Positions 1 to 64,000 of a DNA stretch of 64,000 bases are shown here, one piece after another. Below the pieces are notes generated by a model. It saw only the letters and a list, made by a program, of their open reading frames with translations, was not told where the DNA came from and did no database searches. Source of the stretch: Apostichopus japonicus (taxonomy: Eukaryota; Echinodermata; Holothuroidea; Aspidochirotida; Stichopodidae); NCBI RefSeq assembly GCF_037975245.1, contig NC_092576.1, positions 41,065,611-41,129,610 on the forward strand, given 5' to 3'. Made by a program: the position numbers and the translations under genes. How positions within the stretch are numbered: the first letter of the stretch is position 1; the number at the start of each line of letters is the position of its first letter.

Positions 1-97
1 TAGAACTCGATTGAGGATCAAGTGCGGTGTGAATCAAACCAACGTGTTGCTACTTGTGATACCGCCTTTTACTGATTTCAAATTGCCCGCTTTCTAG

Positions 98-250
98 TAA
101 GCCCAGGCTGTGACGTAATTAACTATACTACGTTATTGTTACTAACCAACTGGATTAGCCAACCAGTGAACTGCAAAGTGACAGACAGTAAACTTTATCA
201 TTGTGATGTGACCGGAAATTTCACTTGCTTATCTGGAAATGGTATTTATA
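98..250 (+). CDS. Possible internal exon of a small Ig-family gene (remnant P1)
   Basis: An open stretch of 153 bases lies between a TTTCTAG acceptor and a strong GTAAGTGAG donor. It enters and leaves in phase 1, as most ectodomain exons in this window do. The ~51 residues are cysteine-rich, contain an N-glycosylation site (NFT) and end in a C-x-S-G-N-G-I-Y segment. I do not recognise a named domain. It may be a second-domain exon of a gene like D or E, whose 5' part would lie left of the window. The junction to the exon at 824 does not agree in phase, so an exon is missing or one boundary is wrong. Confidence 0.35.
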
Positions 251-307
251 GTAAGTGAGCAGTATACTTTTCTGTTTCGTACATATATTGCGGTGAGTAT
301 TTGCAGA

Positions 308-325
308 GAGTTGTTATAACAACTC
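308..325. repeat. Perfect palindrome GAGTTGTTATAACAACTC
   Basis: An 18 bp perfect palindrome followed by CCCTGGTATT. The hairpin at 8210-8234 has nearly the same stem and the same downstream CCTGGTATT, so both are probably ends of one dispersed element family. Confidence 0.6.
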
Positions 326-484
326 CCTGGTATTTGTGCGTTTCATCGCTTTACTTCTTCGAATATCACTTGAGGGCATATTGAGAGAAACCGGCAGAGC
401 AAAAAACGGACTGTTGAAATCTATCTCGACTAATCTATGAAAAAGGATATGGACAATGGGAATCGTAAGAGGAGCATTTAAAAC

Positions 485-517
485 GGGGGGAGGGGAGGGG
501 GAGGGAGGGGCAGGGGG
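485..517 (+). other. G-quadruplex-forming G-tract cluster
   Basis: Six runs of three or more G separated by one or two bases. This fits the standard G4 pattern many times over. A C-rich run with regular CCCA spacing follows at about 689-714. Both lie in the putative intron between the two P1 exons. Confidence 0.7.
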
Positions 518-823
518 CATGTGGTAGGAGGTTGGAGGTTGGAAAAAGTTTCGCACAAAATTTAAGCAAAAATTACTTAAATCTCAAATATGGATTTGCG
601 CCGCTATGACCGACAAAGTTTAGCCGAGGTTTTTGAAGCCTGACACTGAGTACCGATTGTTCGATATCCCAGTTCCGAGGCTTGTGTGCCCCCCCCACCC
701 ACCCACCCTGTCCCCGTTTTTAAATAAATGCCCTAAATAGCTATTCTGGACCCGACCATTTCTAAAGCCGCAAAAACGGCATCACCAAAGAACCGGCTAA
801 TTATATTTGAATTTCTATCTCAG

Positions 824-1085
824 GACTAAACTCGGAGGGGGTACATATAGTTGGATAGAAGGAGACATCCACAAATATCCAAAATATGACTCATTTGTAA
901 TATTAGATGAATTATATGACCATGCATTCTGGATCAGTTTAGGGGAAAATGTTGTATCCATGAGATGTCAATGTGTTCCTCGAGCACCTAACTTTCCAAT
1001 TAAAATTAACGGATTACATTCTATAACAAAGGCATATGCAATTAAACAGGTTCATAATAAAATTAAGAACGATTCTTTGCATTAA
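824..1085 (+). CDS. Possible terminal exon of remnant P1 (CxC-containing)
   Basis: After a pyrimidine-rich acceptor (TTTCTATCTCAG) an open frame of ~87 codons runs to TAA at 1083-1085. The segment reads IH-YPK, then about 25 residues, then V-S-M-R-C-Q-C-V-P. Gene E's last exon has the same layout: IH-DYPK, spacer, I-I-L-V-C-Q-C-I-V. I infer a common ancestral exon encoding the F-strand region of an Ig-like domain with a CxC signature. An alternative acceptor after GTTGGATAG at ~856 would give the same phase as gene E. It could be a live 3' end or a relic. Confidence 0.4.
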
Positions 1086-1447
1086 CAGTTATGTTTACCA
1101 CACATTGGGGAACCTGACGAGGGGGGGGGGGGGGAGTGGGTGGGGTGCACCACATGGTTGCATTGGGTCCCCAATATAGCGTTAAAGGAGGTCTAATTAA
1201 AGTACCCTAATTATTGTTTATGCTCATTTAAACGTCGCGGGTTCTCGGAAGCTAACTTGGCGAAAACAGCAAAGGGAAAACTTGATTGGATTTCAAGTGA
1301 CAAAAATTGTGCGATGCTATGTACTCAGTGTGAATCCTCCAAGCCATAGTTTTTTTGTTTTTTTGTTGTCTTGTCTTCGAAAAGTCTTCAACGCAAAGCG
1401 ATTCTTTTCACATATCAGTTGATGGAAACTGCAATTATTATATTATC

Positions 1448-1824
1448 CAAGGGCGTAGGAACCGGGGGGCTGGGAGGGGGGGGGGGCGCCAGCCCCCAGT
1501 GCAAAATATGGGGGGCGGAAGTATCATTCCGCCCCCCCCCCCCGCTCCGCAAGTCAGAAAACCCCTTTTTCATTTCAAATGAGAAAAATATCTCATTTGA
1601 AGCACCAAATTGCATCTAAGGCCAGGTGAAAATGCAAAATTCTTTACAAAATGGAGTGGGTGTTGAAGTGTGCTATATTGCACCAAATTGCATCTGAGGC
1701 CACCTGGAAATGCAAAAAAATTCCAAAGGGGAGGGGGACACCCCCTCCCCTTAGACCACTCCCCCAGGCCGGCCATCAGTCTTCAGCCCCCCCCCCCACT
1801 CAAAAGTACCTTCCTACGCCACTG
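1448..1824 (+). mobile_element. Non-autonomous hAT-type MITE, family 1, copy 1
   Basis: The element starts CAAGGGCGTAGGAA and ends TTCCTACGCCACTG, imperfect terminal inverted repeats of the CAGTGGCGTAG type. It is flanked by an exact 8 bp target duplication, ATATTATC (1440-1447 and 1825-1832). Eight-base duplications with such ends are typical of the hAT superfamily. Inside, the segment containing CACCAAATTGCATCT is tandemly duplicated and poly-G/C tracts are frequent. There is no transposase. A second copy lies at 16785-17134. Confidence 0.9.
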
Positions 1825-1832
1825 ATATTATC

Positions 1833-2626
1833 ATTATGTTCTACTAGTCCATAAATTTGTTAGTACAATCATGGAGGTAAAAACCTCCATCATACAATGG
1901 TACAATGTCCTTTCTACGCTTCTGTAGCTCCGTAGTTAGCATCCAACATTGATATTTCCGAATTCTACGGTCCAGCAACAATAGGCAGCTAAATTCAAAT
2001 CTGTATGGAAGCCGTGAACTGCCGCTTCTAAAACTTGTTGACGATCTCGTGAACTTATGTTAAAGTCGGAGAAAAATTAATATAGCAGTTTGTCGATCAT
2101 TTAAGCATGCTTTGACTCAGTGATCAAATAGAAGCTGGAATCTTACAATAAACAATTAAACAATGTGAAGCGTGTCACAGTGACAATAGCATTTGATATT
2201 TACATGTTATTCAGTATATCACGCCTTTTTGACAGTAATCAGAAACACATTCTTGCTATATTTTTCAGAGACCCACGAGTTATCATTTTAAAAGGTTTGA
2301 AATTCTGACACTCTTCAAAATGCGGCAGTATTTAATTTTTAATTTTATTCAGTTCCTTATGAACAGCGTAATGATATAGCTACATTCCATTTTTGACATT
2401 CAACATATTAAACATCACTTGTGTATTTAACGTTACTTGATCGAGACGTAGTTTGCAATAATTTTCAGGAAAATTCGTTTCATATATATAACTATTGGAG
2501 AATAAAACCATTACCTTGATCCGGCACATGCATATGGATTTCGCTGTGTGTACTACGTATTGTAATGTAGGCGCTCTATTTTTGCCTTTATACGGCACTT
2601 ATGTATGTTTATTTACTATTTATTTA

Positions 2627-2630
<4 letters not shown>
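1833..2630. other. Intergenic, no gene seen
   Basis: AT-rich sequence without splice-bounded open frames that I can support. A short hairpin, ATGGAGGT-aaaa-ACCTCCAT, sits at 1871-1890. Confidence 0.6.
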
Positions 2631-2713
<83 letters not shown>

Positions 2714-2831
2714 ATCGTAATGAGTTTGTAAATTAAGAACAGTGAAACAAACTTTCAGCCTCCACCAGGATTCGAGCCACGGGCCTCCCGCTCTGTACGC
2801 GGACACCCTAACCACTAGGCTATATGGACGC
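2631..2831 (-). mobile_element. tRNA-derived SINE with (TA)n tail
   Basis: Read on the minus strand, the head begins GCGTCCATATAGCC. It carries a box A-like TAGCCTAGTGGTTAGGGTG and a box B GGCTCGAATCC at tRNA spacing, between about 2831 and 2757. A short unrelated body follows, then a ~75 bp (TA)n tract at 2631-2709. Head, body and 3' microsatellite is the usual SINE layout. It is not a functional tRNA: the acceptor stem does not close. Confidence 0.75.
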
Positions 2832-3180
2832 TGATTGTATGTCCAGAGGTTCGAAACCGGTAAGGAAGGTCTATATGTTTGGGACTTGCTATTCTGTTTA
2901 TTTAAGACTTGCATGTGTCTCAAGCATGAATGTATTACGGTACCCTCACAGGATAATACTTCCGTGTCTCAGGTATGCATTTCTTTAATGGAATTATATA
3001 ACAGACACAGGACAATCTTAGCTATTATATATTTGCATATACGTGCGTGATTTTTACAAACACCACACGTGAATATGCCAATTTTTTGGCATAATGCTTA
3101 TTTTCTCAAGCGATATAAATTATTTTCGACATTTCCGTAAAAACTAAACAGTAATGAACGTCGTTTACGTATTATACACA

Positions 3181-3345
3181 GGGACGTAGCTAAGGCCTGA
3201 TGATTGAGAGTGGGTAGGGGGGGGGGGGAGAGATGTAGTGGCTGAAATTCCAACTGGATGGGATTTGGAGCCAGAAAATTCCGACTGCTGCCTTGTAACC
3301 CGCAGCCCCCCCCCCCCCACACACACCCTACTCGTTAACGATACA
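3181..3345 (+). repeat. Dispersed repeat, family 2, copy 1
   Basis: The segment GACGTAGCTAAGGCCTG through TTCCGACTGCTGCCTTGTA and on to CTCGTTAACGATAC recurs almost unchanged at 57418-57540. The left edge CAGGGACGTAGC looks like a hAT-type end, but I see no matching right end or target duplication. Confidence 0.7.
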
Positions 3346-3709
3346 GTCAGTGTCAGTCAGTCAGACACTCCATCTTTCGCGACTGCACTTTTGTTTTTTT
3401 CGGTACATTTGTACCACTGGCCCTCACTTCACAAATTTATTAATCACTCTGGTAATTAGCGAGTAAGCAATGAGTATAAGTTATCTACTTGATAGGCTAC
3501 ATAGACTACCAACTAAAAAAGCTATGTTAATGTAACAAAGAGGAAAACTTTTCTTTTTCAACAAATTATATTCGACGACATAGTGAACTACCCCAAAATA
3601 CAGTGCTTTTTCCTAGCGCGCTTAATATTATTTTCTTGGGGGGGGGGGGGCTATTTACCACTCACATGAAAAAAATTAAATTCTTCACTTCATTCCAACT
3701 GAGCATTGG

Positions 3710-4030
3710 GAATGAAGTGAACAGTTAAACATTTTGCAGAAAAATGTTGAGTTGACGAGATGCGATAAGTTGCCAATTAAACATTTCGCAGAAAATTGTA
3801 CAATTGCTCAATTGGGATGAAGTGAACAATTGAACATTTTGCCAAAAACATGTCCAATTAACGAGATAAGATAAGTTGTCAATTGAACATTTTGCAGAAA
3901 AGTTTTCAATTGCTCAGATGGAATGAAGTGAACAAGTGAACAATTTGCAGCAAAATGTCCAATACACGAGATATGATAAGTTGTCAATTAAACACTTTTC
4001 AAAAATTGTTCAATTGCTCAGTTTAAGCAA
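3710..4030 (+). repeat. Tandem repeat, period ~106 bp, three copies
   Basis: The phrase GAATGAAGTGAAC...ACATTTTGCAG recurs near 3710, 3816 and 3921, each time followed by an ACGAGAT-GATAAGTTG block. Copies are diverged and AT-rich, with no coding content. Confidence 0.8.
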
Positions 4031-4687
4031 CTAAGCAATCCAACATTTTTCTGTTTTTTTTTTTGGATAAGATTTTATCTTGTTATTTTAACAATTTACT
4101 GAAAAATTTCACTTTATGGGCAAAGTTTTTCTTATGTTGATGGCCATTTTAAGCTTCCGTAGAATAGCATTGAGCGTTTTTATTGTATACGTTGTACAGT
4201 AGTTTATTAGGCATTTTTTTTAGAGTATTCAAAATCACACGAAGTTTTGTATGGTGGAGTATAAGAACCGCGAGATACAATTTCTTAATATGACAAGGAA
4301 AACGTGGTAAATATGACTGATTAAAGGTCAAGTGTGACCGAAAATTGTAGGTCACTCACAAATAGCAAGAATTTATGAAAAATAGAGTGCGACAGTCGGA
4401 AAAATTAGAGTGCCACAGTCGGAAATTCCGTACTCATAAGCGTACGTATACAATTTTAATCTAAGGCTGATGGGTACAGTTTCTTCCTCGTTATAATCCC
4501 TCACTATAATTTTCAGTTGATATATGTCATCAACATATTATGTTAAATTAAAAGTAAGTATAGGTATCATCAACCTATATATGAAATTGATCGCAGAGTC
4601 AATCAGGCGTAATAGATTTAGGGAGGGGAAAATTGATTGTGGGGTGAGGGGCTTCGAGTTCAAATACGTATACTCATCAAAAGTAGT
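4031..4687. other. Intergenic, no gene seen
   Basis: AT-rich sequence with poly-T tracts. Open frames here are short, lack splice signals and resemble nothing I recognise. Confidence 0.5.
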
Positions 4688-5150
4688 CTGTAATGGCCCC
4701 AAATTACGGCATGCTGTAATTGCTGGAAGTTTTCAAAAAAGTCCTTTCCTGAAGGTCTTCACTCTCCATATTGTTCGCTGACATTATAAACACACACAAC
4801 AAGATGACTAAATTTCCCAGTTAGGTAAATTTCCTCCAAGGTGGTTAATAAAACAGTTTAAGAATTTTAACATAAGGTGACCATATTTTTATATGTAGCA
4901 TATATGGGACCAATAAATCATACTTAGTATGATAGTAATATTTAGTAGTGTAGGGTCTACTCGTTTGTATTGGGCTTTAACCTAGTGAAGTTGCATATAA
5001 CAAGGTTTGAACCTAACTGGAGACCAAAACTTCCCGGTACGTAACACCTTCGAAAAATAAATGAAGAGGCGCGGGAGGGGGGGGGGGGGGTCGGGGGTCG
5101 GACAGAGGATTCAAGAAATTATGTAATATATTGGCTTCTTTAATAGTGCA
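4688..5150 (+). mobile_element. Left part of a long-TIR MITE-like element (copy 1)
   Basis: This stretch is a direct copy of 6854-7300: CTGTAAT-GGCC, AAGTTTTCAAAAAA, AGGTCTTC-CTCTCCA, AAGATGACT, then TTGCATATAACAAGGTTTGAACC. Its first ~250 bases also match, in reverse complement, 7506-7719 and 9075-9281. It leads directly into the tandem array at 5150, whose units derive from the interior of the same element. Confidence 0.7.
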
Positions 5151-6765
5151 GTTCCACCGGGGTCTACTCGTTTGTATTGGGTTTTAATTCCTTCTAAATT
5201 GCTTAATTTTCAAACATGTTCTGTGAAGACTTCTATATTTCAGTCATACTTTCCCAAGCGTGGGCACAATTCCCCTAAGCGTGGGCACAATAAAGTTACT
5301 GTCACACATGCATGTTAACCAATATGTATACGGGTATATATGTATATGTGTCAGGGGGGGGGGGTCGGGTGTCGGAAAGAGGATTCTAACATAAAGGCTT
5401 CTTTAATAGTGCAAAGCGTGGGCACAATAAAGTTACTGTCACACATGCATGTTAACCAATATGTATATGTGTATATATGTATATGTGTCGGGGGGGGGGG
5501 GGTGGTCGGGTGTCGGAAAGAGGATTCAAGAAAGTATGTAATATATAGGCTTCTTTAATAGTGCAGTTCCTAAAGGGTCTACTCGTTTGTATTGGGTTTT
5601 AATTCCTTCTAAATTGCTTAATTTTCAAACGGTTTCTGTGAAGACTACTATATTTCAGTCATACTTTCCCAAGCGTGGGCACAATTCCCCTAAGCGTGGG
5701 CACAATAAAGTTACTGTCACACATGCATGTTAACAATATGTATATGTGTATATATGTATATGTGTCGGGGGGGGGGGGTCGGGGGTCGGAAAGAGGATTC
5801 AAGAAAGTATGTAATATATATACTATATGTACTATATTTCAGTCATACTTTCCCAAGCGTGGGCACAATTCTCCTAAGCGTGGGCACAATAAAGTTACTG
5901 TCACACATGCATGTTAACCAATATGTATATGTGTATATATGTATATGTGTCGGGGGGGGGGGGGTCGGGTGTCGGAAAGAGGATTCAAGAAAGTATATAA
6001 TATACAGGCTTCTATAATAGTGCAGTTCCTAAAGGGTCTACTCGTTTGTATTGGGTTTTAATTCCTTCTAAATTGCTTAATTTTCAAAGGGTTTCTGTGA
6101 AGACTACTATATTTCAGTCATACTTTCCCAAGCGTGGGCACAATTCCCCTAAGCGTGGGCACAATAAAGTTACTGTCACACATGCATGTTAACCAATATG
6201 TATATGGGTATATATGTATATGTGTCAGGGGGGGGGGGTCGGGTGTCGGAAAGAGGATACTAACATAAAGGCTTCTTTAATAGTGCAAAGCGTGGGCACA
6301 ATAAAGTTACTGTCACACATGCATGTTAACCAATATGTATATGTGTATATATGTATATGTGTCGGGGGGGGGGGGGATGTCGGGTGTCGGAAAGAGGATT
6401 CAAGAAAGTATGTAATATATTGGCTTCTTTAATAGTGCAGTTCCTAAAGGGTCTACTCGTTTGTATTGGGTTTTAATTCCTTCTAAATTGCTTAATTTTC
6501 AAACGGTTTCTGTGAAGACTACTATATTTCAGTCATACTTTCCCAAGCGTGGGCACAATTCTCCTAAGCGTGGGCACAATAAAGTTACTGTCACACATGC
6601 ATGTTAACCAATATGTATATGGGTATATATTATGTATATGTGTCGGGGGGGGGGGTCGGGTGTCGGAAAGAGGATTCTAACATAAAGGCTTCTTTAATAG
6701 TGCAAAGCGTGTGCACAATAAAGTTACTGTCACGCATGCATGTTAACCAATATGTATATGTGTAG
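5150..6765 (+). repeat. Higher-order tandem array built from the MITE interior
   Basis: The phrase GCGTGGGCACAATAAAG recurs eight times, near 5279, 5416, 5694, 5878, 6152, 6289, 6568 and 6705. Spacings alternate between about 137 and 278 bases, with one of 184. Each unit contains TGTCACACATGCATGTTAACC, a TGTATATG microsatellite, a poly-G tract followed by TCGG, and AGAGGATTC. Long units add GGTCTACTCGTTTGTATTGGG and ACTTTCCCAAGCGTGGG. The same landmarks occur once, diverged, in the single element at 6854-7719. Open frames inside the array are periodic artefacts. Confidence 0.85.
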
Positions 6766-6853
6766 TGTATGCGGCTGCGTACATTATACATATGTTGTCT
6801 ATGTATATATGTTAATCGTACATTATGTCTCTATCTGAGACTGTATCTGTGGA

Positions 6854-7719
6854 CTGTATTGGCCGCAAATTAAGCAACTTGCAATAATTGCTAGGAATGT
6901 TCAAAAAAATACTTTCCTTGGAGGTCTTCGCTCTCCAAATTGTTCTCAAACATTCTTAATGAACACAAAAGATGACTGAATGTCTAGTGAGGTAATTTTT
7001 CTTCCAAGGAGGTAATATAACCGTTTAAGAATATTGACCAGGGGTGAGGTGACCATTTTTGAATATATGGCATATATGGGCCAATACAGCATACTTTAAT
7101 CCTTCTACATAACCTATATTAGTTGCATATAACAAGTTTGAACCTAACTGGACACCCAAACTTCTCCCGTAGCAACGTAAACACCTTAGAAAATTAAACA
7201 GGTGAGGGGGGGGGGGTCGGAGTGTTTGAAAGAGAATATAAGAAAGTATATGATGTATAGGCTTTTGTATCACTTGCATTTTTTTCATGGGGCCTTCTCG
7301 TTTGTACATGGTGTAATGCCTTCAATATTGTTAAATTTAAGAACAGGTTTTATGACAACTAGCCAAATATATTTCAATCATACTTTCCTCGTAAAACGTG
7401 TTTGGTAAAGTATGTTCTTTACTTTGAATCTTTTACTTGCAATTGTTTAGATTTTACACCCCAATACAAAACCAGTATATCCCGCTCCAAAGGTTTGCTG
7501 TTTTGGCCCCTAATATGCCAGGTATTCAAATATGGTCACCTTTGATACAAAAAAAAAATTGTATTTGTATTACCACCCTTGAGGAAATTAACATTCAGTC
7601 ATTTTATGTCTTTAATTTAGAAAGTATGAGAACAATTTGGAAAGTAAAGACCTCCTGGAAGGTAATTTTTGTAAACTTCTGGCAGTTATATATAGCGTGC
7701 TATAATTTGTGGCATATGC
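6854..7719 (+). mobile_element. Complete MITE-like element with ~210 bp inverted ends (copy 2)
   Basis: The left end (6854-7080) is repeated in reverse complement at 7506-7719. Shared landmarks include the AATTGCTAG region, GGAGGTCTTC-CTCTCCAAATTGTTCTCA, AAATGACTGAATGT and GGTGACCAT-TTTGAATA. The ~430 base centre has a poly-G tract and the GCTTTTGTATCAC...CCTTCTCGTTTGTA segment, which corresponds to the array unit. No transposase is encoded. The 139-codon frame at 7437-7856 is just the read-through of the right arm. Confidence 0.75.
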
Positions 7720-8209
7720 AGACTACCTTTCATCCATTTAGCCACCGACAAATTGCTCAACGGGCAAGTATTAGCTTTGAAGTTATGTTTTCAGGATCAC
7801 CGCCCTATAAGTGTGTTATACATGTGCACATAATGGTAGCAGTGTTATACATATGAGCTGTTAATGTTACCCTAAAACTGTGGATTTCTAGGCATTAACC
7901 CATCATTTCATGCTCACGACCCGAACTATAGCCAGATTGTTTAACAGGTGAGTTACAACTCCCTGATTTAACTAGTAATTAGCTAGGAAGCACATTAACG
8001 CAGGAGGATCGCCATCCTTTTGGAAAATTTCCAGTTCATATACTCCCTTAATGGGGTATAAGAGAATGTATAGCAAACGCTGATACGTGTGCGAAAATTA
8101 TCAAAGGAGAAAACAACCTCCCCGTGTGAAAAGAAAACAAAGAACAATAAGAAAGCAGACGCTAATTCAGTAAGAGTATACTATTACTTTCAAACGTATA
8201 TAGTATCAG

Positions 8210-8234
8210 CAGGGAGTTGTTATGCAACTCCCTG
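8210..8234. repeat. Hairpin CAGGGAGTTG-ttatg-CAACTCCCTG
   Basis: A perfect 10 bp stem with a 5 base loop, followed by GTATTAG. It is the second member of the hairpin type at 308-325. Confidence 0.7.
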
Positions 8235-8382
8235 GTATTAGTCAGCCATACATTTCGTACGCTATTCGCGGTCGCATTATTAACCCTACTGTTGTCATGT
8301 TAGCAGCTTCGACCGCGTTTGAAAACAAGCGCGTTTTTTCATGCTGGTTTTGCTGTCGTTTGATTGGAGGATGAACAGCGAC

Positions 8383-8418
8383 TGATCAGGGAGGTCTAAA
8401 ATATCACCTCCCTGATCA
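8383..8418. repeat. Hairpin with 13 bp perfect stem
   Basis: TGATCAGGGAGGT and its exact complement ACCTCCCTGATCA are separated by ten bases. It lies ~150 bases after the related AGGGAGTTG hairpin, and the pair may delimit one small element. Confidence 0.7.
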
Positions 8419-8918
8419 ACAGATGAGGGTTGTTCATTGCGGTTTCACAAATTCTCTACAATAAACCAATTTGATGCACTGTTCTGTTTGATACAGTATA
8501 AGGCAGGCCGTATCGTGTATTTTCATTGTTGTATCTGCATATGCATCAAGAAGCAGATAAACCAAACACGTACCATACTAATCGGACATAAATAATAATA
8601 ATAAATAATAAAAAACGTCAGGCCAACTTACTTTAACACATAAATAATTATACATAAAAAAGTTAGACAGACAGATGAGGAGACCCGTGTATGTGTCTTT
8701 TCATCTGTTTTCTCATGATTCCAGCGCTAGTGATTAGAATATCGATCAGCCATGCCAAAGCGCCAAACTTAATTCTTTGTGAGGGCGAGCTGTTTGTTGA
8801 GGTATTATGATCGAGGGCCCGCAACGTGAATTACGTAACTTACCAAAATGAGCAACCACGAGGAAATTTGCTGATACTCTCATAGAATTAGCTTGAGGAG
8901 TTTTGTTGGTTTGACGGC

Positions 8919-8969
<51 letters not shown>

Positions 8970-9074
8970 ACTGAACAAAGTATGAGAAATACATTGTGAG
9001 GTACATATGGTTGTATGTATGTGCAAGCCATGCACATTCACGTTGAAAGATATATGCTGTATTAGAACAATGTC

Positions 9075-9281
9075 AGATATTCAAATATGGTCATCTTTGG
9101 TCAAATCCTTTAACTTTTTTATATTACCACGTGCACGTGCACCCTGAAGGAAATTTACCTCACTGGACATTCAGTCATCTTGTATGTCCATTTACTAGAA
9201 TTTCAAGAGAACATTTTGGAAGAGTTAAAACCTCTCTTTTTGAAAACTTCTAGCAAGTACTTTAGCATGCTATAATTACAG
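9075..9281 (-). mobile_element. Solo arm of the long-TIR MITE (copy 3)
   Basis: Reverse complement of the 4688 and 6854 arms: ATTCAAATATGGTCATCTTT, ACATTCAGTCATCTTG, GAAAACTTCTAGCAAG, GCATGCTATAATTACAG. It may be the displaced right end of copy 1, or an independent fragment. Confidence 0.65.
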
Positions 9282-9339
9282 ACGAACATATAATGAACCG
9301 AATAGGCAGATGATTGTCTCGGTAAAAATTACCCCTGGG

Positions 9340-10290
9340 TATAAATTAAATGTGACGTATATGGGCGTTGTAATCATACCGTAATCACGTTCTGTGTATT
9401 TTTTGAAATTTCCGACGCTTAAGTTAATATTAATCATCTCTTAAATTCCGAATTTTTATTGAGTCAACGTAAGCGAAGTTTATGTAATCATGCTGTACTG
9501 ACACTCGTGGTATGTGTATGCTCTGCGCTCGACGCGTAAGTGAATCGTAATCTTCCCGTAAATTCCAAATTCAGTGGAGAATACATTCAACGTAAACGCA
9601 ATGCGTAAGTTGGTGTAATCATGCTGTAATCCCGTGGTGTGCATGCTTCGGAATTTCCGACGTGAATATCCTAAACATGCCGTACTGTGCCTGTTTCAGG
9701 TGAACGAAAATAACTTAAACTTGACGTTTAAGGATTTCGTAATCAATACGTAAACGCTGAAATGGACGTATTTGGGTATTTGTAAGTTAATTGTAAATAT
9801 ACAGTACATTTTTAACTGCACTCGTTTCAGCCAACGTAAATGTTGAAATTTTGTTCATGAGATGCAGTCACAGGGTAATATCATTATCGGAAAGATTGAC
9901 ATGAGAATTGTGTCCAGTGTTTTATTTCATGGAACAATCACCGTTAACGTCATGCTTAAGTTTGGCGTAAGTTTGTTGTAAACGCGTTGTGTCTATGCTC
10001 CGAGTTTCCGATGTGTAAGATAATCGTAATCCTGTCGTAAATTTCTTCGTGGCGAGATTAAGGTCAACGTAAACGTGGAGAAGAAATAAGTTTTAATAAA
10101 TACGAAAGTAATTATTAACTTCCGATATGTAAGTTGTCATAAACGTAACGGAAATCTGTTGTTCCGTGTTTACAATGTTTACGGATGCGTAATCACATCG
10201 TAAACGAAATGTACGGGTTTCCGATGTTTAAGGTGACCGTAAGCAAGACGTAAACATCCAAGGACTGTGCTTACGATAACTTAAATGCGT
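9340..10290. repeat. Decayed tandem repeat, period ~120 bp, rich in CGTAA words
   Basis: The phrase TTCCGACG-TAAG...ATCGTAATC...CGTAAATTCC...TCAACGTAAACG...GTAATCATGCTGTA recurs with heavy divergence. Comparable points lie near 9415, 9520, 9650, 10005 and 10225. CGTAAG, CGTAATC and ACGTAAAC are far more frequent here than elsewhere in the window. Almost no open frame survives. Confidence 0.65.
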
Positions 10291-10475
10291 GTCTTTTTCC
10301 CGTGATTTAAAAAAAAGCGCAACAGATGTTTCCGAAATCATGCGGAAAACCGTTATGTAGAACAATATCAATTTTTAGAGACATTTATTCCTCATACAGT
10401 GTCGTATATAGCTTCACCATAGAAAGGGTGGGCTGTTGAATTAGAACACACCTACTCAAAACTATGACTTTCTGG

Positions 10476-10790
10476 CAGGCGCGTAGCGAGGAATTTGCTA
10501 AGGGAGGGGCGAACCTGTAGGCAAACTATTAGAGCAGTAGATTCTGCACCGGAAACTATCTAAGCGTAGCGCCACCATGAGTTGGCGCGAAGCGTAGAAG
10601 AACATTTTGGCCGAAAATGCCTCCCAGATCGCTGGAAATAGCACTTCCCAGGCCTTGTAAGGTGCATCTAAGCATTTTCTATTTTGAAATTACTATCGAT
10701 ATCATTAAAACATACGAACAAATTTGTTCAAGGGGGGGGGGGGGTCGGTTGCCCCTTTGCCCCCCTTTCGCTACGCGAGCGCCTTTTCAG
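10476..10790 (+). mobile_element. hAT-like degenerate element, family 3, copy 1
   Basis: It starts CAGGCGCGTAGCGAGG and closes near CGCTACGCGAGCGCC, a partial inverted match. Internal landmarks (AAGGGAGGGGCGAA; GGCGCGAAGCGTA; CTCCCAGAT; CACTTCCCAGG-CTTGT) recur in the same order at 49205. The right boundary and target duplication are unclear. Confidence 0.55.
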
Positions 10791-12114
10791 GGGAAATCCC
10801 GACGCGCGTCCGTAATTACACTTATCGCAAACGTCTTTGTACGACGGTCTTGTTGGGATGTCTATATATCCAGGGTCTCTGATAGATTCATCATCAAACG
10901 CTTTGTCTGGAAAAATTATATAAGTTAATTAATAATGATGAAACGATTACTAAAATAAGTTTGTCATCTAAAACGAGGTAAATCTTGTTGCTACGCACAT
11001 ATTTTTCCGATCTGAGATAATATCGAACTAAGTCACTAGTTCTAACATTTCGCAGAGTGTAATGAGTGGCTTTCAAATGATTTCAAAAGTGAGAGAGGGA
11101 AGAAGAGGGGGGGGGGGGTGGCGGGGCGTGGGCGGGGAGTCATATTACCAGCAAAAACCAACTGGAAATGACAGAGGCGAATTAGGGACTATATAAAGGA
11201 GGGCGCTGCTGTGGTGGTCACCGACTTTCCACGTATGAGGGATCTGGGGTCCTCCACCACCCCCATGCCCACAAACAGAGAAATCAAAATGTACTCTCTG
11301 AAAGGAATTATTCATATCATTAGGTCTTTCTAAGTAGGTCTGAACGGAAAGTTGAGCTCATAAATAATATTTAATTTAAAATTTCTCTGACTGATGGGAT
11401 CTTGAACCTTTATGGGAGCCCAGAGGCGATTATAGGAGTTTATAGTAGAGGGCCAGGTACTGTCATGGGGTCACTGAAGCCGTTCCCTATGTAGGGGAAT
11501 TTTGGATTCTTCCGCAGGAAAAAAAACACGACAGATTAGACGTCAATTGGTGCATTCTGAAGCATATTTAGACCATCCATTAGGTATATATATGTGTACG
11601 GGTTAATTCGAGCTTGAATGCAAGCGAGCGGTTGGACCAATGACCGTTTCCATGTAGGGGCAGGATGAGCATTGGCTAAAGTCGATTCAATTTGTCATTG
11701 TCTTGGATTATGGTTGTTGCATAGCTATGCATGACAAAGTAACAATGTTTGGCAATGTTCATACCTCCATGGTATATGCATCACGTGCCCATTTACTCTT
11801 GCTCTACCTGCTGTGTGAGTTGTAGTATACCACCCTCTTTATTCTCAATTCGCGTCGCGAAGATGAACGAAGCTGTTGCTACAGGATATTATAGCGCGAA
11901 GACATTGTGACGTCATGTTATTGACTTTGCGCAGTTTTAATAGTCACTTATCTTTGCTTATCTTTGGGTTTATGCCACTTTGTAAAATTGAGGTACTGAT
12001 TGTGGTGGTGTGTTTGTTTGTATTGCGAGAGATTATGGACTATGCCCCCTAACTGTATCGTGTAACCCTTTATTACAACAGTTGGTTGTATTCGCGTTGT
12101 ATTAGGTTGTATTT
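10791..12114. other. Intergenic, no gene seen
   Basis: Contains a G-rich tract at about 11107-11140 and a CTATATAAAGGAGG string at ~11190. With no coding exon in sight, that string cannot be called a promoter. Confidence 0.5.
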
Positions 12115-12347
12115 GTTAACGCCAGTGCATTCCAATTATAAGAGCCCGAGTTCGAGTCACTCCGAGATTAATGTATGTCGTCCAGTTACACAGTTGTTGA
12201 CAATTGACAATTGACAATTCATAATCATGGACGTTAAATATGAATCTAAGAGACTGACTTCGGTCAGCTTGCGGCTTTGATAAGCCAGTGATGGCTGCTT
12301 CGCGAGTTCCTGCGTGCAGGAGGATCTAAAATACATACATACATACG
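12115..12347 (+). mobile_element. Likely SINE/LINE 3' fragment with (ATAC)n tail
   Basis: A box B-like GAGTTCGAGTCACTCC at ~12150 is followed by a body. The body ends GCGAGTTCCTGCGTGCAGGAGGATCTAAA and a short (ATAC)n tract. A hairpin just before a simple-repeat tail is typical of retroposon 3' ends. The tRNA-like 5' half is too decayed to be sure. Confidence 0.5.
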
Positions 12348-13039
12348 TAAAGTTGCAGCATAATCTTCATCGTCACATAACACGCTGTTAAAGAGAAACT
12401 TTATTCTGTTATAATATTATCACAGTAAAATCTGGATAACGTCTGTTATCATACAAAGCAAGTATCAACACGTACACTACTACCTGACCCAATCATCAGT
12501 TTCAGACATGCGTTCGCTGTAGGCTAATTTACATATACACAAATGTTTTATCACATAAATAAATACTGGTTAACTATACTGGTAAGCAAATTTCACCTCT
12601 ACTTTGCACGACAAGAAAGCCTTTATATACTTCAAGGAAGTTTGGTCAAATGAGAAATGCTCTGAAGAACACTGGAATACCATGAAAGGTAAAGGGCGAC
12701 CTCTATTGTAGGCCGCACATTATATGAAACAGTACAGTAACCTTCCAAGGTATACACTTCTCATATAAAGCTTTAATGTTTTTGGTCAACGGAAGAACTG
12801 TGACTCAAATGTAAAGCGCCACCAATCCATGCTACCGAGAGGTATCTATTATTTATGTACTACTTTGCGAGGAAACTGCCGTCTGTCATTTTGTTTTCCG
12901 CTTGATTTCCTTTCAATTCAGTTCATGTTAAAGCGTGTTATGTTGACTTCGATTGATTGGTTAATTTAGTATTTTATTACTGAAAAAAGCCCAGCACAAT
13001 GAGTACCTTAGCTTTTATTGAACACCTTATACCATAACG
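12348..13039. other. Intergenic, no gene seen
   Basis: Unremarkable AT-rich sequence. No splice-bounded open frame. Confidence 0.5.
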
Positions 13040-13414
13040 CAAGGTTTCCCTAACTTTATCCCCCCCCCCCACGAACCCCCTGTGGATGTCAGAGTTGTCC
13101 ACGAACCTCCAACTTTTCGAGACACGATCTGAGTCATTATTATACTATATATAATATGCATAACAGTGCTTTGTAAAAGATCAAGTTCATAGTGTAATAA
13201 TGTAATGAAACATGCACGATACGGCAACATATGCGTATGGAACGCGAAAAGAGTTGTCGATAGATACGACTTTTGTTCATTACTAAATTATATGATATTT
13301 CAGATATTAGTTCAACAAAAAGGACTTTAGTTTGACTTTCAGAAACGTCTCACGAATCCCCTGGGATAAACACGCACCTCCGGGGATTCATGCACCCCAG
13401 TTAGGGAACCCCTA
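13040..13414. mobile_element. Non-autonomous hAT-type MITE, family 4
   Basis: The ends are CAAGGTTTCCCTAACTT and AGTTAGGGAACCCCTA, an imperfect inverted pair of the GGGGTTCCCTAACT type. They are flanked by CCATAACG (13032-13039) and CCCTAACG (13415-13422), an 8 bp target duplication with one mismatch. Subterminal CACGAACC-CC and GGGGATTCATGCACCCC tracts are arranged inversely. No transposase. Confidence 0.8.
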
Positions 13415-13422
13415 CCCTAACG

Positions 13423-15084
13423 CATGTCTCTGTGCTTTATAGTTGGAAGTTGTATGTTATTCAATTTGTCTTACTCATGATGCCTGGCCTACATTTGTAG
13501 CGAAAAGTCTAATGTTCAGAAATAACCAATAGATAATCATCGGAAATTCCGAGTCAGATTTCAACTATTCATTTCCTTAGAGATAAAGTACGAATTAATA
13601 ATAACAGCAATTTCTAGTTTTTCTTTAATTCTGTAGGTTATCAGCTACCGTAGAATAACGGTTTCACTCTCTTTTATCAAACAATACAATTTTAGAAGTG
13701 CATTGTCACACCGTGGGACTTTATGGTGATCTATATCATATTTCAAGATCATAAAAACTTTCTTTACTTCATAACTTGGATTTTATTTCTGTTTCGATAA
13801 CTTTGTTTTAATTCTAACAAAACGTATCCTTTCAAATCAAACCAAACCTTTTCTTTATTGACTGTTATAAATACTTCGACGAATAATCGAACTCAAATAG
13901 ACAATAAATATTTTAGTTTTGATTATGAATGCTATCAAGGAAGGGCTGATTTCTAGGAATAATTCCTTTCGTTTTCGATAAGAATCGCAGCATATGTCAG
14001 TTGTATTGTTTTCAGCAAATTGATAATATAAATTTAAAAGGCACTATATAGTCGGTTAGTGTGGGGAGATTATGATTATACAAAAGTTCTCATTGATGCT
14101 CAATGTATATATCATCTTTTCCGGCCCGGGAATAAGGGTACTACGAACATATAGGCCCCGCGTTTGCTTCGCGGTTCATCCCAGCCTATTGTGCTTGTCT
14201 CTACTCTCCACTGATATGTCTTTTTTATGTTTAGTGAAATGTAACTATTTAATATGTATTCGGTTTGTTTTCCCTTCAATTATCCACAATTTCAGCTTCC
14301 TGGATATTTGGCACCCCTACCCGCCCCAACAAATATTGAGTGCTGTGGAATAAGAAGTAGTTCTTTCTCTACAAACGTGGGACCAGATTTTGAAAAAGAA
14401 GAGGGTGTGTCCCTCTAGTTGTTGAAACCGCCGTCTATATGTAGAAGTTCTGGAGTTTATAACGTTTTAGTGATGAAATGGTATAGGCCTATACTGAGGA
14501 ATGTGTATTTCATAAAGTAAGCCCGTCTACACGTAAGATTGTTCTCATAACCACTTTGAATATTTTTGTGAGGAAAAGGAAGGGGTGTACACTCTTCACA
14601 CCCTGCTATAATCGCTTGCTTTATATTTCATACCTGACTGGTGAATGTATTCAGCTCGCTAGTATTGTCCAGACTTTGGCCCTTCAGTTGGCTGTGGAAA
14701 AACGGACCTGGAACACTCTCCGTTAGGTCCAAATTTATTTAATTTGGGTAACATTAGGCGAAAAAATGCTAAACCTTCCAGGGTTTCCCACCTGGACCCC
14801 TCAAGGGCTTTTAAATGCATTCCAAATAATGAAATTGGAATTTCTAGGGTATATTCCATTGATTAAGTTAATATATTATGATATCTCCAAATCCAACAAC
14901 TTCCGGGGATTTTCCGTCCGTACTTCCCAATTGAATTTTTCTCTCTCGTATGTAACCCTTTAAATTCATACGAGAGAACATAGAATATCTGAATACCTTG
15001 AGCTTCATGTGAGCCGCCTGGACGCCCATTAGGTCGTTTAGATACATTTCAGAGAAATGTAGGCCTACTTTTAATTCATCATTC
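13423..15084. other. Intergenic, no gene seen
   Basis: AT-rich. A hairpin with a 12 bp stem (TTCTCTCGTATG / CATACGAGAGAA) lies at about 14942-14978. The 93-codon frame at 14072 lacks splice context and any family resemblance. Confidence 0.5.
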
Positions 15085-15518
15085 TGACATCATTTTGCTC
15101 TCTAAAATCGCTACAAAGGCGAACATTGTACACACACTGCTCGTAGCTTTTAAAAAAGAAGTAGCCTGTATAAAGTAGATGTTAAACACAGTGACGTCAC
15201 CCGGAACTTCAAAGTGGTGGAACCGAGTAGGGCACAAGTAAGAAAGAGAGGGGAGAGGGGATTTGAATGTGCGAAACCGCACCTGTATAGAGTGCACGCC
15301 ACGGGAAAACTTAGGGAATAGGGAACACTTCCTAACTTGCGTCCGACTTGTGACTATAGATGAGTAGCGTTTCGAAAAAGACCAAAACAGCAACTTGATT
15401 TATGATTGTAACTTCATACTATTATTGGCTGGGAATGCATGAAACCCAGAAGCTGCAGCACTTTTCGGTAGATCTTGTTCGCCTTTATAGCGATTTTAGA
15501 GAGCAAAATGATATGTCA
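15085..15518. mobile_element. MITE-like element with ~40 bp inverted ends
   Basis: The left end TGACATCATTTTGCTCTCTA and following AAATCGCTACAAAGGCGAACA are mirrored at the right by TGTTCGCCTTTATAGCGATTT and TTAGAGAGCAAAATGATATGTCA. Two mismatches and a small indel separate the arms. No clear target duplication, and the interior has no transposase. Superfamily unassigned. Confidence 0.7.
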
Positions 15519-16784
15519 TAAGGATATTTAATACAAACATATACACAACAAATATTCATGCAATTCACAGCTCTGTTTGAAATATATCATTCAGCTCAAG
15601 CTAGTACGTTGAACAAGCATTTTTTTTTTATATGAGAAGTGAACTTTCATTTATCCGTTCTAATACAATATAGGCTTATGTTTGATACGGCGCTACAATG
15701 CTGTATGTATCCTTACTAATTCTTTGTCGAAGAAAAAACAAGGGAGGGAGAGTGGGGGTCTCTGAACCGTTCGTTCAAGTGTTTACTTTTCGATAGGTAC
15801 CCGTTATTGAATCTGATAACAATCAACTCGAGTTAGACTTATTAACTTGACCTTTGAATTGCGGCTATAAATGCATTACTTATTTAGTGCCGATGTCTTT
15901 AGGTGACAGATTTTTTTTTCTGATATGAAAATTGTTCGTGTCATTTTGGCAAACAGAAAAGCACGGGATTTTCTTATGATAGTCACGGGATTTAAAAGCG
16001 GAATCTAACAGTACTTCTACAGCATAAACGTTCCACAGTAATGTAAATGTTATGTATGGTAATATAATGTTGAGTCAAGTATCGAACACAAAGCTATATA
16101 CGGGTGTGGGCTTGGTATGACGCCTGTCTAGCTTGTATCATATCATGTAATGTGGCGAATAAAGGTAGAGACGGTTTCATCGTTGCCCATGTGGAACTTT
16201 TTTTGGGTAGGCTATGTTGGAAGCCCAAGTAAAAGAAGTTCCACTCAGATAAGCGATGAAAAATTTCTGGTAATTTAAGATGATATATTCGCTCCGTGAC
16301 AATTATAAGTTCAATCAAACGCTGTAAAATTAATTAAAGATATCGTTTGCAAACAGATAGATATAAATAATAAATATAATAAAAATGTAATAAATATTAA
16401 ATTGCCTGTGTAAAAACTGCTCAGAAGTTGCGGTTTTCTTGGGGTCACATGTGATAGGGCATCTGGTCCATGATTGGTTTAATATAAGCTACTTTGGAAG
16501 ATCATTAATATTCATCAATCTACCACCGTATGAAGCAATCATTAGTAAGAAAGAAAGCAACACCTGGTCCTTTTTTTGGTATGTCTCTTTTTGTCTGAAA
16601 ATACGGGCTAATAAACTAGACGTCTAGACGAAAATGGGCCGAACAATTTCTTTATTCGGGAACCGTGGGAACTAACGAGGGGGGGAAACTTGAAGGTCAA
16701 AAGTGCAAAGGCTTAAAGACCTTGTATGAGTTTGAAAGGAACTTAAAGGATGAATAATATCACTTCACGACAATATGTCGACAG
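15519..16784. other. Intergenic, no gene seen
   Basis: AT-rich with poly-T tracts. Nothing supported. Confidence 0.5.
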
Positions 16785-17134
16785 CAAGGGCGTAGGAACC
16801 GGGGGGGGGGCTGGGGGCGCCAGCCCCCCGGTGAAAAATGTGGAGGGGCGGAAGTATCATTCCGCCCCCCCGCTTCGCAAGTCAGAAAACCCCTTTTTCA
16901 TTTCCAAATGAGAAAAAAAATCTCATTTGGAGCACCAAATTGCATCTAAGGCCAGGTGAAAATGCAAAATTATATACAAAATGGAGTGGGTGGGTTGAAG
17001 TGTGCTATATTGCACCAAATTGCATCTGAGGCCACCTGGAAATGCAAAAAAAACACCCCCTCCCCTTAGACCCCTCCCCCAGGCCCGCCATCAGTCTTCA
17101 GCCCCCCACTCAAAAGTACCTTCCTACGCCACTG
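16785..17134 (+). mobile_element. Non-autonomous hAT-type MITE, family 1, copy 2
   Basis: The same ends as the 1448 copy (CAAGGGCGTAGGAA / TTCCTACGCCACTG), with an exact 8 bp target duplication GTCGACAG at 16777-16784 and 17135-17142. It is 27 bp shorter than copy 1, mainly in poly-G/C tracts, and close in sequence, so the family moved fairly recently. Confidence 0.92.
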
Positions 17135-17142
17135 GTCGACAG

Positions 17143-18985
17143 TACTGCAAAATGGTGCAGGAGCGAATCATGAGAAACTATTTGTAAAGAGTTTAGCAAT
17201 AACTCGCTGTATATCATACAAGAATATAAAAATACAAGAGTCAAACCGGCTTCATTCCCAAACTATATATCAAAAAAAAAAGAAGTCCAAAACGAAAACA
17301 ACTTCCAACTGTTGGCGAAAGTTCAGTCATTATGTAATGTGCCAAACACTGGCGTACATGCAGGGGCGTAAACATCCGGGAAAGGGTGGAGGACAGGGGA
17401 CATGCCCTTTCTCCCAATTCAGTTAGCATTCTTATCCTATTCCGCTTGCCAACCTCACACACCATACAGGAAAAATAAAATATGTGCGGGACAGGAGGGA
17501 AAGAAATGGAGTGGGGGTATTGAGGCTGTTACGGTTGGGACCTCATGCCCATTTATTGTTCTCATCCACCCGTTGGAAGGGGGTGGGGAGGGGGTTCATC
17601 AACTTCTGAAGTAGTATAAGGTGTCTGGTAATGCTCCTACCCTAATTCCAAGTAGTGATAACTTATGCTGAGACGGTGAATCATTTGAGATAGCTAAAAG
17701 AGAACCATGAAATATAATGATCAAATTTTATATTTTTATTCCTGATAATCCTTGAATTATATTTGAGAATATACAAGACGATTAAATGATACACATGAAA
17801 CGTCGTAAATGCACGGCTAAATAGTGTTATTTAATCTGTTGGAGACCCTATACAGAAATATGATGGTACTTCTGGTTAAGAGAACCTAGTACCTCTGCCC
17901 ACGTCTTTCTTTCCCTTTTCCAACTTTCCATGCTTCTTTCGAAACTGAGAAGCCTGAAATGACTCCTGATTTCTATCTAATTGCTACCTATCAAATAAAA
18001 GCTGTTAAATGAAAACTTATGTGAATATTAAAGATGCGTTGAAGAACCGAGATTGTAAAGTTTACTAGAAATATAACAATTTAATAGTTACAAAATATCA
18101 ACACAAACACAGATATATAAAAAATAATATAATTTAATTTCTACTTTATACTTTAGTAGTATCAGTTCATTTGGCCAGAATCATCTCTTAGTTCTTGTAT
18201 TCTTGTGGCTGAAGTTGAATTATTAATAAAATATGTACAAATGTTTCATTTCTTTAAGTTAAAATAATAACCTCATAACATATTTTATGCCGGATATATG
18301 AGTTGGTTTCGACTAGTTATATTTGCAATACTAGAATGATTAACTTCGTCAGCAATTGAAATAAAAATGTGATAAAATGTAAAGTATGTGTACACAGAGG
18401 CTGGTTTCTACCAATAATTGAAAAGTATAATGATAGTAAAATATCACATATCACGATATATAAAAAAGTAGCTTCCAGCATGGAGCAACAATTCCCTCCA
18501 TGGAGTAAAATAGGGTATAAATCCAGTAAAATTTGAGAACATACTACGAAAGAAAATTAATTCAGTTACTGAAAAGATATTGAGATGGCGATTTAAAACT
18601 AACAGTGCAGAAAAATTCTCTTCTAAGATAAGTGTTACAGTGGTATCGGAATATCTGTTTAAAGTAAATATTGTTCATACATTAATAGTCACGTGATTCT
18701 TCGAAAAAGGCTATCACTATCAGTGTTATTGTACTTGATTTTTTTCTGAGCTTGTTTGGTTAATGAAAGGTTATCACCATTTGGATGTTTATGACCATAT
18801 CCTTTTAAAAAAAGAGATCTAATAATAATATAGGTCAATACAATCAGGAGCACAAAATAATAGTTTGATTATGCTTTCTTATGCCGGTTAGAAACCAATT
18901 GGTTTGTATATTCAATACTCCGATTGTGAAGCAACACCATCTAATACGTAAAAGCGAACATATAGACATACATAACTGTTACATA
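17143..18985. other. Intergenic, no gene seen
   Basis: Strongly AT-rich from 17650 on. No supported exon. Confidence 0.5.
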
Positions 18986-18989
18986 TTCA

Positions 18990-19220
18990 TGTCTTGACGC
19001 GTATCTTTGTTAGAGTGTTTCCTCCAAAACAATCCTCGATGCTGGAGCTTATATTGCAAAAGTCAATTCATTTCGGAAGGTCATCGATATTATTCATGCA
19101 TCTTCAAACAGGTCGTACAAAGTGCTGTTCTTTTCCAATTATGATGATGCTATTTTTTCATCGTTTATCGCGTATTTCTTTGCTTTTGCAGAATCATTTA
19201 TCGCATATGTCATGCTAGAA
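18990..19220 (-). pseudogene. Possible decayed LRR segment of an NLR
   Basis: On the minus strand, fragments in one or two frames look like leucine-rich repeats. One reads LEKNSTLYDLFEDA and another IDFCNISSSIEDCFGGNTL followed by TKIRVK. Stop codons and a frame change interrupt them. It lies on gene A's strand about 3 kb beyond A's last solid exon, where LRR exons of an NLR would be expected. This is weak pattern evidence and could be chance. Confidence 0.25.
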
Positions 19221-21979
19221 ACTTAATACAGAATAATTTGGCGTTTGGTAAGATCAGTGTGTGTATAGCAATCGATTGTAATTGCACGCCGATACAGGGT
19301 TAAAAAAAGGGATCGGTAAGGCCCTGACGACATTGAAGTCAATAACAATGTAAGGGATTGGACGAACCTCTTCCAGAAGAAATATAGATGTGAAATTTTG
19401 CATTCTGGATAATGAGTAGGCTATAAAATACCGGAACGGTTGAGTTCTTTACACATCGATGTGCTAACAATAATAGTTTTGATTTTTCAGTGGGGTCGAA
19501 AAGGAGGGGGGGGGGGGTCGTTGTTGTAAGCTTTGGCCCCCAAGATCCGTTTCTGCAGGACATTAGACTTACGACTCGTTCCAAACGGTGACCTATAAAA
19601 AGGAGGAAAAAAAAAAATCAAGTTCCGTTACTGCTCGACTGATCGAGATATTTAGCTAAAGATAGGTTTGTCACATAATAAGTACAGTAAGTAGTCGTAG
19701 TAACAAACATTGAAAATGGACAAAGCATGTAATTAAAGGGAATTATGGTCTAACAAAATGAATGAAAACATGCGTGATGAATCTTTACGAACTTCAAAAT
19801 ACCATTGCTTTGCACCTAATTACAACTGCCTACATTAAACATATGATAACACGTGTCGATTAACCATTCATAATGATCATGAATGTAATAGTATGAACAA
19901 TCCCACACCCTTCACCAGTAGAGTGTTTCTTGTATCAAAGAAGTATAACATTACCACTTTATCATATTCTTCTTTAGTAAGTTTGGACAAACTTTCGGTT
20001 TGCTGTGGTGAGAAAAGAAAATGAGCATTATTCCACTAGATCATGTGTTAAATATATCATCAACGACAGACTATCAACAGATATTAAAGTTATATGAAGA
20101 GTCATTCAGTACCAAATTATGCAACATTTACCTTAGGCAAATTACTGATAGCATCCCACCCCCCCCCCCCCCCAACTTCAGAACAAGTGGTCTTAGGAAA
20201 TTCTTGAAGGAGAGACCTATTTCTCATATAGGGGTTGTGCATGGACACTTTAATAGGTTGAGAGGAGAGGTAGGGATATGGTGCCTTAGGTCGTTAGATT
20301 TGACACTAGAGTCATGCCATATAGGACCATTGAACATTTGGACAGAATCTAACATAGTCTTACCAGAATGCTTACTTGGTTAAGAAGTAAAATGCCCATA
20401 TTGTTAAATATAGTGAGAATTTAGCGTGTAGTTTATGCGGTAGTTAAAATATTGTTTATGTTTCTTTTGCAACTGTCATTCACAGTTGAATATTCTGTAA
20501 TGTTTACTTTCATCAAATGTATGGGCGACAAGGGGGGGGGGGGATTGATTGTATTTGTAATTTTTAAAGGAGGGCACGGCCCCTGGTTTCAATTGGTCCG
20601 TCATTATCTATTCGCAACATTGTATCAGCTTGTAAAAGCGACCACTATCACAAAATGAAAGTGTCTATTTTAGGAAAAGGAAAACTTAGCACATATACAT
20701 GAGCAGTTCATACAAGTTAAAGTTAGCGTACCTGCCAAGTTCCAGAATCCATATCTAATGAGTAACAGTTGATTGAGGAGTACCAAATGACTGAAAAAGA
20801 AAGTGAAGACATGAGAATTAATGTGGATTATGCTTAACAATTCGATCATAATGTTCCATATGACGGTTCAATGCTATATAACATACCAAATGAGTTTGTT
20901 GTTGAGTATGATTATTCATATTCATATCAGTGATAGTATTGTAAGAATGTTTCACGCCAGCGGCGTAACGTGTGGTGATGATCATGGGAGAACCTTCAGG
21001 CCTCGCAACATAAAGGACCCCAAGATTATATAAACAATAAAAGGTACGCAGGTTATATATGTCATCTAAAAGATGTGGAAACCAAATCGTATTGCAATTG
21101 TACGGTAAGGTTAAGAAACAACATAATCTACAACAAATATGCCAATATCTCTCCTTGTTCCCTTTTTTTTTAATCTTCTATTGACTAATGCTATTCATAT
21201 ACATATAACTGGTTCATACTTTACTTATTAAATTATCCTCACTCAAAAAGGGCCCGTGATAAGATGAAAAAGCCCGAGTTTCAGCAAAGGGCAACTGTCT
21301 GCTATCGCTTTATCGGTCCCAGTTAATCCGTGGCCCACAGGCCCCGAGTTAATCGTTACCCCATACTAGGCAATATTACTAAAATTTACTAACAAGAAAT
21401 ACATTTAGACTGAAAGTTGGAAGACAATTGCCCAGTTAGAGAATTCTGTTTGACTTCAACATGTAAATGTCTTATAATAAACAAGAAATTCACATGTAAT
21501 TAAAATACTGAGTTAAGATATTTCCAATTTGTACTTGGAAACTAATTGGGTTTAAAGTTGACATAACGATGCAGTTGGAAATGTCCAAAACATTATTATA
21601 AACATTTATAAATGCTGATCAGTTACAAATAAATCGAAATGCAAACGTTACCTTTGATGTCATTCAAGCCATTTGATTTTAAATGCATAAACGCAGATTT
21701 ATCTTTAATCTTTAAAGGCATCAAGACAAATGCAAAACTGGAAGAAAGAAAAACGGAGCTTAAATAATAAATTATGTAATATGTCAGTCGGAAGACGTAT
21801 GTATGATTAAACTGTTCAAATGCTCATTATTGGCATATGCACATATGTATTTTGCTAGTGTATTTCATTTAGTTTCCTGTTACCTGATGTAGTTAACGCG
21901 ATATTGTACAAAACCAGAAAGCTGAATAGACAAACGAATTACCAAATGAAGTGAGTCTTAACTTGAATAAATCCTTCCT
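19221..21979. other. Intergenic, no supported gene
   Basis: Poly-G/C tracts (19503, 20159, 20532) in AT-rich sequence. The 120-codon frame at 20021-20383 is carried through a poly-C tract and lacks splice context. Confidence 0.45.
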
Positions 21980-21984
21980 ATGTT

Positions 21985-22190
21985 TTCAAGAAGTAAATAT
22001 TTTGTTGACAGTTTGTCGTCAAAAGACTTTCTTGGGTATGCAGAAATCATTACCCCATTAGAGATTGTATGTGTCATTTTTTCTTCCTATGCAGCTGTTT
22101 CTTCTCATTCATCCCACCGGTTTGCTTCTGAAGTCAGTTTACGCAGTGAAGTTACTGTAGTGATTACTAAAACCATAATCACATCCCTTT
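21985..22190 (-). pseudogene. Stop-interrupted coding-like segment downstream of gene A
   Basis: On the minus strand a frame reads VTSLRKLTSEANRWDE, stop, five residues, stop, then a coding-like run including ISAYPRKSFDDKLSTKYLLL. Two in-frame stops exclude a simple exon. It could be gene A's 3' UTR or an eroded C-terminal exon. The plus strand of the same interval is also open, so the direction is uncertain. Confidence 0.2.
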
Positions 22191-22206
22191 AATATACAGT
22201 ATTCAG

Positions 22207-22228
22207 TTACCAGTTGAAGTCGAAGTAC
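22207..22228 (-). CDS. Gene A tentative exon 10: short terminal exon
   Basis: A GTGTCTCAG acceptor gives a phase-compatible continuation RYFDFNW followed by TAA. This completes one LRR-like pattern (NLKEIRYFDFNW) and then stops. If real, gene A lacks an LRR array. Otherwise true LRR exons lie further left or have decayed. Confidence 0.3.
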
Positions 22229-25200
22229 CTGAGACACGTTCACGACTTTTCCAGATGAATCATGTATAACCTTGTTACGAAAATACTGACTTAAAAGTTA
22301 CAGAACCTCCCTCTAACCTATCGTTTGCTCTCCTCTCCACTCGTAAATTAAATAATATTGTAATATATTGTAATATTGTAATCGAAAAAAATTTCACTCT
22401 GAGACAAAGTGTCATGTTGATCTGTATTATTTGATAGATGAGTTGCAAATTACCTGATTTCTTTTAAATTCCTACAACTTGAGGCGTATTTGAAAATGTC
22501 ACTTAGAACTTCTTCACTAAGTTGAAATCCCTTTTGGTGGAACCACAGCTGGCTGACGTCAATCAGTGGTGGTAAACGAACGTCAGTATTCAGAACGATC
22601 TCATTCCGTTCGAGATCAACTGTCTTGAAACATTCATCGAGTGTAAACTTTTTAATTGTAATCTGCGAAAGAGAATGAAAGATAAATATACATGAATCAA
22701 AATTTGATTAATGATCCTAAACAATTTTAACATTTGTTCATCAGCTAAGGTATCCTCTCTGCATTTCATAAACCGGAAAATATGATTCCAAACTTTCTAT
22801 CACAAAACGTCAAAACTGATTATGAGTATAATTACTAAGGTACTATGATATTTTACCTCTCTACTGACAGCTATTTTGAGTAGTTGTATCACTGATCTCT
22901 GTAGTATTCTGGTGTCGTGATGGCGAAGCTGTAGGCCTTCTTCTCCAGAACAAAGGTTCCGCACGTTGTCGATGATAGCATCTATGTTCCCACCTTGCTC
23001 AAGAATACATAAAATGGAAAAGGACTCCATCGCTTTCTGACTGACATCCAGATAATCTAAGATTTGTTTTGCAGCTTTTGGCTTGATACCGCATGCAAAT
23101 CGGTAAACATACTGGAGATGAGAAGGCTCTAAATCTTCCAAAATCTGCCATTTTCCTTCTTCATCGTTTTTCCCTGGTGTAATCTTATCTAAAGCATCAG
23201 CTAGATGATGGGCGGCATACCATTCACAGAATAGACTGTGATAGAAACGAACGTGTGAAACGGTCTTCACATGGTCGGAAGCCTGGACCCACGGCTCATT
23301 CGACATTACGACACTTTTCTCTTCTCGTAATATTCCGATGCTTAAGTAATGTTCAAGGAATTCGTTTCCTAGCTTTTGTATAAGAATGTCTTTGCTAATA
23401 TCGGGGTTATATGAGTGTCCGTTGAGATGATCAAAACAAAGTTTGTCCAACACTTCATGAAAATTCTCACTTAACAGTAACATATCAACGTTCTCATCTT
23501 TTAATTTTAGTTTCAAATGACTATGCAGACACGTGATCATGTAGCGGAAGAAACTGGTCACGGAAGTGCAGTTTCTCAGGGCATCACTCTCTAAACTAAG
23601 ATGTGCATACATCACGAAGAAAAGAGGAACCACGCAGAGATCATTAAGAATTGGATTTGCTTCTAGCCATTCTTTAATTGTATTCTCCATGGATTTGTGG
23701 CCGTTGACGGTCACAGCTTTTTGCATGTACTTATCTTGTGCTTCGGTTTTGAAGCCTGTGAGCCTAATAACGTTCGTCCGGGGTGCGTAGTCCTTAGGAC
23801 GTTGAAGCGACCTTGTTGTTAGAATTACTTTACATTCAGGCAGCATCTTGCCGTTGATGATATCATATACATCTGAGTTTTCTTTAGAGTCTCTTTCAGG
23901 ATATTCATCGAATCCATCCAAAATTATCAAGACAGAGGAAGAGTTAGCTATAAAGTCTTTAATATCATTAACAGTAAATGACGAATTCTTCGGTAAGATG
24001 AACATTTTAATTGCTTCATAAATAGACTTTACTCCTTTCAGTTGTCTCAGGCGTATGAAGAGAAATATGTCGATGTCACTCATGAATGACCCTGGAACTT
24101 TGTTGCACCACTCATAAGCAAGTTGTAATGATAGGGTTGATTTACCATATCCTGGTTCTCCTTCAATAATCCAACGATTACCCATCATCTCAGGATGAGT
24201 AAAAATATTGTTGTAAGAATCTAAAGGTTCCCAAGGATTCTCTTTTTTCTTGTTTTTCGACTTGTATTCAATGCCACCTTCAACATACAGTTCATGCACT
24301 GTAAAATTTCCATGTAAGAAAGGGATTGGTTTGACTGCACTGTAAAGGTTTTCGTAGATAGACTTCAGTTGAGAGAGGAAGAGTGAATCTACATAGACAC
24401 AACATAAACATGAAAAAGTTAACGTAAAACGGTTATTGTAAAATATTTCGAGTGTAAGTTCTGTTTTTTGAATATTTTGTTATATATCAGAAGCACGGCC
24501 AGTGTTCGTCAGAATGTATCAGCTTCCACGTGATCGTTACGTAGAAGAGTACTGGTTACCATGACAATAAGTCTCACACCTAAAAGTGTAATCAGCCACC
24601 CATGATCATATGTCAACACCATTTATACTGTTACAGCATTAGCCCAGATATAATCAATAATTAATTTTACCATTCCTCAATGGCTGACAAATTGGAGGGT
24701 CAGGCTCCATACAAGTACTACTGGAAATTCTATAGATGTTGACTTTTAATGACTTATCCACGTGGTGTTAACGCTAAGATAACTGATTGGTTAACTGCCA
24801 ATTCTACCCTCGATATGTGTTTAAAATTGCTATTGTATCAGCTTTTAATATAGTGATATGAAGTTAAAGGAGAATATCATAAACATTAAAATACGAATTA
24901 AAATGTCGTATTAGAATGTAATAATTCAGACAACGGTACCTTGCCTGGTGACCAATGGGACGCGCTGTAGAAGAGGGAAAAACAAAGAATTAAAATGTAC
25001 ACATCTAGATAAATAGAACATGACCTTCTTATGAGGCATAGTTTCAGTTCACGTGTAGTCATTAAAATGTGCACGTCGAGATAAATAGTGATATGACCTT
25101 CCTTTGAGACATATCTTCAGTTCACGAGTTTTCATTGCATATTTTCTTAATGAAATGGCATAAAACTGTTGGCTTCGGTTAGTTGATTTCAATTATATCT

Positions 25201-28200
25201 CTTTAGATGTCATTACTTGCATTTTAGTTGGAAGTTACAAACCTCTTCATCTTTCTGTGGTAATTTCGATCGTTGTCTTCCCCCAAATACTGCAAAGAGG
25301 TGAAAAGAAGCACATCTTTGAGCTACTTATCGTATAATTTTTTTTCGCAGATAACAGTACATTTATCAGCTATTACTAGTATCTAGGCTACCAAGCAAAA
25401 AATAACTTAATCATGCTGTGTAAGTGTACGACGGGTACATGACGTCATTATTTGGTAAAATACCTGTGTAAAGAATTCCAGCAACGATTACCACAATGAC
25501 AATGATCAAGATGACGACAACGACGATGATGACAGCTATGCTTGTAGAGGGCTGGGTGGTTTCAGCCGTAGTTTGCCCGGTAGGATCCGGCTTAACTGCA
25601 GACAAGATCAGCATGAAATACAATCAGTAAAGCTAAAATTATCTTAAAGCAAAGAGTCTGTCATACTCCCTAAAAAAACAAACAAACAAATCCTTTAAAT
25701 CAGTTGGGACTACTCCTTAGGCCTGCAATAACATTTTACAGTTTATGGGACGTCAAGAGTTACTATGAAAAACTATCATTTAGTGGGTTATGGAACCCCA
25801 CTTCCCGCTGGATATTGGGTCTTATGCATTTGAACAGCGAGCAGGCACTATTGTAAGTAATTTAATAAGTTCCGTGTTAACAATACACTGTACTACAATT
25901 GATCTGGGAAACCGTTACTGATGCCCATACTTAGAATCCATTTTGTTACTCTTTATGTAGAACCTACAATGTTATAAATAACACGTTTTTGATGTAAACA
26001 GAATACATAGATCATCTTTCACGTGAGTTCAACTTACTTAGTCCAGGAAATAACAAATCAATTTTCGAGGACAGGTTAAAATGTTTCGCATTAGATCCTA
26101 TGACTCTGCATTCAACAGTTAGTTTCTTTTCAGCCGTTTCTTTCGTCGTGAAATGTGTAGTAAGAAATACGGTAAAGGTTTCGTCATTGGATGTAGTTTT
26201 CAGTTGCTGATCGTGAAGAGATATCATCTTTGTAGAATCTTCGTGGTACACCCTCCACTCTAATTCTACCTCTGGTCTTATGCCCCTCACACTGCATGTC
26301 AGGCTTCCTGTGTAACCCACATCCAGTACACAGTATTGCTTATGTGTGCATCCCTCGACAACAGGATACCCTGGGATGGGGATCACTAAATAATTGAGAA
26401 TGAGCACAGATACAAGGTTGTTATGAAATTGAAGCTATAGTTTCGTTCATTACAATTAAAATAGATTCCACGAATGATTCAGTTAAAATATTACCCCTAA
26501 TACATGATTATGTTCCCTGTGTACGGAACTCTCACTAATCTTTGAATTTGTAAACAATTTGACACTCTTCAGTAGCAGTTTGTAATATATTTTATCACAT
26601 ATTTTTATTCAGATATTTTCAGAAATGTATACTATTGAATGAAAAGAATGGAACACACCTTTGTCTAATAATATTTATAGTTTTAGTCGTATTATAAAGT
26701 GTGAACTCGTGTTAAGCCTGTTAGTATGCTGCCTAATGAATTACTAATATAGCATGTATGTGATAATATTTCATAAGAATTTCTAAGGAAATCAGCTGTT
26801 CAGACTCGAAGCATCATACATCATTAACAGAACAACGCCTGAACATACCGTACACCACAAGATTAACTGTGGTGGTTCCCTCTGTAGTACCGTCATTGTA
26901 TGTACATCTGTATAAACCTTCATGATGTATGTCCACTTGATCTATGATTAAATTCCCCTCTTCGAGTTTATATTCATCTGATACAACGGATGTTTGACCA
27001 TCACCAACAGCATCGATAAGGACAGTAGTATCAGTAGTAATAGCGTTGTCAGTCTGTGTGATCTTCTCCCAAACGAGTAACTGGTGATGTTCGGCATCAC
27101 ATGGAAGTCGAATCTTCTTATTTCGCTCAACTGCTACCTCTCTTGTTTCCAGCGATGGTGATTCTTTCTCTTGGTTATGAACTAGAACTAAAGATTCAGT
27201 TAGATCCAACAAGTTATATTGATCATCAGCTTTACATACTAGCAGTGCTAGATATGATGAGTGTATAAACGGATCATCCACAGATAGGGAGCTTGTCCAT
27301 GAGTTCGCCAGACTTGAATAAGTCGTTTCGTTGTTTACCGCAATATCACCTCCTATGGTTCTAACTAACCAAGTTAACGCCATGCCAGGTCTAGCTTGTT
27401 GTATTCGACATACTATGGGTCTTTCGTGCTGCCATTGAATGTAGCAGACATCCCCAAAGGCGGCACAGTCGTCAATAACAGGGTGTGTAGGTTCCGGTCG
27501 AACTATAGGTTAGAGATGATTACACACATTTTAACTTCCCTAAAGACTTTAAATTATACTTATATAAACAATCTCGGTTATTATAATTGTATAATGTAAG
27601 TAAGAAATATATACAGGTATTATTCAATTGTTCTATGTTTAGATAAACTTATCATGTCTGGTAAAAGAATGACAATAAATAAAATTATCAATCTTGGTCC
27701 TGAATTATTTTTAACATATAGCGTCATAATATCAAACTTATTTAAGTCAGCTCTATTATATATTATTTTACCTTAGAACTTGTCATCCAAGAAAACAATA
27801 TATACAGTGTGAAGTTTAATCTCAACTAAGGACTCAAAGACAGAGTGATGACCAATTATTAACATGTCCACACAAATGCCATTATTAAAAATGTTGTTGG
27901 GATAACCCCATAATAAATAGAATGTGTACTTACTAAAAGTAATAATATTTATTTCATATTCCCGAGGAAGGTCTTGTAGCGTTTCAAATTCAACCACCGA
28001 GAATTTAGCTTCGTGTTCCACCGATACGTTATTGATTACTAAAGATCCATCTGGATCGATGTTGAACTCCCCTGAAGTATATCCGGTACCGTCTACCCCA
28101 TTGCTGCTGTAACTAATCGTTGGAAGTCCATCTTTTACATCTAAGTTAAAATACCAGTGGATGCTAGAGAAATCCTCACTGAAAGAACACACGATCTTCC

Positions 28201-28725
28201 CAGACTTCCCAATTTCGAGAACTTGTGGAGTTTTGCAAACATCTTCGTCAGCTTTATCATAAAATGCAAAGATCATAGTGTGAATTATTTTTCGAATTTA
28301 AAGTAAGTTTCTGCTCGGAACTTCCTTCACCGTATAGTCGTTTGCACATTTTGTGAATATTTATATTATTATGATATATGTTACTGAAAAAAGTGCTGTC
28401 GATGTAGCATATGAGACAGTGTCAACTTCTACCTTCGTATTGCCAAAAAGCAATTTACATTTTGGGGTATGTTTCACATGCTGCAGGTACTGTTACGATT
28501 TACAACAACAGAGTTTATGAAAAGGCAAGACACTAGAGAAGTTCTGATAAATGTATTTCCCATGTATTCGCCTATGTAGGTTATACAGTAGAAACAAAAT
28601 GAAAATAAGAAATAAACGCGAATGCTGTGGGTAGAAATAACGTGGGATTAATAGTTACTCAACTCACCCAATGCAAAACTTGCAAAAATTATGAAAGCTA
28701 CTGTAAGAATCGGTTGCTTTGCCAT
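22207..28725 (-). CDS. Gene A: Ig-transmembrane-NACHT receptor (whole gene model)
   Basis: Nine well-supported coding exons, plus a tentative tenth, encode about 1107-1114 residues. In order: signal peptide (1-19), Ig-like 1 (20-125), Ig-like 2 and 3 in one exon (126-343), Ig-like 4 (344-459), stalk and membrane helix (460-503), a ~24-residue juxtamembrane linker, a NACHT ATPase exon (528-1038) and a C-terminal exon starting an LRR-like segment. Exons join in consistent phase: phase 1 through the ectodomain, phase 0 between the juxtamembrane exons and after NACHT. NACHT proteins are STAND ATPases that oligomerise on sensing a ligand, and they are normally cytosolic. Here extracellular Ig domains replace the usual death-fold N-terminus. 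I infer a cell-surface immune receptor signalling through NACHT oligomerisation. Gene B has the same architecture, which argues strongly against a chance chain of exons. The start ATG has G at -3 and +4, and a splice acceptor 17 bases upstream indicates a 5' UTR intron. The 3' end is uncertain. Confidence 0.85.
22454..22662 (-). CDS. Gene A exon 9: C-terminal exon leading into an LRR-like segment
   Basis: 209 bp, phase 0 in and phase 2 out; acceptor TTTCGCAG, donor GTAATT. It begins ITIKKF and ends with YASSCRNLKEI, the typical start of an NLR leucine-rich repeat. Gene B's counterpart is also 209 bp and ends CRNIKES. Confidence 0.8.
22857..24388 (-). CDS. Gene A exon 8: NACHT ATPase domain
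   Basis: 1532 bp, phase 1 in and phase 0 out at AGAG/GTAAAA. Walker A GEPGYGKST lies at 24135-24161 and Walker B with the acidic pair (LIILDGFDEYP) at 23898-23933. A sensor-1-like ILTTRS follows, then helical regions with the NLR-like FRYMITCLHSH and FYHSLFCEWYAAHHLA. All catalytic elements are intact, so ATP binding and hydrolysis are likely. The nearest relative in view is the gene B exon; the gene C exon is more distant. No CARD, PYD, Death or DED precedes the NACHT. Confidence 0.95.
24940..24964 (-). CDS. Gene A exon 7: 25 bp microexon
   Basis: 25 bp, phase 0 in and phase 1 out, preceded by TTCTACAG and followed by GTACCG. Encodes RVPLVTRQ. It is required to bring exon 6 (phase 0 end) into frame with the NACHT exon (phase 1 start). 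Gene B has an equivalent of the same length with a VP-V core. Confidence 0.7.
25243..25289 (-). CDS. Gene A exon 6: juxtamembrane exon
   Basis: 47 bp, phase 1 in and phase 0 out, with a GTTTGT donor. It encodes FGGRQRSKLPQKDEE, basic next to the membrane as expected for a cytosolic flank. Gene B has a 50 bp equivalent also ending in EE. Confidence 0.7.
25464..25595 (-). CDS. Gene A exon 5: stalk and transmembrane helix
   Basis: 132 bp, phase 1 to 1. A Thr/Ser/Pro-rich stalk (PTGQTTAETTQPSTS) precedes a hydrophobic helix of about 23 residues, mostly Val and Ile (AVIIVVVVILIIVIVVIVAG). This places the Ig domains outside the cell and everything downstream in the cytosol. Confidence 0.88.
26038..26385 (-). 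CDS. Gene A exon 4: Ig-like domain 4
   Basis: 348 bp, phase 1 to 1, donor GTAAGT. The canonical cysteines are in SLTCSVRG and LTVECRV, the tryptophan in ELEWRVY, and there is an additional cysteine pair near the start (EGCTHKQYC). It is the membrane-proximal domain and is well conserved with gene B. Confidence 0.85.
26849..27502 (-). CDS. Gene A exon 3: Ig-like domains 2 and 3
   Basis: 654 bp, phase 1 to 1. Domain 2 has several cysteines (DDC, DVCYIQW, IVCRIQ) and closes with YLALLVCKA. Domain 3 runs from KIRLPCD through LLVWEK to HHEGLYRCTY and TVNLVVY, a complete Ig pattern. Two Ig domains in one exon is the same in gene B. Confidence 0.85.
27934..28251 (-). CDS. Gene A exon 2: Ig-like domain 1
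   Basis: 318 bp, phase 1 to 1, donor GTAAGT. The Ig B-strand cysteine (GKIVCSF) and core tryptophan (SSIHWYF) are present. The expected F-strand cysteine is missing: the segment reads HEAKFSVVEFE. An extra cysteine sits near the exon start (VCKTPQ). Gene B shows the same pattern, so the altered disulfide is a family trait rather than damage. Confidence 0.85.
28668..28725 (-). CDS. Gene A exon 1: signal peptide
   Basis: Starts MAKQPILTVAFIIFASFALG: a basic residue, a hydrophobic core, then small residues. The exon is 58 bp and ends in phase 1 at GTGAGT. Gene B's first exon is also 58 bp, with a signal peptide and GTGAGT donor. Confidence 0.85.
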
Positions 28726-28930
28726 CACTTTATCGTAACGGTCTGCACGAGGAAAAAAAAATCAAAATTATCTTTACTGTATTGTATTGTGCTGTTGTGC
28801 TGTGTTATACATTTAGTTAAACTATACTACTGCAGAACGCTTTTGCAAGGTACAAGCTGATATATTATATTTACATATAACCAGCAAAGTCAACTTTCGT
28901 TTCACAAAACACGCGATGAATGCTTGAAAG

Positions 28931-30262
28931 AGATCAAAGTGCGACAATTTATACAATATGTACGTTATATATGCTGTGTCTGAAACTATATGACCGATAT
29001 ACCGAAATGCGCAGTGGCTCTCTGTAACGTTAATTTCACACAGGTGACAGGGGTAGTATTAACACTATTCAGTAAGAAATTTTACGCTACTGCATTTTAG
29101 TTATTTGCTGGGCTGTAGTCGATTCCACTAGAATCAAGTCCGTGTCCGAGTCTTTCAGGGCACCCAGTTGTTAGTCCAGGCTATGAATTATGCAATGTAA
29201 TCTCATCTACCCGAGTTCCCTGCCTCTGCCCCCCCCCGTATCCCATGTAGTTACATATGTCCATAATATATCTATATATGCTCCTGTGATGTAATATATT
29301 TGAGCAGTTCAACTGGGGTAAGGTGTACACTCCGGTTAGCTGTACCATCAAAACACATGGAAAAGCTGCTTGGAAATACTTGTAATAGATCAAAGTGAGA
29401 CAATGTATAAACACGTACGTTGTTTATGCTATTTTTGAAACTATATGACTGATATACCGAAATGCGCAGTGGCTCTCTGTAACGTTAATTTCACACAGGT
29501 GACAGGGCGTAGTATTAACACTATTCAGTAAGAAATTTTACGCTACTGCATTTTAGTTATTTGCTGGGCTGTAGTCGATTCCACTAGAATCAAGTCCGTG
29601 TCCGTATCCGAGTCTTTCAGGGCACCCAGTTGTTAGTCCAGGCTTTGAATTATGCAATGTAATCTCATCTACCCGAGTTCCCTGCCTCTGCCCCCCGTAT
29701 CCCATGTAGTTACATATGTCCATAATATATCTATATATGCTCCTGTGATGTAATATATTTGAGGAGTTCAACTGGGGTAAGGTGTACACTCCGGTTAGCT
29801 GTACCATCAAAACACATGGAAAAGCTGCTTGGAAATAATAGATCAAAGTGAGACAATGTATAAAACACGTACGTTGTTTATGCTATGTTTGAAACTATAT
29901 GACTGATATACCGAATTGAGCAGTGGCTCTCTGTATCGTTAATTTTACACAGGTGTCTGGGGTAGTTTTAACACTATTCAGTATGAAAAATTACGCTTCT
30001 GCATTTTAGTTATTTGCTGGGCTGTAGTATATTCCACTAGAATCAAGTCCGTGTCCTTGTCCGATTCTTTCCAGGGCACCCAGTTGTTAGTCCAGGCTTT
30101 GAATTATGCAATGTAATCTCATCTACCTGAGTTCCCTGCCTCTGCCTCCCCGTATCCCATGTGGTTACATATGTCCATGTTTTATCTATATATGCTCCTA
30201 TTCTGTAATATATATATCGAGCAGTTCAACTGGAGTAAGGTGTACACTCCCCTTAGCTGTAA
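28931..30262. repeat. Tandem repeat, ~455 bp unit, 2.9 copies, upstream of gene A
   Basis: Units start at AGATCAAAGTG (28931, 29387, 29840). They share CAGTGGCTCTCTGTAACG, TTATTTGCTGGGCTGTAGT and GGGTAAGGTGTACACTCC. Units 1 and 2 are nearly identical and unit 3 is more diverged. The array begins about 200 bases upstream of gene A's signal-peptide exon, in the region shared with the divergent gene D. Open frames inside it are periodic artefacts. Confidence 0.9.
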
Positions 30263-31758
30263 CAGTAATACACAGGGAGACTCTGCATTTCAGGAACACC
30301 GATGATACATCGATTACACCAACCCACCCTGATTCAAACATAATGGTTGCCCCTCCCCTACGTGTTGTTAAAAATGATTGCTCCAGAACTGCAACACTGG
30401 TTGAGATTCGCTTGAGTCATTTAGTATTACCAACACGACCTGGGGAGTGTGGTAATGGGTAGGGTCGATGGGGTATACAGAAAGCGAAAATGGGGCCTAA
30501 ATATATATGACTTTAGACAGAATCGATATTTTAACGTCTTCGAAGAAACAAAAATCTAGTGCAGTTTTAATGCCTGTTGCTCTTTATACTCTTTGTATCA
30601 GCATCTTCTTTCTACACCAAATATGTACGAACTTTGGGTGGATAGGCTACTTGGAAGAACCTATATGTTAACAAGACAGTAACGTGTGTTGTACACCCAC
30701 TATTATGTATCGTAATTCATAATTCTCTCTCTCTCTCTGGTTTCAGCGTACTGTCATTCTCTGACGCAAATATAACCTTGTTCCATAATTGTTTTCCATA
30801 ATGTTTTTGGCATTAACTTTTGATGAAAAGAATTAACGTCATTTGACGGTGAATGTTTATCAACCATGAGTCAACACCGGCCAAAATCACAGACGCCATG
30901 TTGTCTAGATTCATTTCGGTCACAATAGCATTATGCTTTATTCCTAGTCTTCATTAACTATACCTATTCAATATCTGTTTGATAGGGTACCTTAAAGCGA
31001 GTACTTACTATTAAATATGATCTCTTCTTCTCTTCTTCTGAGAAAATTACTTCGGATATTGGAGACTGGTTCACGACCTGTGCCTGTGGTATATTAACAA
31101 GTACCTCGTAATACTATAACTATATAAAAATCACTGCATTGTTCAGTTAAGGCAACCTAGCGCTCGATCACTGCAAATGCAACATGCATAATCATGAATG
31201 CCACGCGAAGGTCATGTTTACCAAAACCGTTAGTTCAAAATAATAAATAAAAAAATATAATGAAACACGGCACAGCCTGTAGGCTAAAGTCCATTTACTA
31301 ATCTACGATTTTAGTTCTGCAACAAGTGTAGTAAGTGATTGATAAATCCTACAATGGTAATGGTTGCGTTCGTGGCGACGCTAACGGGAAGGGGCACAAC
31401 CAATTATACTTCTGGAGATGGAAAGTGGAAGTGGGAAGTGGGGAAAGATTTCGTCAAGAAAAGCCCCCCCCCCATATGCAGATAGAATATTAAAAAAGAT
31501 AATAATGAACAGTACATAAAGGTATACATGTAAATATGGGAAAACCTATACAGTCAAACAATTATACAACTTGGTGTGAATAGCTGAAACAACTTTGCTT
31601 CTTAACATGCTTCATTTTATGTAAATGTCCTTATAGATCCCTCCCATAGATGACTTTATATATTAGCCTCAATCCCACCCCCAACAACCAACCAACCAAC
31701 CAACCACAATACAAAAGGTATGATCGCGCACTTGTTAAATGTGCATCAGTATCTCTAG
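30263..31758. other. Intergenic between genes A and D
   Basis: No supported exon. Contains a (CT)n tract near 30725 and a (CCAA)n tract near 31685. Confidence 0.5.
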
Positions 31759-31888
31759 TGAATATAATTTACAATATATTTCTGTAGTGTTAAAGTATTT
31801 GAAAAAGAATGTTACTTCGGTACATCTTTCAAAAGATTATTGCCTTATGGATGACAATGGACGTTTACGTGTCGTTTTCTTAAGGAAG
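31759..31888 (+). CDS. Possible exon of remnant P2
   Basis: An open stretch between a TATCTCTAG acceptor and an AAG/GTTGGA donor, phase 2 in and phase 0 out. It encodes a coding-like sequence with KNVTSVHLSKDYCL and NGRLRVVF, which resembles Ig strands. No start exon was found upstream. A further cysteine-rich frame with five NxS/T sites lies at 32000-32175. Phases between these pieces do not all agree, so I do not join them. Confidence 0.25.
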
Positions 31889-31999
31889 GTTGGACTGAAT
31901 TCCATAATAAGAGGATACTTGAGATAACTACACAGAAAGTCACTCATCTTAAAATCTCCCTGAAATGTTGTTTTAAACGCATAATTAACAAGGAGAGGT

Positions 32000-32175
32000 A
32001 TGTGTGATGTCTCCATCGTATACGTACATTCACGAAAATGTAATTACACTTGCATTTTTAATGTATCTGTATCGCACTCCACCACAACGGTCATGGTACA
32101 TGAAAGCACAATCTACTATATGTTAATTCATGAAAATTGCACAGAAAACCATTCAATTATAGGCAAATATACGAG
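32000..32175 (+). CDS. Possible cysteine-rich exon of remnant P2
   Basis: About 58 codons containing CDVSIVY, KCNYTCIF and several N-glycosylation sites, ending at an AG/GTTTGG donor. The glycosylation and cysteine density fit an extracellular Ig-like region. The left boundary is not defined. Confidence 0.25.
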
Positions 32176-32404
32176 GTTTGGAAATTAAGGTATCAATTTC
32201 TCCCTTGATTATTTTTTTTTGGACATAAAATGTTTTTTAATAGTCTTGTAACCTTTAGTAATTACCAAGGTAACTGAGAATTTGATGGTTTTTCTTCATA
32301 AAATTAACTTTGAAATGCAACGCTTTCCTTAATACCGCAAAAAAGTTCTGTATTTCGAATTTCCGGGCTTTATTATTTGAGGCAGGCAACTGGATGTACA
32401 TTCG

Positions 32405-32718
32405 TTGAGAGCGTGGTGGCCAATTGGCTATGGCGTCGGAATCGTGATCCAAGGATTGCTGGTTCGATTCCTGCCTAGTTCATTACGTTGTGTCATTGGG
32501 CAAGATGCTATATCTCACTTGCCTTTCTCGACCCAGGGTTAAATGGGTACCCGTGAGGTAACTTGTCATTGGGCGCAGTATATAACTGTTGCCAACTGGA
32601 GGGATTGTCTCTGGGACAGGTTATCATTGAGCAGGGGTAATATAACGTCTGTAAGCGATGTGATATGGTTTACCATGAATAGCGTAGCTAAATGCCTAAT
32701 ATTATTATTATTATTCAC
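32405..32718 (+). mobile_element. tRNA-derived SINE with (ATT)n tail
   Basis: The head has a box A-like TGGCCAATTGGCTATGGCG and box B GGTTCGATTCC at tRNA spacing. The body contains GTCATTGGGCAAGATGC and CTCGACCCAGGGTTAAATGGGTACC, a motif I recognise as common in SINE bodies of marine deuterostomes. It ends in (ATT)n at about 32700-32716. Confidence 0.8.
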
Positions 32719-33104
32719 AAATCTCCAAAAGAGGAATAACATATATTGTTGAAATGGTACATGTCTTGGTGTCGCCGACATCAAGTTATATCCAAATGCT
32801 AGTAACAACTTCAAGTGTATTCCAGAGGCGCAAAACCATAAACATCTCGCAACCAGAATGTACAAGCAAAAAATACATTCAGGTGTGGTACCGCCTATAA
32901 ATATTCAAAAAAAGTATTCAACATTGCTTCAAAAGTAAAAACCATTCTGCATACTACAACACTCCATTTTACCAAATTTTCTCAAATATGAAGGGAAACG
33001 CCTTCCTTCGACAAACTCAACATTTTAGCCCCAGTAAAGTGGTTGCACTCTACACTGTTTTCACATACACAGAAGCATGAATACATACACTAAATTAGGT
33101 TCTT

Positions 33105-33520
33105 GAGAGTATGGTGTAAGATTTGACAAACTCTGTGCCTCGGAAACCGGATGCCTTCAGGAATATACCAGTCAATTTGTAAAATGTATCAGATATCATG
33201 TCTATGGCACTACTTCTATAATTATATAGTGGCGTTAGTGAATATAAACGTTCTGCCATTACAAAAAGTAACGTATGGTATTTCAGTGACATGCAGAGGT
33301 AGATGAAGGGTTGGGGGTGGGGGGGGGGTGTTGCCATGCAAAACTCTTTCTCTCAAAAACCAGTAGCGTGTCAGGAATATACCAGTCAAATTGTATTGTA
33401 TTTCTACAGCATTACTTATATTATTATATAGAGGCATTGTAAGTGAATATACTAATTCTGGTAGTACAAAGATTAACGTATGGTATTGCAGTGATATGCG
33501 CAGGGAGTTGGATTGGGGAG
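33105..33520. repeat. Tandem duplication, ~215 bp unit
   Basis: The phrase CAGGAATATACCAGTCAA, then the TATATAG-GGC block and AACGTATGGTATT-CAGTGA, occur twice, near 33158 and 33373. A G-rich tract ends the first unit. The copies differ by scattered changes and indels. Confidence 0.75.
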
Positions 33521-33704
33521 CCAACACATTTCCTATTAGTGACATAATTTGAAATTCAGAAAACTATGTTATTCCCTTAAATAGCAGTATGTGCCATAAG
33601 AGATTGCATCCGATACTCGATATATTAACAATATATTTACTACAAATAATATAGTTCATATATTCATTTAATTGAATAACATATTTTATTGTGTTTTAAT
33701 AATG

Positions 33705-33901
33705 ATATCATTGTTCAGTCCTCTAATCGATCGCAGTTTTATTGCTGTTGTATTCCAGGTGTTAAAGGCATCCGTATGAATAATAATGAACTGAAAGTCG
33801 TAGTAAATTTCAATGGGGGTTTATCAAAACTTGCTCCTTCTAGTCGATCAACACCTTACGCGGAAGGAAACTGTTTGCTCTTCTATAATATCAAGATATA
33901 A
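33705..33901 (+). CDS. Possible terminal exon of remnant P2 (CCC motif)
   Basis: After ATCATTGTTCAG an open frame reads SQFYCCCIPGVKGIRMNNN and runs to TAA at 33899. The YCCCIP core corresponds to the CQCVP of the 824 exon and CQCIV of gene E's last exon. It ends 120 bases before gene D's start codon. It could be the 3' end of a small Ig gene whose other exons are uncertain. Confidence 0.35.
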
Positions 33902-34020
33902 TGTTTCTTTCAAGCGAAATCAACCCTTCTGCTTCGTGAACTTTTAAAAGATGAGCTGTATATTTCATGGTTATCGTGTCTTGTATTTTTAGAAAAAGTA
34001 AACTTTTTTTTGCTATTATA

Positions 34021-34342
34021 ATGTCTGCTGCAAAGGTTCTAATTTTCCTATTGTCAACGTTTGTCTTACATCATACATGGGCAAATTCCCGAATAGTGAA
34101 GACCTTTTCCGATTCTGTTTTACTTGAAACTTGTTGCGAGACAACGCAAACGATTAACTGGAAATTTAAAGAAAATTTTCTCTTTTTCAAATGGATTCCA
34201 CTGGAGAATGTTATCAAAGACACTGTTTCGCTTGATGTTAATAGTTCACTATGTATAAGTAACGTATCTCTCTTACATGAAGGCGTCTATCAGTGTATGT
34301 GCAACGATATTTCTGTGAAAAATTACTCATTGGAAGTGGAAG
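34021..34342 (+). CDS. Gene D exon 1: signal peptide plus single V-type Ig domain
   Basis: The ATG at 34021 (A at -3) opens a signal peptide (MSAAKVLIFLLSTFVLHHTW) and one Ig domain. The B-strand carries a double cysteine (LLETCCE), then INWKF, and the F-strand LLHEGVYQCMCND carries CxC. Two parallel disulfides are therefore likely. The exon ends in phase 1 at GTTTGT. An upstream in-frame ATG at 33967 exists, but this start aligns with gene E. The HEGxYxC strand also matches Ig domain 3 of genes A and B. It is transcribed away from gene A. Inferred role: secreted or membrane Ig protein, perhaps a partner or decoy of the receptor. Confidence 0.75.
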
Positions 34343-37007
34343 GTTTGTTAGTGATTAGTATTTTGTTTCAAATATTTTTGAGTAACCTCCAATATGGTTT
34401 CTGTTTGCTCTACCGAGTTAACAGACAGTACTTGTACTGTGAATGTTATCGTAAGCAAGTAGTATGATTTTGAGCTTTCAATACATTTATTTAAGTCAAA
34501 ACCAGTAACATTGTAAACATTCAAAAAGTAAAAATATAGATTAGACTTAATAGCAACCCAAAAGAGGCAGGTGAGTTTATAAGAATGAGCCATATCTTAC
34601 ACATGCACAAGAGATAAAATATCAATAAGGGGAAAACAAAAACAATTATTAATTGAATAAACATAATGTAAATATAAAGGCGAATAAGGAACATTCATAG
34701 TATTGATATCGAAATATCATTACATTAAAACATAGTAAAATGTTTGCATTATAGCGAAGAACTCGATCGTAGAAGTAGGGAAAAATTACAATTGCTGGTA
34801 ATTACTTTTGATCTTTATTTTCCACCATAGCAATATTTGCAAGCGACAACAGACGTAATAAAAATATCACATTTTTAACAATTAGGGGTTAGTCATATAT
34901 GTTTGTGAATAATTTGTTAACTTTTGGTTGTGAATTGGTTGGTTTGAACATATCTTAACCTGACTTGAGGATTGGTAGACGTAGTCTTATAATGCTCACC
35001 ATTTCATATGAAACAGATTGAACCAGAAAAAAATGCATCAATATTTCTTATAAGAAAGCAAGAAATAAACAAACATATTGGAGATAGAAGAGTGTGTTTT
35101 TATTGGAAACTTATCTTTTCAAGAACTCATGTCATTATTGTATGTATATATTGAAAGTGTTAGTAAATAGTAAAATGTATATACTAGATTTTAAACAGCA
35201 CCGCACGTTGCGACTTATCACATTTGCTGTACAAGTTGATGGTAAGATGCAGAGACTTGTCAGTAGGAACGTATTTCAATACACATTATAAACATCAATT
35301 TTGGCTGAATAGACACAATGATGGAGATAATAAAATTGGAGAAATTTTACATTCTTATAACTAATTTCTCCATTTCTGACTTATGTGTGCAGATATCAAG
35401 TAGGGAATGTGATGATAGTCTGGACTTGTAATAGGTCACGCTACAACTTCAGTCTGTGCAAGGTAAATAAATGATTGCAACATATCAGTCAATATAATGT
35501 TATCTTCAATGACCTTTTTAAGTATTCATTCAACGGACAATACGTATATATTTAATTACTCAATATCTTTCATGTTTCATTAATAATGTCCACTGCACAG
35601 ACGTTAAAGGCATACAAGTAATGTAGTGTGTTTCACATTCATTCATAATGAAGTTAATATTTCTATGTTCCCCTAAACAAAATTATCCGTTTTTTTATTG
35701 AATTGTTTAAACTTACGTTTTGATTTTATTTTTGGAGTATGATTTTATTTTTTATTTTGCCTGTTGAGTGCAAATAATGTCAAAGGTTGGCAAAGGGAGG
35801 TGGGCGTGGGCAAATTCAATCCCCTCCTCTGATTAAGGTAGGAACATGAACCTTAATATAAGATCCAGGTGCAAATGAATGCGTTTATTAATATTCTATT
35901 GTGGAAGGTATTCTCACCGTTAAAAGTTAGTAAATCTAATGAAGCATTTGAAGGCATCATTAGGCCATGAATTAGGCCTATAAATAGCACTAAACACAAC
36001 ATATGTTAAACACTAAACCATTTTCATTTCTGGAATTCATTTTTACAGCCAAAATGTAGCAAATTGGACTCGAGTCATTTCATGATTTAAGTCAACATAC
36101 GACGTTAACGAAGAAATTTTTGTAGAGTTACTATTTGGTAAAGTATGATACAGTGGAATTCAGGAGGCTGAAGGAAATCGACTACATCAGTGATGGGTGA
36201 AAGGTGAAACTCGCAAGAGTTCATATGGTATATAAATAATCATACATGTGCTTAAAAGAACTATTCCTTTGTAGTGCGGTTTATAAACCATGGGAAATGG
36301 GGACGGGAATGTGCAACCCAAAACACTGGATCAGCGCCGGGTATCATAACATATCATATATTAGCTGTCCATAAAAAAAACACCCACGCAGAACACCCAA
36401 TTATGTTAATTTCTGTAATTTATACTACAAAAGGCAACTGCTAATTCATTTTGCGCCTGGCTCAAGACTACTCTTATTGCCAATCGGCTCCTCGCGAATT
36501 TTGCCACTCTCATGTGGATTTCTTATTCTGATTCTCATTGCACAGTTGGTTTGCCTAGTAGGAGTAGAATGATATCGCTATATATTTACCTATTGTGAAT
36601 CACACGACCTAAACAAATTACACACCTGTGCGAAAAGCTAACAACAAGTGAATAAATGTTATTATGTGAATGTATGATCACAACTACCTGAAACCAAATC
36701 CAACCTCAAGGAATTATATAAGTAGCTTTTCGAGAAACTTTAGAACACATGACAATATGACTTCATTTATTTGAAATAATTAAATAATATTTCTATCTTG
36801 CTTGGATATTGTGAAACATTGTGGAAAATATATCTTTTAATTTTTTTTATAAAATAATTAAGATATATATCGCTTTAAACTACTTTATCTTTATTCCAAG
36901 TCTGTATGTAGAGTTCAAATAGCGTGATGTAAATCGCCTTAATCTAGTTTATCTTTATCACTGGGTGTTTGTTTATTGATGAACAATCAAGCCACTCCAC
37001 ATATCAG
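34343..37007. other. Intron(s) of gene D, no clear exon
   Basis: AT-rich. One splice-bounded candidate at 35391-35459 reads GNVMIVWTCNRSRYNF, but its phase fits neither neighbour. No membrane-spanning exon was found. Confidence 0.35.
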
Positions 37008-37209
37008 GTCACGTCAGCATGAACGATATACATGCTATATAGTCTCTACAGGCGATTGTACAGATATGATTAATAAATGCCCTTTGTACCTCAAGAGTAT
37101 ACTCCTTTCTGTTTCAGAAAGGGCCAACCAACCTAGTAGAATACGTCTGTTGTCGAATGAATACAGCTGTGATGGAAAAATCAGTTACAATCAAACTATA
37201 TATTCTAAT
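37008..37209 (+). CDS. Possible gene D exon: cysteine-rich extracellular segment
   Basis: Acceptor CACATATCAG, donor GTAAATAAG, phase 2 in and phase 0 out. About 67 residues with YTCYIVSTGDC, NKCPLY, EYSCDGK and an NQT site. The density of cysteine and glycosylation fits an ectodomain, and the phase-0 end matches the exon at 37789. The connection back to exon 1 is not established. Confidence 0.4.
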
Positions 37210-37788
37210 GTAAATAAGTACTATCGGTTTCGAAATAATGAAAAGCAATTATTAAGAATATTTTTCTAAGGTTTTTACATCTTTGTAGAGCACAGAGGTG
37301 TTTACTAAAAAATTGACCCTCCAAATTCCACTCACAGTTGAAACTAGTGTTTTATAAAGGGTGTTTCTGAGCTAGACAATTTCGAAATTTAATGTTTAGT
37401 TTCATTTAGAAAATATACTACTTAGTGACCAACAGGACAACAGTGAATAACATAAAGTGTAACTTCAGTACGTAGAAAAGTTAACAGAGAATACGTGTTT
37501 ATCTTGTAAAACTATACCAATGCTGCATGTACATGAAGGAAGGTAGTAAGCATCAAAAGAGAGCCATATGCCCAACAAACACACATCTTTTACGGGTGCA
37601 CTCCCCTTCCCCTGTCATACAACAGCCACTTAGTTCCTTGTGTCATAAGTGTTTGTGTCAGCTAATTTAAATTAAAAAGGAAATAATTTTTCGGTGTTAA
37701 TCCGTGAAATGGAACGCAGATAGCGTTGGGCGTTGATCCAAGGACAATGTCATCCAAATTAACGTTTCATATACTTTAAAATTTTCAG

Positions 37789-38055
37789 CTTACTAAGTTA
37801 GTCGACATACACACTTTGCAAATTCACGACGACAGACACTTGTGTCATCATATTGCCCATATCAAACGTTCTAGAAAACGAAAATGGCAAGCCAAAGTTG
37901 ATGATGAACCGAATTCCTTCATTCCTCGAAAACACGGAAGGCCGCAACCTATCGAAGAAGTCAATGACAATAATGTATTAGCTGATTTATACTCAGCTAC
38001 AACTGTACTGAAGACAACAATAAATAGTTGCCTTCAGAGAATATGTTCATGTTGA
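37789..38055 (+). CDS. Possible gene D terminal exon: basic cytoplasmic-tail-like
   Basis: After a TTAAAATTTTCAG acceptor, 88 codons run to TGA at 38053. The segment has a basic patch (HIKRSRKRKW), an acidic/proline region (VDDEPNSFIPRKHGRPQPIEE), a tyrosine motif (LADLYSA) and a cysteine-rich end (LQRICSC). It looks like the cytosolic tail of a membrane protein, but no membrane helix was found to link it to gene D. It could belong to another plus-strand gene. Confidence 0.4.
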   Translation, partial: LTKLVDIHTLQIHDDRHLCHHIAHIKRSRKRKWQAKVDDEPNSFIPRKHGRPQPIEEVNDNNVLADLYSATTVLKTTINSCLQRICSC

Positions 38056-38453
38056 CCTAACATTTACAAAAATAAATAAAAAGAGAGAATATTCGCTGAT
38101 AAAATCTCATAGGAAAGTCAAAGGGTCATTCCATACTTCATCTTGTTTACTTTAAATCTAACTTATGATAACATCCATTTTCGAGATGCAATAAGAAGGA
38201 GAAGACGAATTTACAGCAGTGAAATTTTAAAACTCCCGTTAATGTCAACTTATGTGACTCCACATAACCTTTGATCTGCACCATTGACAATTGATCTAAC
38301 ATACATGCATATACACATATGAATAGTACGTTTCTGATTTAACCAGAAGTAGCTGTATGAGCTTAGTTATCAGTTTATTGTACAAATGTAGCTCAATTTG
38401 AACTTACAATTACTCCGAAATAATCCCGAAAATCTAACGAAAAAAACACTTAC

Positions 38454-38987
38454 CATTTTTTTGTATTCCTGTTCGGTCATGCGGGACGAACCGATGTTTT
38501 TCTGTGAAAAGCAAATATGCACACAATTTATATTACGATAATTCGAATAAGTAGCACGTCTGATTCTTATTGGAAGTATAACACGGATATTTGTGAATCA
38601 ATTTAATCTTATAATCTTATTGTAATAAGAGCACTTTTACCTCATCGTATGTATGTAAATGTGTCATTCCCAATTCATAGAAACCACAAGAAGATTTGAG
38701 TGAGGTTAGTTTTGACTCCAAGGCTATCCAAAGTCCTTTAAGCCACTGAAATATCACTCTAAAGACAACAGCCAGAAGGTGGTTGAAATATGGTACATAA
38801 AGTATCATATCAGGTTTCAACTATTTACACTGATAGATAAAAATTAATAAATACAGCTTGTATCTATTCAGACTCTTACCACCCAATAGCCGGAGTTTAA
38901 ATCTAGATCAAATCGTATTGACGACGGAAACCAACATACTGTAAGGAAAGCGAAAACAAAGACAAGCATGTTACAAGATTTAATCAT
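38454..38987 (-). CDS. Gene F, 5' end: signal-peptide protein of unknown family
   Basis: Three phase-0 exons join: 38987-38880 (36 codons), 38745-38641 (35 codons) and 38501-38454 (16 codons). Donors are GTAAGAG, GTAAAAG and GTAAGTG, with good acceptors before the second and third. The protein starts with a signal peptide (MIKSCNMLVFVFAFLTVCW) and continues YWVWLKGLWIALESKLTSL, with few cysteines. I do not recognise the family. It lies between gene D's possible tail and the 3' end of gene B, on B's strand, and its 3' part was not found. Confidence 0.5.
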
Positions 38988-40381
38988 CACATGTGCGTTT
39001 CCGAAATCATGTATCATTCTAAGCGTTAGGAAAAGCGCGTTGGAAATCTGCTTAAAGCAAGGTCTTCAGTTGGTTTTGATAAATGTCCTGTTTGTACTAA
39101 ACTTAAATATCAAAAGAGCTCTGTAGATTACCAAGCAAAGCTTCAATCAAAATAGTCGAGTAAAGATAAAAGGAGAATTTGTTTTAACTTACTGTGTTTG
39201 CTATGCCACAACAAAAGGACGACAAAATGTTGAGGACTGAAGTTCTAAAATTAATTACTCAAAATTCCTTGATGTGGACACATCATGGCAAGTGACTAAC
39301 TGTAATTAAATCTAATATCTACAAAATGATCAATGCTCGTAAAGTTGTCAAAGTTGATAACCGACCTCAAGAAGTTACTTTAACAAGAAAATCGGTTGGA
39401 TGATCTGTTAATATGTTTCAAAGTAAATAGAGAATTCTATATTTAAGATATAGTAATAAATTTAATGGTATGAAATAGTTCAAATATCATTGAGTTAATC
39501 CATTATCAAGATCTCCAGAGAAACTTCTGTTATAAAGCAGTTCAAATGAGAAAGGAAATGTTTTTCAAGAAAGTGATAAGCCACTTGTCGTCAGTCGCGA
39601 GTACTCGTTTGCTCGTTACAATATATAAAAACCCCTAAATGATACAAAAGGATACAAAAATATGCCTTCTTATCAAATTGCGGTCCCCTAATTGGATAGT
39701 TGCAATTTGTTTGCACCTATTATTACTATGTTTCAAAATGGTAAAAATCATGCCTTTGACATTTTTGGCGCTCAGCTGTCTTAGAACAGGTTTTGCATCG
39801 ACCTTGTAAGGTAATAAGCTGTAAAGGAATCTGAAATTAAGAAAACGGGATAACTTGGTTTTAGAAGTGTCACGATTTGAATTAATATCATCATGTCATT
39901 TACATAGGTGCAGGTGTCACAATTTTCCTTACAAAAATTCAAGGATATAAACTTTTCATTTAGAAAATTTTGTTTACAGACGACGTTAGTTGATATCATC
40001 CTATTGGTTACAAACCTATACCATAAACTCCTCAGTAATGTGTTATCTAAGTGAAATTTAAAGAATCCGATAGCATCTAGTCAATGGACAGATGACAGAC
40101 GAAGTTCGTGGGAAATCTTTATCCTTCATGAATTGTTGACGCTTAAACTCAGTCTTAAACATATATAACTATAAACATGATTATTGCATTCTCTGAGTAA
40201 ACAAATGTGTTATTTTCATGAATTGCTTACGCTAAAACTCAGTCTTAAACATATATAACTATAAACATGATTATTGCATTCTCTGAGTAAACAAATGTGT
40301 TATTTTCATGATATCAAATAATGTTGTAAAGCAAAATTAAATATTAAACATGTTAGCGTTACTGATATACTGTTTTCATAC
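38988..40381. other. Region between gene F and the last found exon of gene B
   Basis: LRR or terminal exons of gene B would be expected here on the minus strand. I see none that fits the phase-2 end of B's last exon. Confidence 0.4.
40126..40310. repeat. Tandem duplication, 90 bp unit, two copies
   Basis: TCATGAATTG-TACGCT through ATTATTGCATTCTCTGAGTAA and TGTGTTATTT occurs twice with only a few differences (unit starts 40126 and 40216). It was therefore a recent event. It lies in the 3' flank or last intron of gene B. Confidence 0.9.
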
Positions 40382-40590
40382 CTGCTTTCTTTAATATTCC
40401 TGCAATGAGAGATATATTTAAAGATGTCTTCCAGAATCTCGTGACTAAACTCCATTTCTTTGTGCTCGAAGGATAATTGGCTGACGTCACATAGTTCTGG
40501 CACGAATACTTCAGAGTTCAAAACGATCGCATTGTTTTCGGTGTCAACTCGTTTGAAAGATTCGATGAGAATAACTTTCGGAATTGTAAT
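40382..40590 (-). CDS. Gene B exon 9: C-terminal exon
   Basis: 209 bp, phase 0 in and phase 2 out, acceptor GTTATACAG, donor GTATGA. Begins ITIPKVILIESFKRVDTENN and ends YISHCRNIKES. It is homologous to gene A's exon 9. The continuing exon was not found. Confidence 0.8.
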
Positions 40591-43500
40591 CTGTATAACA
40601 AGAAAAACAAAATCCTTTAAGATTGATTTTTATACACCTTACAAAATGAAAACACCGCGAAACTTTCTTGATAAATACGTACTAAAACACTTACGTTACT
40701 ATTGTGCTTTACACAGATAGATACCGAATGATGGCTAAGTGAAGTATCTTAATATACCAAACAAATTATTTAAATGAGTGTTGTCTATGGCAAAATCATT
40801 GACAGTCTAATAATTTTGCATCATATTAAAGAATAAACGTCTTAAAAGAGTAATAATTAATCATATAAACTACAAAACTGTGGTTTTACCTGTCTACTTG
40901 CAGCTAGTTCCAGTATCGTGATGACCGATCTCTGAATTATTTTGTTGTCCTGATCTCTTATTTGCAGAGTTCCTGAGCAAACTTCTCGTAGGTTTTCTAC
41001 AATTTTGTCAACATTTCCAACCTGTTCGAGAATGCATAGAATCGGAAGGGCTTCGATACCCTCCTGGCTTATCTTCAGATGGTCTAGAATATGTTTCGCT
41101 GCAGTTGGTTTAATACCGCATGCAAATCTAACAACGTACTGAAGCTGAATTGGATCCAAATCTTCCAGTATCTCTAACCCATCTTCTTCAAGTTCGTCGT
41201 CTAATGTAACTTTATCCAAGACACTAGCAAGGTGATGGGCTGCATACCACTCACAAAACAGGCTGTGATAAAAACTAATCTTTGAAACGATCTTTACGTG
41301 CTCTGAAGCTTCAATGCCTGGTTGATTGGACATCACAAGGGTTTCTTCTTCTCGTAATATCCCAATAGTTAAGTATTGGTCAAGGAAATCTTTTCCTAGC
41401 TTTTGAACTAAGTCTTCTTTGTCCATGTCAGGATTAAACGAATGACCGTTGAGCTTTGAAAAGCATAACTCGTCAAGCTGTTGATGATTGTTTTCATTTA
41501 TCTCAAATTTCTCAACGTTCTCATCTTTGAACTTTGATTTCATGTGACTGTGAAGGCACGTGATCATATAACGAAAAAAGCTTGTCATTGAAGTACAGTT
41601 CTTAAAGGCGTCACTCTGTAAACTAAGATGAGCGTACATGACAAAAAATAGTGGAACCACGCAGAGCTCTTTAAGAACAGGATTTTCTTCTAGCCATTCC
41701 TTGATTGGATTTTCGAAGGACTTGTAGCCGTTGATCGTCACAACCTTTTGCAAATATTCTACCTGCGCTTCGGATTTGAATCCTGTGAGCCTAAGATGAT
41801 TAGTCTGCGCTGCGTATTCCTTGGGAAGCCGTGACGATCTTGTTGTTAACAAAACTTTACAATCAGGGAACATTTTTCGTTGAAGAATATTGAATATGTC
41901 CGAGTTCTCCACCTCCTTTTCTGGGTATTCGTCAAAACCATCCAATATGATCATCAAAGAAGGACATTTATCGATGAAACTCTTAATTTCCTCGATAGTG
42001 AATTGAGAATTTGTGGGCAAAATAAACCTCTTGATTGCTTCATAGATTGATGAAACGCCTTTCAATTGTCTTAGTCTGATTAAAAGAAATATGTCTATGG
42101 AGCACAGAGATGATCCTGGAACTTCATGGCACCATTCATAAGCAAGTTGTAGAGCTAGAGTTGACTTACCGTACCCTGGTTCAGCCTCAATTATCCAGCG
42201 ATTACCTCTCAGCTGTGGATGCGTGAACAAATTTTTATAGGAATCAAAGCGTTCCCATTTTTGCTTCATTGCTTGGCCCTTTAATAAGTATTCAATGCCA
42301 CCTTCAACATACAATTCGTGCACGGTGCAGCGATCTTGCATGAACGGTATTGGTTTGATTCCGCTGTAGAGATTTTCGTAGTTTAATTTTAGCTGTGTGA
42401 TGAAGGTTTCCAGTGCATCAGATTCTGAGGAAAAATAACAACCAAATAAATACAATAAAGGACTTATGTCATGGTGATTACCGGAGAATTTGCATAAATT
42501 AGTTTCAACAACTTTATTGAATATGTAATTTAAGATACCGTGTTAGAAAAGGTAGCTCTTATTATTACGGTTCGTTATATAAAAAGTTAATTGAAACTTT
42601 TGGTAGCATAATTTGGCGTTATACGAGTGATGATCACAACTTTACCTGCATTCTGTACCATTGGCACGTTCTGTGGAAAGATAAAAAATGGAAATCATAA
42701 AATGAAATATGGAATGTGAAATATTCTGCAGAGTTTGCAGTACCATCTTCTTGAGTCTAGCAATAAAATTCGTTAACTATTTGATGATGCAGTTAAAGTT
42801 CTTGCTAAGCTCTCCTCAACGTGTAATATATGATCATAAGTTACATATCTTTTGGATCTGTTTCACAATTAAAGTTGAATAATCTTCCATACTCAGCATA
42901 ATAAATATGTATACCTTAGGAACATTTCTTCAATGTTGTGGTAAAGCTAAACTTGCTTAATACGCTTGAACAACTTCTTTTTAATCTGCAATGATTGATG
43001 CTTAAAACATAACCGATGCGAAGATTTGATGAACTTAAGTTACCTCTTCAATGTTTGCTGTGGATACCTGTGGATCTCTCGTCTTTCGATAACCTTCCAG
43101 GAGCAACGAAGAAAAAAAACTTGATACATTTCTATTTATAAATAAAATATACATTCCAAGAAGGTTCGTTCATATACAAAAAGATAGTACATTTCTGTGC
43201 ACCTGTTCGTTAGTAGAGATAAGAAAGAAGGTACTGTAAGGTAATAAATAACATAAAATATACATAAGTTAAACAGTTTATTAAAAGAAGGATTGCTGTT
43301 TAATTGCAGAATGCATTCCCTAGTCATTATTATAAGTTCTTTGCTCCACAAATTGGTTACAATACGTATTCATTATTTCTTTGCTGGGGTGTAAGTCAAA
43401 CTTATATAAGTTAAGTAATGAGACCTTATTTTCTTTTCGATAGCACGAGTGAAAAGGAAGGAAGCAAAAAGAAAACAACAAGACATGAAAGTGTAGAAAA

Positions 43501-46500
43501 TCTTGTATAGAAATCAAGAAAGCAGCGTGAGAAAATATTAACAAATTCTGAAAGAACAATTTGTAATTAGTGAATCATTTGTCTGTTGTGAGAACAAAAA
43601 AAAAACAATACCTAAGTAGATGCAACAAGCTCCCATTAGTATACCAACCGCGACGACGAGGATAATGATGAAAACAAAAGTATATTGATTGTTGATTGTA
43701 GGTGGAAGACTACCGTCTGTGTTGACGATTTTGTTAGTTGTCTGTGGTTCTACTGTGTAGAGAATATATGTAGACAGTATATACAGTACATACCATATGA
43801 TGGGAAATGCTTACCCTAATGATATAAATTAGTCAAAATCGAAAATATAATATTGAACATTGAATTTCGTACAACTGTATCTTTATTATTAAAATGAAAT
43901 TGATATGAACTTGTGTAATTTGGAGTCTGGGAATGAACACTTAAATCAATGGGTATTCATGGTAGGAAGGCAGCAGGCATGAAGATAAAATAGATGTAAT
44001 AAACCATAACATAAATTGTAGACATTTTAATATTGAGCATAATTTATGATCTGATTCATGTTAATGGATGTTGAACTAACCTATTCCTTGAAATAATAAT
44101 TCAGCTTTGGAGGTAAGTTGAAAAAGTTTTGCATTTGTTCCTACAGCTCTGCATTCGACAGTTAGTCTGTCATTTGACGTGTCTTTGACAGTGAACTCTG
44201 TCGTAAGGATTATGTCAAATGTGCCGTCAATGGATTTTGTTTTCAGCTGCTTTTGTCCATGGAATGTAATCATCTGTGCAGAGTCGTCGTGGTACACTCT
44301 CCACTCTAAGTCTACCTCTGGCCGTATGCCCTTCACGGCGCACCTTAATATTTCGTTATAGTTTACATCTAGTACACAATAGCGATCCTGAGTACACCCA
44401 TCAATGATGGGATAGTTTGGGATTGGATTTTCTGCAGGAAAGGAAACAAATATGATTGAATTGCTACTCGAGTATTGATATATAACTACGATTGACTGAT
44501 GAAACTCTGATTTGAAATTCTAAATAAAAGAGGGGGGGGGGGGCGGAGGGGCGTGGGGATACAGACAGCGATCGTCGTACATAAAAATAATAGCATCGTA
44601 GCGAGGTTATTAAAACCATTGTCATCCGCAACTAGGTATAGCACTTACCATATACAACGAGATTGAATAACATGACACCTCCCATAGTACCGTGAGTGTA
44701 TGTGCACATGTATATTCCCTCGTGTCTCAGTTGTACATCACGTAATATTAAATTCCCTTCTCGTAACTCATAATCTCTTGATATTACGTATGTTGCATTG
44801 GCTGTATCCACATCGACAACAACAGGTGTGCTAATATTGTCCTCTGTAGAGATCATTTCCCAGACGAGAAGCAAATGATGACCATCAATGCATGGAAGCT
44901 CTATCTTCTCGTTTCGCGCAACTGATACTTCTGTTGTATCAACCTGGGATGTTTCCTTCCCTTTGTTATGAACCAAAGTCAATGCCTCGCTATGCACCAG
45001 CAAATTAAGCGGATCGGCGGCTTTACAAACGAGTAGAGACAGGTATGATGATTGTATGAAAGGTTCAGTAACAGTCAGGAAACTTGTCCACGTGCTCGTC
45101 TTGTGTTTGAAAATGGTTATGTTGTTTAATTGTATGTAACCTTCTACAGTGTTGGCCAGCCATGTTAATGACATGGCAGGTCTAGCTTCCTGCATTCGAC
45201 ACGTTATTGATCGTCCCTGTTTCCATTGGATATAACATACGCTACTTTGTATGTCACAATCGTCAACAACAGGGAAAGGTGGGTTCGGCCGAACTAGAAA
45301 TTTGGAGATGAAAGAAAAGATAAAGACGGATTTTCAGTAAAACTGGTAGGTGATGCATACTTTATAGTGGACCATTTTATTGGAGGTTTAACTGCAAGCC
45401 TTAGTTTTCATACCACGTTTCCAGGAAATTGGATCCCAGTATCATTTGTCTCGACGGCCTTTTTCTTTCGGAACACATTTTGGGCTATAACACTTACTTA
45501 CCACATCTTCTAGATAGTCCTCCTCTCACATTAGATCAGGTATTATTTAGGCCTACTTATTGTAATAACATGCGAATTAACTAATAAACAATACCAACAA
45601 TTTTGGAGGTGTCAAATAATCTATAGAATATAGTTTTATGTCTTCAATGAACAGTCAGGTTCATGATATTCGAGGTAGACAATGATTGCTAAACACTTTG
45701 AAGGTTTGAATATAATGGATGTTATGCTCACTGTAGGACTTATATCAATATAAATATCTTGCTAGGCTGTTCTGATCAGTTTTGCATTCATACATAGTGA
45801 ATCTGGTTTCATGTCCGACAGACACGTTCTTGATTATGTACTTTTGTGTAGAGCTTATGATGTCAATAATTATAATAAAATTCATCAATCCATTACTATG
45901 GCTTCATATTACGTTGAATCATGAGGACTCATAATTTTCGAATTATATTCAAAGTTAAAATAAAGTAAATAAGTTGTCTCATATATAAAAAGAAGTAAAA
46001 GATACAATGGTTTGAATCCAGTAAATATATAGTATTTACTTACTATAGGTAATTAGATCGATATCATGCCTTGCTAGGCTTTCCTGATCCGTTTCATATT
46101 CATACACCGTGAATTTGATTTCGTGTTCCACCGATACGTTGTTGATTATTAATGATCCATCTGATCGGATGTCGAATTCCCCTGAGTCATAACCTGCCCC
46201 TTCAGCATTTTGGTTAGTGATGAGGCTTACTGTTGCTGGACCGTCTGTTATGGTAAGCTTATAATACCAATGAATGCTAGAGAAGTTATCACTGAAGCTA
46301 CAAACAATCGTCCCTGTTTTTCCAATCTCAAGATACTGAGGAGATTTACATCCATTTTGGGCAGCTGTTAGGTAAGGAAATACAATATCATAGTTCATAA
46401 TACGTCTTAGGATTTGCAAATGTTGAAAAAAAAAAACTCTTGTTTAAGAGACTGAAGACTTTAACTCCAAACAAATCGTTAAGTCCTTATCGATTCTCAA

Positions 46501-47234
46501 TCAGATTCCGTGGTGATAATAATATTCATGGATCAATTGAAAACCTGATAGACAAGATGGCAATCCATGGAGTTGTAGATCTCATGCCTTCTATAATGGA
46601 ATGGATCTACATTGATCTTTGCCCTTGACCTTTGAAAACTACATAAATACTATTTTCAAATTTAACTTATGATTTTCTAGATATCTTGTAGTTAAATTAC
46701 TTTTTCCAACGAACTGACAAGCAGAAAATGGCAGAAAACAGTTTTGGGGTATTTGAACTTTTGATTTACATAATACCTCTAAGGATTATTAAAAAAGGCG
46801 TTAAAGACTAAAGACTTTAACTACCATTGTTAAGTCGATAAGTCTTTGTCGATTTTCAATTATATTTCTAGGTGCTAATAATATTCATAGATCGATTGAA
46901 AACAAAATGGAAAAATTTGTATTTTCTTTTATTTCAGCTATTGAACTTAATTGTAACATATATAGTGCACATATCCAAACCATATCAAATCTTATAGAAT
47001 ATATTATTACTGTTGATACTACGGATTCTTGGTATGGTCAGTTCGACGCATTAACTTTATACTACTTACTATGGCTTTGACGACAAACTAATTTAATAAC
47101 AGGTCAGCACATAGGAAGTTGACATAGGAAGTTGAAGTATGACTATGTGAAAACATTACTTTGGATAGTTACTCACCTAAGGAAATATTAGCAAGAACCA
47201 TGAGAAATATAGCCTGTGCTGCCTTATTTGCCAT
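40382..47234 (-). CDS. Gene B: Ig-transmembrane-NACHT receptor (whole gene model)
   Basis: A paralog of gene A with the same nine exons in the same phases and nearly equal sizes: 58, 321, 645, 351, 141, 50, 25, 1535 and 209 bp. It encodes 1111 residues plus an unresolved end. Domain order: signal peptide, Ig-like 1, Ig-like 2-3, Ig-like 4, stalk and membrane helix, short juxtamembrane linker, NACHT, start of an LRR-like segment. By eye the NACHT exons are the most alike and the stalk, membrane helix and linker the least alike. I infer the same role as gene A: a membrane-anchored sensor with a cytosolic STAND ATPase. The start codon has A at -3 and G at +4, with a 5' UTR splice acceptor 19 bases upstream, as in A. 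No frameshift or internal stop was found. Confidence 0.85.
40890..42424 (-). CDS. Gene B exon 8: NACHT ATPase domain
   Basis: 1535 bp, phase 1 in and phase 0 out. Walker A AEPGYGKST at 42159-42185, Walker B LMIILDGFDEYP at 41922-41957, sensor-like LLTTRS, then FRYMITCLHSH and FYHSLFCEWYAAHHLA. The frame is open throughout. The leading SDALETFITQLKLNYENLYS segment corresponds to the same pre-NACHT helix in genes A and C. Confidence 0.95.
42646..42670 (-). CDS. Gene B exon 7: 25 bp microexon
   Basis: 25 bp, phase 0 in and phase 1 out, between TTTCCACAG and GTAAAG. Encodes NVPMVQNA. Same length and phase as gene A's microexon. Confidence 0.7.
43044..43093 (-). CDS. Gene B exon 6: juxtamembrane exon
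   Basis: 50 bp, phase 1 in and phase 0 out. Encodes YRKTRDPQVSTANIEE, with a basic start and EE end as in gene A. The acceptor (CTCCTGGAAG) is weak but phase-consistent. Confidence 0.65.
43612..43752 (-). CDS. Gene B exon 5: stalk and transmembrane helix
   Basis: 141 bp, phase 1 to 1. A polar stalk (EPQTTNKIVNTDGSLPPTIN) precedes the helix YTFVFIIILVVAVGILMGA and then CCIYL. The two cysteines at the cytosolic edge are possible palmitoylation sites. The helix differs from gene A's Val/Ile-rich one, so only hydrophobicity is conserved. Confidence 0.87.
44081..44431 (-). CDS. Gene B exon 4: Ig-like domain 4
   Basis: 351 bp, phase 1 to 1, donor GTTAGT. Includes DGCTQDRYCV, ILRCAVKGIRPEVDLEWRVY and LTVECRAVG, matching gene A's exon 4 closely. 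Confidence 0.85.
44649..45293 (-). CDS. Gene B exon 3: Ig-like domains 2 and 3
   Basis: 645 bp, phase 1 to 1, donor GTAAGT. It starts RPNPPFPVVDDC with VCYIQWKQ and closes domain 2 with YLSLLVCKA. Domain 3 contains KIELPCI, LLVWEM and RHEGIYMCTY, then LFNLVVY. Confidence 0.85.
46044..46364 (-). CDS. Gene B exon 2: Ig-like domain 1
   Basis: 321 bp, phase 1 to 1. B-strand GTIVCSF and SSIHWYY are present. The F-strand cysteine is absent (HEIKFTVYEYE), as in gene A, and the extra N-terminal cysteine is present (GCKSPQ). Confidence 0.85.
47177..47234 (-). CDS. Gene B exon 1: signal peptide
   Basis: 58 bp, phase 1 out at GTGAGT. Reads MANKAAQAIFLMVLANISLG, a short but acceptable signal peptide. 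Same size and donor as gene A's exon 1. Confidence 0.85.
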
Positions 47235-47483
47235 TTTATTTGACGTCAGAGAGCTGCAGAATATAAACGTCATGTGGTTTAACGTAGTAACTTAGCAAAG
47301 GTATAGTAAAAGGGAATAAACTAAAATCATTTTGGGATTCGATTCCTCATGCAAACAGAGTTATAAGCTTGCTTTGTTACATAATTGTTATATGTCATAG
47401 TTCAGTACTATGCTATCAAACTCAGTCTGGCGAGTAGAACATGGTTTATCAGTGTGATGTTGCAGGTTGCTACATTAAATGCG

Positions 47484-48050
47484 AACGTTATTGTATCGGT
47501 TCTGTTTACAGCACAGCTGGGTGCATCAACCACATTACATTGAGAACTACGTAACGCATACATGTAAATTTATAACTTTTGGCCCTCAGATTCCTTCTTC
47601 GTTGAAAATCCATGAACACTAACACTTAATTTATCGTTAAACTGTAGCATGAACCAGTATTTGTAAAACCCTGCAGTTATCCACCAGGCATAACTAGCTT
47701 ACATCACGTGACGATCATGGCGACCTTCGTGGACTTAAAGCTATGCATGTTTATGTTCCTTCTTTTGAGTTACCGTTTCTCGAATGTTATTGTATCTGTT
47801 CTGTTTTTACAGCATAGCTGGGTACATTTTAACGTAACCACATTACATTGATAACTATAAGCACATTTGTAATAGCTTGCACCCTTCTGCGTCGAAAATC
47901 CATGAGCACTAACAAAATGTATCGTTAAACTGTAGCACGAACCAGTAATTGTGAAATCCTGCAGTAATCCACCAGGCTTATGACTAACTTACACCACGTG
48001 ACGATCATGGAGACGTGGAATCACGCCTGTGTACGTTTGAGTTATCTTTT
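47484..48050. repeat. Tandem duplication, ~300 bp unit, upstream of gene B
   Basis: Units begin AACGTTATTGTATC (47484) and AATGTTATTGTATC (47783). Both carry ACCACATTACATTGA, TATCGTTAAACTGTAGCA, CCACCAGGC and CACGTGACGATCATGG. The shared CACGTGACGATCATGG block contains an E-box-like CACGTG. The duplication starts ~250 bases upstream of gene B's first coding exon, in the divergent B/E interval. Confidence 0.85.
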
Positions 48051-49204
48051 CGCAACAGTCGCGTGTAACGTTCATGGAACATTACTGTAGAATGTATGGC
48101 AACTGTCTTGGCAATGTCTTTATCGATAAATATATATCTTAATAGTGATACTTTATGTTAAACTTACCTTATAGGCCTATGTCAAACCGGCGCGAAGAAT
48201 ATAACCGGCGCGAGGAATAACACATAATCTCATGTATGTTTACAGCATACCCAGTTATGATAATTAGATTCACGGGCGTGGGTATGTACGAATCAAAGGT
48301 TAGGTTGTTACTTAAATCAGATCAATGTGTATGTGTGTTGTACGAATTTAGCACAATGGCGCGGTATGCATTTTCCTCAAGCACTACGGTATCAAAGTTC
48401 ATATTTCTTATAGATTTTGTTTAACTAATCGCAACAGCATGAGGGTTAATTCCTGGTTGAAATTCACATGCAAGGAAAAACTCGAAATTTTCCGAAAGGT
48501 AAAATGGTGGGAAGCAAGCATCGGTGCATATTTACTAGGAAAAGAATACATGCGTTCTGCGTACTGTTACTTATTATTATCACAAGTAGAATGATAGTGA
48601 TAGTGAAAGATATTTAACGTTAAAAATACCCAAACTCTGATTGTTCTGTACACATAATTCGAAACTTTCGTAAGCTATTACTGTATTGTTCGGACTCCCA
48701 TCAATAGGGTCCGAATGAAGCTGTCCAATAATCATTCATGAATTTGATGAGTGATGGGTATATAAGTGTATACTTTATAACCTAATTACCAAAGTTAATC
48801 AATAGATTGTGCTTACAAGCAGACTTTTATTTTTTTATTTGCCTAGAAGATTACTAAACTTTAAGTTGATCTATCATTAATTGAAGACTTGTCCATCAAT
48901 AACAATTCAAGCGTCCTCCAATTGATTTATTAATGTTAATCGTTTGCTTTCGAATCTCCCTAATATGAATGTTTGAACACTACTAACAATAAATTACACA
49001 CTATGGATGACGGTTCTAAGGTCCTTTGCTTTATCACTGTCAAGCAAACAGAAAATATGAAACAGCTTCCCCAATAAAGAAGCAGACGTTACCGAAACCA
49101 TTGCAATTAATATGTTCCGAAGCAACGTGTCTTCTGAACGGACTTCATTGCGGCGCCATACGGTAAAAACTAATTGAAATAAAAGTTAAATCTAATACAG
49201 TTGG
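48051..49204. other. Intergenic between genes B and E
   Basis: No supported gene. A small direct repeat ACCGGCGCGA-GAATA occurs twice near 48187-48220. Confidence 0.5.
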
Positions 49205-49460
49205 CAGGAGCGGACCCATAATTTTCTTAAGGGGGAGGGGCGAAGTTGATCTGATGAACGGAATTGTCACCACCATTGATTGGGCGCGGAGCGTATCAAG
49301 AATGATTTTTTTTTTGCCAAAAAGTCTCCCAGATGACACTTCCCAGGACTTGTCATGTTAGTTGCATTTATTATCTTTATTTTGCGATCTCATATTTTAG
49401 AAATTTACGATTACACAAAATCTGGTCTCTATAGCCTACTGCGCGCAAAGCGCGTCTAAT
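49205..49460 (+). mobile_element. hAT-like degenerate element, family 3, copy 2
   Basis: Starts CAGGAGCGGACCC, then AAGGGGGAGGGGCGAAG, GGGCGCGGAGCGTA, CTCCCAGATGACACTTCCCAGG and CTTGTCATGTTAGTTGCAT. These are the same landmarks in the same order as 10476-10790. The right edge is unresolved; it may end near GCGCGCAAAGCGCG at ~49440. Confidence 0.55.
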
Positions 49461-50500
49461 ATAGCTATACCAAAAACACATTGATAGACTATACATTAAT
49501 CATTAGCTTCTGAAAGGAGGATTGAGTCTGGGACGGTTTTTGGAGTGAGGAGGAGGGGGACTCACATGGAAGTCGACGGTCAGTGTGATGTGTGACCCCT
49601 TTTTAGAGGCAAACTTCAAACGAAATGAACCGCCGATACATCATGTTTGACAAATCTATTTCCATTTCCAGATGCATTACTATCAAACTGATTTTACAAA
49701 AAGAAGGCAATGGTTGTAAAATTAAGCTGCTTTTTCATTTAAACAAAAGTAACTTTTAATTTTATACATTGCAGGAAACCTACCTCTAAATCACAAAGGG
49801 TCATTATAATTACCAGATAGGGGTTGAAACGGACGTAGTTTTTAGTTATTTTTTAATAAATATGTGGTGGAACGAAGTAGGCATATAGGTATCATGTCCA
49901 CAAAAATGCCCCGGTCATATTTATATTTTTTATTAGTATTTATTCACATGTGGATAATATGGTAATAAAACAACTAGTTATCCGATGAACGCAACATAAT
50001 AGCGCTCTCGATTTTGCATATCACCATATAATCTATGTGGCAATAGCGGTTTACAAAACTGTATATAATGGATTCAAGGTGATTACCGTAACATTATAAT
50101 ATGTGCCGTTTTTTCGAGTTTTATCCGGAGGAGTAAAACATAACATGTTTTTTTCAGCCAATGTGCGTACTCTTTGTAAACAAACGTGTAATTTGTAACT
50201 CGTCATTATCACAGATGTACTTAGCAGCTTCCGTAGATTTTGTGAGCAATCGAAAGTTCAAGCAGTATATGGAATTGAATCGTTCTTTGTCCGTTTGAGA
50301 TTCAAAGCTAAGCTTAACGGTTATTTCTTAGTAGGATCTATTTCGTCAACTACAGTGCTTAATATCTGATTTTGCCATAGAATGGTTATTTCTCTTTAGT
50401 GTTTTAATTGAAGAATCATCGCGTTTGAGTATTTAAAAAAGCATTAAGGTATTCTGCGCTCCTGTTCGTCGTCCACCGTATTAAGTATATTGATTTAAAT

Positions 50501-50828
50501 ATGTCGCTTGTCATTAAAATACGCTGTCTTCTTGTTATAATGTACTGCATCCACTACAGTTTGGGTAATTATCTCATCGTGTCGGAAAAATCGGATTCTG
50601 TCATATTTGAAAATTGTTGCCGTGGAAGGCAAAACAAAACTTGGAAATTTGAGAGCGACGTTCTGTTTTTTAATTGGATTCCGAGCATGAAAAGTCCTAT
50701 CAAAGACACTATTTCACTCGATTCTAGTAATTCACTACGTATTAATGACCTGTCTCTGATACATGAAGGAATTTATCAGTGTATATGCGATAATCATCAT
50801 GTGAAAAACTATTCATTGGAAATTAAAG
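50501..50828 (+). CDS. Gene E exon 1: signal peptide plus V-type Ig domain
   Basis: ATG in a TAAAT context opens MSLVIKIRCLLVIMYCIHYS (signal), then an Ig domain with VIFENCCRG, KTWKF, SNSLRINDLSLIHEG and IYQCICDN. It ends in phase 1 at AAAG/GTTGGT. About half its residues match gene D's exon 1 by eye. Confidence 0.78.
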
Positions 50829-51725
50829 GTTGGTGAAATTGTTTGGAAAATATAATAGGAAAATATGTTATTCATTTCACGTCTTTCAGCTTTTTTGTAG
50901 TAACTGTTCAACTGTGTCATAATTAACCGATCAAAACATAACATGACTCAGTTGTCTTTTTCAAAGTAGCATATTAACTATCCACCTTATCCAATGATAC
51001 CCATGTATACAAGTAGTGCTGTTATGCATTAAATTGTCCAAGTCAAATTTAACTATAGGGATTTAGGATTTCCGGTAACTTTTTTATGAAGTGTCATCTT
51101 GCGTTATAATTTTTCCACAGCAAAAAATCAAATAAATAAATAATTGAAAAGAAACGGAACGGAGAAGGAACAAAGATCGAAGACAAATTTAAATTTAAAA
51201 ACATTAACTCTGCAGTATTTCCTGTTATTACCTTCCATAATGTTACCTGTTTGAAGTAGCCAAGCATCTTGTAGTTTGAGATATTACTAGTGTAGCTTAT
51301 AGCTTTCTCACTAGAAAACAAGGGTTGGCGTTCCGCGTACTGCCAACTCGTTCAGAAAATTTACATATTTAAGAATCAACAACTTGGTATTACAGTTGAA
51401 AATCTGGCTCATCACATAGCAAAGCTATGTGTTTCAAATTAACTAAAAGTTAACTACATTGTTAAGGAAAACTTATATCATAGAATTTGCCAAGATAGAA
51501 CTAAAATTGTCAAAGGAAAATGAAGAAATGTTCGTTTTACCGCCATTACCAATCCTCTTTAACTCCATAAACGTCACAAACTATTACAATGTAAGACGCA
51601 TTCACAGTGACTATCCTAAACCAAAGTTTTACTTATCGGTGTTTCAGACTTTAAAAAGATATTTTCCTGGACATTTTCTAAATCAAACAAAGACGATCAT
51701 TTTAGTCTGTCAATGTATCGTCTGA
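50501..51725 (+). CDS. Gene E: small secreted Ig-family protein (whole gene model)
   Basis: Exon 1 (50501-50828) and exon 2 (51484-51725) join in phase 1 to give a ~189-residue protein with a signal peptide and one clear Ig domain. A second region ends in a CxC-containing strand just before the stop. There is no membrane helix, so secretion is predicted. The gene lies head-to-head with gene B, its start 3.3 kb from B's, as gene D does with gene A. The cysteine signature and the HEGIYQC strand ally it with gene D and with Ig domain 3 of the receptors. Function unknown; an accessory, soluble ligand-binding or decoy role is only inference. Confidence 0.6.
51484..51725 (+). CDS. Gene E exon 2: terminal exon with CxC strand
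   Basis: The acceptor TTATATCATAG gives phase 1, matching exon 1. About 80 residues including an INVTNYYNVRRIHSDYPKP stretch and IILVCQCIV before TGA. The tail resembles the exon at 824-1085. The protein ends immediately after the CxC strand, so the second domain may be truncated. Confidence 0.5.
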
Positions 51726-52700
51726 TCTCATTTAACAATCTTCACGATGTGAGAATAGTTTTAACTACATTTCGTTAGAATTGTTTTAGTGTTTGCAGTT
51801 ATCTTAAGATTTTATGGCTTATACCCATCGAAAAGAAATAAACTTATAGTACGGATAATCATCCTTCATATAGTGGTCGTAAACTCCATACGAACAAGAA
51901 ACTATTTAAGGACTGCCAGGTTAACGGCAAACCCAAAACAATGTATATCAATTACAACATTTTGTTAGAGTAGTGAAGGCATACGAAAGTCGGGTTTTCA
52001 ACGCAAATCACGCCCACCGTCTGATAGCCAGACACACATGTCATCAACATTTACTATTCCTACAGTGTTTTGATTTGCACACTGCATACCGCTTATTAAA
52101 CTTGGTTGTTTTCGTGTAACAAACATGGACAATATGATTTTAATTTTGGCTTTATTTCCAGTGCAAAATCATTAGATCTAGCTTAACATTCCAGTGAAAA
52201 GTTACTTAGAAAAACAGATATGCATATTTGTTTTAGTAATATTGTCATACTATTTACAAGTCGAAACGGATTCCGTGTTTCAAATTAACTTGCATAAGTA
52301 CATTACATCAATGGGTCTTCTCATAAATGTGGTGTTTTTAATACACTACTTTAATCCGCCCTCATTACAAGAGATGGCGGTATCTTTGAATCATGTTTCG
52401 CGGATATTTCAAGAACTTTACTGGGCCTAGTTTATGCTTCCTTTATCCATTCCATATCCCAATAATTCATTTACCAAGGAGGTGAAAATGTTATTCAGCT
52501 TTCGTGTCGATAAGTTAACTACTTAATTTCACGTTTCACCATATACTAAAAAGAGGAAAATAAGTGCTTGTAAGTTTCGTAGAAATCGATACAATAATTT
52601 TAAAGCAAGTAAGTTGGCGAAACGTGTCCAAGATAACAACCCGTTGTTACCCCCCCCCCCCCCACACACACCTGCCATTCTCTCTCACACACACGTTTAA
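51726..52700. other. Intergenic, one unconfirmed frame
   Basis: A 78-codon frame at 52194-52430 has hydrophobic stretches (ICIFVLVILSYYL; MGLLINVVFLIHYF) but no convincing splice context or relative. It could be a membrane exon downstream of gene E or chance. Confidence 0.2.
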
Positions 52701-52797
52701 GGTTGGCCACAGTGGACAAAAATTATCGAATATATGTCAGCATTTAATCGAACATATGTCGGCATAAATTATCGAATGTTGACCACTGTGGCCAACC
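52701..52797. mobile_element. 97 bp fold-back (snap-back) mini-element
   Basis: GGTTGGCCACAGTGGACAA and TTGACCACTGTGGCCAACC are inverted with one mismatch. The core repeats ATTATCGAA-TATGTC-GCAT in near-symmetrical fashion, so the whole unit folds into one hairpin. It is an extreme MITE or a mobile hairpin. No target duplication is evident. Confidence 0.75.
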
Positions 52798-53784
52798 AAA
52801 CACGTTGCAGTTAATAGATATCTGTACGTTATAGTGATCCCATGTAGGCTTATTGTGGCAATGAAGGTATCAATTTATTGTATGCAAATGAAACGTAGAA
52901 CATTAATTTACTCTGTAACCGCTTACAAGTCACCAAGCAAACAACTAATTAAGTTGTATCAGGTACTAAGTATATTGCAAAGTACAACATATATAGATGG
53001 AGACGGTAAAGAGTCACATGAATGATGAACTTTAACACAGACAAAAGATAACATAGACAACAGATAAACCGATTCATATGCAATCACAATCGCCAGTTTT
53101 TCATAAGAAGGTTTAAGTTGTAAGAGCTAATTTATCTAACGCAAACAATTGTATTTTAAATATCATTCGTTTGCAACTTCAAGACGGTTATGGTAGCCGC
53201 CATTTTGTCTGTAACTGAATGTAAGCTGTTCAAATTTGGTACTTGTGCTGGAAATTCGTCTTCGATGTGAAGGATAGCAAGTGACTTCGATTGTGATTCT
53301 GAATACAATGGTAAGTATTCGATTGCTGAAAAACAGTCATACAGGGTTCTTACTGAGTCTTTTAGAACCATGTGCACCAACTGCGCAAACTCGCGGGCAA
53401 TCAATTGAGTTTACTTGTAAGGTTAGGATATAACGCTCTTGAGAGCAGAACTTAGTTCATTGGGTTAACATATATTTATTCGTATGTCATATGCTCATTT
53501 TTGTTTATAAACGCGTTCCATCAATAAAAAACTTAAAGCGCTTTTAACAAGAAAATATAAACAAAGTTGTTCAGAAATTTTGTGCAAATAGAAAGTGAAA
53601 ACAATACCTTAAAGCAATTACAAAAACGCAAAACAATATAGGAAACAAATATCAGTTAACGGTTAAATTAAATCCCTTACATCTAAATAGCAGAGACTAT
53701 AATGGCAATGAAAGTAGTACTGTAAATGTTTCCAAACAAAAATGACTTCTAGCCTAAGGACAGATGCATACTTCTCCGACCCGA
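52798..53784. other. Intergenic, no gene seen
   Basis: AT-rich. Open frames are short and without splice context. Confidence 0.5.
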
Positions 53785-54192
53785 TTGCGACCCGACGCAA
53801 CTGACAAAAAATCAGTCGGGTTGGTCCAGTGTGCGGGAAATCTTGCTTCCGACCAGACCACGATCAGACTGTTGGTCCTAATCGTGACCAAATCGAGCAT
53901 AAAAAATGTTGCGTAGCAGTCGTTGCGTAGCATTTGAGTCGGATTGTGTCGGTCAACGACCCTAATCCGATCCGATTCTAATGGATATCCAATGAGGAAG
54001 CGTAGTAAAGTCAGGTAACGGTTGAAGAAATTCAAAATGGCTGCCGCCTGTAGACTGATGAGCAGAAGACTAAGCTGTGGCGACGGGCTAGTGTGCGGCT
54101 AACATACAATCCGACTGCAGCCCCACGCCGACCCGATTGTCTCCAATTCATCCCCGACGATTAGTTGGGGTGAGTTGCGTCGGGTCCGTGCA
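53785..54192. mobile_element. MITE-like element with GACCCGACGCAACT inverted ends
   Basis: GCGACCCGACGCAACTGAC at the left is mirrored by GTGAGTTGCGTCGGGTC at the right. GC-rich CCGACCCGATT words recur inside, unlike the AT-rich surroundings. A small frame starting ATGGCTGCCGCCTGTAG lies in the right half and may be the decayed start of a transposase or host gene. Possibly PIF/Harbinger-like, but I cannot show a 3 bp target duplication. Confidence 0.6.
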
Positions 54193-57100
54193 GTGAGCGC
54201 CTGCTTTTACTCCTCAGCAAAATACATAAATGTTCGTCCACCCGTTCTGACAATTATGTTCTCACAATTAGTTCCGAAAAGGGGTCAATTAAATATTTAT
54301 ATTAAAGCTATCTCATTTGAAACTTCCAAAAAGGCAGCCATATAAACCAAAGAAAAAATACAGTGTGGTAATCTATTTTCCCATGATATGAGCCAGCTGA
54401 ATAATTCAGCAACTCAACATAATCACCTCTGGGAACAGAAAAATTATCCTGATTACCCTCGCCTTTCAACGGGCGTTGATTCCTCTATCCTTTCATCTCC
54501 ACCCATGCTGCTACTTCAGTTATAAAATATTGAAGCTTACTATGAGGAACCCATGACGTAATGGGGTAGAAACATTTTACAAACATGAGTAAGGTAAGTA
54601 AATTAAAGAAGAAATTGTGAAGATGCTTTATTACGTCAGAAAGTTATCCAATCTTTTAATTAACATTTCAATTAAAATATCGCAACAGTAAAAACAGTTC
54701 TGAAATACAATCAGTACTACTCTCTTCAATAATTCCATATTGTGAGGTCAAATATCGCAAATGAAGATGGTTTTGTAGATTTCAGAGATAAAATAGTAAT
54801 ATAGTCCAATTAAACCGCTTATCGTTTAGATTAAATTACATTTAGCAAGGTTATATGCCTCCTTCCCGCCATGCCAAACTAATCGTCTACCTCAGTCCCA
54901 AATCGGCCAGTTCAGTGCCATACCATTGATGTTGTAATTTCTCTAACGATTGTATTAACCCCACCTCCCTCCCCCCAAGAAGAGAGTAAAACAAGAACTT
55001 GTGGATATATAGTAATGTATAATTAAGTGAGATAAGCATACGTATACATTGGTAATGTATGCGAATTTGACGATACGTAACGGGGTGTGAAGAAATGGTG
55101 ATTTGGAGGAACCGCTTAGATTAATATTTCTGATCCATTACCCGGGACAATTGAAATGGCCTGATCAGGCCTTCTTGTGATTTACAATGGAACGATGCAT
55201 CAATAGCTTCCACAAATTATGAATGAAAAGAAAATCAAACCTTAAATGAACTTTTAGGATCCCACAATATTCTTATGTATCACGTGAGAGGGAAAGGGGA
55301 GTGTTGCGGGAAACTAATACTGAGTATTTTAATACTGATAAACTATCATAATCTGACATCATCTATCTGAAGAGCTTTAACAACTTTCATAGCTTTTAGA
55401 TTAATTGTTATATGAAACTGATGCATATGAAAATATTGACAATAATTCATTCAAAGAAGGGACTAATGTATTCATCGTTCATTGTATATGAACAAGATGT
55501 GTCATACATTTTAAACACAATGCTGTTTAAAATATATTTTGCTTTCTCAAATTTGAAACGCAATTGATGAAGCCAAACTAGCACCACATATAAAGACAGA
55601 ATTGATCACGTAGTGGCGGTAATGGCAGACTGATTTTAATTGTAAAACATTGGATTGAAGCAAATTTAATGACGATGACTTTACTTTTAATATTGATTAT
55701 AGAGCTACGACCAACGTCGGTTTTTATTTATATTGAAACATCATCAGGAAGTTTGACAACCGTGTAAGGTGAATAACATATAGATAAGCGCCAGTAGCAT
55801 GGCGCCATCCCTATGCGTTTTAACTTAACAATAAACAGAAAGTTCAGCAAGATTCAATAAAAAATGCGTTCCAAAGGACGATCATTCGAATCAAACAATT
55901 TAATTTACATAAGATACGAAGAGTTCAGGTCTTATAAGTTAACCTGAGTATGTTTACTTAATGGGTGATTACTCAATCCTTGTGTTTCAAGTACAGGCAC
56001 TGTGTAACTTTGAACGTCACTGACGGTGCTCTGGAAAGATATAGTGTATATTAGCGCACTAGAGAGTTTGGTATCTAATGAGGGTGTTTTAATAATAAAA
56101 GATGACGAAGTTCATGCAGGAATATGGTTCAGATATTTCTACTGGTACCTTCTAACACCCGTTCAACATTGATTTTGGTAAATCTTCCATGATGCTATTT
56201 TAACTTTAACTGTTTGACGTCAAACTCTCTAAAAATGGTGTTCGACCGATAAATGTTTTAAGGTTGGCCAATTTAACGGAAACAAACAACTAAACAAAAT
56301 ATGCTGCTGTGAGTCCTCTTTTGATGGGAAAAAATGCGTGTTATTTGTCCAAGTCATCAACAAAAATTGAGTCCTGACACTTCTGTGATAACTTGAAAAG
56401 TTGAAAAAAATACCATTTCATCGTTTTTTCTAGTTAACGATCGACTGTCAGTTAATGTATGCAGTCTAGCATGTTAATAATATTTCATTTCTTAAACATA
56501 AAATTGCTAGGATCATGGTAGCTTTAATTATTCCTGCTTACTATGTAACTAGAAACCTAAGACAATGGTAACAAGAAACTTTTTTGTGACTTGCTGGTTT
56601 GATAGTCCCCAACCAGAGAACTGGTCTTCGTGTTGAGAATCAATAGCATAACTTTGGAGCAGAATATGCTTCCCTGTGTAGCTGTCTCTTTAACTGAAGA
56701 GTAATGCAGTATACAAAGTTAAACATGGATTTAACCATGTTTTTTATATACATACATCCCACTTATGTGTTCAATTTTTTGGAACTAAATATAGTTTGTA
56801 TTCGTTAACAACGTTTATTAATCAAAATTGCATGGGAAGTTTCTGGTTTAGCTTGTATTAGAAATATGCGTTAACTGTTCACTGTGCAAATTGAAATTAT
56901 GAACTTTAGTACATACTGCAGTTATACTGATACGTAAGCACACGTACAAACTTTTTAAACCACAGCTATTTTGCCCAAATCAGAATACAGCACTAGACCT
57001 TTGATCGTCATATTTACCTAATGTAAACAACTGAGTCTGAAATATCCGATATGGGTTGTATTAGCACATACACTGAGATGAATTGTCGACAGCGAGTCAC

Positions 57101-57417
57101 GTACGCCATATACCGTAGCACTCAAGCACTCAGTGTTACCATTGTAAAGACGTCGCAATTTTGTGTGTAACTGCATGAAAACTGTTCATGCTTCTTTTAT
57201 TCAAAGGATGCCGATTTATTCCTACAGTAATGCTTCCCTCATTACACAGGTAAGGAAATGCATTTTTGAATGATAATTTTACAGTGTTCTCACTGAGATT
57301 ATTTCAAACTCATTAACTAAGCCCATTGTCTTGGTCTGACACAATTGTTACGAATGTATTGCTAGACACTTGCATTGTAAAGTAAGCATAGCTTTTCAAT
57401 TGCCTAGGCTGCATGCA
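54193..57417. other. Long intergenic stretch, no gene seen
   Basis: AT-rich without splice-bounded frames, recognisable domains or inverted-end elements that I could confirm. Confidence 0.5.
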
Positions 57418-57540
57418 GGAACGCAGCTAAGGCCTGGTGATTGGGGGTGGGGGAGTGTAGTGGCTGAAATTCCAACTGGATGGGTTTTGGAGCCAGAAAA
57501 TTCCGACTGCTGCCTTGTACACTACTCGTCAACGATACTT
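57418..57540 (+). repeat. Dispersed repeat, family 2, copy 2
   Basis: AACGCAGCTAAGGCCTGGTGATTG, GTAGTGGCTGAAATTCCAAC and GAGCCAGAAAATTCCGACTGC match 3181-3345 at more than 85% by eye. It lacks the poly-G and poly-C tracts of that copy. Confidence 0.75.
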
Positions 57541-58254
57541 TATTCAGATAATATCAACTTGCTACCGCGAAATCAGCTGTCTGTTTGACCAAATGTATGT
57601 GAAGTTATTAACGGTTCCATTTAATTAACATTACGGACGGATTTTTGACCGTGGTAAATGTACTCCCCATCTTGTATGTATACTGATTGTCCAACACGAT
57701 AAACATAACATCCTTTAGGCTGATTGATACGGTCATCGGAAAGTTCAGCAGATATCGCAGTGGGCTGCCAATCCTAGTCAAACAATAATGGGACATCTTA
57801 GATTTGACTAGTTGATCTTAATGGATAATTTCCATACGTATGCAGCAGGACAATGACATGGGTACTTACTTGTATAAACGTGGTATGCCTTTTTTAGTGA
57901 TTAACAAGATTTATTACTTACAATGAATGAAGCATTTAGTCTGTCTGGTACAGTAAGTGAATTGTAGGAATTGATCTGATCATAATACATTAAAAAAAAA
58001 AAAACAGCTGGGAATAGTTTTAAAGCGAGAAGGAGCGACACAGGTTTTGATTCTGCTTGAACTTTTTTTGTACTGTTGTTATTCGTAGGAAAGGGACAGC
58101 CTGTTACTCCCCAGCTCATGACCACTTTTGTTACTGTTTATATTTAGCGTTAGTTAATATATCTGAGTTGCCTTATATTAATATCAAGCTGAAAATAGAT
58201 AGTCCAATGGGTGGAAGTTCCATTTTATACTACTATTGTTTTCTGAAGAACTTG
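57541..58254. other. Intergenic, no gene seen
   Basis: No supported exon. Confidence 0.45.
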
Positions 58255-58590
58255 TTAGCCTTGAACAAGACGACTTTTTCTGTAACAGATATTGACGGAA
58301 ATTCTGTAATTCACAGTTGTTCAAAAGAGGATAATAGATTTATTCATCCATTTCATTGCCACAATTCCAGTCTAGACATTGATGTGTTAAAATGATCAAA
58401 TTGTTACATAAGTGATGTGACAAAGGTAAAACCTCATCAAGCGTATTTAAAACCGGTTTATGCTTCTTAAAACATTTTAATGTTTGAAATGCCAACGAGA
58501 CTGAATAGATCAAACTAGCACTAGGCAGCATTGACGCAACAGTGGTTAGAATATAAGTTTCATCATCGACTGAACTCTTTATTTTGTAGC
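58255..58590 (+). repeat. Segmental duplicate of 60839-61178
   Basis: GAACAAGACGACTTT, TGTTCAAAAGAGGATAA, TTTATTCATCCATTT, AAACCTCATCAAGC and GAAATGCCAACGAGACTGAAT all recur in order upstream of gene C exon 2, up to the CTCTTTATTTTGTAG acceptor. This copy lies upstream of gene C exon 1. The two mark a tandem duplication that also copied the linker exon. Confidence 0.9.
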
Positions 58591-60010
58591 ATATTTACGT
58601 AATATTTAATGGTAGTGTTAATACTTTTTATACTAATAAAATCATATAATTTTGCATCTAGAACATGTCAGCTTAATATTGCGCAATAAACCATATATTT
58701 CGTCTCACGTGTAGTTATGAGGGTTTAGCATGTTTGTTTAACGTTAGAACAATGTCTCTTTAAGTCTTAAATATTTTTAAGCTGAAAACGTCATCCTCGT
58801 ACAATGAATTCGGTCCATAAGAAGTTCAGGACATACATTTTTTCTTGATTATGGATCTGCTTGATTGAACTAGGTATCATAATACAATACTTATCGCGAT
58901 ATCACTCGAGCGTGTTCTGTGATACATAGCTTAATTTGACCTCACATGACCTTTGTTTATTCCATGTTGTCAACATTAACGCAAACATCATCAACTAAAT
59001 GAAATGAAAGATAAACTTCATTTTTACAAAGGACCTAATTTCGTTTACATTTTGGTCCGGATGGAGGGGCTCCAAAACAAAATGCTTGCATAAACCTCAG
59101 AGGAATGTAATTGACACAAAAAAAACCCATGTATATTGCTGGGATCAGACAGTTGTTCTATATTTCACTTTATTATTAATGCATTAATGAAGCAATGTTT
59201 TCAACAACATTGTACCCACATACCATGACCAGTGAATTGCCTTCATCTGACACTGATTCAAAGGAAACATTCACAGAAAATATAAACTTCGCATTAAAAA
59301 CACTTCATTGGGTTGTAAGTTTTCGCTAATCTGATAGGTCTTTGCTTATCTATGTGTTTTATGTGTTCAATATTGTGGTTTTCGAGAACACTGGCCAGAA
59401 GAGCAACATAACTTTTTCATTCGAAGGCAATAGTTCATACATCTCCACCCGCCCCTCCACAACACATAAGTGAAGAAATAGTTATATTCACTGAAATTCC
59501 GAAAGTTCAATCTTATCCTATCGTGTCAGTCCGAAGGTACCTCTTGTGTAAATACAGATTCATATAAATCAGATAACAATTCTATTGGTCTGATAAAATA
59601 TATATTTTTATTGATATTAGTTGTAGTACATGTATACTCAGTGGTCGCGAATTAGCTTCATGCGGACGGTTAAAGTTTCTGCTGTTGTGCATATATAGTA
59701 CCACTTGTATTTGAAATCTTTTAGTTTCCCGTTGTGTTAGACATTTGGTTCATAAGCATCGTTGGGTTACATTAAGACAATTGCGCATTCTCTAATATCA
59801 AGTTAGTTAATATCACCCAGAAATCGTGTCGACGCCGAAACAAAACGTTCTCGTTATTTAAAAAATAACGTAATGAGCAGATTAAATTCTCCGCTTGCCA
59901 AACTGCATATTTAGCATTTCTGTTTGTCACAGGGGGACGAGCTTTGCAAATGAAACATATAACATAGAACACTTCCATATTTCCATGCACAAAGGTATTC
60001 TTTCACACAG
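58591..60010. other. Upstream region of gene C
   Basis: No coding exon supported. A TTCTTTCACACAG acceptor at 60010 suggests that gene C has a 5' UTR exon somewhere in or left of this stretch. Confidence 0.45.
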
Positions 60011-60033
60011 TTCGGTGATGACTGTTCATGAGA

Positions 60034-60202
60034 ATGGGAAACCGTAGATCAAAGCTTGATTCGGATGAACAAGCCAGTGGATATGAAGAACCGTCACTAT
60101 CATCATCTGCTCAAGCCGCTCAAGATTCTGTGACGTCTATTGATATACCCAAGTTTGTTGCTAGAACTGATAATGTGACGTCAACGGTTGCAAGAGGGCA
60201 AG
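60034..60202 (+). CDS. Gene C exon 1: myristoylation-type N-terminus and linker
   Basis: Encodes MGNRRSKLDSDEQASGYEEP, then SLSSSAQAAQDSVTS and VARTDNVTSTVARGQ. Ends in phase 1 at CAAG/GTTTGT. Confidence 0.75.
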
Positions 60203-63200
60203 GTTTGTTTCATGTATTTTTGTACACTAATGACCATGTCCTGTAAAAAGATTAGTTAGTTATATCTGTTACTCTTAATTTTCCTTCTTTACATTGAAGT
60301 ATGTGAGAATTGTTGCGATTTCTCTACTATAAGTATTGTGATATGATCGTTGTTTTTTAATTAAGCCATATTTCTTAATTACGTCCACAACGTAAGCTAA
60401 TTAATATTATATTTTTCTGAACCCTGAAGGTATTTTCCCTAATTTTTTAGTTTGTGTTGATGTTTTGTAGAGAAACTATGAGCTATTATTAGGATGTTTA
60501 TATTACTTATTTTATTTTTGGCACTCCAAATATTAGTTTATTTCACGTTTACGCATTTTCGTCATTTTTTACGTCTTCGTTTCACTTCTCTATTGATTAT
60601 ATAGTATACGTACACGAATTTTGCATTGATCGTTAACCTCTGCGTTATCTACACAAGCAATATTAAATTATTTTCACTTATTGAGTTTCCAATCTTATAT
60701 ATAAAATCGCCTAATGATGTTGATCGAGCCTCTTACCTAGAACTTTGAAACAAGCAAGAATGTACATACATTACGTCATTAAATTTAACTTTCCGTCGTA
60801 AATTCGAGTTTAGTATTTCTTCACAGACAAATACTTGTTTGGCCATGAACAAGACGACTTTCTCTTTAACAGATATTGGCGCAGAAACAATCATTCACAA
60901 TTATTCAAAAGAGGATAACAGTTTTATTCATCCATTTTATTGCCGCAATTCTATTCTGAACGTTGATGTGTTAAAATGGTCCTATTGGTACACAAATGAT
61001 GTGATAAAAGTGAAACCTCATCAAGCATATTTAAAACTATGCGGTTTATGCTTCTTAAGACATTTTAATGTTTGAAATGCCAACGAGACTGAATTGGTCA
61101 AACTAGCACTAGGCACCATTGACGAAACAGTGGTAATAATACAAGTTTTATCATCGACTGAAACTCTTTATTTTGTAGCATTTTTTTTGGAACAACCGTC
61201 ACTATCATCATCTGCTCAAGCTGCTCAATCTTCAGTGACGTCATCACAGTCAACTGAAAGACCCAACTTTGATGATAGAGCTGATAATGTGACGTCAACG
61301 GTTACAGGGGAGCAAGGTTTGTTTCATGTATGGTTGGACGCTAATGTCCACGTCCTGACAAGGGATTAGTTTGTTATCGATGTTACTTTTAATTTCCATT
61401 TTTTACGATCATGTATGTGAGAATTATTGTGATTTCTTTGTTATCAATTATTGTTATGTGAACGATATTAGCCTTAATTCTTAAATACTTCTACAACATA
61501 GGAAAATTCATTCATATATAAATGACAATATATATCCTCAAAAGAATAAGACAGAAACTCAATCACAATTGAAATACAATATAAAAGGGGACATTAAAAG
61601 TTATTCTTTTGAATACTCGTTTTCCCTGAGCTCTTAGTTTAGTATATATTCAACAACTAGAAAACCTCCAAATATTCCGAAGTTTGCATTGATCGTAAAC
61701 CTCCTGGTTACCTACATAGGCAATATTCAATTACCGGAAAAGTTGTAGTTTGTTAATTGCAAACGCTCCAGTAAGCACATTAGTTTCCTATCTGGTTGCA
61801 CTTCTAGTGGAATGTTATACGTTTTCACCTTCTCGAGAGACTCGCACAAGGATTTGGATCAAACCTCATACCTAGAACTTTAACTTTATTTGTATATTTA
61901 TTTCTGTGAGCATGTACATATATTACGTCATTAAATGTAACTTTCATCCGTTAATTCGACTTTTATATTCTTTCACAGACAAAACGGCTCTTTTAGTAAA
62001 TGCCTTGAAAAGGAGATATAGGATACAATACGACGCTATCCAACCAATACCGTACATTAAGGAGAGACTATATTGTGTAGATAAGGTATTTGTAGAAGGA
62101 GGTACCGAGTTTTATTCTGTTAGAGGAACAGCAGATAAAGGTGAATGGGTACGTGTGAATTCTTACAGAGACATCTTCACAGATTCCCGAATTAAATCCA
62201 CGCGTCGTATCTTAAAAGCAGAGGCCGGGTATGGCAAGTCAACTGTAACCCTGCAGCTTGCATATGATTGGTGCAACGGTGTAGAAGGTTCACCTCTGAA
62301 AGACGTAGAAATTCTCATTCTTCTCCGTTTAAGACAGCTTGGAAATGTCAAATCTATCTACAAAGCAATTAAACTGTTCTTGGTACCAGACGAACCGCGA
62401 ATCAAGTCCAGTGATATTAAAAATATCATTGAAAGTTGTTCTTCTGTTGAGGTACTTCTGGACGGATATGACGAGTATCCTGGTAAGGACAAAAGTACAG
62501 GAAGTGACGTAGACCGTATCATTACAAATGATCTGTTTAAGGATTTTGACGTATCCTTAACAACCAGATACCTTCCAAAGGACTATAACAAATACATTAC
62601 CAAGCAAGTGAGGTTAGTTGGATTTGACGAAAAGGCACGTGATCAGTACATTCGTAAGGCTATTGCTGGATGTAACGAAGAGATTGTTGAGGAAATTAAG
62701 CGCGCTTTGAAAGCTAACCCAATACTTGATGACTTATGTCAGGTTCCTATCTTCTTTGTTATGTATGCTCACATGACTCACGAAAAAGAATATTTTCAAA
62801 CATTCAAGTCGGTTACAGAATTCTTTCGCCACATGATCCAATGTTTCCATAATCACATGAGAAAGAAATCCCTGGATCAGAATACAAAGAAGCACATGAG
62901 TGAGTATGAAATTGAGCATACTGAACTGAGTAATGTAGCGTTTGAGGGCCTCAGTAACGAAAACCAACAACTATCATGGGGTAGGGAGAATCTTGGTAAA
63001 CGACTTGGTCAAGAGTTTTATGATCGCTATATTTCAGTTGGTATCTTGGTAGAGGAAGACGTAGCTGACGTCACAAATGAAAATACTGCAGCTGACGACA
63101 TACGGACGAATACCGAAGCAAGGTTCTATCACAAGCTCTTCTGTGAATATTTTGCATCTTTTGCATTGGTAATTAAGGTTGCTGCTGCTAAAAATGCAAC

Positions 63201-63495
63201 TGAAGTGAAGAAATGTCTTGATAAAATAGATCCATTCGATCTTCAATACCTGTATCGATTCAGCTGTGGGATTGACGCTATAGCTGGGAGCAAAATCATA
63301 GAATACTTGAAGGGAAGAGAAGACGGTGATAAGTTTGCAATACTCTGCATCCTGGAACAAGCTGGAGAGATAGATGATGACATCAAGAAAAGTGTCAGAG
63401 AGATCTGCTCGAATAGGATTGTTTTCTCTGATAGCCACAGCAAGCTACTTCAAAGATCTTCTATTCAGCTCTTGGGTATTGCGTCTAAATGTAAT
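60034..63495 (+). CDS. Gene C: N-myristoylation-type NACHT protein (partial, runs right)
   Basis: Three exons join in phase 1: 60034-60202, 61179-61316 and 61979-63495 (608 codons), with a phase-0 donor GTAAGTAAG leading to exons beyond the window. The chosen ATG at 60034 has A at -3 and G at +4. An ATG six bases upstream (60028) has T at -3, and an in-frame TGA lies at 60019. The product starts MGNRRSK: Gly2, Ser6 and Lys7, as in myristoylated kinases. A Ser/Ala/Thr-rich linker (two copies) and the NACHT exon follow. There is no signal peptide, Ig or membrane helix. I infer a lipid-anchored or cytosolic NLR related to genes A and B. Confidence 0.8.
60839..61178 (+). repeat. Segmental duplicate of 58255-58590 (intron 1 of gene C)
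   Basis: Collinear with the upstream copy. Its reading as a 78-codon frame (60839-61075) is interrupted differently in the other copy, so it is treated as intronic. Confidence 0.85.
61179..61316 (+). CDS. Gene C exon 2: duplicated linker exon
   Basis: 138 bp, phase 1 to 1, acceptor TTATTTTGTAG, donor GTTTGT. Encodes EQPSLSSSAQAAQSSVTSSQ and ADNVTSTVTGEQ, a copy of the exon 1 linker. Being symmetrical, it can be skipped without a frame change. Confidence 0.7.
61979..63495 (+). CDS. Gene C exon 3: NACHT ATPase domain
   Basis: 1517 bp, phase 1 in and phase 0 out. Walker A AEAGYGKST at 62218-62244, Walker B VEVLLDGYDEYP at 62446-62481 and a sensor-like SLTTRY. FRHMIQCFHNHMRKK and FYHKLFCEYFASF correspond to the same places in genes A and B. 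All motifs are intact. It is clearly related to A and B but more diverged, with GYDEYP for GFDEYP and EYFAS for EWYAA. Confidence 0.95.
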
Positions 63496-64000
63496 GTAAG
63501 TAAGATTTTCTCTATGTATACATTTCATCAATTACGCTATTAACTGCTGCTTCCTTAGAAATGAGAGCGATCATTTTAACTAAACAGAATATTCCGCGAG
63601 AATTGAAAATCATTTTTGAGGCAAAACGCAAACAAACATTAATTTGACTTTCACGTTAATCGGTAACATACGATATACATGCATGCAAACTGTACAAAGT
63701 TATTTGTGATATGCTCACACTAATCCGACCAATTTTCCATCCCTGATATGTATACAATGACGCAAATAGGAACACTGTCAGTAATATATAACACCTAACA
63801 AGGTGTTGAACAAGGGACAATAATTGCAACAGGTTTAAAACTCTCTTCCCGGACTAACTACTTTCTATTTCTTAACACAAGTTTCGCTCATTTGTGAGAT
63901 ATGATTCCATTTGTCATATCATGAGGACATGTGAGTTCGTGAAACTCATTGCATGTAAAACCATAATTTATCTTTACTTCATTTCATCATATTTTCTGTA
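63496..64000. other. Intron of gene C, to the window edge
   Basis: Begins with the GTAAGTAAG donor. The 209 bp-type C-terminal exon seen in A and B is not present before the edge and is expected further right. Confidence 0.6.

Follow-up and report, generated by a model that had tools for sequence, protein, structure and literature searches.

Gene structures at the locus

The window analysed, 64,000 nucleotides of the Apostichopus japonicus genome, contains two adjacent minus-strand genes, A and B, which are predicted to encode membrane receptors joining four Ig-like domains to an NLR-type NACHT domain, together with the NACHT exon of a third paralogue, gene C. The exons are as follows.

28668..28725, minus, A exon 1, start codon and signal peptide
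27934..28251, minus, A exon 2, Ig1
26849..27502, minus, A exon 3, Ig2 and Ig3
26038..26385, minus, A exon 4, Ig4
25464..25595, minus, A exon 5, membrane helix (hydropathy)
25243..25289, minus, A exon 6, cytosolic linker
24940..24964, minus, A exon 7, cytosolic linker
22857..24388, minus, A exon 8, NACHT-HD1-WHD-HD2
22454..22662, minus, A exon 9, LRR-like stub begins
21652..21737, minus, A exon 10, LRR-like stub (newly added)
20732..20790, minus, A exon 11 (newly added)
19955..20002, minus, A exon 12 (newly added)
19569..19592, minus, A exon 13 with stop codon (newly added)
47177..47234, minus, B exon 1, start codon and signal peptide
46044..46364, minus, B exon 2, Ig1
44649..45293, minus, B exon 3, Ig2 and Ig3
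44081..44431, minus, B exon 4, Ig4 (homology to A, no Pfam match)
43612..43752, minus, B exon 5, membrane helix (hydropathy)
43044..43093, minus, B exon 6, cytosolic linker
42646..42670, minus, B exon 7, cytosolic linker
40890..42424, minus, B exon 8, NACHT-HD1-WHD-HD2
40382..40590, minus, B exon 9, LRR-like stub begins
39754..39830, minus, B exon 10, followed by a GC donor (newly added)
38880..38938, minus, B exon 11 (newly added)
38454..38501, minus, B exon 12 (newly added)
61979..63495, plus, gene C NACHT exon (boundaries by eye), paralogue without a modelled signal peptide or helix

A sequence-only reading had placed A at 28725..22454 and B at 47234..40382, and over these spans both genes resolve into nine in-phase exons with GT donors and AG acceptors, encoding 1107 aa and 1111 aa, respectively, with no stops. 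The 3′ limits are real exon ends, that of A with a GT donor, but neither is the end of its gene. Four exons follow in A, which is complete to a stop codon at 19569 (13 exons, 1179 aa), and three further exons were located in B, which reaches at least 38454 (1173 aa over 12 located exons). One GC donor is used in B, after the exon ending at 39754; a short last exon beyond 38454 was looked for and not located. No stop or frameshift, which would have spoken against the fused chain, interrupts the 1179 codons of A or the 1173 of B.

Exons 1–9 of A and B match pairwise with an equal phase pattern, linker exons included, and no further pair was found between the 3′ regions among the matches listed in an all-against-all comparison of open reading frames (exons of at least 18 aa). 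Between the two genes dN is 0.29 and dS is 1.80, the latter near saturation, so that the ratio is read qualitatively. Nine paired exons of equal phase, dN below dS and a full-length match to the database protein P0001 together place the shared architecture beyond chance.

Domain composition and fold

The proposed order of signal peptide, four Ig domains, membrane helix and intact NACHT is borne out in both genes by the nine-exon models. Pfam recognises NACHT at E 2.4e-15 in A and 3e-15 in B, with intact motifs in both. Pfam support for the Ig domains is much weaker: of six Ig exons scanned, only Ig4 of A exceeded the cut-off (C1-set, 23.1 versus 21 bits), and Ig4 of B had no match at E 0.1. 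The membrane helix of A, B and their relatives was called by hydropathy; in A it lies at residue 479, with Walker A at 603-604. In the AlphaFold model of P0003, a full-length relative, residues 29-454 form four beta-rich blocks in a row, residues 479-514 form a helix, and the NACHT core comes after it. The fold of the family's core, a NACHT with winged-helix and HD2, is closest to that of NLRC4, an inflammasome protein; the second-look structure comparison barely covered the Ig part. Behind the core, the exon models and the P0003 model indicate a short strand-helix, LRR-like stub in A and B. No LRR family was detected in P0003 at E 0.01, and a full LRR array 3′ of A and B was considered and rejected, as the relatives end in the stub instead and the listed matches of the open-reading-frame comparison contained no further exon pair.

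NACHT switches of the NLR type are generally cytosolic. A and B possess the NACHT, winged-helix and HD2 core of a canonical NLR, while the C-terminal LRR array is represented by a stub only, and a signal peptide and Ig domains occupy the place of a cytosolic N-terminal CARD, PYD, DED, Death or BIR domain. Since the LRR array is reduced to a short stub, we class A and B as NLR-like rather than as canonical NLRs. They differ from vertebrate NLRC4, NOD2 and NLRP3 in having a membrane helix and an N-terminal half that is secreted, without a full LRR array and with no CARD or PYD found. Neither gene carries a death-fold domain.

Published relatives

The initial impression that the domain order lacks a characterised family does not stand. 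Two A. japonicus proteins, AjNLRC4 (MN607598, PLoS Pathog 2021) and AjNLR-new (PIK48001.1, 1197 aa, J Biol Chem 2026), already combine Ig, TM and NACHT in one chain (PMC8699970, PMC13133943). The architecture is already known, and A and B are new paralogues within that family. New here are the size of the family, the Ig relics of cluster C7, a Death-tailed relative and the family-wide topology signals; the first three were not reported in the open-licence literature searched.

AjNLRC4 is described as a membrane receptor for Vibrio uptake, with an Ig-like domain at 31-132, Ig at 251-353, TM at 483-503 and NACHT at 600-757, and with neither CARD nor LRR (PMC8699970). Its helix and NACHT positions resemble those of A, and the peptides encoded by two of its expression primers, GTPQYLEL and AFPVVSGC, resemble the beginnings of Ig1 and Ig4 in A and B. 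Identity of A or B with AjNLRC4 is excluded by its seven published oligos compared with the window: five have no match within 7 mismatches, one matches best at 6, and the 19-base siRNA target matches best at 4. A second membrane helix was reported at 776-795 (PMC8699970). It coincides with a hydrophobic stretch that the family conserves (A 774, P0003 779) and that forms short helices within the NLR fold of the P0003 model, which calls the published helix into question; we think that 776-795 is probably not a membrane helix.

P0005 shares its length and mass with AjNLR-new (1197 aa, 136.5 kDa) and may be the same protein; the pI computed for P0005 is 5.15, against 5.34 published for AjNLR-new (PMC13133943). 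In another sea cucumber, Chiridota heheva, NLRs were reported to join NACHT to an Ig V-set domain that sea urchin NLRs are said there to lack (PMC8913654); the text consulted lists this as domain content from a genome survey, with neither a membrane layout nor a function.

Membrane topology

We predict that A and B are type I membrane receptors with the Ig domains outside and the NACHT domain in the cytosol. Across family sequences, sequon density on the Ig side is threefold that on the NACHT side, and basic residues lie on the NACHT side in 55 of 57 sequences. In P0005 the signal falls below the family mean, with 7 sequons on each side of the helix (479 versus 699 aa).

The authors of AjNLR-new propose the reverse, with NACHT as an outer ligand reader and Ig as an inner cytoskeletal adaptor, citing a TMHMM prediction, recombinant NACHT that bound coelomocytes when added, and a TM+NACHT fragment at the 293T cell membrane (PMC13133943). 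We consider this arrangement extremely improbable for A and B. As we read them, these tests do not establish how the native full-length protein is oriented, and the signal peptide precedes the Ig half, the NACHT half has an NLR core fold, and both sequon density and basic residues point the other way. On this indirect evidence, the signals expected of an external NACHT do not appear in the family, which calls the published topology of AjNLR-new into question.

Family size, decay of Ig exons and a Death-tailed relative

An open Ig4 exon with a NACHT exon behind it occurs at no fewer than 53 loci of the genome, a count that rests on these two exons, with the helix exon outside the criterion. The genome searches scored the best 106 of 488, the best 150 of 287 and the best 150 of 459 candidates, and this count and that of the 15 relics below were taken over all 150, 150 and 106 scored matches. 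Among scored matches, 82 of 135 open Ig4 exons lack any NACHT exon within 10 kb, and many of these are weak matches in separate clusters, so either Ig-only relatives exist or their NACHT exons were among the unscored candidates. In two protein searches (about 8000 candidates scored in each), every Ig-TM-NACHT protein with a named organism came from a sea cucumber; the candidates considered for other groups were a NACHT protein from a crinoid (P0122) and 'ena' NACHT proteins, most of which have LRRs, and none of them has Ig.

The Ig-TM and NACHT exons might instead be separate genes or always be spliced apart, yielding two products, an Ig protein at the surface and a NACHT protein in the cytosol. 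P0007, the database protein nearest B, has a NACHT-only annotation (656 aa), P0041 is annotated as a 627-aa Ig protein that includes no more than a fragment of NACHT, NACHT-only paralogues are numerous, and the 82 solitary Ig4 exons fit the same idea. Such split annotations may, however, be gene-model errors. In both paralogues the reading phase carries through every junction, those of the linker exons among them; full-length chains are annotated for P0001 and P0002-P0005, P0001, P0002 and P0003 being homologous over 100% of A (92%, 61% and 59%); the P0047 and P0020 contigs encode the whole chain with no space for introns; and AjNLRC4 is reported as a single protein (PMC8699970). Separate products are very unlikely on this evidence.

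All 15 stop-bearing Ig4 relics in C7 stand before a NACHT exon, which suggests surface receptors as the ancestors of some NACHT-only genes, and three C7 loci have two stops in common, as a single loss followed by amplification would explain. The argument for loss is carried by these relics because the NACHT tree is weak: it was built with FastTree only, has long outgroup branches and needs 14 label changes, and some of its 'no helix' labels are truncated gene models. Gene C was considered as a third surface receptor and rejected, as it has no modelled signal-peptide or helix exon and its nearest tree relatives are NACHT-only.

Decay elsewhere in the family, with 15 Ig4 relics on C7, together with the GC donor and unlocated last exon of B, could mean that A and B are themselves recent non-functional or decoy copies. 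With 1179 and 1173 codons free of stops and frameshifts, intact NACHT motifs and dN far below dS, we find this hard to credit.

One relative, P0114, is an Ig-TM-NACHT chain with two C-terminal Death domains. The genome yields 124 Death-like matches, most of them, by eye, on C12. Comparison of the 16 on relevant stretches with the Ig4 matches revealed no Death exon near an Ig4 locus: the closest lies 39.8 kb away from one of the C7 Ig4 relics and the others are at least 390 kb from any Ig4 match. A Death-tailed member in this genome was rejected on that comparison.

Proposed mechanism and evolution

We propose, with a probability of roughly 0.7 for the explanation as a whole, that A and B are adjacent, intact-looking Ig-TM-NACHT paralogues in which a clustering-driven NACHT switch serves actin-linked uptake. 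By analogy with AjNLRC4, the four-Ig ectodomain would read a microbial surface ligand. The sequence itself shows a single helix across the membrane and, in the predicted cytosolic part, a complete NLRC4-like NACHT-HD1-WHD-HD2 switch with a short LRR-like stub. Because only this stub remains, LRR sensing and LRR autoinhibition have probably been lost, and NACHT activation is probably imposed by ectodomain clustering. That Ig replaces LRR as the reader, as first suggested, agrees with what is reported for AjNLRC4 (PMC8699970), though the stub persists in A and B. The earlier idea that NACHT clusters the tails differs from that report, whose authors credit dimerisation to the Ig part (PMC8699970). 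The likeliest output of A and B would be actin-linked uptake of the bound microbe, as AjNLRC4 is described at the surface with microbe binding, actin contact and actin-linked uptake (PMC8699970); caspase-1 recruitment after internalisation, also reported for AjNLRC4, may be a second.

The same anatomy could serve mainly as a surface-triggered, inflammasome-like cell-death platform rather than a phagocytic receptor. Its core is nearest to that of an inflammasome protein, P0114 carries Death domains, and AjNLRC4 is reportedly linked to caspase-1 and MLKL cleavage (PMC11932488). We regard such an output as unlikely for A and B, which lack a death-fold domain and whose relative AjNLRC4 is reported to act in uptake and contact actin (PMC8699970), and none of the 16 Death matches compared lies near an Ig4 locus.

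For the family, we lean slightly towards a large cell-surface repertoire that arose in sea cucumbers by fusion of Ig and helix to an NLRC4-like NACHT, with parts of it later returning to the cytosol through Ig shedding and at least one lineage gaining a Death tail; some NACHT-only genes would then arise from the surface form through decay of Ig exons. If so, A and B (surface) and C (cytosolic) show both end states within one window, and at least one lineage, with tandem C-terminal Death domains, is a surface receptor carrying its own death-signalling tail. The family allows one to ask how a NACHT switch is controlled when sensing lies across a membrane and the LRR is cut to a stub, and this genome, with both intact surface receptors and NACHT-only genes that carry relics, provides natural pairs for this question.

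Two receptor genes of a known kind

The receptors encoded by genes A and B, which join Ig domains through a membrane-spanning helix to a NACHT module, are real yet of a kind described before; what is new here is the completed genes themselves, the scale of the family, the evidence from relics, a Death-tailed relative and an argument on topology. Long NACHT ORFs occur at three places in the window:

22800-24479, minus strand: long NACHT ORF of gene A (Pfam NACHT, E 2.4e-15)
40857-42542, minus strand: long NACHT ORF of gene B (Pfam NACHT, E 3e-15)
61876-63543, plus strand: long NACHT ORF of gene C (Pfam NACHT, E 2.9e-7)

From the NACHT exon outwards, nine exons apiece can be joined in A and B with GT donors, AG acceptors and identical phases (exons 1 to 9, A/B: 58/58, 318/321, 654/645, 348/351, 132/141, 47/50, 25/25, 1532/1535 and 209/209 nt), and neither join contains a stop codon, which bears out the in-phase junctions and matched exon sizes of the sequence-only reading. 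A scan for an ATG, a hydrophobic core and a donor gave a single candidate start upstream of Ig1 in gene A and recovered the start proposed for gene B at 47234, with another in-frame ATG upstream. Between A and B, dN is 0.29 and dS 1.80, and for the NACHT exon alone 0.22 and 2.41, both dS values being near saturation and to be read qualitatively.

Judged from their sequence, both genes would encode a signal peptide, four Ig domains, one helix, an intact NACHT switch and a reduced LRR. Pfam support for the four Ig domains claimed earlier is thin, with 1 of the 6 Ig exons of A and B passing the cut-off and no Pfam match for the fourth Ig exon (Ig4) of B; the case for Ig rests on the homology of A to B and on a relative's predicted fold. 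The Ig1 exon of gene B has a partial duplicate in the next intron (45754-45837, minus strand; 68% to 46066-46149). Segments several hundred bases long are repeated locally at 5094-6764 and 28932-30293, the latter just upstream of gene A. Two plus-strand units, 34033-34344 and 50516-50830, combine a signal-peptide-like segment with an Ig domain, are mutually 48% identical and have no assigned NACHT exon.

The supposition that no characterised family has this domain order does not hold. AjNLRC4 of A. japonicus is presented in its report as a membrane receptor whose Ig part lies outside the cell and whose NACHT part lies inside; it is said to bind microbes by way of Ig, to dimerise and be internalised upon Vibrio infection, and to make contact with actin and promote Arp2/3-dependent uptake (PMC8699970); a further report describes caspase-1 recruitment by its Ig part and MLKL cleavage (PMC11932488). 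Two of its published primers translate to GTPQYLEL and AFPVVSGC, resembling the Ig1 and Ig4 starts here, whereas all seven oligos have at least four mismatches to any site in the window. Therefore, A and B are uncharacterised paralogues in a characterised family. In A and B, ectodomain clustering would take over from LRR sensing, and the clustered ectodomains would draw NACHT modules together. A survey of Chiridota heheva reports NLRs with an Ig V-set domain, said there to be missing from sea urchin NLRs (PMC8913654).

Topology

A helix preceded by more than 300 residues is present in 57 of the 125 sequences examined. In these 57, the part preceding the helix has 1.51 sequons per 100 residues and the part following it 0.46, and flanking K+R averages 1.0 before versus 5.1 after, being greater after the helix in 55. 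This bias supports a predicted arrangement with the Ig side outside and the NACHT side inside. For another published member, AjNLR-new, the reverse is claimed, NACHT outside and Ig inside. The reported basis is a TMHMM prediction, recombinant NACHT that bound when added to cells, and a TM+NACHT fragment at the membrane of 293T cells (PMC13133943); in our reading, none of the three establishes how the native full-length protein is oriented. The AjNLRC4 report also places a second helix at 776-795 (PMC8699970). A hydrophobic motif at 774 in A and 779 in the database relative P0003 coincides with it, and corresponds in a predicted model to short helices inside the NLR fold.

Relatives and the single chain

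With the gene A model as protein query, 113 matches were obtained, 104 of them strong (E up to 6e-104); by a tally by eye, 88 of the strong matches come from two named species, A. japonicus and Holothuria leucospilota, and the other 16 from 'lgn' contigs, which we infer to be assembled reads, cDNA among them. A profile search added more holothurian and other relatives and one crinoid NACHT protein. The database protein P0001 matches gene A at 92% over its length, apart from a single divergent segment that seems to be a gene-model error. P0007 matches the NACHT exon of gene B at 92%, and the window's genome has a 100% identical copy of the Ig4 of P0002, an A. japonicus protein. Two further relatives, P0047 (1208 aa) and P0020 (1199 aa), come from contigs of 3698 and 3724 nt, where the coding sequence leaves room for only about 70 and 125 nt more. 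The introns between exons 1 and 9 add up to 2949 nt in gene A and to 3518 nt in gene B; consequently, the relatives likely carry the Ig-TM-NACHT chain in one transcript.

The chain of P0114 (1624 aa, from a contig of 5164 nt) runs from Ig domains through a helix and NACHT to a short LRR-like tail and then two terminal Death stretches (Death match, E 4.5e-23), which suggests that in at least one lineage death-fold signalling is coupled directly to the surface receptor. The scored Ig4 loci of the window's genome gave no Death-tailed form of this sort nearby.

Family size and relics in the genome

The searched genome is 671.6 Mb long and assembled into 35 contigs; the window occupies C16:41065611-41129610. 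We scored the best 150 of 459 candidate A-type NACHT exons, the best 106 of 488 Pfam-family NACHT exons and the best 150 of 287 Ig4-like exons, and used all of these rows for pairing, with NACHT at 211 distinct places. A same-strand NACHT exon lies less than 10 kb downstream of 53 of the 135 open Ig4 exons, each pairing with a different NACHT exon (median distance 2.5 kb), so that, by the Ig4 and NACHT exons scored, there are at least 53 loci (C16 43, C12 7, and one each on C10, C7 and C21). Among the 150 Ig4 rows scored, none had NACHT upstream within that limit and none had it on the opposite strand. Ig4-like clusters without a nearby NACHT exon, several of them weak matches only, occur on C16 (0.3-0.9 and 7.8-9.4 Mb), C11 (3.7-4.0 Mb) and C15 (11.2-11.7 Mb); these are possibly Ig-only relatives or a family that donated ectodomains.

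Among the best 150 of the 287 Ig4-like exons, all 15 that bear stops are on contig C7, and downstream of each, at a distance of 4.2 to 7.2 kb, lies a NACHT exon. Three of these loci (L009-L011), read directly, yielded an Ig4 relic and a NACHT exon only: signal-peptide, other Ig and helix exons were not found there by a search that recovers signal-peptide, Ig, helix and NACHT exons at the intact P0002 locus. The NACHT stretch examined is open in these loci, and two stops stand at identical places in all three relics. Decay thus preceded duplication in these loci, as a single loss with amplification afterwards.

Gene C

The third NACHT gene of the window is modelled without the signal peptide and helix of A and B:

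60028-63495, plus strand: gene C, NACHT paralogue without modelled signal peptide or helix

In a rough NACHT tree of 122 rows, it falls inside a helix-less clade of 27 nested among Ig-TM forms. Read from its second ATG, gene C begins with MGNRRSK, which we take to resemble an N-myristoylation motif; such a start, if used, would be another possible route to the membrane. Upstream of its NACHT exon, on the plus strand, 58255-58392 resembles 60839-60976 (67%) and 60148-60243 resembles 61262-61357 (66%), apparently reflecting local duplication of the 5' part of the gene.
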